47,946 bases of DNA, taken from Desulfobacterales bacterium HSG17 (lineage in GTDB: Bacteria; Desulfobacterota; Desulfobacteria; Desulfobacterales; Desulfococcaceae). Both the position numbers and the translations under genes were made by a program. Numbering within the stretch: position 1 is the first letter of the stretch; the number at the start of each line of letters is the position of its first letter. Shown here one piece after another: positions 1 to 47,946 of this stretch. The DNA lies in assembly GCA_030377945.1 (NCBI GenBank), contig JAUCGD010000005.1:1-47946 (forward strand). The letters run 5' to 3'. Under the pieces are notes generated by a model. That model did no database searches and had not been told where the DNA came from. It saw only the letters and a list, made by a program, of their open reading frames with translations.

Positions 1-411
1 AGTGGTGCCGACCTTGTTGAAAAGACCAACCAGGCCTTTAAGGAGGTTACTGAAAGTTCAGCAAAGGTTGGATCATTGGTTGCCGAGATAAGCTCTGCGT
101 CCAAAGAACAGGCAGAAGGGGTCAGTCAGGTCGCTAACGCTGTAACTCAAATGGACAGTGTGGTCCAGCAAAATGCGGCTGGTTCAGAGGAATTGTCTTC
201 TCAAGCAGGCGAACTGAATAGCAAAGTAGGTATCATGATGGAAATTATGGAAGGTAAAAAAAACAGCAACACTGGTGTTCAGATGAATCGCCAAAATCAA
301 ACCAGATTACCCGTGAATCGCCAAAACACCAAATCATTACCTGTGATCGCCAAACAGGAAATCAATCCGGAACAGGTCATTCCTTTTGACGATGATTTTA
401 AAGACTTCTAA
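1..411 (+). CDS. Methyl-accepting chemotaxis protein, C-terminal part (5' end outside the window)
   Basis: The frame is open from base 1, so the start lies upstream; 136 residues are visible. They show the distal part of a chemoreceptor signalling domain: Ala/Ser/Gln/Glu-rich amphipathic helix with the segments EQAEGVSQVANAVTQMD and QQNAAGSEELSSQA, which is typical of the C-terminal methylation helix. A polar linker with a repeated LPVNRQN/LPV-type unit (residues about 95-115) leads to the acidic C-terminus PFDDDFKDF. The final DFKDF resembles the aromatic-x-x-aromatic C-terminal tether for CheR, though it is not the enterobacterial NWETF. A CheR and a CheA gene lie 2.4-3.3 kb downstream on the same strand, so the receptor probably feeds that CheA. 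The ligand domain is not in the window, so the stimulus is unknown. Confidence 0.9.
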   Translation, partial: SGADLVEKTNQAFKEVTESSAKVGSLVAEISSASKEQAEGVSQVANAVTQMDSVVQQNAAGSEELSSQAGELNSKVGIMMEIMEGKKNSNTGVQMNRQNQTRLPVNRQNTKSLPVIAKQEINPEQVIPFDDDFKDF

Positions 412-418
412 TGATTGA

Positions 419-459
419 AAATGACCGGTGGGCCTTATCATATGGCCTACCGGTCATTT
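419..459 (+). terminator. Long hairpin immediately after the chemoreceptor gene
   Basis: Arms at 419-434 and 444-459 pair over 16 positions with one mismatch (core AAATGACCGGT), around a 9-base loop. It starts 8 bases after the receptor stop codon. No uninterrupted T run follows, so it may be an imperfect intrinsic terminator, an mRNA 3' stabiliser or an attenuator between the receptor and the kinase gene. It also argues against starting the next gene at the ATG at 415, which lies just 5' of the hairpin. Confidence 0.6.
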
Positions 460-498
460 GATCGTAAATCATTTTCGGATACAGGACAAGGAGCGACC

Positions 499-2382
499 AT
501 GCCGCCATTGCGAACAAAAATCTTGAATGAGGGAGAGCTACCAAACAGCACAGGAGAAATTCATCCAGCATCTGAATTCAAGCAAAAGAGTCGGCCCGAA
601 TCCGATAAACAGGAGCTTCTTGAAGCTGAAATACTTCAACTTCGCCAGCAACTATCCGCTTTTTCCCAAAACCATACCAAGGAGATGAACCGCCTCCAAA
701 AAAAGTTCACGGCGGAAATTAAGGACCACGAGCAAACCACTTTTTCACTGAGGCAATCCGAGCAAACGATCCACTCCATTTTAGAGACCATTCCAGATAT
801 CATTTATCGGCTGGATGTGGATGGAAATATCACCTTTATCAGCAAGGCCATCGAAAAATTCGGTTACTCGCAAAAGGAGCTGATGGGGAAAAATATTTTT
901 GAGATCATCCATCCCGATGATTATGAAAAAGCATTTTTTAAAATCAACGAACGTCGAACCGGTGATCGCGGCACAAAATCACTGGAAGTTCGGTTGGTAG
1001 CTAAATGGGATCAGGTCATCATGTTTGACATCAGAACCGATCCAATACCGGAAACGACTCTGCTGGTTGCTGCCAACGGCCTGTATGCGTGCACGCAAAA
1101 AGGAGAAACCGCTTTTTTGGGAACCCAGGGGATTGCCCGTGACATAACTGAGCGCAAAAAACATGAACAGGAAAAACGGGACCTTGAAAAGCAGCTACGC
1201 CAGGCCCAAAAAATGGAGGCCATCGGGACTCTTGCCGGGGGGGTCGCTCATGATTTCAACAATATCATTTTTCCCATCATAGGGAATGTGGAAATGGCTT
1301 TAGATGAAATCAATGAGGGCAATATCATTTATGAGAATATGACCGAAGTGCTTAAGGCCGCCAATCGCGCCAAAGAGCTGGTTCGACAGATTTTGGCCTT
1401 TAGCCGCCAGACGGAACTGGCAAACATACCCATGAATGTCGGCCCTATCATCAAGGAAGCTTTAAAACTCCTGCGGCATTCCATCCCATCAACCATTGAG
1501 ATCAGGAAAAGAATCAATTCAATTAACGGAATGGTTGTGGCAGACCCGACACAAATCCACCAGATTGTCATGAACCTTTGCACCAATGCCTATCATGCCA
1601 TGCGCGAGAGCGGCGGCATCTTGGAAATCGTGCTGGAGGAAACCGACTTGACACCCGACAAAACGCCTGCCGGGAGTCATAATATTTCCGCAGCCAAATT
1701 ACTACGTCTGGCAATCAGTGATACCGGCATCGGTATGGCAACGGAAACAATAGAGCGGATTTTTAACCCCTATTTTTCCACCAAGGGCACTAACGAAGGT
1801 ACGGGTCTGGGATTATCCGTCGTGCATGGAATCGTTAAAAGCATCGGTGGTCAGATCATCGTTGATAGCGCACCGGGTAAGGGCTCGACTTTTCAGATTT
1901 TTTTACCCTTGATTAGCTATATCATTGAGCCGGAGGAAACATTCTTTGATGATAAGGCACCTTTTGGAAACGAAACGATTCTGCTGGTGGATGATGAGGT
2001 CCCTATCGTCCGCATGCAGAAAAAAATGCTTTCTCGACTGGGTTATACGGTGATCACACGAACCAGCAGTATTGAGGCGCTGGAAGCATTTCGAGCCAAT
2101 CATGCAAAAATTGATTTGGTACTCACAGATATGACCATGCCAAACATGACCGGGATTGAGCTTGCCATTGAACTGGGAAAGATCGATCCCGCTATCCCAA
2201 TCATTCTTTTTACAGGATTTAGCGAAGTCATGAATGCAAAACAATTATCGAGCTACGGCATCCGCGCACTCGTGAAAAAGCCGGTCATTAAAAAGGAAGT
2301 CGCCCGAATAATCCGACAAGTGCTGGATGATTCACGTTGCAGCCCTGCAACGGCGAACGGAGTTTATAATGGTGAAGGTTGA
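499..2382 (+). CDS. Cytoplasmic hybrid histidine kinase: coiled coil, PAS, HisKA, HATPase, REC
   Basis: The product is 627 residues. I chose ATG 499 because an AAGGAG site stands just upstream; an earlier in-frame ATG at 415 would place the hairpin at 419-459 inside the coding region. Order of domains: Glu/Gln-rich coiled coil (about 35-95), PAS (about 95-220, ending in the usual RDITERKK linker), dimerisation helix with phospho-acceptor His251 in [10 protein letters not shown], HATPase (N-box near [10 protein letters not shown]-boxes DTGIGM and [11 protein letters not shown]), and a C-terminal receiver (ILLVDDE, acceptor Asp in [11 protein letters not shown], Lys in VKKPV). There is no membrane segment or HPt domain. 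The gene sits between a chemoreceptor and CheY/CheR/CheA genes and shares its transmitter and receiver type with three other kinases in this window. Signal unknown. Confidence 0.92.
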
Positions 2383-2423
2383 ATTAAATAAAATATATGG
2401 AAAATCGTAATGAGGAGACAATA

Positions 2424-2831
2424 ATGAGTATGAAAAAATTGTTATGCGTAGATGACGAGGAGACTATTCGGATGTTGTTTAAACGCGTTTTTGAAAAGGA
2501 AGGGTTCAACGTCCTTATGGCGGATAGCGCAAACACGGCTGTTGGCATCCTTGAAAAAGATAACGTTCAAATTATTTTTACGGATTTAAATATGCCCGGT
2601 ACAAACGGTTTGGAGCTGGGCCGTAAAATTCGGGCGGACCGCCCCATGGCATTGATTTACGCCATGACAGGGTACTCCTCCTTATTTCAGTTGGCAGATT
2701 GCCGCGAGGCCGGATTTGATGATTATTTCATTAAGCCAATCAGCTTGGAGCTCTTGCGTCGAACCGTACATGATTCTTTCACTAAATTGGAGCGGTGGAA
2801 AAAGGGAGATGCCGACAATGCAGCCGCTTAA
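2424..2831 (+). CDS. Single-domain CheY-like response regulator
   Basis: A 135-residue stand-alone receiver. Features: LLCVDDEET (acidic pocket), phospho-acceptor Asp in FTDLNMPG, the Thr of AMTGYS, and Lys in FIKPI. ATG 2424 is preferred to the upstream in-frame ATG at 2397 because GAGGAG lies at the right distance from it. The 3' end overlaps the start of cheR by 14 bases, so the genes are probably translationally coupled. Its position between a hybrid kinase and CheR/CheA fits a phosphate acceptor for CheA or for the neighbouring hybrid kinase. There is no output domain. A broken close paralogue lies at 19757-20172 (shared ELADCREAGFD-YF-KP segment). Confidence 0.9.
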   Translation: MSMKKLLCVDDEETIRMLFKRVFEKEGFNVLMADSANTAVGILEKDNVQIIFTDLNMPGTNGLELGRKIRADRPMALIYAMTGYSSLFQLADCREAGFDDYFIKPISLELLRRTVHDSFTKLERWKKGDADNAAA

Positions 2832-3666
2832 GTTCAGCGAAAAGGAATATTCAATGTTCCGCGACCTGGTTTACAATGAATGCGGCATCAATTTGAGCAA
2901 TGATAAAAAAGAGCTTTTAAGAGCTCGTTTGGGTAAGCGCCTCCGGCAGAACGGTATGTCTGATTTCAGGCAGTATTATAAATACTTGACTGAAGAGGAC
3001 TCAGGCGATGAGCTCACTCTGATGCTGGATTGCGTATCCACGAATCTAACGCGGTTTTTCAGGGAGAAAAAACATTTTGAATTTCTTTCAAGCGATGTCT
3101 TGCCGGCGATCATAGCGGAAAGCAATGGGAGTCGAAAGCTGAATATTCGCGTGTGGAGTGCCGGTTGCTCCAGTGGCGAAGAGCCTTATTCCTTGGCGTT
3201 TTGGTTGTTATCGCAGATCGGTGATGCGTATCAGGCGGATATCAAAATTCTGGCCTCGGATATTTCCACCCGTATGCTGGATTTGGCCCAAAAGGGTGTA
3301 TATCAAGTATCCAAGACAGATCAAATTCCCTTGGCCATGCACCGGCAGTATCTTCAAAAAGGAGTCGGACAATGGGAAGGCTATTTGCGGGTCAAACCTG
3401 AAATTCGACGGTTGATCCAATTCAAGCGCGTCAATCTAATGGACGCGTTTTCCATTCCCGAGACCTTTGATTTTATCTTCTGTAGAAATGTCATGATCTA
3501 TTTCGACCGTCTTTGCCAGGAAAATTTGATCAACAAGTTTCATACGTGTTTGAAAAACGGCGGATACTTATTCGTGGGACATTCGGAGAGTCTTACCGGA
3601 CTCAAGCAGTCTTACAAATATGTTCGTCCGGCCATATATCAGAAAATAAAGGGAGGGACAGCATGA
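2818..3666 (+). CDS. cheR: Chemotaxis protein methyltransferase CheR
   Basis: The product is 282 residues, normal for CheR. The N-terminal helical domain (KFSEKEYSMFRDLVYNECGI) is followed by a SAM-dependent methyltransferase fold with the CheR motifs SAGCSSGEEPYSLA and FCRNVMIYFD and a C-terminal GHSESL. It methylates glutamates on chemoreceptors, setting adaptation. ATG 2818 is chosen because GGGAG ends 9 bases upstream; ATG 2809 directly abuts that site. The gene overlaps the response regulator at its 5' end and cheA by 4 bases (ATGA) at its 3' end. No CheB methylesterase gene is visible in the window, so adaptation must be completed by a gene upstream or elsewhere. Confidence 0.95.
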   Translation: MQPLKFSEKEYSMFRDLVYNECGINLSNDKKELLRARLGKRLRQNGMSDFRQYYKYLTEEDSGDELTLMLDCVSTNLTRFFREKKHFEFLSSDVLPAIIAESNGSRKLNIRVWSAGCSSGEEPYSLAFWLLSQIGDAYQADIKILASDISTRMLDLAQKGVYQVSKTDQIPLAMHRQYLQKGVGQWEGYLRVKPEIRRLIQFKRVNLMDAFSIPETFDFIFCRNVMIYFDRLCQENLINKFHTCLKNGGYLFVGHSESLTGLKQSYKYVRPAIYQKIKGGTA

Positions 3667-5477
3667 ACCCGGTAACAGAACCCACAGAGGCGGTGGACGC
3701 CCCCTTAGGCGATGATGATATTGAAATCATGACTGATTTTGTCATGGAATCCCTTGAGAATTTGGAAAAAATTGAAATCGGGTTGATTGATCTGGAACAA
3801 GACCCGGAGAATAAGGATACCATTAATGATATTTTCCGGCCGTTTCACACCATCAAAGGCGTTTCCGGGTTTTTGAACCTTAGTAAAATGAACCGTCTTT
3901 CCCATTGCACGGAAAATCTTTTGGACAGCGCCCGTAATGGTGAATTTGTTATTAGCGAGGAGATTACCGATGTAATTCTTGAATCCGTGGATCTGCTCAC
4001 AAAAATGATCAAACACTTGGAAGGCATCCTTATCAGCAAAAGCAATGATCTGGAAGGGGACATCGACATTGAGCCCCTGATTAAGAAGATTGAAAAGGTA
4101 TCCCAGCGGGCAATGACCGGAGAATCAAAACCGCTCGGTGAAATTCTTGTGGATTCCGGTGCCATCAAACTCGAAGACTTGCAAAAGGGGTTGGATAAGC
4201 AGCGGGAACAGCCGGGCGCGAAACTCGGTAATATTCTGATGGATGAAAAAATAGCAGAACCCAAAAAAGTTATGGCTGCCTTGCGGGACCAGAAAAAAAA
4301 CAAACGGTTCGCAGATCTTCAGGTAAAGGTGGATACCCAAAAATTAGACAACCTGATTGATTTGACCGGTGAACTGGTCATTACACAGTCCATTTTAAAA
4401 CAAAATGATCATGTACAGGCATCCCAAGACACCAAACTCAATCAAAGCATGGGGCAACTGACTAAAATCGTATCTGACCTCCAAAAAACAGCCATGTCCA
4501 TGCGCATGGTGCCGATAAAAAATACATTCCAAAAAATGGTACGGCTGGTGCGCGATTTGGCCCGAATGTCCGGGAAAAAGGTCGATCTGGATATGAGCGG
4601 GGAGGATACTGAAATTGATCGCAATGTAGTGGAACAATTGTACGAACCCCTGGTGCACATGATCCGCAATTCCGTGGATCATGGATTGGAGAAACCCGAG
4701 GATCGCCTTGCTGTCGGAAAAGACCAGATGGGCTCAATCCAGCTTAAGGCGTTTCATAAGGGCGGTAACATCGTCATTGAGATTAGCGATGACGGTAAAG
4801 GGCTTGACAAAGAACGGATTATCGAAAAAGCCCTTGCCAATAATCTCATTACAGAGGAGCAGACCCTTTCTGATCCGGAAATATTCAATCTGATTTTCCA
4901 ACCGGGATTTTCCACTGCCAAGGAAATTACTGATGTGTCCGGCCGGGGTGTGGGCATGGATGTCGTTAAAAAAGGGATCGAGAAGCTAAGAGGGCAAGTG
5001 GAAATTAAATCCACGCCGGGAAAAGGGTCTACTTTTTTCATATCACTGCCCCTGACATTGGCGATTATTGAAGGGATGGTCGTTCGGGTGGGCGATGAAC
5101 GCTATATCATACCAACCATGACGATTGTCGAGTCGGTGCGGCCCAGGGAAAAGGAGTATTATACAGTACAGGGGCAGGGTGAAATGATTAAATTCCGGGG
5201 AACCTTGATACCCATCCTGCGTCTGCACGAGCTTTTCAATGTGGCAGGTGACACGCAGATCCCTTCCAAGGGAATAGTGGTAGCGGTTGAGTATAAGAAT
5301 CAAAAACGAGGCCTTTTGCTCGACGAGCTTTTGGGAAAAGAGGAAATTGTGATCAAGAGTCTCGGTGAGACCTTCAAAAATACGAAGGGCATCGCTGGTG
5401 GCGCCATTTTGGGAGACGGCCGAATTGGATTGATACTGGACATGGAAGGCCTGTTCGATATCGCATCTGCGGCCTAG
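3663..5477 (+). CDS. cheA: Chemotaxis histidine kinase CheA with LGEIL-type repeats in place of P2
   Basis: The product is 604 residues, starting at the ATGA overlap with cheR behind an AGGGAGG site. Domains: HPt (about 20-125) with phospho-His62 in FHTIKG; a linker (about 155-212) with two copies of a short motif, LGEILVDSGAI and LGNILMDEKIAE, each followed by a helix; dimerisation helices (about 220-300); HATPase (NSVDHGLE near residue 335, GRGVGMDVV); and a CheW-like coupling domain (about 455-604). The usual P2 response-regulator docking domain is not evident. The tandem LGEIL-like units resemble the N-terminal repeats of type II/IV pilus ATPases (MshEN-like); that likeness is from memory. 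CheA phosphorylates receivers under receptor control. CheW is not in view. Confidence 0.94.
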   Translation: MNPVTEPTEAVDAPLGDDDIEIMTDFVMESLENLEKIEIGLIDLEQDPENKDTINDIFRPFHTIKGVSGFLNLSKMNRLSHCTENLLDSARNGEFVISEEITDVILESVDLLTKMIKHLEGILISKSNDLEGDIDIEPLIKKIEKVSQRAMTGESKPLGEILVDSGAIKLEDLQKGLDKQREQPGAKLGNILMDEKIAEPKKVMAALRDQKKNKRFADLQVKVDTQKLDNLIDLTGELVITQSILKQNDHVQASQDTKLNQSMGQLTKIVSDLQKTAMSMRMVPIKNTFQKMVRLVRDLARMSGKKVDLDMSGEDTEIDRNVVEQLYEPLVHMIRNSVDHGLEKPEDRLAVGKDQMGSIQLKAFHKGGNIVIEISDDGKGLDKERIIEKALANNLITEEQTLSDPEIFNLIFQPGFSTAKEITDVSGRGVGMDVVKKGIEKLRGQVEIKSTPGKGSTFFISLPLTLAIIEGMVVRVGDERYIIPTMTIVESVRPREKEYYTVQGQGEMIKFRGTLIPILRLHELFNVAGDTQIPSKGIVVAVEYKNQKRGLLLDELLGKEEIVIKSLGETFKNTKGIAGGAILGDGRIGLILDMEGLFDIASAA

Positions 5478-5522
5478 CAGATGACGTAATTGTGTAAGGA
5501 TTGATTATTGAAGAGGCATATA

Positions 5523-8500
5523 ATGCTATCTCGAAAGCACCTGATTAAGTGCCTTTTAATCCCAGTGGTGATTGCACTTGTTTTACTGGGGTCTAAAGTA
5601 ATTGCTGCCAATAGCCCAGTAAGAAGTCCCCACAGCCTTATCTCTGCCAGTGAAATTGGTTATCCGCCGTTTGCTTTGACCCGGATCGATGGCACTGCTG
5701 ACGGTTTTTCGGTAGATATGCTGAAGGCTGTTGCCAGGGCTGTCAATCTTAAGGTCAATTTCAAGGTGGCTCCGTGGTATCAAATCAAACAGGAACTGGT
5801 AGACGGGCAACTTGATGTGCTTCCCTTGGTTTCATTTTCAGAAGAGCGGGATGAAGTATATGATTTTACAGCCTCTTACTTGCGTATGCATGGCACTGCT
5901 TTTGTGCGCAGGGGAGAAAAGGAAATTTACAGTGAGGCTGATTTAAGAGACAAAGAAGTTATTGTAATGCGTGGTGATACCGCTCATGAATATGCGATAA
6001 AAAAGAACTTGTCCGACAGACTGATATTAGTCGATAATTATGAAGATGCCATGCAGTTGCTCTCAAAAGGCAGGCATGATGCGATTCTCGTTCAGCACCT
6101 CGTCGGTTTGCAGCTTATCAATAAATTGAACATTTCCAATATCGTCAGCATAAATTCATTTCATGAAACCAATCTGAAACCGGAATCAGCACCATTGGGC
6201 GGATTTGAGCAAAAGTTCTGTTTTGCCGTGCAGGAGGGTGACAAAGAACTTTTGGCAATCCTGAATGAAGGACTATCGATTGTAATTTCAGATGGAACTT
6301 ATGATAAATTGTACCATAAATGGTTTGGCCCGATTTTGCCGCAGCCCCAAGTCCCCTTAATGGTAATTGTCAGGTCATTGATCGTATTTACGATCCCCGT
6401 ATTATTCCTTTTAGCTGCTGCAGGGCTGTGGTATTTGAGGAGTGAAGTCACCCGGAACACCCAAAACCTGACGCTCGAAATTTTTGAGCGTCAGCGGGTT
6501 GAAAGGGCACTACGGGAAAAAGAAGTATTTCTGAATTCATTGCTCAATGAGATCCCGATTCCGGTTTTCTATAAAAACAGGCAAGGAAAATACCTGGGAT
6601 TCAACCGGTCCTTCGAGATCTTTTTCGGCCAGACCAAGGACCAGCTGATTGGTAAAACCATGTTTGATATTTTCCCGCCGGCGCTGGCGGATATTCTTCA
6701 CACCAAAGATGCGGAGCTATTGGAAAAAAAAGAGGACGTGCAATTCGAATCTCAGATTGAAACCGCCCAGGGAAGTGTTTGCGATACAATTATCAGCAAA
6801 GCTCTTTTTCATGACAGTCAGGGAAACGTAGGTGGAATGATCGGCACCATCCTTGACACAACCGAACGTAAGCAGATGGAAAAAACGCTTCGATTGATTG
6901 CAGAAACAGGAAATATATCCGACCAGGAATTTTTTAAATTTATGGTTCGTCATTTAGCGATCTCCCAGGATGTAAGGTATGCATTAATTGCACAGATCAA
7001 CTCGGATGACAGTTCTGTTGCTCAGACGATAGCTGTTTGGGGTAATGGTGAATTTATTGAAAATTTTCAGTATAAACTCGAGGGAACCCCTTGCTCAAAT
7101 GTACATATGAAAGGCCCCTGTTATTATTCAAACAATATTCAAAATTTATTTCCCGAGGATCACCTTTTGGTGGAAATGGAAGCAGAAAGTTATTGGGGCA
7201 TTCCATTAACGAATAATAAAAATAAAGTGTTAGGCGTTTTAGCCATTCTGGATGACAAACCCATGGATTCCTCTCCCCAATCGCAATCGATACTAAGTAG
7301 TTTTTCTATGCGGATTGCATCTGAAATCGAACGTAAGCAATCTGAAGATGCGCTCTGGGAATCAAAAGATCGATTTCAAAAGGTATTTAACAGTCATTTA
7401 GATGCAATTTTTGTTTTAAATATGGAGTATCCGTCACGGATAGTGGAATGTAATAATGCCGCCAGGGCAATTTTCGGATATGAAAACTTTGAAATCATTG
7501 GTGAATCGATAGATAAACTGCACATTGACGAAGTCTATTTTAAAGAATTTCAGGGCCAATTAAATACAAATATCGATATGGACGGATGTTTGGAGACGTT
7601 CGAATTTTCAATGAAGCGTAAGGACGGAACTATTTTCTCTTCAGAACACACTGAACTAGAATTAAATGATGATAAGGGCAACCGCCTCGGATGGGTTTCC
7701 ATAATTCGTGATCTAACCGAGAGAAAACAAACAGAGGAGCGTCTCAGGCAAGCCCAGAAAATGCAATCCATAGGCAATCTGGCCGGCGGTATCGCACATG
7801 ACTTCAACAATATTTTATTTCCGATCGTCGGTATGTCGGAGATGTTAATGGAAGACTTTCCTATTGACAGCATGGAGTATGAAAATTCCCAGGAAATTTT
7901 TAATGCGGCTACAAGGGGGAGCGAACTAGTAAAACAAATTCTTGCATTCAGCCGTCAGTCGGGACTCAAGAAAATACCGATCCGGGTTCAAACAGTATTA
8001 AAAGAAGTCCTTAAACTGAGCCGTTCAACCATTCCCACGAATATTCAAATTTTGAAGAACATTAAAAATGATTGCGGTCTGGTTTTGGCAGATCCCACCC
8101 AATTACATCAAATTATTATAAATCTAATAACGAATGCTTCTCATGCCGTGGAAGGCACCAATGGGAAAATAACCGTCAATTTGGATGAAATTGAAGTGAA
8201 CCATAACGATTCGGATGGCAATTCTTTTGATCAGGGCCAATATGTCCTGTTATCAGTTGCAGATACTGGTTGTGGGATCGATGAGGCGATTATGAACAGG
8301 ATTTTCGAGCCCTATTTTACAACCAAGAAACAAGGCAAAGGGACGGGCCTCGGACTGGCTGTTGTGTATGGAATAGTCAATGAACATGCTGGGCAAATCA
8401 AAGTTCAGAGTGAGTTGGACAAGGGGACTACGTTTAATGTTTACCTCCCCTTAATGTCTAAAATTCCTGAAATGATATCTACCCAAAAGATAAAAGCCCT

Positions 8501-8891
8501 TCAAGGCGGCACTGAGCGAATTTTGCTGGTGGATGATGAGGAACCCATTGCGCGACTTGGAAAACGAGTGCTCGAACGTCTGGGCTATAAGGTTACCGAT
8601 CGAACGAGCAGTATTGATGCCCTGGCTGCATTTAAGGCCCATTCGGGTGAGTTTGATTTGGTCATTTCCGATATGGCAATGCCCAATATGACCGGGGACC
8701 AGTTGGCCGCTAAATTGATCTCCATAAAACCAGATATTCCAGTCATCATTTGTACAGGATTCAGCAATACTATAAACTCAAAAAGGGCAATGGAGATTGG
8801 TATTAAGGGCTTTCTGATGAAACCAATGGTCAAGTCCGAGATGGTTCAAATGGTTCGAGAAGTCCTGGATGAGGCAAAAAGGGTTAGTTAA
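5523..8891 (+). CDS. Membrane hybrid histidine kinase with periplasmic SBP_bac_3 sensor, PAS, GAF, PAS, REC
   Basis: The product is 1122 residues. ATG 5523 has AAGAGG 6 bases upstream; a TTG at 5508 is an alternative. A signal/membrane helix (about 8-28) precedes a bacterial extracellular solute-binding-like family 3 domain (about 35-270; EIGYPPFA, DGFSVDMLKAVA, GQLDVLPLVSFSEER), the fold of amino-acid-binding proteins. A second membrane helix follows (about 283-307), then PAS (about 335-450), GAF-like (about 460-600), PAS (about 615-735), His759 in AGGIAHDFNN, HATPase (DTGCGID, GTGLGLAVVYG), and a receiver (ILLVDDEEPI, ISDMAMPNMTG). Periplasmic binding of an amino acid or similar small solute is the natural inference. 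The transmitter and receiver are closely similar to those of the kinases at 499, 13437 and 16709. Confidence 0.92.
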   Translation: MLSRKHLIKCLLIPVVIALVLLGSKVIAANSPVRSPHSLISASEIGYPPFALTRIDGTADGFSVDMLKAVARAVNLKVNFKVAPWYQIKQELVDGQLDVLPLVSFSEERDEVYDFTASYLRMHGTAFVRRGEKEIYSEADLRDKEVIVMRGDTAHEYAIKKNLSDRLILVDNYEDAMQLLSKGRHDAILVQHLVGLQLINKLNISNIVSINSFHETNLKPESAPLGGFEQKFCFAVQEGDKELLAILNEGLSIVISDGTYDKLYHKWFGPILPQPQVPLMVIVRSLIVFTIPVLFLLAAAGLWYLRSEVTRNTQNLTLEIFERQRVERALREKEVFLNSLLNEIPIPVFYKNRQGKYLGFNRSFEIFFGQTKDQLIGKTMFDIFPPALADILHTKDAELLEKKEDVQFESQIETAQGSVCDTIISKALFHDSQGNVGGMIGTILDTTERKQMEKTLRLIAETGNISDQEFFKFMVRHLAISQDVRYALIAQINSDDSSVAQTIAVWGNGEFIENFQYKLEGTPCSNVHMKGPCYYSNNIQNLFPEDHLLVEMEAESYWGIPLTNNKNKVLGVLAILDDKPMDSSPQSQSILSSFSMRIASEIERKQSEDALWESKDRFQKVFNSHLDAIFVLNMEYPSRIVECNNAARAIFGYENFEIIGESIDKLHIDEVYFKEFQGQLNTNIDMDGCLETFEFSMKRKDGTIFSSEHTELELNDDKGNRLGWVSIIRDLTERKQTEERLRQAQKMQSIGNLAGGIAHDFNNILFPIVGMSEMLMEDFPIDSMEYENSQEIFNAATRGSELVKQILAFSRQSGLKKIPIRVQTVLKEVLKLSRSTIPTNIQILKNIKNDCGLVLADPTQLHQIIINLITNASHAVEGTNGKITVNLDEIEVNHNDSDGNSFDQGQYVLLSVADTGCGIDEAIMNRIFEPYFTTKKQGKGTGLGLAVVYGIVNEHAGQIKVQSELDKGTTFNVYLPLMSKIPEMISTQKIKALQGGTERILLVDDEEPIARLGKRVLERLGYKVTDRTSSIDALAAFKAHSGEFDLVISDMAMPNMTGDQLAAKLISIKPDIPVIICTGFSNTINSKRAMEIGIKGFLMKPMVKSEMVQMVREVLDEAKRVS

Positions 8892-8934
8892 AAAAATGGG
8901 ATTGCGCATTTGGGATCCCATGCTTCATGTCATT

Positions 8935-8952
8935 TTGGCATAGCCTGTGCCG
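8935..8952 (+). promoter_or_regulatory. Possible sigma-54 promoter (weak)
   Basis: TTGGCATAGCCTGTGCC has GG at 8937-8938 and GC at 8949-8950 with exactly ten bases between. The -24 half is good; the -12 half is GTGC rather than TTGC. It lies 420 bases from the next start codon, so its target is unclear. Confidence 0.3.
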
Positions 8953-9263
8953 ATTTGACAGAAATCGATTAACCATTTGAAATTATACAATATATATGTT
9001 GTAAAACTATTAATAAGTCATAATGACTCATCCGCCTTCCATTGCTCCCCTTTTAATTTTCAAAAGAATTTTAAATTGATTACATTTCCGGTCAAATTGA
9101 AACCAGTAGAATTGAGAGCTTTTGTGTAATCACATGCAGTGCAGAAAATGCTCAGCGTATTGGCTGCTAACGGTTATCAGGGTGCTATACGGGCGGTTTT
9201 GTCTGAATTCAAGCTTGAAAATTATCGTTTATTTATTCCCATGAATGTGCGAAAAAATGTGTC

Positions 9264-9281
9264 TTGGTAAACCTTTTGCTT
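9264..9281 (+). promoter_or_regulatory. Probable sigma-54 promoter for the PAS kinase operon
   Basis: TTGGTAAACCTTTTGCTT has GG at 9266-9267 and GC at 9278-9279 with ten bases between and a T-rich -12 half. The predicted start is near 9291, about 80 bases upstream of the kinase ATG at 9373. The kinase, regulator and second kinase that follow overlap one another, so they would form the transcript. Confidence 0.5.
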
Positions 9282-9372
9282 GATATTTGGAATGAAGTAA
9301 GTTTTTTTCCTTTACCATTGTTTTCTTTGATTACTTTATGTTCTTTCATTGAAATATGAATAGGGCCTTATT

Positions 9373-10947
9373 ATGGATCAAAAACCAACCTATCAAGAAT
9401 TGGAAAAAAGAGTTCAAGAATTAGAGCAAGCCGACCGGACGCTCCAGGAAAGCGAATTAAAATTTCGAAGCTATATTTCAAACGCCCCTTATGGAATCTT
9501 TGTGGCAGATGAAAAAGGAGGCTACATTGAAGTCAATGATATGGCTGAAATTATTACCGGATATTCCCGGAGTGAACTGCTAAAAATGAATCTGATGGAT
9601 CTTATTCCAGATGAAGATCACAAGAAAGCCGAGGAACATTTTAATAGGGTTGTTCAAACCGGAAAAGCATCCGGAGATTTATCTTTTATTAAGAAGAATG
9701 GCAGTTTGAATTATTGGTCTGTCATGGCGGTTAAATTTGGGGCGAATCGATTTCTTGGGTTTGTAAACGATATCACAAACCGCAAACGATTTGAACAGGA
9801 TTATCAAACCCTATTCCGTGAAATGCTGGATGGTCTTGCTGTGCATGAAATTATCTGTGATGCGGATGGAGAGCCGGTAGACTATCGTTATCTGGCAGTC
9901 AATCCGGCTTTTGAACGCTTGACCGGTCTGGAGGCTGAGAGCATCGTGGGCCATACTGTTTTAGAAGCAATGCCGGGTACAGAATCTCATTGGATCAAGA
10001 CCTTTGGTCATGTTGCCCTGAGCGGGGAACCGGCCTTTTTTGAGAATTATTCAAAGGAATTGGACAAACATTTTAAGGTGACGGCCTTCCAGCCGATACC
10101 CAATCAATTCGCCTGTATTTTTTCCGATATTACGGAGCGGAAACTTGCTGAAGAGGAACGCATGCGTCTCAATTCTGCGTTGGCAGCTAAAAATACCGAG
10201 TTAGAGCAAATCGTCTATGTCGCTTCCCATGATTTGCGTACACCATTGGTAAACATTGACGGGTACAGTAAAGAATTAAATTACGCCATCGAAGATCTTT
10301 ACCGCGTGCTTGATGACAGTCGCATAGCCGAAAACCTTCCCGCCATTACACCCATACTGAAAGAAGACATTCCCGAGGCAATCCATTTTATACGAACCAG
10401 TGCATCTAAGATGGATGACCTTCTTACAGGGGTACTCCATCTTTCCCGTTCAGGACGGGCAGAATTAAAAATTGAACCCTTGAACATGAATGTACTGATT
10501 TCATCTGTCATTGATTCTATTGAGTTTCAAATCAAGGATTCGGGCGTTCAATTGGAGATCGAAGAGTTGCCGCAATGCCAAAGCGACGCCCTTCAAGTAA
10601 ATCAGGTATTTTCAAACCTTATCAGCAATGCATTGAAATATCTTGATCCGCATCGTCCCGGAATCATTCGTTTGACTGGATGGATTGATAATGGTGAAAA
10701 CGTTTATTGTGTTGAGGACAATGGAATTGGAATTGAAGCTGATCGCCTGGGTAAAATATTTGAAATATTTCACCGACTTGATCCGTCAAATAGTGAGGGG
10801 GAAGGATTGGGATTGACCATCGTTAAATGGGTGATGAACCGACTTGAGGGAAGGGCCTGGGTGGAATCGGAAATTGGTTCAGGCAGCCGTTTTTTTGTGA
10901 CCCTGCCGACAGGCAAACATCCAAAATATAAAAAGGAAAATTTATGA
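9373..10947 (+). CDS. Cytoplasmic sensor histidine kinase, PAS-PAS-HisKA-HATPase
   Basis: The product is 524 residues with no membrane segment. A short N-terminal coiled coil (YQELEKRVQELEQA) leads into PAS 1 (about 25-140, ending DITNRKR), PAS 2 (about 150-258, ending DITERK), a second coiled coil, phospho-His286 in VASHDLRTPL, and HATPase (NALKY, EDNGIGIE, GLGLTIVKWV). Its H-box is of the HDLRTPL (phytochrome/bacterial HisKA) kind, unlike the HDFNN kind of its neighbours. It has no receiver of its own. The next gene, an Rcp1-like receiver, overlaps its stop codon by 4 bases (ATGA) and is the obvious phosphate acceptor. The PAS ligands are not predictable from sequence. Confidence 0.9.
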   Translation: MDQKPTYQELEKRVQELEQADRTLQESELKFRSYISNAPYGIFVADEKGGYIEVNDMAEIITGYSRSELLKMNLMDLIPDEDHKKAEEHFNRVVQTGKASGDLSFIKKNGSLNYWSVMAVKFGANRFLGFVNDITNRKRFEQDYQTLFREMLDGLAVHEIICDADGEPVDYRYLAVNPAFERLTGLEAESIVGHTVLEAMPGTESHWIKTFGHVALSGEPAFFENYSKELDKHFKVTAFQPIPNQFACIFSDITERKLAEEERMRLNSALAAKNTELEQIVYVASHDLRTPLVNIDGYSKELNYAIEDLYRVLDDSRIAENLPAITPILKEDIPEAIHFIRTSASKMDDLLTGVLHLSRSGRAELKIEPLNMNVLISSVIDSIEFQIKDSGVQLEIEELPQCQSDALQVNQVFSNLISNALKYLDPHRPGIIRLTGWIDNGENVYCVEDNGIGIEADRLGKIFEIFHRLDPSNSEGEGLGLTIVKWVMNRLEGRAWVESEIGSGSRFFVTLPTGKHPKYKKENL

Positions 10948-11399
10948 TGAATAAAGATGTCGTAATACTTGTGGCCGAGGATGATGAAGGCCATGCAGGA
11001 TTGATTAAAAAAAATCTTTCGCGTTCTGGAATTGTGAATGAAGTAGTTCATTTTAAGGATGGACGGGAAATATTGGACTTCCTTTATAAGCGCGGAAGCG
11101 GATTGCATCGTCAATCCGGCATCGCTTATGTGTTGCTGCTGGACATTCGCATGCCCAAAGTGGATGGGGTTCAGGTATTGAAACAGGTAAAATCGGATGC
11201 GGAATTACGAATGCTGCCGGTGATCATGATCACCACGACGGATGACCCAAGAGAGATAGAGGCCTGCCATGCCATTGGCTGCAGCAATTACATTACCAAA
11301 CCGATTGAGTATGATAATTTTGTGAATGCGATTCGTCAGCTGGGATTATTTCTTTCAGTCGTACAGGTTCCTGCCATTAATGGAGACAGCATCAGGTAA
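10944..11399 (+). CDS. Rcp1-like single-domain response regulator
   Basis: The product is 151 residues. Receiver features: VAEDDEGHAGLIKKNL, phospho-Asp in LLDIRMPKVDG, Thr in ITTTDDP, and Lys in ITKPI. The spacing and the HFKDGREILDFLYKRG segment are typical of the Rcp1 class, whose members serve as stand-alone partners of phytochrome-type kinases. It overlaps the preceding kinase by an ATGA and shares its last base with the start of the next gene (TAATG), so all three genes should be translated together. There is no DNA-binding domain; phosphate may be relayed onward to the two-receiver kinase that follows. Confidence 0.9.
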   Translation: MMNKDVVILVAEDDEGHAGLIKKNLSRSGIVNEVVHFKDGREILDFLYKRGSGLHRQSGIAYVLLLDIRMPKVDGVQVLKQVKSDAELRMLPVIMITTTDDPREIEACHAIGCSNYITKPIEYDNFVNAIRQLGLFLSVVQVPAINGDSIR

Positions 11400-13354
11400 T
11401 GAAAATGGGAACCGGGTATCCAAAAATGATCGATAAAATTATCGCAGCGAAGCGGGTGCTGGTTGTAGAAGATGATGAGGGTTTGAATAAACTGGCTCAA
11501 AAAGCCCTGCGCAGATCCGGTTTTGATGTGCAGGGGGTATCCAGCGGAACAGAGGCTATTGATTTGATTACGAGTGACACTCATCAAGTACTGCTGCTGG
11601 ACCAGCAACTCTCTGATATGACCGGCATAGAGCTAATTCATTTTTTGATTGAACATGATCGTCAGGTACCGTTTGTGGTTATGACAGGGCAAGGCGATGA
11701 GAAAATTGCCGTTGAGATGATGAAGCTGGGTGCTGCCGACTATTTGATTAAATCGTTTGATCTATCTGAAATTTTGCCCGAAGTTTTTCATCAGGTTTTT
11801 CAAAAGCTGGAAACTGAAAACCGGCTGCTAATAGCGATGGAGGCGCTTCGGATCAGTGAAATAAATTTGCGCGATGCACAGAAGATTGCCCAGCTTGGGA
11901 ATTGGACCTGGGAGCTAAAAAGCGGTAAGGTGTACTGGTCGGATGAGATTTATAATATTTTTGGTATTGAAAAAAAAATCAAACCCAATTCCGAGAAGAT
12001 TCGCAAACTAATTATTGATGAGGACTTACTGATTTTTGATGCTGCGTATAAGAAAATTGAGAGCGGAGATTTCCCTGAAAGTATCGATTATCGTATTCAC
12101 AAGAATGGGGGGCAGATCCACTATTTATCTACTAAAATAAATGCAGTGCATGATGCTGCAGGTGAATTGATTTCGTTAATTGGTACTGTTCAGGATGTCA
12201 CCAGCCTTAAAAAAATAGAAGAGCAACTTCAACAGAATCAAAAAATAGAGGCCATAGGTACTCTGGCAGGGGGGCTTGCCCATGATTTTAACAACATGCT
12301 CAGCATTATTTCCGGTAATGCCTCATATGGTTTATCACAATTAAAGCAAGGTGAGGAATTATTTGATGTTTTATTGGAAATTCAAGAAGGCACAATGCAA
12401 GCACAGGCATTGACTCAACAGCTTCTTACTTTTTCTAAAGGGGGTGCACCTGTAAAAAAATTGGCGGACATAAACCAATTGGTTAAAGAGTCCGCCCGCT
12501 TTATTACCAGGGGGGCTAAATCACGCTGTGAGTTTAATCTCGCGGAAAATCTATACGCAGCAGAGGTTGATGCCGGCCAAATCAATCAAGTCATCGGTAA
12601 TCTTGTCATCAATGCGGATCAGTCCATGCCGAATGGCGGTGTTATACGATTATGTACTGAGAATAATGAAATCCAAGATCAAAATGACTTTGCCATACCC
12701 GGGGGGCACTACATTAAAATAACCATTGAAGATCAAGGTTTAGGTATCCCGGAAAAGCATCTTGCAAATATTTTTGATCCTTTTTTTACTACCAAGCAAA
12801 TGGGCAGTGGTCTGGGACTGGCAACAGCATATTCGATCATTAAAAAACATGACGGCTGTATTTCCGCTTCTTCTGAGAGTGAAAAAGGAACTGTCTTCAC
12901 TATTTACCTGCCTGTTTCGTTAAAGTCGGTTACCCAAGCCGAGGACAAACAAGAACCCAGACACACCGGTCATGGCAAGGTCCTGATCATGGATGATCAG
13001 GAATCGATTTTAAAGATCGTTGGGAGAATGCTGAACCGCATGGGCTACGAGACCGCATTTGCAACAGATGGATTCCAAGCCGTTGATATATACCGTCAAG
13101 CTAATCAAACCAATGCCCGGTTCGATTTGGTTATTCTTGACCTTACGGTTCCGGGTGGCATGGGAGGAGCCAAAACGGTCATAGAATTGTTAAAGCTTGA
13201 CCCCAATGTAAAGGCCGTTGTTTCCAGCGGTTATTCCAATGACACCATTATGGCCGATTATGAGGATTATGGTTTTTGCGGTGTTATTCACAAGCCTTTT
13301 ACAAAGAGTCAATTGGCAGATCTATTGAACAAGATTTTAGGTGGAAAAAAATAA
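11399..13354 (+). CDS. Hybrid histidine kinase with receivers at both ends (REC-PAS-HisKA-HATPase-REC)
   Basis: The product is 651 residues and soluble. N-terminal receiver (about 15-135; VLVVEDDEG, phospho-Asp in LLLDQQLSDMTG), PAS of the PAS_3 sort (about 160-275; QLGNWTWELKSGKVYWSD), phospho-His295 in AGGLAHDFNNML, HATPase (NLVINADQSM, DQGLGIP, GSGLGLATAYS), and a C-terminal receiver (VLIMDDQESI, ILDLTVPGGMGG). The H-box continues as MLSIISG, so it does not belong to the FPI-G subgroup formed by the four other HDFNN hybrid kinases of region 1. The start overlaps the previous stop codon (TAATG). A likely role is to integrate phosphate from the upstream kinase or receiver with its own PAS signal. 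No HPt is present. Confidence 0.9.
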   Translation: MKMGTGYPKMIDKIIAAKRVLVVEDDEGLNKLAQKALRRSGFDVQGVSSGTEAIDLITSDTHQVLLLDQQLSDMTGIELIHFLIEHDRQVPFVVMTGQGDEKIAVEMMKLGAADYLIKSFDLSEILPEVFHQVFQKLETENRLLIAMEALRISEINLRDAQKIAQLGNWTWELKSGKVYWSDEIYNIFGIEKKIKPNSEKIRKLIIDEDLLIFDAAYKKIESGDFPESIDYRIHKNGGQIHYLSTKINAVHDAAGELISLIGTVQDVTSLKKIEEQLQQNQKIEAIGTLAGGLAHDFNNMLSIISGNASYGLSQLKQGEELFDVLLEIQEGTMQAQALTQQLLTFSKGGAPVKKLADINQLVKESARFITRGAKSRCEFNLAENLYAAEVDAGQINQVIGNLVINADQSMPNGGVIRLCTENNEIQDQNDFAIPGGHYIKITIEDQGLGIPEKHLANIFDPFFTTKQMGSGLGLATAYSIIKKHDGCISASSESEKGTVFTIYLPVSLKSVTQAEDKQEPRHTGHGKVLIMDDQESILKIVGRMLNRMGYETAFATDGFQAVDIYRQANQTNARFDLVILDLTVPGGMGGAKTVIELLKLDPNVKAVVSSGYSNDTIMADYEDYGFCGVIHKPFTKSQLADLLNKILGGKK

Positions 13355-13436
13355 TTTTTATCATGAACAAAATTTTAAAAAATAATTCGAGGGGTTTTGG
13401 ATGAGGGCTGATTTTATTCGTACTGAAGGATAACAA

Positions 13437-16400
13437 ATGATGATGAATACTCTTTTAAATAAAAGTATTAAATCTAAATTTTTTAGTAATATGATTATCC
13501 TCTCACTGGTTTCCATTGGACTGTGGTGTGTGATTTGGATACACGATGAATATTCCACATTCAAATCAGAGTCGGAATCGTTGCGGTTGGAATATCTTGA
13601 ATCTCAAAAGGAAGTGCTCAAGTCCGAAGTAAAAAGCGTGGTTCGATATATCAGGTATATGATGAATCAAGCCGATCAGGAAATGCAACGCACCCTTAAG
13701 GAACGTGTCTATGAGGCCCACGCAATAGCGTTAAACATATTCCAGCAAAACAAGACGTCCAAAACTCTTCCGGAAATCGGCAACATGATCAAAGATGCTT
13801 TACGGCCCATTCGATTCAATGCCGGGCGGGGATATTATTTTGCTGTTTCAATGGATGGCGTCGAGCAACTGTACCCCATAAAACCGGAATTTGAGGGGCA
13901 GAACCTGATTGATCTTAAAGACTTGAAAGGAAACTATGTAATACGGGATGAAATTGAAATCATAAAAAAATCCGGAGAAGGCTTTGTTACAGATTATTGG
14001 AGCAAACCGAATAAAGATGCGGCACTGCTTTTTCCAAAAATATCGTTTGTCAAACATTTTGCGCCGTTGGATTGGTATTTCGGAACTGGAGAATATCTTG
14101 TTGATGCTGAGATGCAAAATCAACATGAAATACTCAACCGTATTGCAGGCCTTAGATTTGGATTAGATAGCTATTTTTTTGGGAGTACATTTAGTGGAGG
14201 GTCACTTTTTTCAAACAGTAAAATTACCGTAGGTGGCAATAATATATGGGGCCTGACTGATCCCAATGGAGTAAAAATTATTCAGGAACAACGAAGGGTC
14301 GCTGAGGACCCTGAGGGCGGCTTTGTTCACTATTCCTGGCATAAATCAGATGTATTAAGTCCGTCGCCTAAAATTTCATATGTTCTAGGGGTTCCTGAAT
14401 GGGAATGGACCATAGGTGCCGGCGTTTACCTGGATACGATTGAAAATGCAATTTCAAAAAAAAGAGAAGCAATGGAAAACGGTCTTAGAACGAAAATCAT
14501 CAAAAGCATTTTTATTCTGATGCTGCTTTTAGTGCTGATTTATTTTTGGTCTAAACGTATTTCAAATCAAATGGCAAAAACCATTGAAATCTTCTCGTTA
14601 TCTTTAAAAAAGGCAAACACCGACGAAATAATGATAAACTCGAGTGATCTTCATTTACAGGAGTTTAAAATGATCGCGGAGTTGACCAACGAAATGGTGA
14701 TAGACCGCTTGCAAGTAGAGAAGGCATTGCGGGAAAGTGAAGAGAAATTTCGGGGTTTTGCCGAGCACTCACTTGTGGGTATCTATCTTATTCAAGCCGG
14801 CATCCTCAGATACGTGAATCCAAAATTTGCTGAAATCTTCGGTTACACCGTTGAAGAATGCCTTGATAATATGTCTTTTCACAACCTTGTGCATCCAGAT
14901 GATAGACCCACAGTCGAAGAACAGGTTCAAAGGAGAATATCCGGAGAAATAAAATCCGTTCAATATACTTTTAACGGGTTAAAGAATGACGGCCGCATAA
15001 TCACTGTCGAGGTTTTCGGCTCCTCCATAATTGTTGACGGTCAGTCGGCAGTCACCGGAACGCTGTTGGACATTACCCATCGTAAGCGGATGGAGGCAGA
15101 TCGAGAGCGCTTACTGACAGCCATTGAACAATCCGCGGAAACCATTATGATTACAAATAATGAAGGTGATATGCAATATGTGAATCCAGCTTTTGAGCGG
15201 AACACCGGCTATTTAAGAGAAGAGGTGATGGGAGAAAATCCGCGAATTTTGAAAAGCGACGAGCAAGATGAATTTTTTTATCAAAAAATGTGGCAGACGA
15301 TCACGGCAGGGGGGGTCTGGCACGGCAGGTTGGTCAACCGAAGAAAGGACCTCTCATTATATACAGAGGAAGCAACGATTTCACCGGTGCTTAATAGTGA
15401 GGGGGCAATTATAAATTTTGTGGCGGTTAAGCGGGACATCACCGATATGATCGCAATGGAGGAAAAATTACGTCAATCCCAAAAAATGGAAACCATCGGC
15501 ACGTTTGCAGGTGGTATTGCCCATGATTTCAACAACATCCTTTTTCCCATTGTCGGTCATACGGAAATGCTGCTGGATGATATCACTGAACAAAGCCCTT
15601 TATATGACAGCCTTGTTGAAATTATGAATGGAGCCATGAGGGCAAGAAACCTCGTGAAACAGATCGTTACATTTTCTCGCCAAAACAGGAATGAAGTCAA
15701 ACTGGTGAAGATTCAGTCGGTCATCAAGGAAGCATTAAAACTTATCCGGTCAACAATTCCGGCGACTATCAGCATAAAACAGGATTTTCAGACCCATCCA
15801 ATGATCATTAAAGCAGATCCCATCCAAATTCATCAGGTTGTGATGAACCTTGCCACCAATGCCTATCACGCCATGGAGGACACCGGCGGGATACTGGAGG
15901 TGGGTTTAGAGCAGATCGAATTGGACCAGCAAGACAGATTGAAGTCAGGGTTGAAGACAGGCATCTATGCTTGCTTAACCATCGGCGATACCGGTATCGG
16001 AATTGACAGCCAGTCAAAGGGAAGAATTTTTGATCCGTTCTTTACCACCAAAGAGCCGGGTAAAGGTACGGGTATGGGGCTTTCCGTAGTACACGGCATT
16101 GTAAAAAAAATCGGTGGCGATATTCAAGTGAACAGCGAACCGGGTAAGGGAACAGAATTTCATGTATACCTACCGATGGAAATGAGTCATGCCCTACCAA
16201 AGAATTCCAAGATATCCGATCCTATCCAGGGCGGAACTGAACGAATTTTGCTTGTGGATGATGAAAAGGCCATCGCGATTATGGAAAAGCGGATGCTCGA
16301 ACGATTGGGGTATCAGGTCGTTTCACACACAAGCAGTTTGGACGCATTAGAGACTTTCAGGGCGGATCCTTCTAAATTTGATATTGTCATTACAGATAAC

Positions 16401-16619
16401 TCAATGCCCAACTTGTCTGGTGACCAACTGGCATCTGAGTTGATTACAATCCGTGCTGATATTCCCGTGTTGCTGTGCACCGGGTTCAGTGGGAAAATTT
16501 CTGATGATAAAATTGAAGCCATGGGAATTAGGGGCTTTTTGATGAAACCTGTCGTAAGAAAGGAACTTGTTCGAAAATTGAGAGAGGTGCTGGATAACAA
16601 AGAAAGCGCCCCTCGTTAA
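13437..16619 (+). CDS. Membrane hybrid histidine kinase with double Cache sensor, PAS-PAS, REC
   Basis: The product is 1060 residues; GAAGGA lies 7 bases before ATG 13437. A membrane helix (about 15-38) is followed by two Cache_2-like periplasmic units: about 95-225 (NAGRGYYFAVSMDGVEQLYP, FAPLDWYFGTGEYL) and about 235-340 (PKISYVLGVPEWEWTIGAGVYL). This pattern is known for small organic ligands such as carboxylates. A second membrane helix (about 357-376) and a HAMP-like linker lead to two PAS domains (about 435-560 and 565-680), His696 in AGGIAHDFNN, HATPase (DTGIGID, GTGMGLSVVHG), and a receiver (ILLVDDEKAI, ITDNSMPNLSG, LMKPV). The transmitter is of the same FNNILFPI-G type as three other kinases here. 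No ligand can be assigned. Confidence 0.92.
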   Translation: MMMNTLLNKSIKSKFFSNMIILSLVSIGLWCVIWIHDEYSTFKSESESLRLEYLESQKEVLKSEVKSVVRYIRYMMNQADQEMQRTLKERVYEAHAIALNIFQQNKTSKTLPEIGNMIKDALRPIRFNAGRGYYFAVSMDGVEQLYPIKPEFEGQNLIDLKDLKGNYVIRDEIEIIKKSGEGFVTDYWSKPNKDAALLFPKISFVKHFAPLDWYFGTGEYLVDAEMQNQHEILNRIAGLRFGLDSYFFGSTFSGGSLFSNSKITVGGNNIWGLTDPNGVKIIQEQRRVAEDPEGGFVHYSWHKSDVLSPSPKISYVLGVPEWEWTIGAGVYLDTIENAISKKREAMENGLRTKIIKSIFILMLLLVLIYFWSKRISNQMAKTIEIFSLSLKKANTDEIMINSSDLHLQEFKMIAELTNEMVIDRLQVEKALRESEEKFRGFAEHSLVGIYLIQAGILRYVNPKFAEIFGYTVEECLDNMSFHNLVHPDDRPTVEEQVQRRISGEIKSVQYTFNGLKNDGRIITVEVFGSSIIVDGQSAVTGTLLDITHRKRMEADRERLLTAIEQSAETIMITNNEGDMQYVNPAFERNTGYLREEVMGENPRILKSDEQDEFFYQKMWQTITAGGVWHGRLVNRRKDLSLYTEEATISPVLNSEGAIINFVAVKRDITDMIAMEEKLRQSQKMETIGTFAGGIAHDFNNILFPIVGHTEMLLDDITEQSPLYDSLVEIMNGAMRARNLVKQIVTFSRQNRNEVKLVKIQSVIKEALKLIRSTIPATISIKQDFQTHPMIIKADPIQIHQVVMNLATNAYHAMEDTGGILEVGLEQIELDQQDRLKSGLKTGIYACLTIGDTGIGIDSQSKGRIFDPFFTTKEPGKGTGMGLSVVHGIVKKIGGDIQVNSEPGKGTEFHVYLPMEMSHALPKNSKISDPIQGGTERILLVDDEKAIAIMEKRMLERLGYQVVSHTSSLDALETFRADPSKFDIVITDNSMPNLSGDQLASELITIRADIPVLLCTGFSGKISDDKIEAMGIRGFLMKPVVRKELVRKLREVLDNKESAPR

Positions 16620-16708
16620 ACAAATTAGTTTCGCTGCCTGCAAGAGTGGATTTTAATTGAACCTTAAAATTAATCGTCCAGACTTCTTTGAGAATTGAAG
16701 GTTTTCTT

Positions 16709-19390
16709 ATGAATGCTCAAAAAATGGATGCAAACTCAACTGAGCCTATACATAGTGTCACTATAATTGTGCGCTATGCTTCATTAATAGTCATCATTTG
16801 GACGTGCCTTATTGCCGTTTCTTGTCTTTGGAGTATTCAACAACGAAAAGTAACGACAACCGCACTGATGACCAAAGAAGCGCATGCGCATTTCAACAAG
16901 GATGTCTCGATACGCCTATGGGTAACCTCGCATGGTGGAGTTTATGTTCCCACAGATGAAAGGACCCCGCCCAACCCGAATCTGAAACATTTGAGTGAAC
17001 GTGATATTTCAACCCCATCGGGCAAGAAATTAACCCTGATGAGCCCGGCGTATATGCTCCGGCAAATTATGGAGGATTACTCGAAACTCTATGGTATTAG
17101 AGGCCGTATCACCAGTCTGAAACCTTTCAGGCCTCAAAACGCCCCGGATGAATGGGAAAGGTCCGCCCTTACAGCATTTGAAAACGGAGTGGAAGAGGTG
17201 TTTGAATTTGTCGAGATCGATGGAGAACCCTACCTGCGTTTAATCCAACCCATGATAACAGAACAGGGTTGCCTGGAATGCCATGGTTATCAGGACTACA
17301 AGGTTGGCGATGTTCGAGGCGGTGTTGGGGTGTCGGTTCCCATGTCGCCTTATCTTATTCACGAGCGCAGGGAAATAAGGCAATTCGTGATAACCCATAT
17401 TTTGGTATGGTTAATCGGAATCGTCGGCATTTATTTTGGTTTTCTGGGAGTGAGGCGCTATTTTATAGAGCACAAACAGAATGAAGAACGATACAGGCAA
17501 ACAGTTGAAATCTCAATTGATGGTTTCTGGATTATTGATACAAAGGGAAAATTGCTCAGCGTAAATGCTGCTTATTGCAATATGATCGGCCATAGCCGGG
17601 ATGAGCTTTTAAACATGTCTGTTTTAGATGTTGAGGCATTGTTTTCACAAGCAGAAATAGAGCAACGCATAGAAGAAGTTATAAGGCAAGGAAGCGGTAG
17701 GTTTGAAACCAAGCATCAGCATAAAAACGGCAATATTATTGATGTAGAAATTAGTACAACCTACACAAAAGACGGTAGTGATGTATTCTTTGTATTCATT
17801 CGTGATATCACGGAGCGTAAGCTGTCGGAAAATTTACTCCTTGAGAGCGAGCAAAGGTTCAAGTCATTATTTGACAACGCACCATTGAGCTATCAATCAT
17901 TAGATGGAGAAGGCTATTTTACTGAAGTAAATGAAACCTGGTTGAATTTATTAGAATATACAAGAGAAGAGGTGATTGGTAGAAACTTTAGTGAATTACT
18001 GCACCCTGATTGGCAAGATCATTTCAAAGCTAATTTTTCAAAATTTAAAGCGGTTGGAGAAATTATGGGTGTCGAATTTGAGATGAGAAAAAAAGGCGGC
18101 TCTTATATATCGATATCGCTTCAAGGAAAAATTGGCCGTACCTCAAATGGGGAATTCAAACAAACCCATTGTGTTTTTAAAGACATCACCCAACAAAAAC
18201 AAATAGAAGAAGAAAATAAGGTTCTCGAAAAAAGACTCCAGCAATCTCAAAGGATGGAATCCATCGGCAATCTGGCCGGTGGAATTGCCCATGACTTTAA
18301 TAATATATTGTTCCCGATCATCGGATTTTCTGAAATGCTCATGGAAGATCTTCCTGAAGGCAGCATGGGGTACGAAAATGTCCAAGAAATTTTACAAGCC
18401 GGTAAAAGGGGGCGAGATATCGTAAAACAGATCCTTTCCTTCAGCCGCCAGACAGAACACGAGATGCTGCCCATTAAAGTACAGATGATTCTAAAAGAAG
18501 TCCTCAAGTTGAGCCGTTCGACAATTCCGTCTAACATCGTTATCGATCAAGATATCCAAAATGATTGCGGTCCGGTAAAGGCAGATCCTTCACAAGTGCA
18601 CCAGGTCGCCATGAACCTCATCACCAATGCTTATCATGCTGTTGAACAAACAGGCGGAAAGATATCCGTACAGCTACGGGAAATTATTTTAGCAGAGGAT
18701 GACTTTGCAGCTATCTCCCTGTCTCCAGGTAAATATGTAAGGATATCATTTGTCGACACCGGGTGCGGCATCGGCGCAGATGTGATAGACAGGGTTTTCG
18801 ACCCATATTTCACAACCAAAGCACAAGGAAAGGGAAGCGGTCTTGGACTTGCCGTGGTTTACGGAATCATCAAAGAGCATGATGGGGATATTAAAGTTTA
18901 CAGTGAGGTGGGAAAAGGTACTAATTTTACTGTATATCTACCTCTAGTGGCGAAATCCTCTCCAATTGTTTCGGCTTTCAATGTGAAACCCGATGAAACC
19001 GGCACAGAAAGGATTCTGTTGGTTGATGACGAAGTCCCTATCGCTAGACTTGAAAAACAAATGCTGGAACGACTCGGCTACCATGTGACCTTCTGTACAG
19101 CCAGCTTAGAGGCATTGGGAATTTTTAAGGGGAATCCGGATAAATTTGATTTGGTTGTTACGGACATGACAATGCCGGATATGACGGGTGATAAACTCGC
19201 CAAAGAGTTGATTTCAATCAGGCCGGATATACCGATTATCATTTGTACCGGGTTTAGTGAAATGCTAAGCGATGAAAAATCAAAGACCATTGGTATAAAA
19301 GGATTTTTAATGAAGCCGGTTGTTAAATCTGAACTGGCCCAAAAGGTCCGGAAGATCCTGGATGAGCCTAAAGGGCACCCTGGTGATTGA
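16709..19390 (+). CDS. Membrane hybrid histidine kinase with Tll0287-like c-heme sensor domain, PAS-PAS, REC
   Basis: The product is 893 residues. ATG 16709 has GAAGG 7 bases upstream; the frame is open further 5' (TTG 16688) without a better site. A membrane helix (about 22-44) precedes a periplasmic Tll0287-like (DUF3365) domain (about 45-225) with a single c-type heme motif, Cys188-Leu-Glu-Cys191-His192, in the family's usual place (EQGCLECHGY, then GDVRGGVGVSVPM). A second membrane helix (about 226-250), PAS (about 262-372), PAS (about 380-500), a coiled coil, His528 in AGGIAHDFNN, HATPase (DTGCGIG, GSGLGLAVVYG) and a receiver ([21 protein letters not shown]) follow. Redox, NO or small-gas sensing through heme is inferred. 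Its chassis matches the kinases at 499, 5523 and 13437. Confidence 0.92.
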   Translation: MNAQKMDANSTEPIHSVTIIVRYASLIVIIWTCLIAVSCLWSIQQRKVTTTALMTKEAHAHFNKDVSIRLWVTSHGGVYVPTDERTPPNPNLKHLSERDISTPSGKKLTLMSPAYMLRQIMEDYSKLYGIRGRITSLKPFRPQNAPDEWERSALTAFENGVEEVFEFVEIDGEPYLRLIQPMITEQGCLECHGYQDYKVGDVRGGVGVSVPMSPYLIHERREIRQFVITHILVWLIGIVGIYFGFLGVRRYFIEHKQNEERYRQTVEISIDGFWIIDTKGKLLSVNAAYCNMIGHSRDELLNMSVLDVEALFSQAEIEQRIEEVIRQGSGRFETKHQHKNGNIIDVEISTTYTKDGSDVFFVFIRDITERKLSENLLLESEQRFKSLFDNAPLSYQSLDGEGYFTEVNETWLNLLEYTREEVIGRNFSELLHPDWQDHFKANFSKFKAVGEIMGVEFEMRKKGGSYISISLQGKIGRTSNGEFKQTHCVFKDITQQKQIEEENKVLEKRLQQSQRMESIGNLAGGIAHDFNNILFPIIGFSEMLMEDLPEGSMGYENVQEILQAGKRGRDIVKQILSFSRQTEHEMLPIKVQMILKEVLKLSRSTIPSNIVIDQDIQNDCGPVKADPSQVHQVAMNLITNAYHAVEQTGGKISVQLREIILAEDDFAAISLSPGKYVRISFVDTGCGIGADVIDRVFDPYFTTKAQGKGSGLGLAVVYGIIKEHDGDIKVYSEVGKGTNFTVYLPLVAKSSPIVSAFNVKPDETGTERILLVDDEVPIARLEKQMLERLGYHVTFCTASLEALGIFKGNPDKFDLVVTDMTMPDMTGDKLAKELISIRPDIPIIICTGFSEMLSDEKSKTIGIKGFLMKPVVKSELAQKVRKILDEPKGHPGD

Positions 19391-19756
19391 TCCCCCCCCC
19401 GTCAATTTGGCATAAAGTGGCATTTTTAGCATTGTTCCTAATGTGTTGAATTTTATTGAAAAATTGGTCGTTTGCTTTGTGACAGTGTCATTATGGCGCA
19501 ATCCTATTGATTTTTCAGTCTTTTCATGTAGTTCGCTTTTACCCCTCCCATTGTTGTAATCGGTTTATCAAAAACAAGTTATTAGTATTGTGTCGATTCA
19601 TAACGTGATGTTTTTGTTGTATAAAAATCTCTGAGGATGTTCCATCCACATCAAAATTAAATGAATCCAATAAAAAATTAGCATACTAAAAATATTGGCA
19701 CGTTTTGTGCATAATAAAATTGGATTCCGTGGAAACAGGGTAATTAGGAGTGATGA
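19391..19756. other. Intergenic region upstream of the decayed two-component operon
   Basis: No gene seen. It starts with a run of ten C soon after the kinase stop codon and becomes AT-rich. A GATGT-N7-ACATC inverted repeat at 19636-19652 and a sigma-54 type promoter at 19696-19712 are the only structures I can support. Confidence 0.5.
19695..19712 (+). promoter_or_regulatory. Strong sigma-54 promoter candidate
   Basis: TTGGCACGTTTTGTGCAT has a perfect -24 half (TTGGCACG), GG at 19697-19698, ten bases, and GC at 19709-19710; the -12 half differs from TTGC by one base. The predicted start is near 19722, about 35 bases before the start codon of the broken regulator gene. The inverted repeat centred at 19644 would lie near -78, possible for an enhancer site though closer than usual. 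Confidence 0.6.
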
Positions 19757-20172
19757 ATGAACCAGAGATAAGTTCTCGTGGTTGATGATGAAGCATCTAT
19801 CCGGAATATGTTGGAGCTTGTTTTCATAACGCCGGATATATCGCCGATGTTGCTGCAAACGGGGAACAGGCCACGGTGCAGGAATATCATACCCGGTGAT
19901 ATTTTTAGACCTTCACATGCCGGAAATGAGCGGTCTCAAATTGTGCGGCCTGATTCGCCTAGATCATCCCAAGGCTTCAATTTTTGCTATTATAGGATAT
20001 GCATGCCTTGTTTGAACTGGCGGATTGCCGGGAAGCCGGTTTTGATAACTATTTCAGTAAGCCGGTGAAATTGAAAACAATTGTTGATGCAGCCGATGGT
20101 GTCTGGGTCAAAATGAAACACAGAGTGGATCGGGCTGAGAGCCCGTTGCAAAGGGAGGCGGTAAGACCATGA
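19757..20172 (+). pseudogene. Broken CheY-like response regulator
   Basis: Reading from ATG 19757, behind TAGGAG, the protein runs MNQR, then a TAA at 19769-19771, then VLVVDDEASIRNMLELVF in the same frame. After that, three shifts are needed to follow the homology: HNAGYIADVAANGEQATVQE, then VIFLDLHMPEMSGLKLC, then ELADCREAGFDNYFSKPV. The pieces in order make a full receiver with acidic pocket, phospho-Asp and Lys. The last piece matches the intact receiver at 2424-2831 (ELADCREAGFD, YF-KP). The reconstructed stop codon overlaps the start of the next gene by ATGA, a relic of translational coupling. A sequencing error could explain one defect, hardly four. Confidence 0.82.
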
Positions 20173-20534
20173 AAACTGTGCTAGTCATAGACGATGATTT
20201 ACAAGTGCGGGGTTACTTGGCGCGAATGTTACAAAAAGAAGGTTTTTCGGTGATGACGGCTGAAAATGGGCGGCAGGCTGAGGAGCATTGGACCATAAAT
20301 TCTTTTGATTTGGTGATTACGGATCTTTACATGCCGGAAAAAGAAGGCATTGAGATCATTCAAGCGCTGCGTATAGATTTTCCGGATACTAAAGTTATTG
20401 CAATTTCGGGGGGTGGAGGAGGTTTGGGTCCTTTTTATTCACTGAAAACCGCTAAATTCGTAGGCGCTGACCTCGTGTTGGAAAAACCAGTGGGGAAAGC
20501 TGAAATTTTAGCTGGAATACAATCCGTTTGGTAA
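20169..20534 (+). CDS. Single-domain response regulator (intact member of a decayed operon)
   Basis: The product is 121 residues. Receiver signature complete: VLVIDDDLQVRGYLARML, phospho-Asp in ITDLYMPEKEG, Ser in AISGGGGG, and Lys in LEKPVGK. The glycine run after the conserved Ser is unusual in the beta4-alpha4 loop, which normally forms part of the output face. A GGGAGG stands before the start, inside the end of the broken upstream regulator. Both flanking genes are pseudogenes, so this receiver may have lost its cognate kinase and may be on the way to decay or be served by another kinase nearby. Confidence 0.85.
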   Translation: MKTVLVIDDDLQVRGYLARMLQKEGFSVMTAENGRQAEEHWTINSFDLVITDLYMPEKEGIEIIQALRIDFPDTKVIAISGGGGGLGPFYSLKTAKFVGADLVLEKPVGKAEILAGIQSVW

Positions 20535-20555
20535 TTATTACTTATAAGGCTATTG

Positions 20556-21020
20556 ATGGAACAGGCATATTCGACATCAAATGAGTGCTTGGCAAGGGGC
20601 ATCGGATCACTTGATCTAACTTAAATTCTTTATCATCTGCCCAACACGGTCATGGTGGTGGACGCAGTCGGGCAAGTTTTGTGGTGCAACCGTTTTGCGA
20701 ATAGTATTGCCGGGCTGGATGATAAGGCATTGTAAAATTGTCGATCCGGCGAAATATTGGGCTGTGTGCATGCCCTTGAAACCATCGGTACTGTCTGTCA
20801 TGAAATGAATCAGCCTCTGATGGCGGGCTTGGGGTATGTTGATCTCTTGGAACAGGATTTTGCAGAAACCAAAATAATTAAACACCTTCGGGAAGAGGTT
20901 GAAAAATTGAGTCTCACTACCAAACGTCTTCTCTCCATCAGTCATTACCACACCGTAAATTATGCAGGCACAAATACGCGGATATTGAGCCTGGTTCAAC
21001 CCTCGGACGGAGATAAATAA
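20556..21020 (+). pseudogene. Remnant of a PAS-HisKA sensor kinase
   Basis: From ATG 20556 a frame reads MEQAYSTSNECLARG, meets a TAA, then continues as LPNTVMVVDAVGQVLWCNRF, the start of a PAS domain. A second stop and a shift follow. The frame then reads RSGEILGCVHALETIGTVCHEMNQPLMAG, where PAS-like sequence runs straight into an H-box (CHEMNQPL), so part of the linker is deleted. After the dimerisation helices (LREEVEKLSLTTKRLLSIS) the frame stops at 21020 without any HATPase domain. It follows the receiver gene at 20169 and was probably its kinase or co-regulator. It cannot encode a working kinase. Confidence 0.75.
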
Positions 21021-21181
21021 TGAATTCATAAAAATATTCCCATTCCCCCCATATCAGCCCCACCCCTTCAGACGTCTTAATCGATGGGTTTGATCCGTTT
21101 ATTTAAAATTGTGACATTTGTCGATCGCATCAATTACAGTAAATTATCAGTACAGACATCCTACAGGGGAGAAGTCCGTTC

Positions 21182-22009
21182 ATGAACAAATGTTTCCGCT
21201 TTATGGTTTTCTTTTTTTCGAGTTTCGTACTATCGGCAAATATCTGGGCACTTGAGATGGATTTGCAGAAATTTATCGCTCAGGGGCAGGCATTGCACGA
21301 AGTTTCGGATGAGGTCCAAAAAATGACTTTCTTTCTTTATGATATCAGGAAAGGGATGGCCGGGGACCAACGTAAACTGGAAAAGAAAATAAAGATGACA
21401 TTATGGAGCAAAAAATTCGGGGAGGATCAACACCGTTTTCTTCTAGCAGCAACCGAACCGGCGGATATGGCGGGCATGGCCATTCGAATCCGGCAGCACA
21501 AGGATCAGCCCAATGATTTATGGTTGTTTCACCCAAAAGAACAAAAAATGCAGCGACTGGATGCCGGACGAGCGGACCAATTTCTTTTGGGTACGGATTT
21601 ACGGTTGGATGATTTAACCGATATGGACCCTGAAAAATTTAATTATCAAATGCTGGGGGCTGAAACCCTGGAACATGACGGCCAGTCATTCAATTGTCTG
21701 AAAATTCAAGTGACATTAAATGCCGATGCAGGCGCAAGACCGCAAAGAATAATTTGGTTGGAGGAGAAGCGTCTGGTGGTTTTAAAGGTCGCAGAAAAGG
21801 GAAGCAATGAACAGTTAATCCGCACCTTGACCTTTCACGGGTACGAGAACGTGAAAGCGGCAGCCTGGAGGCCGAGTCGAATTTTAGTTATTCATCATCA
21901 AAACAAACATTTGACCCTGGTTAAAATCAATTCCCGAACTATCAACGGCAATCTGGACGATTCGATTTTTGAAGAACGCTTTATCCTCAAGGGGCGGCAT
22001 TTAAAATAG
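21182..22009 (+). CDS. LolA-like outer membrane lipoprotein-sorting protein
   Basis: The product is 275 residues, preceded by AGGGGAG. An N-terminal signal peptide is visible (MNKCFRFMVFFFSSFVLSAN, with cleavage probably after IWA). The mature part alternates short beta strands in the manner of the LolA/LolB-like family annotated as outer membrane lipoprotein-sorting proteins: a -KKIKMTLWSKK- strand, PADMAGMAIRI, a NDLWLFHPKEQKMQRLD strand pair, LLGTDLRLDDLTDMDPEKF, IIWLEEKRLVVLKV. This family often travels with RND-type exporters or envelope stress genes, but no exporter is here. The gene stands alone between the decayed two-component operon and the Ada-like gene. Periplasmic lipid or lipoprotein handling is inferred from family only. 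Confidence 0.75.
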   Translation: MNKCFRFMVFFFSSFVLSANIWALEMDLQKFIAQGQALHEVSDEVQKMTFFLYDIRKGMAGDQRKLEKKIKMTLWSKKFGEDQHRFLLAATEPADMAGMAIRIRQHKDQPNDLWLFHPKEQKMQRLDAGRADQFLLGTDLRLDDLTDMDPEKFNYQMLGAETLEHDGQSFNCLKIQVTLNADAGARPQRIIWLEEKRLVVLKVAEKGSNEQLIRTLTFHGYENVKAAAWRPSRILVIHHQNKHLTLVKINSRTINGNLDDSIFEERFILKGRHLK

Positions 22010-22359
22010 AGGCATTGTTCTATAAAAGCTGTATATTTGGCCATACTCCCTAAAGCCAAGCCCACAACGACAGCGGTTACTCCAGGACGTTGTCTTCAGA
22101 ATTTTTCACGAGCACCCTAAAGAGACTGCCAAGTTCCGGTTTGGGGTATTGCTTAATGTGATCATATTCCCCCTTAATGTTTAGTTGTCTGTCAGAAGAA
22201 TATCCTGCTTTATTCTTGATTAGTAAACAGTAATTGGAGTCACAAGTAACCCCTATATTGCTAAATTTTATAGCAATATTCGGGTGGTTAATTTTATTAT
22301 ACGCGCTAATGTCTTGAATATGAAAAATTTGAAAGCTTTATGATAGAAAGGGAGTTGGA
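22010..22359. other. Intergenic region with a palindrome and a start-less open frame on the - strand
   Basis: The region holds a perfect 9-base inverted repeat at 22255-22279 upstream of the Ada-like gene. On the - strand a frame stays open from about 22340 down to a TAA at 22077-22079 (about 88 codons) and reads like protein (GEYDHIKQYPKPELGSLFRV), but it has no usable start codon. It may be a gene fragment or chance. Confidence 0.4.
22255..22279. promoter_or_regulatory. Perfect palindrome upstream of the Ada-like gene
   Basis: ATATTGCTA, seven bases, TAGCAATAT. Symmetry is complete over both 9-base arms, with the centre about 93 bases before the ATG at 22360. A regulator operator is the simplest reading; the AraC-type protein encoded next could be the ligand, although AraC proteins more often use direct repeats. 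Confidence 0.4.
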
Positions 22360-23217
22360 ATGCATTCATACAATTATTCCCAACAATCGGACGATTACAA
22401 AAGAATCGAAAAGGCCATTCAGTATCTAGAGGCTAATTTTAAATCCCAACCGACACTGGAAAAAATTGCAGAAAGTGTTCACCTTAGCAAGTATCATTTT
22501 GATCGTATCTTTAAGCGGTGGGCAGGAATAAGTCCGATTCAATTTCAACAGTATATGACACTTGCTTATACAAAACAAAAACTGGCCGATTCCAAAAGCC
22601 TACTTGATACAGCCCTAGATGCAGGCCTTTCAGGTCCCAGTCGCCTCCATGATTTATTTGTCACCTTCGAGGCAATGACACCTGGAGAATTTAAAAAGCA
22701 AGGGGCGGGATTGGAAATATTTTATGATTTCTGCGACTCTCCGTTCGGCGAATGTTTGCTTGCCATTACAAAACGAGGCATCTGTCATCTTGGATTTGTA
22801 AAAGGAGATAGCCGCCTTGATGCGCTGAACCAGTTATATGAAACATGGCCTGGAGCCGTTTACACTGAAAAGAATGAACCCATCAATTTAATTGCAAAGG
22901 ATATATTCAGATATGATAGAGATCAAAAATCAAGTCCTTTCAATTTACACCTTAAAGGTACAAACTTTCAAATAAACGTATGGAAAGCGCTACTCGGCAT
23001 TCCCGAGGGTTTGGTAGTAAGCTACCAAGACATTGCCGTCCATATCGGACGTCCCAAAGCATTTCGAGCTGTTGCAAGCGCAATTGCCATCAATCCCATT
23101 GCTTACCTAATCCCTTGTCATCGCGTGATTACAAAATCTGGAAAAATCAATCAATATCGCTGGGGATCTGTTAGAAAAAAGGCGTTGATTGGATGGGAGG
23201 CCGCAAGATCGGCATAA
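22360..23217 (+). CDS. AraC-type regulator fused to O6-alkylguanine-DNA alkyltransferase (Ada lacking its N-terminal domain)
   Basis: The product is 285 residues, behind GGGAG. Residues 1-115 form an AraC DNA-binding domain (LEKIAESVHLSKYHFDRIFKRW; FQQYMTLAYTKQKL; second helix-turn-helix to MTPGEFKK). Residues 118-285 form a methylated-DNA-protein cysteine methyltransferase: ribonuclease-like subdomain, then FQINVWKALLGIPEGLVVSYQDIA, the active site Cys253 in IPCHRVI, and the C-terminal RWGSVRKKALIGWE. The N-terminal zinc/Cys38 phosphotriester-repair domain of E. coli Ada is absent, so self-methylation at that site cannot be the induction signal. The shortened AraC-MGMT form is known in many bacteria. 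It repairs O6-alkylguanine in DNA by suicide transfer; a regulatory role is inferred. Confidence 0.9.
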   Translation: MHSYNYSQQSDDYKRIEKAIQYLEANFKSQPTLEKIAESVHLSKYHFDRIFKRWAGISPIQFQQYMTLAYTKQKLADSKSLLDTALDAGLSGPSRLHDLFVTFEAMTPGEFKKQGAGLEIFYDFCDSPFGECLLAITKRGICHLGFVKGDSRLDALNQLYETWPGAVYTEKNEPINLIAKDIFRYDRDQKSSPFNLHLKGTNFQINVWKALLGIPEGLVVSYQDIAVHIGRPKAFRAVASAIAINPIAYLIPCHRVITKSGKINQYRWGSVRKKALIGWEAARSA

Positions 23218-23374
23218 AATTCATTTATATATCTAAACTTGTCCATACGAAAGATGCTGAGGTGAGGACTATGAGCATTCGTGCTCGGGCACAACAACGG
23301 TTTTTGTCTATCCGGTTGATACGAATCGATATAAACGGAAAAGACAGTTTTCGTTCAAGCGTTATTTAGGGATT

Positions 23375-24763
23375 TTAAGCAAGTGGTGAGTCGCCTTCTT
23401 TGTCGTATGCTTTCAATTTGCGTTGCAGGGTGCGCAGGCCGATGCCAAGAGACTTGGCCGTCTGAGTACGATTGCTGTTACAGCGGGAAAGGGCGGAAAG
23501 AATATGTTGCTTTTCCATTTCCGCAAGGGAAATATTTGTTCCGAGGCAGTCACTGGTGGAGCTTTGGTGAAAGAGCTCTTTGTCAAAAGCAGTAGGGGAG
23601 AGTACATCACTTGTCTCGCAAAGGACCGCACCGGCGATCATATTTTCCAGCTCCCTCACATTTCCCGGGTAATCATAAGCAATGAGGGCTTGTTCAAGAT
23701 CTGCTGTGAGACGACTAATGGTTTTTCCTGTTTTAGCCAGGTGAATGGATAGATAATGTCGCACCAAGGGCAGAATATCATTTTTTCGTTCTCGCAATGG
23801 CGGTATATGGATATGGGTTGTATTTAGGCGATGATATAGATCAGCCCGAAATTCGCCGTTTTGGATTTGCCCATGGATATCCCGATTGCTGGCCGCTATA
23901 ATTCTTACATCGATTCTCTTTTGTCGCGTACTGCCCACGGGATAGAATTCTCCTTCCTGAAGAACCCTCAATAGCTTTCCCTGGAGAGAGAGATCCAGTT
24001 CTGTGATTTCATCTAAAAATAGAGTCCCGTGATGGGCGGCATCAAAAAAACCGGTTTTGCTTCGATCTGCACCGGTAAAAGCGCCTCGCATGTGACCAAA
24101 GAATTCCTCTTCAAATAAAGTAGAGCTAAAGGCCGCCATATTGACCGGTATGAAAGGAAACCCGGAACGATCACTAAGGTTGTGGATGATGCGGGCAATC
24201 CGTTCTTTGCCGGTGCCGGATTCCCCGGTGAGAACAACGCGGTAATCTGTGCCGGATACGTTCTCCACCTGATGAAAGATCAGGGCCATGCTTTCATCAG
24301 CGGCAATCAATTCTGAAAATGCTTTCGGGTATTTGAGATCTGCGAATGAGGGGCGATTTTCCCATAAATTGATACCACGTCGAAGACGATACCGTTCCAA
24401 GGCATGGTTGATACAAATCAACAATTTTTCACTGTCCAAAGGCTTTACTAAATAATCAAATGCCCCGAGTCGCATGGCCTTTACTGCGATGGAAACATCA
24501 TCCATGGCGGTGATCATGATGCATTCTGTTTCAGGGGACAGAATCTGAATTTTTTCCAATAATTCCAAACCGTTCATCCGCGGCATATTGATATCGATCA
24601 GGACTGCCTGAAAAGTATTTTGTTCCACAAGTTTCAGGGCGGCCAGGGGATCGCTTGTTGTTTCCGGTTCGGGAAGACCTGATTTTAAGATGGTAGTACT
24701 GATGCTTAAAAGCAATCCGATATCATCATCAACGATGAGAATGGGAGCAGGGTGAGGAAGCAT
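23375..24763 (-). CDS. Sigma-54-dependent NtrC-type response regulator
   Basis: The product is 462 residues; GAAGGA precedes its ATG. Receiver (about 8-120; ILIVDDDIG, phospho-Asp in LIDINMPRMNG, Lys in VKPLD), AAA+ sigma-54 activator domain (about 150-380) with Walker A GESGTGKE, the sigma-54 contact loop RGAFTGADR, and Walker B GTLFLDEI, and a Fis-type helix-turn-helix at the C-terminus (RTQTAKSLGIGLRTLQRKL). It should activate a sigma-54 promoter once phosphorylated. It starts 9 bases after the stop codon of the hybrid kinase gene on the same strand, its probable partner. Target promoters are unknown; other GG-N10-GC sites in the window are candidates. Confidence 0.94.
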   Translation of the reverse strand: MLPHPAPILIVDDDIGLLLSISTTILKSGLPEPETTSDPLAALKLVEQNTFQAVLIDINMPRMNGLELLEKIQILSPETECIMITAMDDVSIAVKAMRLGAFDYLVKPLDSEKLLICINHALERYRLRRGINLWENRPSFADLKYPKAFSELIAADESMALIFHQVENVSGTDYRVVLTGESGTGKERIARIIHNLSDRSGFPFIPVNMAAFSSTLFEEEFFGHMRGAFTGADRSKTGFFDAAHHGTLFLDEITELDLSLQGKLLRVLQEGEFYPVGSTRQKRIDVRIIAASNRDIHGQIQNGEFRADLYHRLNTTHIHIPPLRERKNDILPLVRHYLSIHLAKTGKTISRLTADLEQALIAYDYPGNVRELENMIAGAVLCETSDVLSPTAFDKELFHQSSTSDCLGTNISLAEMEKQHILSALSRCNSNRTQTAKSLGIGLRTLQRKLKAYDKEGDSPLA

Positions 24764-24772
24764 GGTTTCCTT

Positions 24773-26380
24773 CTATTCTTTTAATGACATTGTGAGTTTT
24801 TCGATCGTATTTGTAAAATGTTTGATACTGACGGGTTTTTCCAGGATATCAGTAAATCCCAGGTCCTTGATTTCATTGAATTCGGGTGTGTCCGTATGCC
24901 CGGAAATGATCAGGACTCGGATATCTGCCAGATCCGGTGAGCGCATTAACGTACGGCAGACCTCCAATCCGTCCATTTGAGGCATGCGAAAATCCAGAAT
25001 TAGCAAATCAGGATGAAAACGTCCAATTTTAATCATGGCTTCAACCCCATTTTCCGCTTCCTCAATGATGTAATGGGGCATATTCCTAAAGGCATGGATT
25101 AAAAGTCGGCGAATGCTGGGTTCATCATCGGCGATGAGTATTTTGATAGATGCTTTTGGAGGAGTTACGGGAAAATCTACTGTAAATCTGGTTCCTTCCT
25201 CCTTTTTCGATTCGAATCGAATATTGCCGTCATGATTTTTTACCAGATTATACGTAACGGAAAGACCCAATCCCGTCCCACCGGAATTTTGTCGGGAAGT
25301 TACAAATGGATCGAAAATACGCTCAGCGATTTCCGGAATGATACCACAACCCGTATCCTCAACCTGTAGAACAACATTGTTCTCATCATCGCTTGTTCCG
25401 GTTTCGATTGTAATCTGTCCTGAATGGGGCGAAATAGCCTGACAGGCATTGACCACAAGATTCATGATGATTTGTTCAATGGCCACGTCATTGGCTTTGA
25501 TTTCCGGTAATTTTTCGGAAAGTTTCAGATTCAATTCGATATTTTGTTTATGAATAGTGGATTTGGCCAGTTGGAGGGCGTTGTGCACGGATTGATTGAG
25601 GTTAACACTTTTTTTTGCCAAGACATCCTGCTGACGGGCGAAGTTTTTTAATCCCGCCACGATCTGGACGATGCGATCAGCGGCAAGCCCCATATCCGAA
25701 AGCAGGGTATCCATTTTTTTGTCCAGGTAATTGAAAGGCAACCCTCCGATTTTTTGATCCTGATGTGCCCCAAGGGCTTGTCGTACAATGGGAAGCGCAT
25801 CCATCCAGATTTCTTTGAACAAGGGTACGTTTAATGTAATGAGATTGATGGGGTTGTTGATTTCATGGGCAACACCGGCCACCAGGGTTCCCAAGGATTC
25901 TAATTTTTGGGCCTGAAACAATTGCTGTTCCCGTTGATATAAAAGATTTTGAGTCTCTTTTTGGGTGGAAATGTCCAGGAGAACACCGATGATACGGCTA
26001 TCTGAGCCGGTGGATTCAATCCAGCCGGCTTTCAGAATGAACCAGTGAAAATCCCCTATTTTACTTTTAAGGCGAAGTTCAAGTACAATTTTTTTCGTTT
26101 GCCGGTGATATAGCGCTGAAAGGTTTTCCTGGATTTTGGATCGGTCGTCGGCAGGGATTAATGCCAGAAACGTATCAAGTCTTGGATCAATGGTCGCGGG
26201 GTTATAACCCAACTGCTCCCAGAAGATCGAATCTATGACCAATCGACCTTCATCGGGGAACCAGTCCCATAAAACGACCTGGGCCGCTTCCAGTACAGCT
26301 TGATATCGTTTTTCAGTTTCTCGGATATCCTGTTGGTGCACGGTGGTTTCCCCTGTTAATTTTGGCTCTGCTATCATCAT
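24773..26380 (-). CDS. PAS hybrid histidine kinase with C-terminal receiver, partner of the NtrC-type regulator
   Basis: The product is 535 residues, soluble. PAS (about 20-145; AAQVVLWDWFPDEGRLVID, PAS_3-like), a coiled coil, phospho-His172 in AGVAHEINNPINL, HATPase ([27 protein letters not shown]), and a receiver (about 410-530; ILIADDEPSI, ILDFRMPQMDG, LEKPV). The H-box HEINNP is the NtrB/ZraS type normally paired with sigma-54 activators, which fits the gene directly downstream. The ribosome site before the ATG pair at 26377-26380 is weak. The strong hairpin at 26448-26488 separates it from zraP, so it needs a promoter of its own in the roughly 65 bases between. Confidence 0.9.
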   Translation of the reverse strand: MMIAEPKLTGETTVHQQDIRETEKRYQAVLEAAQVVLWDWFPDEGRLVIDSIFWEQLGYNPATIDPRLDTFLALIPADDRSKIQENLSALYHRQTKKIVLELRLKSKIGDFHWFILKAGWIESTGSDSRIIGVLLDISTQKETQNLLYQREQQLFQAQKLESLGTLVAGVAHEINNPINLITLNVPLFKEIWMDALPIVRQALGAHQDQKIGGLPFNYLDKKMDTLLSDMGLAADRIVQIVAGLKNFARQQDVLAKKSVNLNQSVHNALQLAKSTIHKQNIELNLKLSEKLPEIKANDVAIEQIIMNLVVNACQAISPHSGQITIETGTSDDENNVVLQVEDTGCGIIPEIAERIFDPFVTSRQNSGGTGLGLSVTYNLVKNHDGNIRFESKKEEGTRFTVDFPVTPPKASIKILIADDEPSIRRLLIHAFRNMPHYIIEEAENGVEAMIKIGRFHPDLLILDFRMPQMDGLEVCRTLMRSPDLADIRVLIISGHTDTPEFNEIKDLGFTDILEKPVSIKHFTNTIEKLTMSLKE

Positions 26381-26447
26381 TTTCAGATAATTTGGTTTTA
26401 TATTTTCAAGTTTTGTAATTGGCAGTATCTGTATCGCATTACAATAA

Positions 26448-26488
26448 AAAAGCCGCCTTTTTAAAATGAATTTAAAAAAGCGGCTTTA
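26448..26488. terminator. Bidirectional intrinsic terminator after the zraP-like gene
   Basis: An inverted repeat with arms AAAGCCGCctTTTTAAA and its near complement, around a loop at TGAA, is flanked by an A-rich run on one side and T-rich sequence on the other. It can work in both directions. It lies about 60 bases after the zraP-like stop codon and before the kinase on the same strand, so it splits the two transcription units. Confidence 0.75.
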
Positions 26489-26547
26489 TATATACTGAAT
26501 GATTCGAGTGGTATAGGTTTATAACGGCCACCCACAATCAGAAAAGC

Positions 26548-27054
26548 TTAATAGGCGCAACCCGGACAGGCATTATTCCGCATACCGCGACCACCGCCAT
26601 TGGTACCGCGATTTCCCTTTCGGCCAAAACCCATGCCCGAAGCTTGGCTGGCCAATTCCGGAAATCTCTTTTGCAATTCAATGCGATGAGCCAATTGTTC
26701 TTGCGCCATTTGAGCACTCAAATCAGAGATTTCCGATTGGATGGATTTGGCCATTTTTACATCTGGGTTTTCTTTGGCCATTTCCGCTGCCAGGGCCAGA
26801 TTTTTCTGATAAAGGTTGCTGCGCAATTTTTCGGTTGCCTGAAAAAAAGCCTGCTGCTCTTTTTGCAGTTCGGTTATTTGAGCATCGCTCAGATTTCCGT
26901 ACATGTTGTTCATTCCCCAACTGCCGCGATTATTACCGCTGTTTTGGCCGTTCATCATACCATAGCCCCGTCCGGCAAAACTGATGCTTGAAAAACCGAC
27001 TGCTACGAAAAGTGAAAGCCCAATGACCATCAAAGTCCATTTTTGCTTTTTCAT
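26548..27054 (-). CDS. zraP: ZraP/CpxP-like periplasmic metal-stress protein
   Basis: The product is 168 residues, behind AGAGGAG. Signal peptide (about 1-27, hydrophobic core VIGLSLFVAVGFSSISFA). The mature N-terminus is Gly/Asn/Met-rich (GYGMMNGQNSGNN, WGMNNMYG), followed by helices with the heavy-metal-sensor pattern: LSDAQITELQKEQQAFFQATE, LRSNLYQKNLALAAEM, and an LSAQMAQEQLAHRIELQKRFP region. The C-terminus is Gly/Arg-rich and ends CPGCAY, a possible metal-binding CxxC. ZraP family proteins bind zinc and act as periplasmic chaperones. It is divergent from a ZraS/ZraR-like pair, the same layout as E. coli zraP-zraSR, with a near-consensus sigma-54 promoter upstream. Confidence 0.85.
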   Translation of the reverse strand: MKKQKWTLMVIGLSLFVAVGFSSISFAGRGYGMMNGQNSGNNRGSWGMNNMYGNLSDAQITELQKEQQAFFQATEKLRSNLYQKNLALAAEMAKENPDVKMAKSIQSEISDLSAQMAQEQLAHRIELQKRFPELASQASGMGFGRKGNRGTNGGGRGMRNNACPGCAY

Positions 27055-27124
27055 GAAATTTCTCCTCTTTAAAGGTGAGTGGATATTGTTAATCGGCTTT
27101 TACGCCTGCTTAACGCTTTATAAG

Positions 27125-27140
27125 AGCAATCCCGGTGCCA
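27125..27140 (-). promoter_or_regulatory. Near-consensus sigma-54 promoter for zraP
   Basis: On the - strand the site reads TGGCACCGGGATTGCT: GG at 27139-27138, ten bases, GC at 27127-27126, with TGGCAC and TTGCT both matching consensus. The predicted start is near 27114, about 60 bases before the ATG. This is the best sigma-54 match in the window and fits control by a ZraR-type activator. Confidence 0.8.
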
Positions 27141-27233
27141 GTTTTGGAGAAAAGGTCAGAATAATTTTAACATATTGAAAATAATAATATTTATTGATTT
27201 TTCAAAAAGTCGTTCAGGATGGTTAGGAGTGAG

Positions 27234-27254
27234 AATGGATAGTAAATATCCATT
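27234..27254. promoter_or_regulatory. Probable ZraR enhancer site 1
   Basis: AATGGATA, five bases, TATCCATT: a perfect 8-base inverted repeat. The centre (27244) is about 130 bases upstream of the predicted zraP start and about 165 upstream of the predicted zraS start. Its core (TGGATA-N5-TATCCA) is identical to that of the second site. Confidence 0.7.
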
Positions 27255-27276
27255 TGGATGCTTTTGCTTGAGATTC

Positions 27277-27299
27277 AGCTGGATAATTAGTATCCAACT
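27277..27299. promoter_or_regulatory. Probable ZraR enhancer site 2
   Basis: TGGATA, five bases, TATCCA, with outer AG/CT pairs also symmetric. The centre (27288) is 44 bases from that of site 1, close to four helical turns, so two activator dimers could sit on nearly the same face. It is about 121 bases upstream of the predicted zraS start. Confidence 0.7.
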
Positions 27300-27381
27300 T
27301 GAATGATTTTCATTAAAAACAGCAAGAACTCTAAGCTGCTATGCCTCCCACTATAGGCAATTTGTACCCTTTAACAAGGGT

Positions 27382-27400
27382 TTGGCATCAAACCTGCTAT
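27382..27400 (+). promoter_or_regulatory. Sigma-54 promoter for the zraSR operon
   Basis: TTGGCATCAAACCTGCTAT has GG at 27384-27385, ten bases, and GC at 27396-27397. Both halves are one base off consensus. The predicted start near 27409 leaves a 65-base leader before the kinase ATG. With the two repeats upstream, it suggests autoregulation of the two-component genes. Confidence 0.7.
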
Positions 27401-27473
27401 AACAGCTACTGTTCCTACTTTTTTGTTATAAGGGAATCATTGATTTGCTCATATTTTTTCAAAAGGCGGCGTC

Positions 27474-29216
27474 ATGCGAAGAAGGCTTGCTAACAACAAT
27501 CGGCACTTGATGTTTATCGCGATCATCGGAGCGAGCCTTGTGTTGTTTCCCATTGTTATGGCCTTGACCATTAGCAATATGAGGCAGGAAGAGCGGCGCA
27601 ATACACAATTGCTGGTGGAAAAAGGGGCGGCTTTGATCCGTTCTTTTGAAGCAGCCACTCGTACTGGTATGCGTAGTGCTATGCGCGGGTTTCAATTGCA
27701 AATTTTGCTTTCGGAAACAGCGGATCAGAAAGACATCGTTCATATTCTGGTTACGGATGATGTCGGGAACATTGTGGCCCACAATGATGTTTCAAAAATC
27801 GGTTCCGCATATGATCCGGATTTGGACTATGCCCGTTTGTCTGAAGGCGATGTCTTGCAGTGGCGCATTCAAGCCCAGGGCTCTGATCAACCTGTTTTTG
27901 AGATATACCGTCGGTTTACGCCCCTTCACCACCCGCACCGAAAAATGCGGAACATGATGCTTGGCCAAGGCGGGCGGGCATTTGAGGACAAGAATCCTGC
28001 TGATCCGAAAACCAAGCAAGTCATTTTTGTGGGTCTGGACATGGCATCCATTCGTTTGGCCAAAACAGCCGCCGTAAAGAATGCCGTTATTTTAGGAGTG
28101 GTTTTATTAATATTGGGTTTCACCGGATTTTATTTTTTATTTTTTATTCAGGATTATCGAACCACACAGACAGCATTGAAACGGATTAAGGCCTTTTCCG
28201 ATAATGTGGCAGACAAGATGCCCATGGGGTTAGTGGCTTTAGACCATACGGGGCGGATCATGAACTGGAACCAGCAATCCGAACAATTTTTTGGCCATTC
28301 GGCGGAAAAAGCATTGGGTCAAAAGGCCAAGGATGTATTGCCTACCGAAATCATCAAGGCCATGGAAATGGCGCTGAAAACAGATAAAACAGCGGGAATC
28401 GAGTTGGATTGTCTCAGAATTGATGGAACACGCATTCCTTTAGAAGTCGGTATCAGCAGGTTTGAAGATGAATCAGGCGGAAGTGGCGGCGTTATTGTCA
28501 TTTTACGGGATTTACGGGAAATCCGTCACCTGCGCCAAGAAGTGGCTCGTCATCAACGCTTTGCTTCGTTAGGGCGTCTGGCAGCCGGTGTGGCCCATGA
28601 AATTCGAAATCCATTGAGTTCAATTAAGGGTTTTGCCGTATATTTCAAGGAAAGATACAAAGACATTGATCAAGACCGAGAAACTGCTGAAATCATGGTT
28701 CAGGAAGTGGAACGCCTTAACCGTGTGATTACCCAGTTATTGGAATTCTCACGCCCCATTTCCGTTTCCCCGCGAAAGATCCAGGTTCAAGGGTTGGTGG
28801 AAGATGCGTTTAAACTAGTGGAGCAGCAAGCCAAGGAAAACAATGTTCATTTGCAATATCAAGGAACAGGTACGCCTGAAGAGGTTTTGGTGGATCCGGA
28901 CCAAATGCGGCAGGTGCTGTTGAACCTTTTACTGAATGCCTTGGAAGCGATGCCAAAAGGTGGACAAATCAATGTCAGTTCTCAAAAAGGTAAGGCGAAA
29001 AATTTGGAAATTGTCATTTCCGATACCGGTGAGGGCATCAGGCCGGAGGATTTGGCCCAGGTCTTTGATCCGTATTTTACCACTAAGTCCACCGGAACCG
29101 GGCTGGGCCTTGCCATTGTTCATAATATTGTGGAGGCCATGGATGGCAATGTTCAGGTCCTCAGCCAAATAGGAACCGGCACAACATTTACAATTCAATT
29201 GCCCAAGAGTTTGTAA
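27474..29216 (+). CDS. zraS: ZraS-like membrane sensor histidine kinase
   Basis: The product is 580 residues. Membrane helix 1 (about 12-34) and helix 2 (about 203-224) frame a periplasmic domain of the sCache-like kind (HILVTDDVGNIVAHNDVSKIG; IVAHND is typical). The distal part carries a His/Met-rich stretch, LHHPHRKMRNMM (about 151-162), a plausible metal-binding loop. PAS (about 235-345), phospho-His375 in AGVAHEIRNPLSS, and HATPase (NLLLNALEAM, DTGEGI, GTGLGLAIVHN) follow; there is no receiver. In E. coli ZraS phosphorylates ZraR in response to zinc or lead and envelope stress. Here the divergent zraP gene and the zraR-like gene 33 bases downstream support the same circuit; the metal is not determined. 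Confidence 0.87.
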   Translation: MRRRLANNNRHLMFIAIIGASLVLFPIVMALTISNMRQEERRNTQLLVEKGAALIRSFEAATRTGMRSAMRGFQLQILLSETADQKDIVHILVTDDVGNIVAHNDVSKIGSAYDPDLDYARLSEGDVLQWRIQAQGSDQPVFEIYRRFTPLHHPHRKMRNMMLGQGGRAFEDKNPADPKTKQVIFVGLDMASIRLAKTAAVKNAVILGVVLLILGFTGFYFLFFIQDYRTTQTALKRIKAFSDNVADKMPMGLVALDHTGRIMNWNQQSEQFFGHSAEKALGQKAKDVLPTEIIKAMEMALKTDKTAGIELDCLRIDGTRIPLEVGISRFEDESGGSGGVIVILRDLREIRHLRQEVARHQRFASLGRLAAGVAHEIRNPLSSIKGFAVYFKERYKDIDQDRETAEIMVQEVERLNRVITQLLEFSRPISVSPRKIQVQGLVEDAFKLVEQQAKENNVHLQYQGTGTPEEVLVDPDQMRQVLLNLLLNALEAMPKGGQINVSSQKGKAKNLEIVISDTGEGIRPEDLAQVFDPYFTTKSTGTGLGLAIVHNIVEAMDGNVQVLSQIGTGTTFTIQLPKSL

Positions 29217-29249
29217 GGCCTGCCCAATACGCCTTTACCAAGGAGATCG

Positions 29250-30623
29250 ATGATTATGGAAAAACCGAATGTTCTAGTTGTGGATGACGATGACGCCCAT
29301 CGGATCATGTTGAAAACCTTGGTGGGTGGGTGGGGGTATACCATTGTTGAAGCCAATGATGGAAGCATAGCGGTGAACAAAGTTAAAGAGCAGGTGTTCG
29401 ATCTTGTGCTTATGGATATTCGAATGGTTCAGATGTCCGGCCTTGAAGCCCTTGCGGAGATGAAGAACCATAACCCGTCCGTTCCGGTAGTTATCATGAC
29501 AGCCTTCTCATCCGTGGAAACCGCCATTGAGGCTTTGAAGAATGGCGCCCATGATTATCTGATCAAACCGTTGGATTTTGAAAAGTTGCGTTTGACCATT
29601 GAACGGGCCGTGGAGCACACCCGTCTTAAGGAGGAAAATCGGACACTCAGAAGAGATCTTTCCGACCGTTTTGATCGCAGCAACATTATCGGTAACAGTA
29701 TGCCCATGACCCGGCTTTTGGAGATGGTGTCCCAAGTGGCCCCTTCCGAAGCCACGGTTCTGATCACCGGTGAATCCGGGACCGGTAAAGAACTGATCGC
29801 CGGCGCCATCCATTATAATAGCCTTCGCAAAATGAAACCATTCATCCGCATCAACTGCGCCGCCATTACCGAATCATTGTTGGAATCGGAAATGTTTGGT
29901 CATGAAAAGGGTGCTTTTACAGGGGCGGATCGGCGAAAGGAGGGGCGGTTTCTACAGGCGGATGGCGGTAGTCTTTTTTTGGATGAAGTCAGTGAGATGC
30001 CCCTTATCATGCAGGCCAAATTATTACGGGTTTTGCAGGAACGAGAATTCACCAGAGTGGGAGGAGAATCGGTTATCAGTGTGGATGTGCGTTTGATTGC
30101 GGCAACAAATAAGAACCTCTTGCAGATGGTGCAAAGTGGTACATTTCGGGAGGATTTGTATTATCGACTCAATGTAGTAACCCTTGATGTCCCCCCATTA
30201 CGATCACGGAGTGAGGATATTCCTTTGCTGGCATCCCATTTTTTAACTGTATTTGCCGAGCGCAACAAAAAGACGCTGAAAGGATTCACCCCCAAAGCCA
30301 TGGAAGGATTGATCCGGTATGACTGGCCTGGCAATGTGCGGGAACTGATGAATGCCATTGAGCGCGGGGTAGTGCTGGCGCGGGGTGAATTTTTGGATAC
30401 ATCGGATTTTCCGGTTTTACCGGAAGAAGATTCCAGCCTTGAGGGGATATCCCCTGATATGCATGTATCGGTGGATGGCGGGATTCCCTTGGAGCAAATT
30501 GAAAAACAGGCTATTTTACAGACCCTTGAAGCGGCTGCGGGCAACAAGAGCGAGGCGGCCCGCCGTTTGGGGATTACCCGAAAAACCCTGCATAAAAAGT
30601 TGAAAGCCTATGGGGTGATGTGA
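29250..30623 (+). CDS. zraR: ZraR-like sigma-54-dependent response regulator
   Basis: The product is 457 residues. AAGGAG precedes two close in-frame starts, ATG 29250 and 29256. Receiver (about 8-120; VLVVDDDDAHR, LMDIRMVQMSG, LIKPLD), AAA+ domain (about 145-385) with Walker A GESGTGKE, GAFTGADRR and GGSLFLDEV, and a Fis-like helix-turn-helix (KSEAARRLGITRKTLHKKL). In the receiver the usual MP after the phospho-Asp is MV. The likely targets are the two divergent sigma-54 promoters upstream of zraP and zraS, through the TGGATA-N5-TATCCA repeats between them. The methyltransferase gene 41 bases downstream may be cotranscribed. Confidence 0.9.
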   Translation: MIMEKPNVLVVDDDDAHRIMLKTLVGGWGYTIVEANDGSIAVNKVKEQVFDLVLMDIRMVQMSGLEALAEMKNHNPSVPVVIMTAFSSVETAIEALKNGAHDYLIKPLDFEKLRLTIERAVEHTRLKEENRTLRRDLSDRFDRSNIIGNSMPMTRLLEMVSQVAPSEATVLITGESGTGKELIAGAIHYNSLRKMKPFIRINCAAITESLLESEMFGHEKGAFTGADRRKEGRFLQADGGSLFLDEVSEMPLIMQAKLLRVLQEREFTRVGGESVISVDVRLIAATNKNLLQMVQSGTFREDLYYRLNVVTLDVPPLRSRSEDIPLLASHFLTVFAERNKKTLKGFTPKAMEGLIRYDWPGNVRELMNAIERGVVLARGEFLDTSDFPVLPEEDSSLEGISPDMHVSVDGGIPLEQIEKQAILQTLEAAAGNKSEAARRLGITRKTLHKKLKAYGVM

Positions 30624-30663
30624 AGAAAAGGCTGAAGGATATTAGGCTAAAAGGAAGATTAAT

Positions 30664-31281
30664 ATGAATTTACCTGAGAATATCCAATTTTGGGATCGTA
30701 TTTCCGGGGTATATGATTTTATCGTGCGGCGTATGGTACCGGGGTGGTCTAATCTTTTAGACCGCATTGCCGAAGATGTCGGGCATTGTGAAAAAGCCCT
30801 GGAAGTGGCCACCGGTCCTGGTGATATTGCCCTTCGTATGGCATATTATTGTGATTTTGTGGAAGCGGTGGATACGTCTGAAAAAATGATTGCCAAAGCC
30901 TGGGAAAAAGCCCGGCAGAACCGCGCGGAAAACGTCTTGTTTGATGTTCAGAATGCTTATCAGCTTCAATATGATAGGAATACGTTTGATGCTGTTGTTT
31001 GCGCAAATGCCTTGCATTGCATGACAACCCCTGAAAAAGCATTGAGTGAAATTCGCCGGGTGTTGAAGCCCGGTGGCAAATTAATCGCCCCGACTTTTTG
31101 CCATGGCCAGCACTTGTCATCCCTGTTAATATCTCACTTAGTGGATTTTACAGGTTTTAAAGCATATCATCGGTTCCAAAAGGAATCGCTCCTATATCTT
31201 TTGCTGCAATCCGGATTCAAAATTCAGGAGGCGGAATTGCTGCCAGCCACAATTCCGCTGCTTTATGTCCTGGCTGAATGA
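30664..31281 (+). CDS. Class I SAM-dependent methyltransferase (UbiE/BioC-like)
   Basis: The product is 205 residues, preceded by an AGGAAG site. Motif I is ALEVATGPGDIALRMA, the acidic residue that ends beta2 is in EAVDTSEKMI, motif II is FDAVVCANALHCM, and motif III lies in LKPGGKLIAPTF, so the Rossmann methyltransferase core is complete. The N-terminus FWDRISGVYDFIVRRMVPGW resembles that of small quinone/phospholipid-type methyltransferases, but the substrate cannot be named. It follows zraR closely on the same strand and runs toward the moaA gene on the other strand. Confidence 0.8.
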   Translation: MNLPENIQFWDRISGVYDFIVRRMVPGWSNLLDRIAEDVGHCEKALEVATGPGDIALRMAYYCDFVEAVDTSEKMIAKAWEKARQNRAENVLFDVQNAYQLQYDRNTFDAVVCANALHCMTTPEKALSEIRRVLKPGGKLIAPTFCHGQHLSSLLISHLVDFTGFKAYHRFQKESLLYLLLQSGFKIQEAELLPATIPLLYVLAE

Positions 31282-31312
31282 TTTGAGATTTTTTTATGGA
31301 ATTATGAATGCT

Positions 31313-32353
31313 TTAGCCCCCGATGGCTGACATCAGCGTTTTTAGGGCTGGCGCATGATCTGCCAAATCATGATGTTGGGGTTTTGTTCGGGCAGCGGTC
31401 AGCAGTATTTTTTGCAGTTCCGTATAGGTCGCGCCATTGCGTAGAGCGGTTTTAATATCAACGGTGTTTTCGCTTAAAAGACAGGATCGCAAGGCACCGG
31501 CGGCGGTTAAGCGCAATCGGTTACATTGGCTGCAAAAATGATGGCTGATGGGCCGGATTAAACCGATTATACCGGGCGCGCCGGAAAATTGAAATCGCTC
31601 CGCAGGCCCGTCCAGACGACCTCCTGTGGATAGGGGCATTAACGGGGCGATGGTCTTTATGCGGGCTAAAATTTCATCTCCCAAAATCGGTCGGGCATCA
31701 CTAACCCGGTTCCCACCAATGGGCATGTACTCGATAAACCGGATCTCCAGTGGATATGAGAGGGTCAGGCGGGCAAAATCCGTGATTTCATTATCATTGA
31801 TACCGCTCATCACTACCATGTTGATTTTGATGGGGGAAAAACCAGCTTCCAGGGCGCCCATAATACCATGCCATACACGTTTGAAAACGTCTTCACCGGT
31901 GATCTGTTTAAATTGGGCTGGGATCAGGCTGTCCAGGCTGATATTAAGGCGGGAGATTCTGGTTTGCTGTAATTCCAACAGGAATTTTTCCAGCAACACT
32001 CCGTTGGTGGTCAGGGAAATATCTTTCAAACCCTGTAGATCCGATATCTGATTTAGTAAATCAAGTATGCCGCGTCGAACGAGCGGCTCTCCACCGGTAA
32101 TTCGGACTTTTTCAATACCCAGACCGATACCGGCCTTAATCACGGCAAGGATTTCTTCAAACCGTAGGATTTCCTCACACGGCATGATCTGTTCCCGTGG
32201 ACGGGTATCGCAATACAGGCAACGTAAATTACACCGGTCGGTAATGGAAACCCGCAAATAATTCAAGCGTCGTTGAAACCTGTCGGTCAATCCAACGGAG
32301 TTGATATCGGGTTTTGGTGCTGATGGATCGGGGGGGGGGAGATCGTCGCTCAT
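31313..32353 (-). CDS. moaA: GTP 3',8-cyclase MoaA (molybdenum cofactor biosynthesis)
   Basis: The product is 346 residues. Radical SAM cluster motif C41-x3-C45-x2-C48 (CNLRCLYC) near the N-terminus, SAM-binding GGEPLVR, second [4Fe-4S] cluster in CSQCNRLRLTAAGALRSC, and the conserved C-terminal Gly-Gly (SAIGG), which is functionally important in MoaA. It converts GTP to 3',8-cyclo-7,8-dihydro-GTP, the first step toward molybdopterin, needed for Mo/W enzymes such as formate dehydrogenases. It overlaps the preceding glycosyltransferase by 4 bases (ATGA). That gene has no known link to molybdopterin, so this is an operon of mixed function. The N-terminus has a Pro-rich 15-residue extension. Confidence 0.95.
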   Translation of the reverse strand: MSDDLPPPDPSAPKPDINSVGLTDRFQRRLNYLRVSITDRCNLRCLYCDTRPREQIMPCEEILRFEEILAVIKAGIGLGIEKVRITGGEPLVRRGILDLLNQISDLQGLKDISLTTNGVLLEKFLLELQQTRISRLNISLDSLIPAQFKQITGEDVFKRVWHGIMGALEAGFSPIKINMVVMSGINDNEITDFARLTLSYPLEIRFIEYMPIGGNRVSDARPILGDEILARIKTIAPLMPLSTGGRLDGPAERFQFSGAPGIIGLIRPISHHFCSQCNRLRLTAAGALRSCLLSENTVDIKTALRNGATYTELQKILLTAARTKPQHHDLADHAPALKTLMSAIGG

Positions 32354-33321
32354 TCCTTAAATTTATCCCGGTATTCAGGTACTTCAAGAATTGGTGGCCG
32401 CTCTTGTTCCGGCATTTGGAACATTTCCGGCTCATATTGATTTTTAATGAGCTTAAATTGAATCATTTCCGTATACAATTCTTTTTTTAAATTAATCAGC
32501 CCCCGGTTTTTCATCCGGTTTAAAAATGTTGTCATAATGGCAAAGCCCATGCGGCCAAGGGCTTTGGTGTCCTGGTTGCGATGGACCCGCCTTTCAAGAT
32601 CTACCTGACCCATGACATCTAATCCCCATTTTTCATATATATCCATGATCATGCTGGTTTCAACCCCATAACCGATGGGAAAGGGGATTTTTTCGAAAAT
32701 TTCACGAAAACCGGCATATTCACCGGACAGGGGTTGGATAATCTGGGTTAATTCCGGAAAAAAAAGGGAGAACAAGGGCCGAATCACCAGCTCCGTCACT
32801 CGACCGCCACCAGTGGCCCGGATGGGGCTTTGTCCGATGGCGATGGGTCGGTCATAAAAGGCTTTGGTGTATTTGATGGTATCGCTGGTTAAAAGCGGCC
32901 CCAAAAGTCCATAAGCAAAGCGGTGGTGAATATTTTTAATATCCGCATCCAGGTAGATAATGATATCCCCCTTGGTGATGTGGAGCGCTTTCCAGAGGTT
33001 TTCCCCTTTACCCTTGAAGGGCGTCAGATGCGGCAGGATCTCATTGGCCAGGTAAACATCCGCACCAAAGCTGGCGGCAATCTGGCGAGTGTGGTCAATG
33101 GAGCCGGAATCGATGACCACGATTTCATCCAGCAGGGGAAAACGGGTCATGAGCTCGGATTTCATGATGAGGATTTCCTTGGCGATGGTTTTTTCCTCAT
33201 TCAGGGTGGGCAGGCAAAGAGAGATGGTCAGCTTTTTGCGTTCCTTTGCCTTTACGAGTTCTTCCAGATTACTAAAATCGCTGTAATGAAAGGTATTATG
33301 GTGCAGCCATTCAGACTTCAT
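32350..33321 (-). CDS. Glucosyl-3-phosphoglycerate synthase-like glycosyltransferase (GT81)
   Basis: The product is 323 residues. GT-A fold: ISLCLPTLNEEKTIAKEI nucleotide-binding start, VVIDSGSIDHT, the DxD metal site Asp125-Ala-Asp127 (YLDADIKN), FKGKGENLWKAL, the PLSGEYAGFRE acceptor-loop motif, and GYGVETSMIMDIYEKWGLD. This pattern is characteristic of GpgS enzymes, which transfer glucose (or mannose) from an NDP-sugar to 3-phosphoglycerate. The product after dephosphorylation is glucosylglycerate, a compatible solute or polysaccharide precursor. No matching phosphatase gene is adjacent. It overlaps the upstream peptidase by 11 bases and moaA by 4. Substrate identity is by family only. Confidence 0.82.
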   Translation of the reverse strand: MKSEWLHHNTFHYSDFSNLEELVKAKERKKLTISLCLPTLNEEKTIAKEILIMKSELMTRFPLLDEIVVIDSGSIDHTRQIAASFGADVYLANEILPHLTPFKGKGENLWKALHITKGDIIIYLDADIKNIHHRFAYGLLGPLLTSDTIKYTKAFYDRPIAIGQSPIRATGGGRVTELVIRPLFSLFFPELTQIIQPLSGEYAGFREIFEKIPFPIGYGVETSMIMDIYEKWGLDVMGQVDLERRVHRNQDTKALGRMGFAIMTTFLNRMKNRGLINLKKELYTEMIQFKLIKNQYEPEMFQMPEQERPPILEVPEYRDKFKE

Positions 33322-34471
33322 CGCAAACTCCCTGATCTATGGCGAGTAAAATACCGACGATTTGGGCAATCCCTTGAAACATCGGCTCAATTTCCATACA
33401 CGCATCTTCCAGGTGGTAATTGTACCCATGTGTAAGCCCAACAGTGATGGATGGGATTTTATGGGCCAGGAAAATGCTCAATTCAGATTCAGACGGTTCA
33501 CTCAAAGGGTCCAGTCCCAATCGATGCATGACCCGCACGGCCGTCTTCACCAACGGGTGATTGTACTTCAGGCTGGCGGCATTGGAGGATGAAATCGTTT
33601 TTAAAACCAGTTCCACGTTATGTTCATGGCGGATACCATCAATGATGTCTTTGATATCATTGAAGAGCATCTTTACCATTTCATCGGAATCGCTTTGAAT
33701 TTCAAAGCCGAGTTTGCCCTTAAAAGCAATCAGGCCATGTTTGTAGCCGCACTTGATTTTGCCGATGATAATTCTTGAGCGTGGTCTTTGGGGCAGTCTG
33801 ATTTGAAGGATTTGATTGATCACATCATTTAAAACCAGAATGGCGTTGGGCCGAAAACGCCGTTCCCAGCGGCTTGCCGCCTCCACATTGCAAACGATTT
33901 CGCAGCGGACCATTCCATCTGAATAATAATTGAGGCGGCCCAATTCTCCGCCTTCAATAATAACCCCGGCCCGAATGGGTTTTCGCCAATGCTTAAGTAA
34001 ATGACGGATGCCGCGCAGATTCCCTTTTCCCATGGATTGGGTGACCCCGGCCAGAATAATGTCGGACTTGAATTGGATGTCCAGCCGCTTGAGAATTTCA
34101 GGAAGGGAAATCAGGACCCCGACTCCAACAGAGTTGTCTAACAGTCCGGGCCCGTGGATGGCGTTTTCCTTGATGGTGAAATTGTGCTCCATATCACTGA
34201 CAAAGGCCGTATCCAGATGAGAGGTTACAAAAATCGCCGGTTTGCTGCGCTCCGTCCCTCGGATAACACCGATGGGATTGTTGAAATCATCGGTACTGCA
34301 TTCATCAATTTGAACCTCCGCCAAGCGGTCCATAAAAAATTGGACCCGTCGCGCTTCCTCAAATGTCGGCGCCGGAATTTGACCCAAAAGAACAATGTTG
34401 GTGATGATCAATTCCTGGATAGCAGCGATTTTATCAACTATTTCATCCAGGTTTTTTAGGTATTGATCCAT
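33311..34471 (-). CDS. M42/M20-like zinc aminopeptidase family protein
   Basis: The product is 386 residues. ATG 34471 is preferred (AAAGGA 7 bases upstream) to the more distal ATG at 34531. Metal-binding positions typical of the clan are visible: His and Asp in FVTSHLDTAF, Asp in PGLLDNSVGVGV, the Glu pair in IIEGGELG, and His in GYNYHLEDAC near the C-terminus. These are dinuclear-zinc peptidases of clan MH; the family often contains cytosolic aminopeptidases, but several members act on other amides. It is the first gene of the operon with the GpgS-like enzyme and MoaA. A role in processing an amino-acid or peptide conjugate cannot be excluded. Confidence 0.75.
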   Translation of the reverse strand: MDQYLKNLDEIVDKIAAIQELIITNIVLLGQIPAPTFEEARRVQFFMDRLAEVQIDECSTDDFNNPIGVIRGTERSKPAIFVTSHLDTAFVSDMEHNFTIKENAIHGPGLLDNSVGVGVLISLPEILKRLDIQFKSDIILAGVTQSMGKGNLRGIRHLLKHWRKPIRAGVIIEGGELGRLNYYSDGMVRCEIVCNVEAASRWERRFRPNAILVLNDVINQILQIRLPQRPRSRIIIGKIKCGYKHGLIAFKGKLGFEIQSDSDEMVKMLFNDIKDIIDGIRHEHNVELVLKTISSSNAASLKYNHPLVKTAVRVMHRLGLDPLSEPSESELSIFLAHKIPSITVGLTHGYNYHLEDACMEIEPMFQGIAQIVGILLAIDQGVCDEV

Positions 34472-35086
34472 ATCACGTTCCTTTGCATATAAAATAACTT
34501 TAAGCCCCCTAAAAAAATACAATAAATTCAAAAAGCAGACGGCAAGTTATTTATGATCTTCTGATTTTTTTTTCTACAACGATTTTCTATTGTACTCGCA
34601 TTATGGGGTGGCGGTCAAGCAGACCCGTCAATACTGTTATACATCAGGCGTCAAAGAAGATTATAAGGTGGTCTAAATAAAAACAGATACCATTTTTAAG
34701 ATGGAAAACAGTCGAGAATCCCTATCAAAAGAAAAGGGACAAGCAGGGCTGAAATCGGTTGTGTTCATAAAAAGTGGATATTTAGTTTCCATAATCATGA
34801 AAAAAATTCACTAATCCCGTTTAAAAAATTGCTGTTGGATCATTGTCGGGCAATGTTAAAAGGTATTTTTAAGTCATTAATTTAATGCGAAATACGTATT
34901 CATTGACATGTTGATTGTTGGCGATCATGTGACTTGGTACAAATAATGCATTTGAAATATTGAAGGCTCGGGTTTGGAATAATGCAGTTCATTTTTTAAA
35001 TTTTAGGATTTCTAAAGTACTCTCGGGAAGTTTGGTGTGTTTTCCGGATCTGCTCTCTCGACGGATATAGAATAAGGAATAATACG
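34472..35086. other. Long AT-rich intergenic region between divergent genes
   Basis: The region lies between the peptidase operon (-) and the 66-residue protein (+). It contains a GG-N10-GC motif at 34936-34949, the palindrome AATACGTATT near 34893, and an ACATG/CATGT inverted repeat flanking 34910-34931. A 37-codon frame at 34701 lacks a ribosome site. No RNA gene recognised. Confidence 0.5.
34934..34951 (+). promoter_or_regulatory. Possible sigma-54 promoter upstream of the 66-residue protein
   Basis: CTTGGTACAAATAATGCATT contains GG at 34936-34937, ten bases, and GC at 34948-34949. It deviates at one base in the -24 half and one in the -12 half. The predicted start near 34961 leaves a leader of about 125 bases. 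Confidence 0.45.
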
Positions 35087-35287
35087 ATGAAAAATAAAAT
35101 TTCACTCAATAAAATAGATGTCAGTTCAGAAGTTATCGCCAGAATCGCAAAGGCGGCAGCCAAAAAATATGATTGTACTGTGGATATTGATTTTTCAAAT
35201 GGAAATCAAAAGATCAACTATCGGGGAAAGACTGATGTTCTTTTTCATATTGCTGAAGAAGTGGCTGATGTGATGAACCGGGATTAA
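35087..35287 (+). CDS. Small conserved-looking protein of unknown function (66 residues)
   Basis: I do not recognise this protein. AAGGAA precedes the ATG. It is a small soluble alpha/beta-looking protein: a helix SSEVIARIAKAAAKKYDC, two short strands CTVDIDFS and QKINYRG, then a helix VLFHIAEEVADVMNR. This resembles the size and rhythm of small HPr-like or phosphocarrier-like folds, but no catalytic His site (G-x-H-x-R) is present, so the likeness may be superficial. It is monocistronic, with a possible sigma-54 promoter upstream and a convergent cobA-hemD gene downstream. One Cys, no signal peptide. Confidence 0.6.
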   Translation: MKNKISLNKIDVSSEVIARIAKAAAKKYDCTVDIDFSNGNQKINYRGKTDVLFHIAEEVADVMNRD

Positions 35288-35365
35288 GGCTAAAAAGAGA
35301 GACAACTCCTCAATGTCGATGATCCTTTATCAAGTGGGTGTGATCATTTTGAATATGGATGAGCA

Positions 35366-36898
35366 CTAATCGTTTGAGGCCTGGTAATGGTCTAAAATGG
35401 CTTCCACCAATCCTTCAATGGTAAATTTTTCAGCTTCAATTTGCACGTCTAAACCATGTTCTGTCGCGGTTTGAGTGGTAATGGGGCCAATACTGGCCAG
35501 GATCACACCCTCTAAAAGAGCTTGCTTATCTGATCCGGACATCATCTCTATAAAATTTTCGACCGTGGATGAACTCGTAAACGTAATCAGATCCACTTTT
35601 TTTTCAGTCAGGGCGGTGATCAATTGCGACTTGCTTTCAGGTACGGTGTGGGTCTGATAACAGGCAATCTCATCAACGATTGCCTCCATTTTGGAAAGCT
35701 CCACCGGTATCACAGGCCTTGCTTTTCTAGCCCGTGGCAATAATACTTTTTTGCCTTTCATGTTTACATTTTGAAACGCCTCAACCACGGATTCCGCCCG
35801 GTAACTGTCAGGTAGAATATCACTGTTGATCCCAAAGCAGCGCAATCGATCCCGGGTGGCCGGACCAATAACGGCAATTTGGACGGAACCTATTACCCTG
35901 GCATCTAATCCGGCGGCAAATAAACGCTCAAAAAACGAATCCACCCCATTGACACTGGTGAAGATGATCCAGTCATAATCGGAAAGATTTCCAATGGCCG
36001 TATCCAAAGGACTAAAATCATCCGGGGGTATTATATTGATCATGGGACATACCATACAGTCCGTTCCATGGGCCTCAAGTTGTTCCACCAGGTTGCTGGC
36101 CTGCGCCCTTGAACGGGTGATTACCATACGCTTGCCCAGAAGGGGACGGTTTTCAAACCAGCGCATTTGTTCCCGCAATTGAACGACTTCACCCACAACG
36201 ATGATCGCCGGTGCTTTGATCCCGGCAGCCAGGACTTTTTCGTGAATAGTCGCCAATGTGCCCTGGACGGTTTTTTGTCTCGGGGTTGTGCCCCATCGCA
36301 CCACAGCAGTCGGTGTTTGGGGTGATTTTCCGGCATTTACAAGGTTGTCCCGGATATTGGGTAAATTCTTAATCCCCATTAAAAAAACCAGGGTGCCGAT
36401 GCCTTCTGCCAGGGCCGACCAGTTGATGGAGGATTCTTTTTTGGTGGGGTCTTCATGGCCGGTAATAAAGGCGACGCTTGACGTAAATCGCCGGTGAGTT
36501 AGGGGAATTCCGGCGTAGGCAGTGGCGGCAATGGGGGAAGTTACACCGGGAACCACTTCAAAAGAAATGTTTTCAGCCAAAAGAGCTTCGATTTCTTCAC
36601 CGCCGCGGCCAAAGATAAAAGGGTCACCACCCTTTAAACGTGCCACACAATGCCCCTGGTTGGCCTTTTCCACCAACAGGGCATTGATGCCTTCCTGGGA
36701 AAGGGTGTGATCCCCGCCTTTTTTGCCCACATAGATTTTTTCAGCGTTTTCCGGGGAAAATGCCAGGTGCTGAGGAGCGGCCAGGTAATCATAAATGACG
36801 ACATCGGCTTTTTGCATACATTTTTGGCCCTTGAGGGTGATTAAATCCGGATCACCGGGACCGGCGCCGATAAGATAGACCATACCTTTTTCATTCAT
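35366..36898 (-). CDS. cobA-hemD: Fused uroporphyrinogen-III C-methyltransferase / uroporphyrinogen-III synthase (CobA-HemD)
   Basis: The product is 510 residues. Residues 1-245 are a complete SUMT: VYLIGAGPGDPDLITLKG, ARLKGGDPFIFGRGGEE, VPGVTSPIAATAYAGIPLTHR, TLVFLMGI. Residues about 255-505 are HemD (RMVITRSRAQASNLVEQLEAHG, WIIFTSVNGVDSFF, LPRARKARPVIPVEL, ITFTSSSTVENFIEM). HemD closes hydroxymethylbilane to uroporphyrinogen III and SUMT methylates it to precorrin-2. The fusion thus points flux to siroheme, cobalamin and, in sulfate reducers, heme made via siroheme. The fusion is common in Desulfobacterota and Firmicutes. It lies 58 bases downstream of hemC in the same operon. Confidence 0.95.
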   Translation of the reverse strand: MNEKGMVYLIGAGPGDPDLITLKGQKCMQKADVVIYDYLAAPQHLAFSPENAEKIYVGKKGGDHTLSQEGINALLVEKANQGHCVARLKGGDPFIFGRGGEEIEALLAENISFEVVPGVTSPIAATAYAGIPLTHRRFTSSVAFITGHEDPTKKESSINWSALAEGIGTLVFLMGIKNLPNIRDNLVNAGKSPQTPTAVVRWGTTPRQKTVQGTLATIHEKVLAAGIKAPAIIVVGEVVQLREQMRWFENRPLLGKRMVITRSRAQASNLVEQLEAHGTDCMVCPMINIIPPDDFSPLDTAIGNLSDYDWIIFTSVNGVDSFFERLFAAGLDARVIGSVQIAVIGPATRDRLRCFGINSDILPDSYRAESVVEAFQNVNMKGKKVLLPRARKARPVIPVELSKMEAIVDEIACYQTHTVPESKSQLITALTEKKVDLITFTSSSTVENFIEMMSGSDKQALLEGVILASIGPITTQTATEHGLDVQIEAEKFTIEGLVEAILDHYQASND

Positions 36899-36956
36899 CG
36901 TATATTTGCCTTTTAAATTGGAGAACAGGGCGTATCAAAATATGGATTATCAAAAT

Positions 36957-37910
36957 CTATATCAATTCAGCCAGGATTTCTTCGCCACCGCTTGCCAGCA
37001 AAGATTCGGCCAGTGCAATTCCCAACGACTCACCCTGATCGATATCTCCGTCCATGACTTTTTTAAGTACCTTGGAACCGTCGGTCCGGGCCACTAGACC
37101 CGAAATAGAGATACGATTCCCTTTCTGCCGGACAGCATGGGCTGCTATGGGGACCTGACAACCGCCTTCCAGTCGATGAAGAAAGGCGCGTTCACAAAAA
37201 ACGGTCATGCGAGTGACACTGTCATCAAGGTGTTTTATCAGGGCATCAACTTGTGGGTCATTATTTCGGGTTTCAATGCAAAGGGCACCCTGTCCAACAG
37301 CGGGCAGCATTTCTAAAGCAGGAATAAAGGATTTGATTTGATCCCCATACCCGAGGCGGATCATTCCGGCAGCCGCCAGGATAATGGCGTCCAGTTTTAA
37401 ATCAGTGAGTTTTTGAAGCCTTGTTTGCAGGTTCCCCCGCAAGGGCTCTATTTGGATATCCGGCCGCAGGTGCAGAATTTGTGATGCCCGCCGCAGGCTG
37501 CTGGTACCCACCCGTCCACCTTTTGGCAGGGTTTGCAGGCTTTCAGCAGAATGGGAGACCATTACATCCAAGGGGTTTTCCCGCAAAGGTACGGCCCCGA
37601 TCATCAAACCGTCCGGAATGAGGGCGGGCATGTCTTTCATGCTGTGAACCGCCAAGTCAATTTCGCCGGCGAGCAACGCCTCTTCGATTTCCTTGACAAA
37701 AAGCCCCTTGCCCCCGACTTTGGCCAGGGGGACATCTAAAATTTTATCCCCTTTGGTTTTAATCACTCGCAGGGTCACATCCAAACCGTTATGGGCTTGC
37801 ATCAAAGCATTTTGGACCCATTCGGCCTGCCATAAAGCCAATTTGCTGCCCCTGGTACCGATGATTAATTGATTTTTCACGCGTTGGTTTTCCACCTGTT
37901 GATATTCCAT
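36957..37910 (-). CDS. hemC: Hydroxymethylbilane synthase (porphobilinogen deaminase)
   Basis: The product is 317 residues. ATG 37910 forms a TAATG overlap with the stop codon of the FmdB-like gene; an open extension upstream to 38063 would run inside that gene and is rejected. Features: GTRGSKLALWQAEWV, VHSMKDMPA (catalytic Asp of the active site), RVGTSSLRRASQI, RGNLQTRLQKL, and the cofactor-attachment Cys in LEGGCQVPIAAHA. It polymerises four porphobilinogens into hydroxymethylbilane, the substrate of HemD encoded next. It acts in the cytoplasm. Confidence 0.96.
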   Translation of the reverse strand: MEYQQVENQRVKNQLIIGTRGSKLALWQAEWVQNALMQAHNGLDVTLRVIKTKGDKILDVPLAKVGGKGLFVKEIEEALLAGEIDLAVHSMKDMPALIPDGLMIGAVPLRENPLDVMVSHSAESLQTLPKGGRVGTSSLRRASQILHLRPDIQIEPLRGNLQTRLQKLTDLKLDAIILAAAGMIRLGYGDQIKSFIPALEMLPAVGQGALCIETRNNDPQVDALIKHLDDSVTRMTVFCERAFLHRLEGGCQVPIAAHAVRQKGNRISISGLVARTDGSKVLKKVMDGDIDQGESLGIALAESLLASGGEEILAELI

Positions 37911-38140
37911 TAGTGGCCGCAGGAACCGCAGCTGGTGGCACTGCAACTGCCGCAGGATGAAGCCCCGGCAGAAGTTGAAACTGTTTCCCCCCCGGCTCCC
38001 TTGCTGAGAAAACCGCAGGCGGACATCATTCTCTTGATGTTTTTGCCATCGCAATGCTTGCATTCAGGGGTTTCACTACCAAAGACGATGCATTCAAAAT
38101 CTTTGCCGCAGTCATCGCAATGATATTCATAAATGGGCAT
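37910..38140 (-). CDS. FmdB family zinc-ribbon protein
   Basis: The product is 76 residues, behind TAGGAG. It starts MPIYEYHCDDCGKDFE, the hallmark of the FmdB/CxxC_CxxC_SSSS regulatory family, with a second pair in CKHCDG, which together can bind one zinc. The C-terminal tail is Ser/Gly/Cys-rich (SSCGSCSATSCGSCGH), adding four more cysteines in CxxC pairs. The function of the family is unclear; FmdB was first described as a putative regulator next to formamidase genes. It is the first gene of the hemC/cobA-hemD operon and its stop codon overlaps the hemC start, so it may be made in step with tetrapyrrole enzymes. Confidence 0.85.
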   Translation of the reverse strand: MPIYEYHCDDCGKDFECIVFGSETPECKHCDGKNIKRMMSACGFLSKGAGGETVSTSAGASSCGSCSATSCGSCGH

Positions 38141-38289
38141 ATCCTTCTCCTATTAAATCAGGTGTAACGCAAAAATTAATACCAAATGCCGGATAATCAA
38201 GTGCTTTCACCTGTCAAGGCATCGTTCAAACCGTTGTAAAAACATAGGGTCTTTGGCACAGGTTGCGGGCCATGGTCAATGCTTTTTCC

Positions 38290-39708
38290 CTATGGTTCGG
38301 ACGTGAAGAGTTTACTCACAGCGCTACCAATGTAATCCAGGTCATCATCAAAGATCGTTCGCAGGTCCATGATAAAACGATCATCTTCAATCCGGCCGAT
38401 GATGGGGGGGGAAGCTGCCCGCAGATATTTTTCAATCCGGGCGGTGGAGATCCGCGCGGATGAAATGGCAAGGCAGATGCTGGGTAATTTAAGGAGCGGC
38501 AAAGATCCGCCCCCGGCCTTGGAATCGGCTTTGATCTGGGTAAGGGCCAAATCTGGTAAATGCAATTGTTCCAAAAGGGTTTGTAATTGATCCGCCTTTT
38601 TTTGGATCTCATCAATGGGTTGTGTCAAAAGCCGCAGGGTGGGGATTTCCAAAAGGGCTTGGGCGTGGTTCCGGTAAAGGCGAAGAGTGCTCTCAAGGGC
38701 CGCAAGGGTCAACTTGTCGATTCGGAGCGCACGGTTTAAGGGGTTTTGCCTGATTTTGTCGATTATATCCGCTTTCCCGACAATGATACCGGCCTGTGGT
38801 CCCCCTAAAAGCTTGTCTCCGCTGAAGGTGACGACATCCGCACCATCGGCAACACTTTGTTGCACTGTGGTCTCCGGCGGAAAACCAAAGGCAGAAAAAT
38901 CGATCAGGGTGCCGGACCCCAAATCCTCCATGACCGGGAGACCTTGTGTATTCCCGATTTCCACCAGTTCTTTCACTGAAACGGATTTGGTAAAACCGAC
39001 CACGCTGAAATTACTGGTATGGACTTTTAACAACAGGGCGGTATTTGGGTTTACGGCAGTTTCGTAATCTTTGGGGTGGGTCCGGTTGGTGGTGCCGATT
39101 TCTTTTAAAATTCCGCCGCTTTTGGCCATAATATCCGGGACCCTGAAAGAGCCCCCGATTTCCACCAGTTCACCCCGTGATACAATGACTTCCCGGTCCC
39201 GGGCGATTGTTTCCAGGCACAGCAACACGGCTGCAGCATTATTGTTGACCACCATGACCGCTTCAGCCCCGGTTAATTCGATAATGATGTCCACCACCGC
39301 CTGGTAGCGGGAACCGCGTTTTCCCTGAGCGAGATCAAACTCCAGATTGGAATAATGGCCGCCGATGGTGGATAGGTTTTGCAGGGCAGGTTTGGCTAAA
39401 AGGCTTCGGCCCAGGTTGGTGTGAATCACAATTCCCGTGGCATTGATGCACCGGACTAATTTTGGGACCAGGGTCGTACGAACCCGTTTTTCGATACCTG
39501 CAATGACTTCCGCTTCCGCAAAATTTTCTGAAAGGTCCTTGTCTTGCAGAATTCGGGTGCGCAGGGAATCCAAGTGTGCCCGCACACAAACGGTTAGAAC
39601 TTGTATGGGAGTATCGGCAAATGCAACGGAGCTTTGGCAGGCCGCCAATATCCGATCAACACCCGGTATTTCTTGAAGTTTATTTTTTTGAGCGTCATTG
39701 AGTTGCAT
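38290..39708 (-). CDS. selA: L-seryl-tRNA(Sec) selenium transferase SelA
   Basis: With ATG 39708 the product is 472 residues, close to the 463 of E. coli SelA; upstream ATGs at 39759 and 39747 would add an unusual hydrophobic leader. None of the starts has a clear ribosome site. Motifs: NATGIVIHTNLGRSLLA, a NNNAAAVLL segment, SRGELVEIGGSFRVP, and the PLP-lysine Lys299 in FSGDKLLGGPQAG. SelA converts Ser-tRNA(Sec) to Sec-tRNA(Sec) using selenophosphate, so the organism decodes UGA as selenocysteine, as most sulfate reducers do for formate dehydrogenases and hydrogenases. SelB, the Sec tRNA gene and SelD are not in the window. Divergent from pyrF. Confidence 0.95.
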   Translation of the reverse strand: MQLNDAQKNKLQEIPGVDRILAACQSSVAFADTPIQVLTVCVRAHLDSLRTRILQDKDLSENFAEAEVIAGIEKRVRTTLVPKLVRCINATGIVIHTNLGRSLLAKPALQNLSTIGGHYSNLEFDLAQGKRGSRYQAVVDIIIELTGAEAVMVVNNNAAAVLLCLETIARDREVIVSRGELVEIGGSFRVPDIMAKSGGILKEIGTTNRTHPKDYETAVNPNTALLLKVHTSNFSVVGFTKSVSVKELVEIGNTQGLPVMEDLGSGTLIDFSAFGFPPETTVQQSVADGADVVTFSGDKLLGGPQAGIIVGKADIIDKIRQNPLNRALRIDKLTLAALESTLRLYRNHAQALLEIPTLRLLTQPIDEIQKKADQLQTLLEQLHLPDLALTQIKADSKAGGGSLPLLKLPSICLAISSARISTARIEKYLRAASPPIIGRIEDDRFIMDLRTIFDDDLDYIGSAVSKLFTSEP

Positions 39709-39812
39709 ATATTGTTCGCTATCTGTTAGCCATAGGTTAAACACCATAAAATAGGTCATTTATCTGATTTAGGCCTGTTTTTCAATGGATCATGCAAAAA
39801 GGGGACGGGTAA

Positions 39813-40553
39813 ATGGCGGTTCAGGATCAAGCCGGGAAAGAGCGGATTATATTTCCATTGGATGTGCCGGGCCTGGCGGAGGCGCAGCAATACGTTACGT
39901 CATTGGGCGACAGGGTTGGATTGTTTAAAGTGGGCCTGGAGCTTTTCATCAAATGCGGGCCGGATATCATTCGCATGATTCGTGATGAAAGCCGGGCCGG
40001 AATTTTTTTGGACTTGAAACTGCATGACATTCCCGTGACCGTTGAACGTGCCATGCGGGTGATTGTGGATCATGATATTGAAATGACGACGATTCATTGC
40101 GGTGAAAGCCTTTCCATGATGAAGGCGGCCGTAAAAGGCGCCGGCGGCAAAACCAATGTCCTGGGGGTTACCGTTTTGACCAGCGTGGGGATGAAGGATC
40201 TGTCCAAAATCGGGTTTGGATCGGAAATTTCTGGCAACATGCAAGAATTGGTGCTCATGCGCGCCCGGATGGTGTTTGAGGCCGGTTGCAACGGCGTGGT
40301 TTGTTCCCCCAAGGAAGTGGCCCAAATCAAGTTTCGTTTCCCAGAGACCTTTATGGCCGTCACACCCGGTATTCGGCCGACCTGGGAAAAGGTGGATCAG
40401 GATGATCAGAAAAGAACCATGACACCAGTAGAGGCCATCCGCGCGGGTTCGGATTACCTGGTGATCGGCCGTCCCATTCGCAATGCTGCAGATCCTTTGG
40501 CGGCCGCAGACCGCATTGCAGAGGAAATTGAAGGTGCGTTGGATGAAGGATGA
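39813..40553 (+). CDS. pyrF: Orotidine 5'-phosphate decarboxylase
   Basis: The product is 246 residues, behind a GGGGACGGG site. It is a type 1 OMP decarboxylase: IIFPLDVPGLAEA at the N-terminus, FLDLKLHDIPVTVERA holding the catalytic Asp-x-Lys-x-x-Asp signature, TPGIRP near the phosphate gripper, and YLVIGRPIRNAADP as the C-terminal phosphate-binding loop. It makes UMP from OMP, the last step of de novo pyrimidine synthesis. It is divergent from selA with about 100 bases between the starts. The stop is UGA, and the same frame stays open for 44 more codons afterwards; family length suggests the protein ends at UGA. Confidence 0.95.
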   Translation: MAVQDQAGKERIIFPLDVPGLAEAQQYVTSLGDRVGLFKVGLELFIKCGPDIIRMIRDESRAGIFLDLKLHDIPVTVERAMRVIVDHDIEMTTIHCGESLSMMKAAVKGAGGKTNVLGVTVLTSVGMKDLSKIGFGSEISGNMQELVLMRARMVFEAGCNGVVCSPKEVAQIKFRFPETFMAVTPGIRPTWEKVDQDDQKRTMTPVEAIRAGSDYLVIGRPIRNAADPLAAADRIAEEIEGALDEG

Positions 40554-40688
40554 TTGTATATTTCAACGGATGAAGCGTTTATTAAATATTACTTGTCCGA
40601 TACTGCAAGAACACGATTCCTGCCCTTAGGAAAAACCTATCCTGAAGATAAAACAAAAGAGTGGTTGGAAAATGGAATCCACCAATAA
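40554..40688 (+). CDS. Doubtful short frame directly after pyrF
   Basis: A TTG at 40554 stands right after the pyrF UGA, in the same frame, and opens 44 codons (LYISTDEAFIKYYLSDTA ... EWLENGIHQ) to a TAA at 40686-40688. The composition looks protein-like and GAAGGA lies just upstream, though too close to the TTG for ideal spacing. It could be a small coupled protein, a fragment of a lost gene, or chance. I do not recognise it. Confidence 0.25.
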   Translation: MYISTDEAFIKYYLSDTARTRFLPLGKTYPEDKTKEWLENGIHQ

Positions 40689-40709
40689 ATAAAAATGAGG
40701 AACCATACA

Positions 40710-41777
40710 ATGCAAAAGAATCTATATCGCAGACTGCAAGAACAACTGGATCAATATTCCGTGGGGTATCCGGCAACAGAATCCGGTATCGAGTTAGAGC
40801 TTTTAAAATTTCTTTTTTCCGAGGATGATGCCCAGTTGTTTCAGGCCTTGACCCCAATGCTGGAAAGCCCGGATGTTGTGGCGGAACGTCTTGCGCGGCC
40901 GATGGCCGAAGTGGCCGCGCAATTGGATGACATGGCCGAGCGAGGATTGCTGTTCCGGCTCAAAAAAGAAACTTCCGTACGTTACGGGGCCATTCCATTT
41001 GTCCACGGCATCTTTGAATTCCAGGTTAAAAACCTGAAAACTGATTTTGCGAAAATGGCCCGGCAGTATTTCGAAGAAGCTTTTGACAAGGCCATGCAGG
41101 CCAGTGCGGATTATTTTTTGCGGACCATCCCGGTCAACCAGTCGATTGATATCACCCGTAATGTGGCCGCCTATGATGATGCCGTGGAAATATTGAAAAG
41201 TAAGCCTTTTATTGTGGTTACGGACTGTATCTGCCGGAAAGCGGCGGATATCACCACCAGCGACTGCGGTAAACCCCTTGAGGCCTGTTTTATGTTCGGT
41301 TCCATGGGACAATATTACCTGGACCGCGAGATGGGGCGGAAAATTTCACTGGAAGAGGGAATCAGTATTCTGGAAAAATGCCGGGATGCCGGATTGGTTG
41401 TTCAGCCTGCCACCTCCCAAAATCCCACCGGCATGTGTAATTGCTGTGGGGATTGCTGCGGGGTGCTGCGTGCGTTGAACCAACACCCCAAACCCGCTGA
41501 GATGGTTTTTTCAAATTATTGGGCAAAAGTGAATGCCGAGGATTGTACCGGGTGTGAAACCTGTCTGGAACGCTGTCAGATGGAAGCCCTTAAAATGACC
41601 GAGGACGATATCGTCAAAGTGGATCACAATCGCTGCATCGGGTGCGGCCTGTGCATCGCGACCTGTCCAACGGAAGCCCTAAAACTGGTTCCCAAAGATG
41701 ATGCCGAAATTCGTACACCACCGGCCACTACTGCTGAGCAGATGCTTACCATGGCGCAAAAAAGAGGTATCCTTTGA
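40710..41777 (+). CDS. Ferredoxin-like protein with two C-terminal [4Fe-4S] motifs and extra cysteine clusters
   Basis: The product is 355 residues. ATG 40710 is chosen (GAGGAA 7 bases upstream); the ATG at 40695 would cover that site. The N-terminus (about 1-100) has a winged-helix-like shape. A middle domain holds the cysteine clusters TDCICRKAADITTSDCGK and MCNCCGDCCG. The C-terminus has two classic [4Fe-4S] motifs, CTGCETCLERCQMEAL and CIGCGLCIATCPTEAL. Proteins with this layout are common in anaerobic Desulfobacterota and annotated only as 4Fe-4S binding proteins. An electron-transfer role, perhaps combined with sensing through the N-terminal domain, is inferred. No partner dehydrogenase is adjacent, so its redox couple is unknown. 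Confidence 0.85.
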   Translation: MQKNLYRRLQEQLDQYSVGYPATESGIELELLKFLFSEDDAQLFQALTPMLESPDVVAERLARPMAEVAAQLDDMAERGLLFRLKKETSVRYGAIPFVHGIFEFQVKNLKTDFAKMARQYFEEAFDKAMQASADYFLRTIPVNQSIDITRNVAAYDDAVEILKSKPFIVVTDCICRKAADITTSDCGKPLEACFMFGSMGQYYLDREMGRKISLEEGISILEKCRDAGLVVQPATSQNPTGMCNCCGDCCGVLRALNQHPKPAEMVFSNYWAKVNAEDCTGCETCLERCQMEALKMTEDDIVKVDHNRCIGCGLCIATCPTEALKLVPKDDAEIRTPPATTAEQMLTMAQKRGIL

Positions 41778-41970
41778 ATCTAATGGTTTCGTAAAACCCA
41801 TTATCTTCATTTCGTTTAGAAAGGACTTTGGTGGACGATGAGAACACCTTGTCCTTTCTAACTTCTCGTGCCTTGATCTTGATTTCGCTAAATAACTCCC
41901 TCCAAACTTTCCAGATGGTTTTGTTACGAATGATACATCAGCGACCAGGACCTGGCCGCATTGATCACTT

Positions 41971-42129
41971 TCAACATCCAGGTTCGCCATGGTTGCCACA
42001 GCAGTTATCAAGTCGTAGAAGTTTTCTGAGATTGTTGTGCATGATCAGCCATAACTTACGATGCATAGGCATGGGCTTTTGCAGGTTGGAAAAGATGTCT
42101 CGAAGGTTAGGTTGTTTGTCTTCACACAT
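41971..42129 (-). CDS. Small protein ending CCGNHGEPGC (52 residues)
   Basis: The ATG at 42129 has a strong AAAGGAGG ribosome site 11 bases upstream. The product has an acidic, polar N-terminus (MCEDKQPNLRDIFSNLQ), a basic/aromatic middle (HRKLWLIMHNNLRKLLRL) that could form an amphipathic helix, and a C-terminal cysteine motif CCGNHGEPGC, with three Cys and a His that could bind a metal. I recall short uncharacterised proteins with CCGN/H-x-GEPGC tails from several anaerobic phyla; this was not checked. The gene is monocistronic, faces the ferredoxin-like gene, and lies downstream of the acs remnant on the same strand. Function unknown. Confidence 0.65.
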   Translation of the reverse strand: MCEDKQPNLRDIFSNLQKPMPMHRKLWLIMHNNLRKLLRLDNCCGNHGEPGC

Positions 42130-42348
42130 GGCGGATACTACCTCCTTTCAATCGATAAAGGGGAATTCCCTTTTTTTGCCTTAATGCTTGGTACTTTCTC
42201 TTTGTTCATATGATAAAGGCCAAATCATTGTTCATGAAACCCCCAGCCAATTCCTCATGTATCAGATAACTCGATTTAAAACATTACAATTTATTCTACA
42301 GATACAACAACCATTTTTATATATTCACTTGGGTCATCAGGCGACTAA
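42130..42348. other. AT-rich leader region upstream of the CCGNHGEPGC protein
   Basis: The only clear structure is the perfect symmetry AAAGGG-GAATT-CCCTTT followed by further T on the + strand, about 42156-42176. It is about 30 bases upstream of the small protein's ATG. It could be an operator for that gene or a short + strand terminator. Confidence 0.35.
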
Positions 42349-42459
42349 TTATTCATGGCGATGGATGATGTGTTCCACTACCGTCGGATCGGCCAGGGTG
42401 GAGGTGTCGCCAATGCTTTCATACTCGTTTGTGGCGATGGGTAGATTGCGGAGGATCAT
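42349..42459 (-). pseudogene. acs: Stranded 3' end of an acetyl-CoA synthetase gene
   Basis: On the - strand this short frame reads MILRNLPIATNEYESIGDTS then TLADPTVVEHIIHRHE and a TAA. It matches the very C-terminus of AMP-forming acetyl-CoA synthetases (family pattern RRILRNIA...YE-LGDTSTLADPSVV). Just before it the expected KTRSGKIMRR segment is disrupted, with a stop codon in frame, and nothing of the remaining roughly 600 residues is visible. The piece lies between the 31-residue protein after lysC and the CCGNHGEPGC gene. A deletion or rearrangement most likely removed the rest of the gene. Confidence 0.75.
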
Positions 42460-42512
42460 CGTGCCTTACACTTTTGGCCACCTTCCCGGATAGAGGTGAT
42501 GATTGAAGGCGC

Positions 42513-42608
42513 TCACGGGCTGAAAAACTGGCGAAATGCCCAGAGCGCAAAGATTAATATTCCCATGACCAACAGGAATAAGGACTGTTCCGGGGAAAAT
42601 TTTTGCAT
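42513..42608 (-). CDS. 31-residue single-pass membrane miniprotein after lysC
   Basis: The start codon lies 13 bases after the lysC stop. The peptide has a polar N-terminus (MQKFSPEQS), one strongly hydrophobic segment (LFLLVMGILIFALWAF) long enough for a membrane span, and a short RQFFSP tail. The ribosome site is weak (CCGGAAA). Similar very short membrane proteins are common and usually missed in annotation, and codon choice here looks normal. Cotranscription with lysC is likely from spacing. No function is proposed; it could also be the remnant of a longer protein. Confidence 0.45.
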   Translation of the reverse strand: MQKFSPEQSLFLLVMGILIFALWAFRQFFSP

Positions 42609-42621
42609 AAAATATTTCCGG

Positions 42622-43857
42622 TTAAACCCCGTTGCCGTTTACTGGATTATCCAGGTTGAACTCCGTATGAAGCGTGCGAACAGCCAGTTCAGTGTATTTT
42701 TCCTCGATCACGCATGAAATGCGGATTTCAGAGGTGCTGATCATGATGATATTGATGTTTTCGCGGGCCAGGGCTTCAAACATTTTCGAAGCCACCCCGG
42801 AATGATTTTTCATGCCCACGCCGATCACCGAAACCTTGACGATATTTTTATCGCCAATAACTTCCTCGGCATTAATTTCAGCGGCAATTTTTTTCTCAAT
42901 TTCAAGGGCCCGTTTGAACTCGGCCCGGGGTACGGTAAACGTTAAGTCCGTTTGGCCACCGGCACGGGTGTTCTGTATAATCATATCCACAATGATGCCC
43001 TCATCAGAGATGGGCGAAAGGATTTTAGCGGCAACACCCGGCTGATCCGGCACTTTTTTCAAAGTGATGCGCGCTTCGTTTTTATTATAGGTAACGCCGC
43101 TGACTTCCAGTTTTTCCATGCCTTCGTCTTCGTGCATGACCATGGTACCTTCCTCCTCGCTAAATGATGACCGGACATGAACCGGGACATTGAATTTTTT
43201 GGCAAACGCCACCGATCGGATCTGCAATACCTTGGCGCCCAGACTGGCCATTTCCAGCATTTCGTCATAGGAAACCCGGTCTAATTTTTTAGCTTTAACG
43301 CAAATATTGGGGTCGGTTGTATAGATGCCGTCGACATCCGTGTAAATTTCACAGACGTCGGCTTTTAATGCCGCTGCAATGGCGACCGCCGATGTGTCTG
43401 AACCGCCACGCCCCAAGGTGGTGATATTGCCCTCGGCATCACAGCCCTGGAAACCGGCGATGACGACAATGTGATTGTTTTCCATCAGGTCCCGAATGCG
43501 GTCGGCGCCGATGTCCAGAATCCGAGCATTTCCGAAATCGCAATCTGTTCGGACCTCTGCTTGAAAGCCCATTAAAGAACGGGCTGGGTAGCCCGTGGAT
43601 TGTAACAGCATGGCCAAAAGGGCGGCTGTGGTTTGCTCGCCGGTGGCCAACAGAACATCCAATTCGCGCCGGTCCGGTTCATCACTGATATCATCGGCCA
43701 TCCCGAGCAAATGGTCGGTTACACCGGCCATGGCAGAGAGAATAACCACCACCTGATGCCCTGCATCAAATGTACGGGTCACGCGCTTGGCCACATTCCG
43801 GATGCGGTCTATATCAGCAACAGAGGTTCCGCCGAATTTTTGAACAATTAATCCCAT
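42622..43857 (-). CDS. lysC: Aspartate kinase
   Basis: The product is 411 residues, typical of the monofunctional form; AGAGG precedes the ATG. The kinase domain (about 1-245) starts IVQKFGGTSVADIDRI and contains TLGRGGSDTSAVAIAAALKAD and EIYTDVDGIYTTDP. Two ACT domains follow (about 265-335 and 345-405; VPDQPGVAAKILSPISDEGI and VSVIGVGMKNHSGVASKMF), the usual site of feedback inhibition by lysine and/or threonine. It catalyses the first step toward lysine, threonine, methionine and diaminopimelate. It is the last full gene of the pgpH-ybeY-pdxJ-nnr-tsaE-lysC operon. Confidence 0.97.
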   Translation of the reverse strand: MGLIVQKFGGTSVADIDRIRNVAKRVTRTFDAGHQVVVILSAMAGVTDHLLGMADDISDEPDRRELDVLLATGEQTTAALLAMLLQSTGYPARSLMGFQAEVRTDCDFGNARILDIGADRIRDLMENNHIVVIAGFQGCDAEGNITTLGRGGSDTSAVAIAAALKADVCEIYTDVDGIYTTDPNICVKAKKLDRVSYDEMLEMASLGAKVLQIRSVAFAKKFNVPVHVRSSFSEEEGTMVMHEDEGMEKLEVSGVTYNKNEARITLKKVPDQPGVAAKILSPISDEGIIVDMIIQNTRAGGQTDLTFTVPRAEFKRALEIEKKIAAEINAEEVIGDKNIVKVSVIGVGMKNHSGVASKMFEALARENINIIMISTSEIRISCVIEEKYTELAVRTLHTEFNLDNPVNGNGV

Positions 43858-43880
43858 AATTTGCCTCTTGTCATAACAAT

Positions 43881-44366
43881 TTATTCTCCAACTAAATTTT
43901 CAAGGCTACGTATCAGATCAGTGGCAATCTGTCCACCAGCGCTGAGGTGCAGCATTCGATCAGTATCTGAAGCGTTGATTTCAAATTTAATTTTTAGAAA
44001 ATCTTCGATTTCTGTTTCATCAAGCCGCTCGGCCCATTCCACGGCTGACACGCCTTTCCCGTCAATGAGTTCAAAAAGACCGAGTTCATCAAAATCAGTT
44101 GTATTCTCAATCCGGTATAGATCCATATGAAAAAAGGGCAGCCGCCCCGGGTATTCATGGATAAGGGTATAAGTGGGGCTGGTGATCAGAAAGGCGGGGG
44201 GAACTTCCAATCCTTTTGCAAGCCCTTTGCAGAATACGGTTTTACCGGCGCCCATATCCCCCAGCAATGCGATCCCCAGCGGTTTCTGGATCAGGCGGCC
44301 GGTTTTTTCTCCGAAATTCATCGTTTCATCAGGAGATGTACACGTATAGCAGAAGGATTTGTTCAT
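43881..44366 (-). CDS. tsaE: tRNA threonylcarbamoyladenosine biosynthesis ATPase TsaE
   Basis: The product is 161 residues from ATG 44366, which lies 6 bases after the Nnr stop codon; a TTG at 44390 inside that gene is a less likely start. Motifs: GIALLGDMGAGKTVFCKGLAKGL (Walker A, G-x4-GKT), SPTYTLIHEYPG, FFHMDLYRIEN with the switch Asp, and AVEWAERLDE. TsaE is the ATPase that works with TsaB and TsaD to make the t6A modification on tRNAs that read ANN codons. Its coupling to the Nnr gene is a standard arrangement in bacteria. TsaB and TsaD are not in the window. Confidence 0.95.
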   Translation of the reverse strand: MNKSFCYTCTSPDETMNFGEKTGRLIQKPLGIALLGDMGAGKTVFCKGLAKGLEVPPAFLITSPTYTLIHEYPGRLPFFHMDLYRIENTTDFDELGLFELIDGKGVSAVEWAERLDETEIEDFLKIKFEINASDTDRMLHLSAGGQIATDLIRSLENLVGE

Positions 44367-44371
44367 GGATT

Positions 44372-45955
44372 TTAAAAAATCGCCTGCCAATTACCAGAGG
44401 GTGGATGGTTTACCAGACTATTGATGGTTTCCGGTATCATTGTTGATACATCCGATGCCAAAAAACCTTGGGGTCCTTTTATAACGGCAAGCTGGTCTGC
44501 GGCTGTCCCGTGTAGATATACGCCGAATCGACAAGCGCTTGGCGGAGTGTATCCTTGGGCCAAAAATCCGGCGATCAGACCGGTGAGAACATCCCCCATT
44601 CCGCCTGAAGCCATTCCGGGATTGCCGGTTGGATTAATATCCATGATACCGTTCGGGGAAGCAATCAGGGTATTTGCCCCTTTCAAGACGAGGTGAACCT
44701 TGTGGTGGACGGCAAATTGCAGGGCGATATTAATGCGATCGTTTTGGATGGCAGCGGTTTCTTGATTTACCAGTCTTGCCATTTCACCCGGGTGGGGTGT
44801 CAATATGATTTGTGATTTACATCGAGCCAGACAATCCAGTTGATGGGTGAGGCCATTCAGACCGTCCGCGTCAACGACGACGGGTATGGTGGCATTTGCC
44901 ACCAATTCTCCCACCAGTTTCCGGGTTTCAGGATGTGTTCCCAGGCCAGGACCGATGACCAGAACGGTTTTTCCAATGAGCAGTTTGTCAATCGCATTCG
45001 TTGCAGATAATCCTAACACCCCACCAGGTTCTTCCGGCAAAGGCGTTGTCATGGGTTCAACCGCAAGTATTTCTGCTTGGCTATGAATACTTTTGGGGAC
45101 CGCCAGGGTGACAAGACCGGCGCCGGCCCGCATGGCCGCCATCGCGGTCATCGCGGCTGCACCGGTTTTGCCGGGACTACCGGCCACCACAAGTATATGC
45201 CCGAAACGGCCTTTATGGTCGTCCAAATTCCGGGGACGCCATTCTTTTTTGAGGCGGCCAGGGGTAATCACCCGTAGATTGGTATTTTGGGTATCGGCAA
45301 TATGGGGAGGGATGCCGATATCAATAATTTTAAGTTTTCCGGTGTAAAGGGCGCCCGGAAGAAGGATATGGCCTGGTTTGGCAAAGGCGAAAGTGGCTGT
45401 GGCCGTTGCCTTTACTGCTGTACCGCTGGGTTTTCCGGTGTCGGCGGAAAGACCAGAAGGAATATCCACACTGAAAATCGGATGGCCCGATTGGTTTAAA
45501 AATTCCAAAGCGGTTTTATAATGGCCCCTCACATTGCTGTTCAGGCCGGTGCCGAAGACCGCATCAATCCAGATGTGTTGATGTACCAATTGAGAATGGT
45601 GCTGTGAGAAGGCTGTATCATCTTTCAATTCCAACACCGGCACCGCTAGCTTTGGTAAGAGGTTCAAATTCAGGGCGGCATCGCCGCTCACTTTTTGGGT
45701 GTCGGCCAACAGAAAAATGGTTACCTGAAACCCTTTTTGGGCCAAGTAGCGGGCCATTACAAATCCGTCACCACCGTTATTGCCGCGACCCGCCATTATA
45801 CCGATTCTTTGGAAGGCGGCATTCGGAAATAACTCGAGAAAAAAACGCACGGCACCCCGGGCGGCATTTTCCATTAAAACAATTCCCGGAACGCCGAACT
45901 CATGAATGGTTTCATGGTCAATGGCCTGCATTTGAGCGGCGGTGACCAGTTTCAT
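44372..45955 (-). CDS. nnr: Bifunctional NAD(P)HX epimerase / dehydratase (YjeF type)
   Basis: The product is 527 residues from ATG 45955, which has GGAGACG upstream; the frame is open further up into pdxJ without a better site. The N-terminal epimerase half (about 1-215) carries IGIMAGRGNNGGDGFVMARYL and VDIPSGLSADTG. The C-terminal ribokinase-like dehydratase half (about 225-520) carries GHILVVAGSPGKTGAAAMTA, IGPGLG, ILTPHPGEMARL and NPGMASGGMGDVLTG. Together they repair hydrated NADH and NADPH, using ATP or ADP. It starts 16 bases after pdxJ and is followed directly by tsaE. Confidence 0.95.
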   Translation of the reverse strand: MKLVTAAQMQAIDHETIHEFGVPGIVLMENAARGAVRFFLELFPNAAFQRIGIMAGRGNNGGDGFVMARYLAQKGFQVTIFLLADTQKVSGDAALNLNLLPKLAVPVLELKDDTAFSQHHSQLVHQHIWIDAVFGTGLNSNVRGHYKTALEFLNQSGHPIFSVDIPSGLSADTGKPSGTAVKATATATFAFAKPGHILLPGALYTGKLKIIDIGIPPHIADTQNTNLRVITPGRLKKEWRPRNLDDHKGRFGHILVVAGSPGKTGAAAMTAMAAMRAGAGLVTLAVPKSIHSQAEILAVEPMTTPLPEEPGGVLGLSATNAIDKLLIGKTVLVIGPGLGTHPETRKLVGELVANATIPVVVDADGLNGLTHQLDCLARCKSQIILTPHPGEMARLVNQETAAIQNDRINIALQFAVHHKVHLVLKGANTLIASPNGIMDINPTGNPGMASGGMGDVLTGLIAGFLAQGYTPPSACRFGVYLHGTAADQLAVIKGPQGFLASDVSTMIPETINSLVNHPPSGNWQAIF

Positions 45956-45971
45956 TATATCGTCTCCAGCA

Positions 45972-46691
45972 TTATAGATCGTGAACCAATCGCAACATTT
46001 CACGAACCGCAGCTTCCATCCCCACCAGAACCGAGCGACCCACAATGCTGTGGCCGATGCTGAATTCATCGATTTCACTAAGCCCGCGAAAGGCTTTGAT
46101 GGAGTTGTAACAGATTCCATGCCCGGCATGGACACCCATCCTCAGTTTGGAGGCGAGTTTAACGGCATCAATAATGCGGTTAAATGCGATTCTTTTTTCA
46201 CTATCGGTCTTGGCATCACAAAACACGCCGGTGTGAACTTCTACGGCATCGGCATTGATTTTGTGGGCCAGTTTGACCTGGTCCACATCCGGATCTATAA
46301 ATATGCTGACCAGCATCCCTTTGTCTTTGAGGGTCGCAATGGTTTCAGCCACGTTTGCACTGTGCACCAATAGGTCAAGGCCCCCTTCAGTGGTTAACTC
46401 TTCCCTTTTTTCCGGCACCAGGGTCACTTCTTCCGGTTGAATATTGATAGCGATGCCCACCATTTCAGGCGATGCGGCCATCTCTAAAATCAGTTTGGAT
46501 TTTACGGTTTGACGTAAGATCTGCACATCCCGTTCATTGATATGGCGTCTGTCTTCACGCAGATGAACCACAACCCCATCTGCGCCGCCCAATTCCGCCA
46601 AAACAGCGGCATGGACCGGATCGGGATAATTCGTGCCACGGGCCTGGCGCAGTGTGGCGACATGATCGACGTTAACGGCAAGTCCTGCCAT
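45972..46691 (-). CDS. pdxJ: Pyridoxine 5'-phosphate synthase
   Basis: The product is 239 residues, with CAGGAGG before the ATG. It begins LAVNVDHVATLRQARGT, the signature of PdxJ, and contains GVVVHLREDRRHINERDV, NIQPEEVTLVPEKREELTTEGG, FIDPDV and a GHGICYNSIKAF phosphate-binding loop near the C-terminus. PdxJ condenses 1-deoxyxylulose 5-phosphate with 3-amino-2-oxopropyl phosphate to give pyridoxine 5'-phosphate, so the organism uses the DXP-dependent vitamin B6 route. In many relatives acpS follows pdxJ; here the NAD(P)HX repair gene follows directly. Confidence 0.96.
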   Translation of the reverse strand: MAGLAVNVDHVATLRQARGTNYPDPVHAAVLAELGGADGVVVHLREDRRHINERDVQILRQTVKSKLILEMAASPEMVGIAINIQPEEVTLVPEKREELTTEGGLDLLVHSANVAETIATLKDKGMLVSIFIDPDVDQVKLAHKINADAVEVHTGVFCDAKTDSEKRIAFNRIIDAVKLASKLRMGVHAGHGICYNSIKAFRGLSEIDEFSIGHSIVGRSVLVGMEAAVREMLRLVHDL

Positions 46692-46735
46692 GGTACCTCC
46701 TGTTTTCCATTTTATGAATTAAAAACGCGGAAGAA

Positions 46736-47179
46736 TTACGCGATACGCGCTGTCAATTCAAGTAGTTCCTGACTTTTTTTTTCCATCCGGGCTTCTTGTT
46801 CCATATTATCGATATGATCAAAACCGAACAGGTGGAGAATGCCGTGAATTAAAAGCTGATCTAATCTTTCGTCAAAAGAGATTTCGGCATTTTCTGCTTC
46901 CCGTAAAGCAGTATCGGCGGAAATCACCACATCTCCCAGTATATTGGGATTGATACCGGCAAATTCACCTTCCTGCATGGGAAAGGAGATAACATTGGTC
47001 GGACCTTGATGGCCTAAAAAAGTTTCATTCAGGTCAGAAATATTGGGATCATCAACGATTACAATGGACAGCTCGGCATCAGGAGATGCCAAGGCGCCTA
47101 AGGTTGCGTGTGCCTTCCGCCTCAGAATCGCTTCCTTGATCAGTACGTTTTTTTGGTTGTTTTGAATCAGAATTGCCAT
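46736..47179 (-). CDS. ybeY: Endoribonuclease YbeY (rRNA maturation and ribosome quality control)
   Basis: With ATG 47179 the product is 147 residues, normal for the family; other in-frame ATGs at 47194 and 47218 would add a Lys-rich leader. Features: ELSIVIVDDPNISDLNETF, TNVISFPMQEGE, LGDVVISADTALREA, and the zinc site HGILHLFGFDHI with three His in H-x3-H-x5-H spacing. YbeY is a zinc-dependent RNase involved in 16S rRNA 3' end processing. Its first 101 bases overlap the end of the HD-domain gene in another frame, an unusually large overlap. Confidence 0.92.
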   Translation of the reverse strand: MAILIQNNQKNVLIKEAILRRKAHATLGALASPDAELSIVIVDDPNISDLNETFLGHQGPTNVISFPMQEGEFAGINPNILGDVVISADTALREAENAEISFDERLDQLLIHGILHLFGFDHIDNMEQEARMEKKSQELLELTARIA

Positions 47180-47946
47180 TGGTTTTTTTTCCATTTTGCT
47201 GCTGGGTCGGGGTTTCACCGTATTCGATGCGATGATGATGAATGCCGTTTAAAATTTTGTTGTAAATACTGGCAATGGCATGCAGGTCTTTTAAGGTCAA
47301 TTCACAATTATCGAGCTGACCGTCCGTGAAAATATTATTGAAAAGGTCCCGGACAAGTCCTTGAATTCGGCTGGGTGTCGGGTTTTCAAGCGCACGGGAG
47401 GCAGCTTCGACCACATCCGCCAGCATTACCAGACCGGACTCTCGGGTTTGGGGCCTAGGACCGGGGTAACGGAAGTCTTCAATTTTAATGGCATCATCGC
47501 CTTTTAATTGCACGGCTTTGTTATAGAAATAGCGGATCAGGCTGGTACCGTGATGTTGCCGGATGGTATCGATGATCGGTTGACTGAGTTTGTGGGCTTT
47601 GGCCAGTTCAACGCCTTCTTTCAGGTGATTGATCAAGATCAGGCTGGACATGGATGGGGCTAATTTGTCGTGCCTGTTTTTGCCCCGGGCTTGGTTTTCA
47701 ATGAAGTACATGGGTTTCTTGATTTTTCCGATATCATGATAATATCCACATACTTTGGCTAAAAGAGGATTGGCCCCGATTTCCCCGGCAGCAGCTTCTA
47801 CCATCGTTCCCACGGTGACAGAATGATGGTAGGTTCCAGGCGCTTCCAGCATCAATTGGCGCATGATGGGTTGATCAAGGTTGGAAAGTTCCAGTAATTT
47901 GATATCCGTCGTATAACCGAATATGAGTTCAAACAAAGGGGCCAGG
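47079..47946 (-). CDS. 7TM-HD (PgpH-like) HDIG phosphohydrolase, C-terminal part
   Basis: The gene runs off the window; 288 C-terminal residues are visible, starting in the segment just before the HD domain (LFELIFGYTTDIKLLELSN). The HD/HDIG core is intact: His in GTYHHSVTVG, the His-Asp pair in CGYYHDIGKIKKP, HHGTSLIRYFY, and a PQTRESGLVMLADVVEAASR segment. The full family members have seven membrane helices and an extracellular 7TMR-HDED domain; several hydrolyse c-di-AMP. The last roughly 40 residues form a low-complexity hydrophilic tail (NGNSDSKQPKKRTD) that overlaps ybeY and ends at 47079. That tail is not usual for the family. Confidence 0.9.
   Translation of the reverse strand, partial: LAPLFELIFGYTTDIKLLELSNLDQPIMRQLMLEAPGTYHHSVTVGTMVEAAAGEIGANPLLAKVCGYYHDIGKIKKPMYFIENQARGKNRHDKLAPSMSSLILINHLKEGVELAKAHKLSQPIIDTIRQHHGTSLIRYFYNKAVQLKGDDAIKIEDFRYPGPRPQTRESGLVMLADVVEAASRALENPTPSRIQGLVRDLFNNIFTDGQLDNCELTLKDLHAIASIYNKILNGIHHHRIEYGETPTQQQNGKKTNGNSDSKQPKKRTDQGSDSEAEGTRNLRRLGIS

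Follow-up and report, generated by a model that had tools for sequence, protein, structure and literature searches.

The window analyzed here, the whole 47,946-nucleotide stretch of contig JAUCGD010000005.1 from Desulfobacterales bacterium HSG17, begins inside an MCP gene, and the gene order from the contig start is MCP-HK1-RR2-CheR-CheA-HK2 (Table 1). Successive genes of this run are spaced by gaps of 30 and 41 bases, overlaps of 23 and 4 bases, and a gap of 45 bases, and they are probably co-transcribed as a single unit. A gap of 481 bases then separates HK2 from the genes behind it. A promoter/terminator scan yielded no excess over shuffled sequences (45 versus 42.4 and 15 versus 21.3), and the operon limits are therefore unproven. 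Start candidates for HK1 lie at 415, 421, 442, 499, and 508.

Table 1. Positions of the annotated features in the window, with their supporting evidence
Feature	Position	Strand	Evidence and remarks
MCP 3′ end	1..411	+	tblastn and translation; cut by contig start
HK1, PAS-HisKA-HATPase-REC hybrid kinase	442..2382	+	Pfam
RR2, stand-alone receiver belonging to a discrete class	2424..2831	+	Pfam, class boundary, census, neighborhoods; alternative start 2397
CheR methyltransferase	2809..3666	+	PF01739 211.7 bits; PF03705
CheA: HPt (3723-4004), MshE-type domain, dimerization, ATPase, and CheW domains	3663..5477	+	
MshE-type (c-di-GMP receptor-like) domain within CheA	4131..4292	+	NF053729 41.9 bits, cut-off 38
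HK2, SBP_bac_3-PAS-(weak GAF)-PAS-HisKA-HATPase-REC hybrid kinase	5523..8891	+	Pfam
Sensor kinase PAS-PAS-HisKA-HATPase, HDLRTPL type	9373..10947	+	Pfam
Rcp1-like stand-alone receiver	10944..11399	+	overlaps its neighbors by 4 and 1 bases
REC-PAS-HisKA-HATPase-REC kinase	11399..13354	+	Pfam; outside the FPI chassis, 29-35% identity
HK3, dCache_2-PAS-PAS-HisKA-HATPase-REC hybrid kinase	13437..16619	+	Pfam
HK4, Tll0287-PAS-PAS-HisKA-HATPase-REC hybrid kinase	16709..19390	+	Pfam
Decayed RR2-class receiver gene, more than one frame	19757..20157	+	RR2-class query matches
RR5, intact stand-alone receiver of non-RR2 class (28% to RR2)	20169..20534	+	Pfam
Decayed PAS-HisKA-only (ATPase-less) gene, in-frame stops	20613..21017	+	HisKA part 20736-21017

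The MCP fragment, whose translation ends in the tail VIPFDDDFKDF, matched in tblastn the MCPs of L032 (41%, E 7e-22) and L003 (44%, E 5e-24) as well as Escherichia coli Tap (39%, E 1e-11). Together with CheR it lies alongside a CheA in which Pfam recognized the phosphotransfer, dimerization, ATPase, and CheW domains (PF01627, PF02895, PF02518, and PF01584), and His62 of the HPt domain is invariant in an alignment of 50 sequences. The protein is without the N-terminal extension of at least 100 residues present in most of the listed homologues. Searches of the window with relatives' proteins in tblastn revealed no CheW as a separate gene, no match for CheD or CheX, and receiver matches only for CheB; CheB, CheD, and CheX, which serve adaptation and termination, may lie outside the contig.

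CheA also carries an MshE-type domain, and all four homologues tested exceeded the NF053729 cut-off as well. The family profile of this domain gave a PilF/PilB match (PilF 6f8l, E 3.6e-15). Compared by eye with the relaxed 24-residue motif of PMC5013675, the first repeat fits, and the second carries Lys at a position where the motif calls for Gly/Ala/Ser, a replacement shared by 13 of 13 homologues compared. CheA is already among the MshEN-associated domains described in that paper, whose passages on the subject do not mention the present CheA family. The words "MshE" and "c-di-GMP" are absent from the main text of a survey of CheA architectures (PMC10782961). CheA itself may be tuned by c-di-GMP. 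The MCP end, the MshE-type domain, and the decayed RR2-class and HisKA-only genes had gone unremarked in the initial annotation.

Pfam assigned HisKA, HATPase_c, and a C-terminal receiver to all four of HK1 to HK4 (HisKA of HK1 at 26.3 bits, slightly below the 26.9 cut-off), and the motif AHDFNNI(I/L)FPI(I/V)G is common to them. This confirmed the earlier observation of one transmitter-receiver chassis, here called the FPI chassis, behind different sensors. The inputs are one PAS in HK1; SBP_bac_3 (101 bits) plus two PAS in HK2; dCache_2 (293 bits) plus two PAS in HK3; and a Tll0287-like domain (80.5 bits) with a CLECH (CxxCH-type) motif plus two PAS in HK4. The diversity originally noted thus stands, except for the GAF domain of HK2, since GAF_2 scored 24.0 bits against a cut-off of 28.6. 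Pairwise, the chassis are 48 to 62% identical and the receivers 49 to 63%, and HK1 has GIRALVKKP where HK2 to HK4 have GI(K/R)GFLMKP; the former description of the receivers as near-identical was overstated. Neither an HPt nor a DNA-binding domain was reported in the four kinases by Pfam at E≤1e-3, as had been claimed. In 20 related genomes the chassis density is ~1.5 per Mb (154 matches at E≤1e-110; no more than 94 candidates were scored in any one genome), and four copies in 19 kb are therefore far above random placement.

RR2 belongs to a sharply bounded class of receivers: across 20 genomes, its weakest member scored 4e-32 and the best non-member 4e-22. Such receivers occur in 89 of 389 genomes. 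Among 64 RR2-class rows examined, in which one gene is counted twice (cut in L138 and whole in L169), 37 have che genes within 8 kb and 27 have none, some of the latter on short contigs; in 26 of the 64, a gene for a HisKA phosphoacceptor without an ATPase lies directly upstream. By sequence, the solved chain nearest to RR2 is Spo0F (5.9e-17), followed by a CheY homologue (7e-15). The decayed receiver gene behind HK4 was matched by 66 of 66 RR2-class queries, by the RR2 of the window (in pieces of 50% and 65%), and by none of 40 CheY queries, counting only matches wholly inside 19740-20166 and thus excluding spill-over from RR5. CheY queries run against the window gave generic receiver matches only. 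In open-licence papers, no title or abstract was found that describes the RR2 class with a HisKA-only partner or with che linkage.

The HisKA-only proteins likewise form a discrete family: 36 ORFs scored at least 88 bits, and no other match exceeded 57. All 14 of the sequences aligned retain the phosphoacceptor His, and the N-terminal PAS, REC, or Tll0287 domains of the family may be exchangeable. Pfam matched HisKA (PF00512) in all five proteins tested, two slightly under the cut-off, and found HATPase_c and HPTransfase in none. The relatives' proteins hence combine a conserved His with the lack of a catalytic ATPase domain, as expected of a kinase-derived phosphotransferase of the PhyT/Spo0B/ChpT kind, and on these sequence features a role as a candidate phosphotransferase is plausible. 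The only copy seen in the window is the decayed one: all 24 HisKA-only queries matched 20613-21017, the family HMM gave 60.8 bits (E 6e-18, its top match in the window), and Pfam scored HisKA at 26.0 bits (cut-off 26.9) with no HATPase.

FPI-chassis kinases were found near the orthologous CheA 13 times in 60 CheA-centered loci versus ~1.5 expected (density over about 105.2 to 106.6 Mb, the value being the same either way), a roughly nine-fold enrichment whose P of 6e-9 is only indicative, because the choice of the 20 genomes giving the density was partly guided by the presence of RR2 or of kinases close to CheA, loci of related origin do not count independently, and seven of the 60 repeat CheA loci examined earlier. 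When distinct CheA loci were counted, 15 of 104 had FPI kinases near CheA, all among the 53 of L101 to L160 and none in L001 to L051, and the arrangement is therefore confined to part of the family. In G239, the genes directly behind the che operon read CheR-FPI kinase-FPI kinase-HisKA-only-RR2-FPI kinase. The HK2 sensor recurs at 60 to 61% identity in FPI kinases of G350 and G364, centered 4.3 and 7.3 kb from the center of CheA, and HK3 groups in the tree (99*) with kinases of CheA loci. The five best sensor relatives of HK4 are not at CheA loci found. Tll0287 sensors gained no support as a che-specific input; they are present in 75 of 389 genomes (E≤1e-38), and CheA-linked cases among the loci read were two only (L032 and L190).

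The enrichment, the recurrence of RR2-class receivers and HisKA-only genes in che clusters, and the tight packing of HK1-RR2-CheR-CheA-HK2 all speak against an incidental neighborhood, in which a signaling-rich genome would hold some hybrid kinases beside che genes by chance and signaling would run via distant partners. We consider such a chance neighborhood somewhat less likely than the reading favored below, even though the HK4 query alone had 60 matches at E≤1e-60 in the relative G001 (150 of 410 candidates scored), SBP and Tll0287 kinases adjoin in L210 with no che gene found nearby, and the gap after HK2 fits it too. It is also favored by L032, the closest CheA locus fetched (66%), where MCP-CheR-CheA stands without HK1 or RR2; elsewhere in the L032 genome, two further contigs each carry RR2-class genes, and on one of them another CheA and a CheB lie no more than 8 kb away. 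Comparison with relatives shows a parallel array on the che contig of G239 and no such module in L032. The multi-input relay to a chemosensory output that had been proposed is partly supported: it is backed by the former, the MCP at the start of the locus, the che linkage of RR2, and the FPI enrichment, and is opposed by the latter.

RR2 might instead be the plain CheY of this CheA, with the hybrid kinases serving separate pathways. It adjoins CheR and CheA, an RR2-class gene lies directly behind CheA in four relatives (L136, L167, L195, and L202), and the generic matches to CheY queries are compatible with this assignment. However, clusters such as L118, L121, L130, and L166 hold both a CheY (45 to 54% to the L032 CheY) and an RR2-class receiver, and the frequent HisKA-only gene upstream also argues against it. 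Moreover, helix 1 of RR2 is unlike that of CheY: at equal overall identity, it is 40% identical to the hybrid receivers of the window versus 20% to che-operon CheY (27% to 21 FPI receivers from other loci). Taken together, we regard this assignment as improbable. Duplication of the four kinases in place followed by sensor swapping, which their common H-box continuation and domain order might suggest, has next to no chance of being correct: with the sampling used, a single clade was rejected (AU test, p-AU 2e-37); 132, 73, 30, and 111 of 238 outside kinases beat the best window relative of HK1, HK2, HK3, and HK4, respectively; and 127 of the 238 likewise have HDFNN continued by ILFPI or LLFPI. 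The four transmitters do not cluster, which the initial annotation had named as a refuting outcome, each has its closest relatives elsewhere than in the window, and the notion of one chassis expanded here is therefore wrong. The members of the array stem from distinct lineages within a very large kinase family.

We tentatively favor, as a reading with somewhat less than an even chance of holding as a whole, a che cluster loaded with separately recruited same-chassis hybrid kinases that act through RR2 on the chemosensory output. Each kinase would sense its own cue through a cytoplasmic PAS, a periplasmic solute-binding domain, a double Cache, or a Tll0287 heme-type domain, autophosphorylate, and pass the phosphate to its own receiver. 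RR2, which we infer to be the point of convergence, would be phosphorylated from that receiver or directly from the kinase histidine; in relatives, the ATPase-less HisKA protein encoded right upstream of RR2 is a likely phosphotransfer step. Phosphorylated RR2 may then modulate chemosensory output, either in concert with MCP-CheA signaling or in opposition to it. The recurrent groupings with a receiver and an ATPase-less protein suggest that extra senses feed the chemotaxis pathway. A more specific version is possible but rather doubtful: the RR2 class and a minimal HisKA phosphotransferase would make up a Desulfobacterales relay module wired into MshE-domain CheA clusters, through which a large set of hybrid kinases sharing one chassis, their sensors open to exchange, could bias chemotaxis, and the window would be a locus in which one module copy has decayed and an intact RR2 is kept beside a full hybrid kinase.

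Few cases of signal exchange between two-component kinases and chemosensory arrays are described as known (PMC3868531). In the Che3 system of Rhodospirillum centenum (CheA3, CheS3, and CheY3), the receiver gains its phosphate from a hybrid kinase rather than from CheA, which acts on the receiver domain of that kinase (PMC3868531). By analogy, the accessory kinases here likely act on a dedicated receiver of the chemosensory system. Both are che-type systems that combine hybrid kinase and stand-alone receiver, HK1, RR2, and HK2 here being packed with CheR-CheA. R. centenum, however, is of another phylum and has one hybrid kinase with an N-terminal REC, whereas the window has four, each with its REC at the C terminus and with differing sensors; the passages on Che3 describe no HisKA-only partner, and phosphate flow was demonstrated there and is predicted here (PMC3868531). 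The Pak-SdrG-PhyT-PhyR relay of Sphingomonas is similar in that several sensor kinases feed into one single-domain receiver and into a phosphotransferase of kinase descent whose ATPase does not work, but its output is the stress response rather than a chemosensory one, and PhyT has retained its ATPase domain in degenerate form and bears the HRxxN motif of HWE/HisKA_2 kinases (PMC5898713). The candidate here, unlike PhyT, is of the HisKA type and stops right behind the phosphoacceptor module. In the Kin-Spo0F-Spo0B relay of Bacillus subtilis, too, a shared phosphotransferase is built from a kinase phosphoacceptor domain. Spo0B and ChpT keep a degenerate ATPase-like domain, unlike the HisKA-only proteins, and we know of no che linkage for either relay. 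ChpT of Caulobacter is a shared phosphotransferase of the same derivation (PMC3433190). Archaeal REC-PAS/GAF-HisKA proteins without HATPase, such as AF_1472, some of them with REC, have been reported (PMC5847659, PMC1183210) and were described as not studied experimentally (PMC5847659); the passages on them mention neither a dedicated receiver class nor che linkage (PMC5847659, PMC1183210).

If the kinases act via RR2 on the CheA pathway, chemotaxis could gain new senses by the addition of same-chassis kinases, not receptors. The recurrent HisKA-only and RR2 pair offers a concrete candidate to supply the phosphate step missing from HPt-less hybrid kinases. Behind RR5, a minus-strand ORF (20616-21029) has no Pfam family and covers the same stretch as the decayed HisKA-only gene, which is on the plus strand, and it was therefore taken as spurious. 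The two further kinases and the Rcp1-like receiver that the initial annotation placed among the four kinases are real, and the solved chains matching this receiver include RcpB (1k66) and Rcp1 (1i3c).

In Pfam searches, the four hybrid kinases HK1 to HK4 were found to have a HisKA-HATPase-receiver layout in common, with differing sensors (see the table), and the motif AHDFNNI(I/L)FPI(I/V)G, by which we recognize what is called here the FPI chassis, is present in 4/4. These data bore out the initial annotation, in which one kinase chassis had been proposed to carry several inputs, and the shared-chassis kinase array is real and above chance. The C-terminal receivers had been described as near-identical, which does not hold, since their pairwise identity is 49 to 63% (48 to 62% for the chassis); for the input of HK2, SBP_bac_3 plus GAF, the former domain was found but the GAF match lies under the Pfam cut-off. 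The kinase at 11399 shares 29 to 35% identity with the HK1 to HK4 chassis and does not belong to the FPI chassis. It was also noted that 9373-13354 encodes a kinase, an Rcp1-like receiver, and a REC-PAS-kinase-REC protein, neighboring genes overlapping by 4 and 1 bases; this trio looks like a separate phytochrome-style cassette.

Hybrid kinases, receivers, and other mapped features of the window
Feature	Position	Strand	Content	Evidence
HK1	442-2382	plus	Sensor: PAS	Pfam
RR2	2424-2831		Stand-alone receiver	
CheA domain	4131-4292		MshE-type, c-di-GMP-receptor-like; between HPt and dimerization domain	NF053729, 41.9 bits (cut-off 38)
HK2	5523-8891	plus	Sensor: SBP_bac_3 and PAS domains	Pfam
HK3	13437-16619	plus	Sensor: dCache_2 and PAS	Pfam
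HK4	16709-19390	plus	Sensor: Tll0287 and PAS	Pfam
RR5	20169-20534		Intact receiver	
Sensor kinase	24773-26380	minus	Own receiver; beside sigma-54-dependent regulator	
Sensor kinase	27474-29216	plus	Beside sigma-54-dependent regulator	

An expansion of the array by in situ duplication had also been suggested. In a tree of 58 chassis, HK1 to HK4 do not form one clade, and forcing them into one costs 222.7 log units (p-AU 2.3e-37). Furthermore, among 238 outside kinases, picked by similarity to HK4 and HK1, those scoring above the best relative in the window numbered 132 for HK1, 73 for HK2, 30 for HK3, and 111 for HK4. The nearest kin of HK2 and HK3 may be missing from a set drawn with HK4 and HK1 as queries, but monophyly is not rescued thereby. 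HK2 and HK4 fall within one larger group of 26 rows, where HK4 is nearer to P0122 and P0123, and HK3 clusters (99*) with four kinases from G239, G387, and G362 loci that were fetched for CheA, such kinases being overrepresented in the tree. On these sequence comparisons, local duplication is refuted, the AU test and the closer outside kinases (30 to 132 of 238) ruling it out.

The window, 47,946 bases long, is an entire contig. At its left end, the gene order is MCP-HK1-RR2-CheR-CheA-HK2. Bases 1-411, unmentioned in the initial annotation, encode the end of the MCP, whose tail resembles those of CheA-adjoining MCPs in three loci of relatives (L032, L003, and L012). The successive spacings are 30 bases, 41 bases, overlaps of 23 and 4 bases, and 45 bases, and the genes likely form a single transcript. 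CheW, CheB, CheD, and CheX were looked for in the window and not found.

CheA neighborhoods of relatives were then scanned by script in 111 of 120 fetched loci (L001-L051 and L101-L160, with L052-L060 left out), 104 of them distinct. Typically, the genes run CheW-MCP-CheA-CheD-HDOD-CheY-CheX-CheB, and CheR is frequently present as well. In L118, L121, L130, and L139 the che operon is followed by a HisKA-only protein (HisKA phosphoacceptor, no ATPase) or a full kinase, a receiver of the RR2 class, CheR, and an FPI kinase; L129, L133, and L140 show the same continuation through CheR, with no FPI kinase seen after it. FPI kinases occur in 15/104 distinct loci, namely, 15/53 in L101-L160 and 0/51 in L001-L051, a group in which flanking sequence is short at several loci. 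Chassis matches of at least 372 bits near CheA numbered 13 in 60 loci (1.02 Mb; in 12 loci), where the density in 20 genomes, with 154 such matches, would predict about 1.5. An array parallel to that of the window is carried by G239 contig 8 (L166), which reads CheD-HDOD-CheY-CheX-CheB-CheR-FPI kinase-FPI kinase-PAS-HisKA-only-RR2-FPI kinase-kinase-kinase-REC-HisKA-only; the stretch fetched next after it (L211) adds two kinases, one an FPI kinase and the other bearing a sensor of the HK2 type (59%).

RR2 belongs to a discrete class, separated from other receivers by an E-value gap of 4e-32 to 4e-22 in 20 genomes (class present in 18), and 109 matches at E≤1e-28 place it in 89/389 genomes of the order. 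A che gene lies within 8 kb of the RR2-class gene in 37/64 rows examined: 16/16 loci chosen for CheA, 6/8 of L161-L169, partly chosen as che-linked, and 15/40 of L170-L209, picked by RR2 score among genes not already in a CheA locus. The gene directly upstream encodes a HisKA-only protein in 26/64 rows and in 18/40 of the least biased set (L170-L209). This candidate phosphotransferase has a C-terminal HisKA module, usually ending in an IIDID-like motif. In Pfam searches with five such proteins, HisKA was hit in every one, with two scores (25.1 and 26.5 bits) falling short of the cut-off of 26.9, and HATPase_c in none; their N termini are PAS, REC, or Tll0287. With a model of 24 seeds, chosen by a motif that contains the His, 36 ORFs scored at least 88 bits (one an 80-residue fragment) and other hits at most 57; in 35/36, no more than 16 residues follow the module according to the script, and for L170, where the reported stretch is cut off too soon, the sequence itself shows the same ending. 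Cys-His is invariant in an alignment of 14 members, some not selected by motif. Relatives of one REC-HisKA-only protein occur in 20/20 genomes at E≤1e-20, many matching the REC or HisKA part alone, and the family thus extends beyond RR2. A second, more distant subtype with a CHEFAQP box and a REC N terminus was seen in two CheA-centered loci (L139:16877-17587, G351; L133:3768-4466, G320).

We propose that hybrid kinases at or beyond the locus would phosphorylate RR2, directly or via a HisKA-only protein, and that RR2 would, in the simplest reading, signal to the chemosensory system. Overall identity of RR2 is equal across hybrid/FPI receivers and CheY (25 to 26%). In the helix-1 region it is 40% to the four hybrid receivers of the window, 27% to 21 FPI receivers elsewhere, and 20% to che-operon CheY, and the closest solved chain is Spo0F, with a CheY only slightly behind; this likeness weakly favors the kinase-to-RR2 reading. 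The CheA3-CheS3-CheY3 system of R. centenum and the Pak-SdrG-PhyT-PhyR relay serve as precedents. The initial idea of a multi-input relay feeding a chemosensory output is partly supported by the recurrence near che genes of the RR2 class and FPI kinases, but neither HK1 nor RR2 is encoded at L032, among the fetched loci the one with the closest CheA, where MCP-CheR-CheA stands with a complete che set. A functional link of the array to chemosensing is plausible, and we file the locus as a chemosensory cluster with accessory kinases, in a new variant form.

Close to CheA in G350 and G364 (4.3 and 7.3 kb between centers) lie FPI kinases whose sensors are of the HK2 type, with 60% and 61% identity. 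Order-wide there are 20 in 18/389 genomes, so that che linkage of this sensor is a minority case. Tll0287 sensors, as in HK4, are common and mostly lie away from che loci. At L190:4968-6068, between CheA and an RR2-class receiver, one is joined directly to a HisKA-only module and thus sits on an ATPase-less scaffold. Two immediately adjacent kinases are encoded at L210:7799-13383, the first bearing a solute-binding sensor of the HK2 type and the second a Tll0287 sensor of the HK4 type; che genes were not found within the 19 kb fetched.

Pfam assigns HPt, dimerization, ATPase, and CheW domains to the window CheA, and its MshE-type domain occupies the place where P2 would sit. NF053729 also scores above cut-off in 4/4 CheA homologues tested, and a profile of the domain family matches PilF (6f8l) at 3.6e-15, the PilB match being weaker. 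Lys replaces Gly in its second 24-residue motif, as in 13 homologues compared. CheA proteins with such a domain were already noted in PMC5013675. With 604 residues versus about 720 to 760 in most of 120 homologues listed, the window CheA (start 3663) is without the N-terminal extension of at least 100 residues that most of these have; P0002, a CheA encoded on a contig of 2,060 bases, likewise seems to be without it.

Beyond HK4, two decayed genes (19757-21017) flank RR5, a different receiver. The first, inside 19740-20166, is of the RR2 class, its stretches matching 66/66 RR2-class queries and 0/40 CheY queries. The second is a PAS-HisKA-only gene with its frame broken by stops: 24/24 HisKA-only queries match between 20613 and 21017, PAS-like sequence lies ahead of 20736-21017, and this segment is the best window hit of the HisKA-only model (60.8 bits, versus 34 to 45 for the full kinases HK1 to HK4). 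Farther along, 22360-23217 joins an AraC-type helix-turn-helix to a 6-O-methylguanine DNA methyltransferase (Ada-like), and 23375-30623 encodes two sigma-54-dependent response regulators, each with one sensor kinase beside it.
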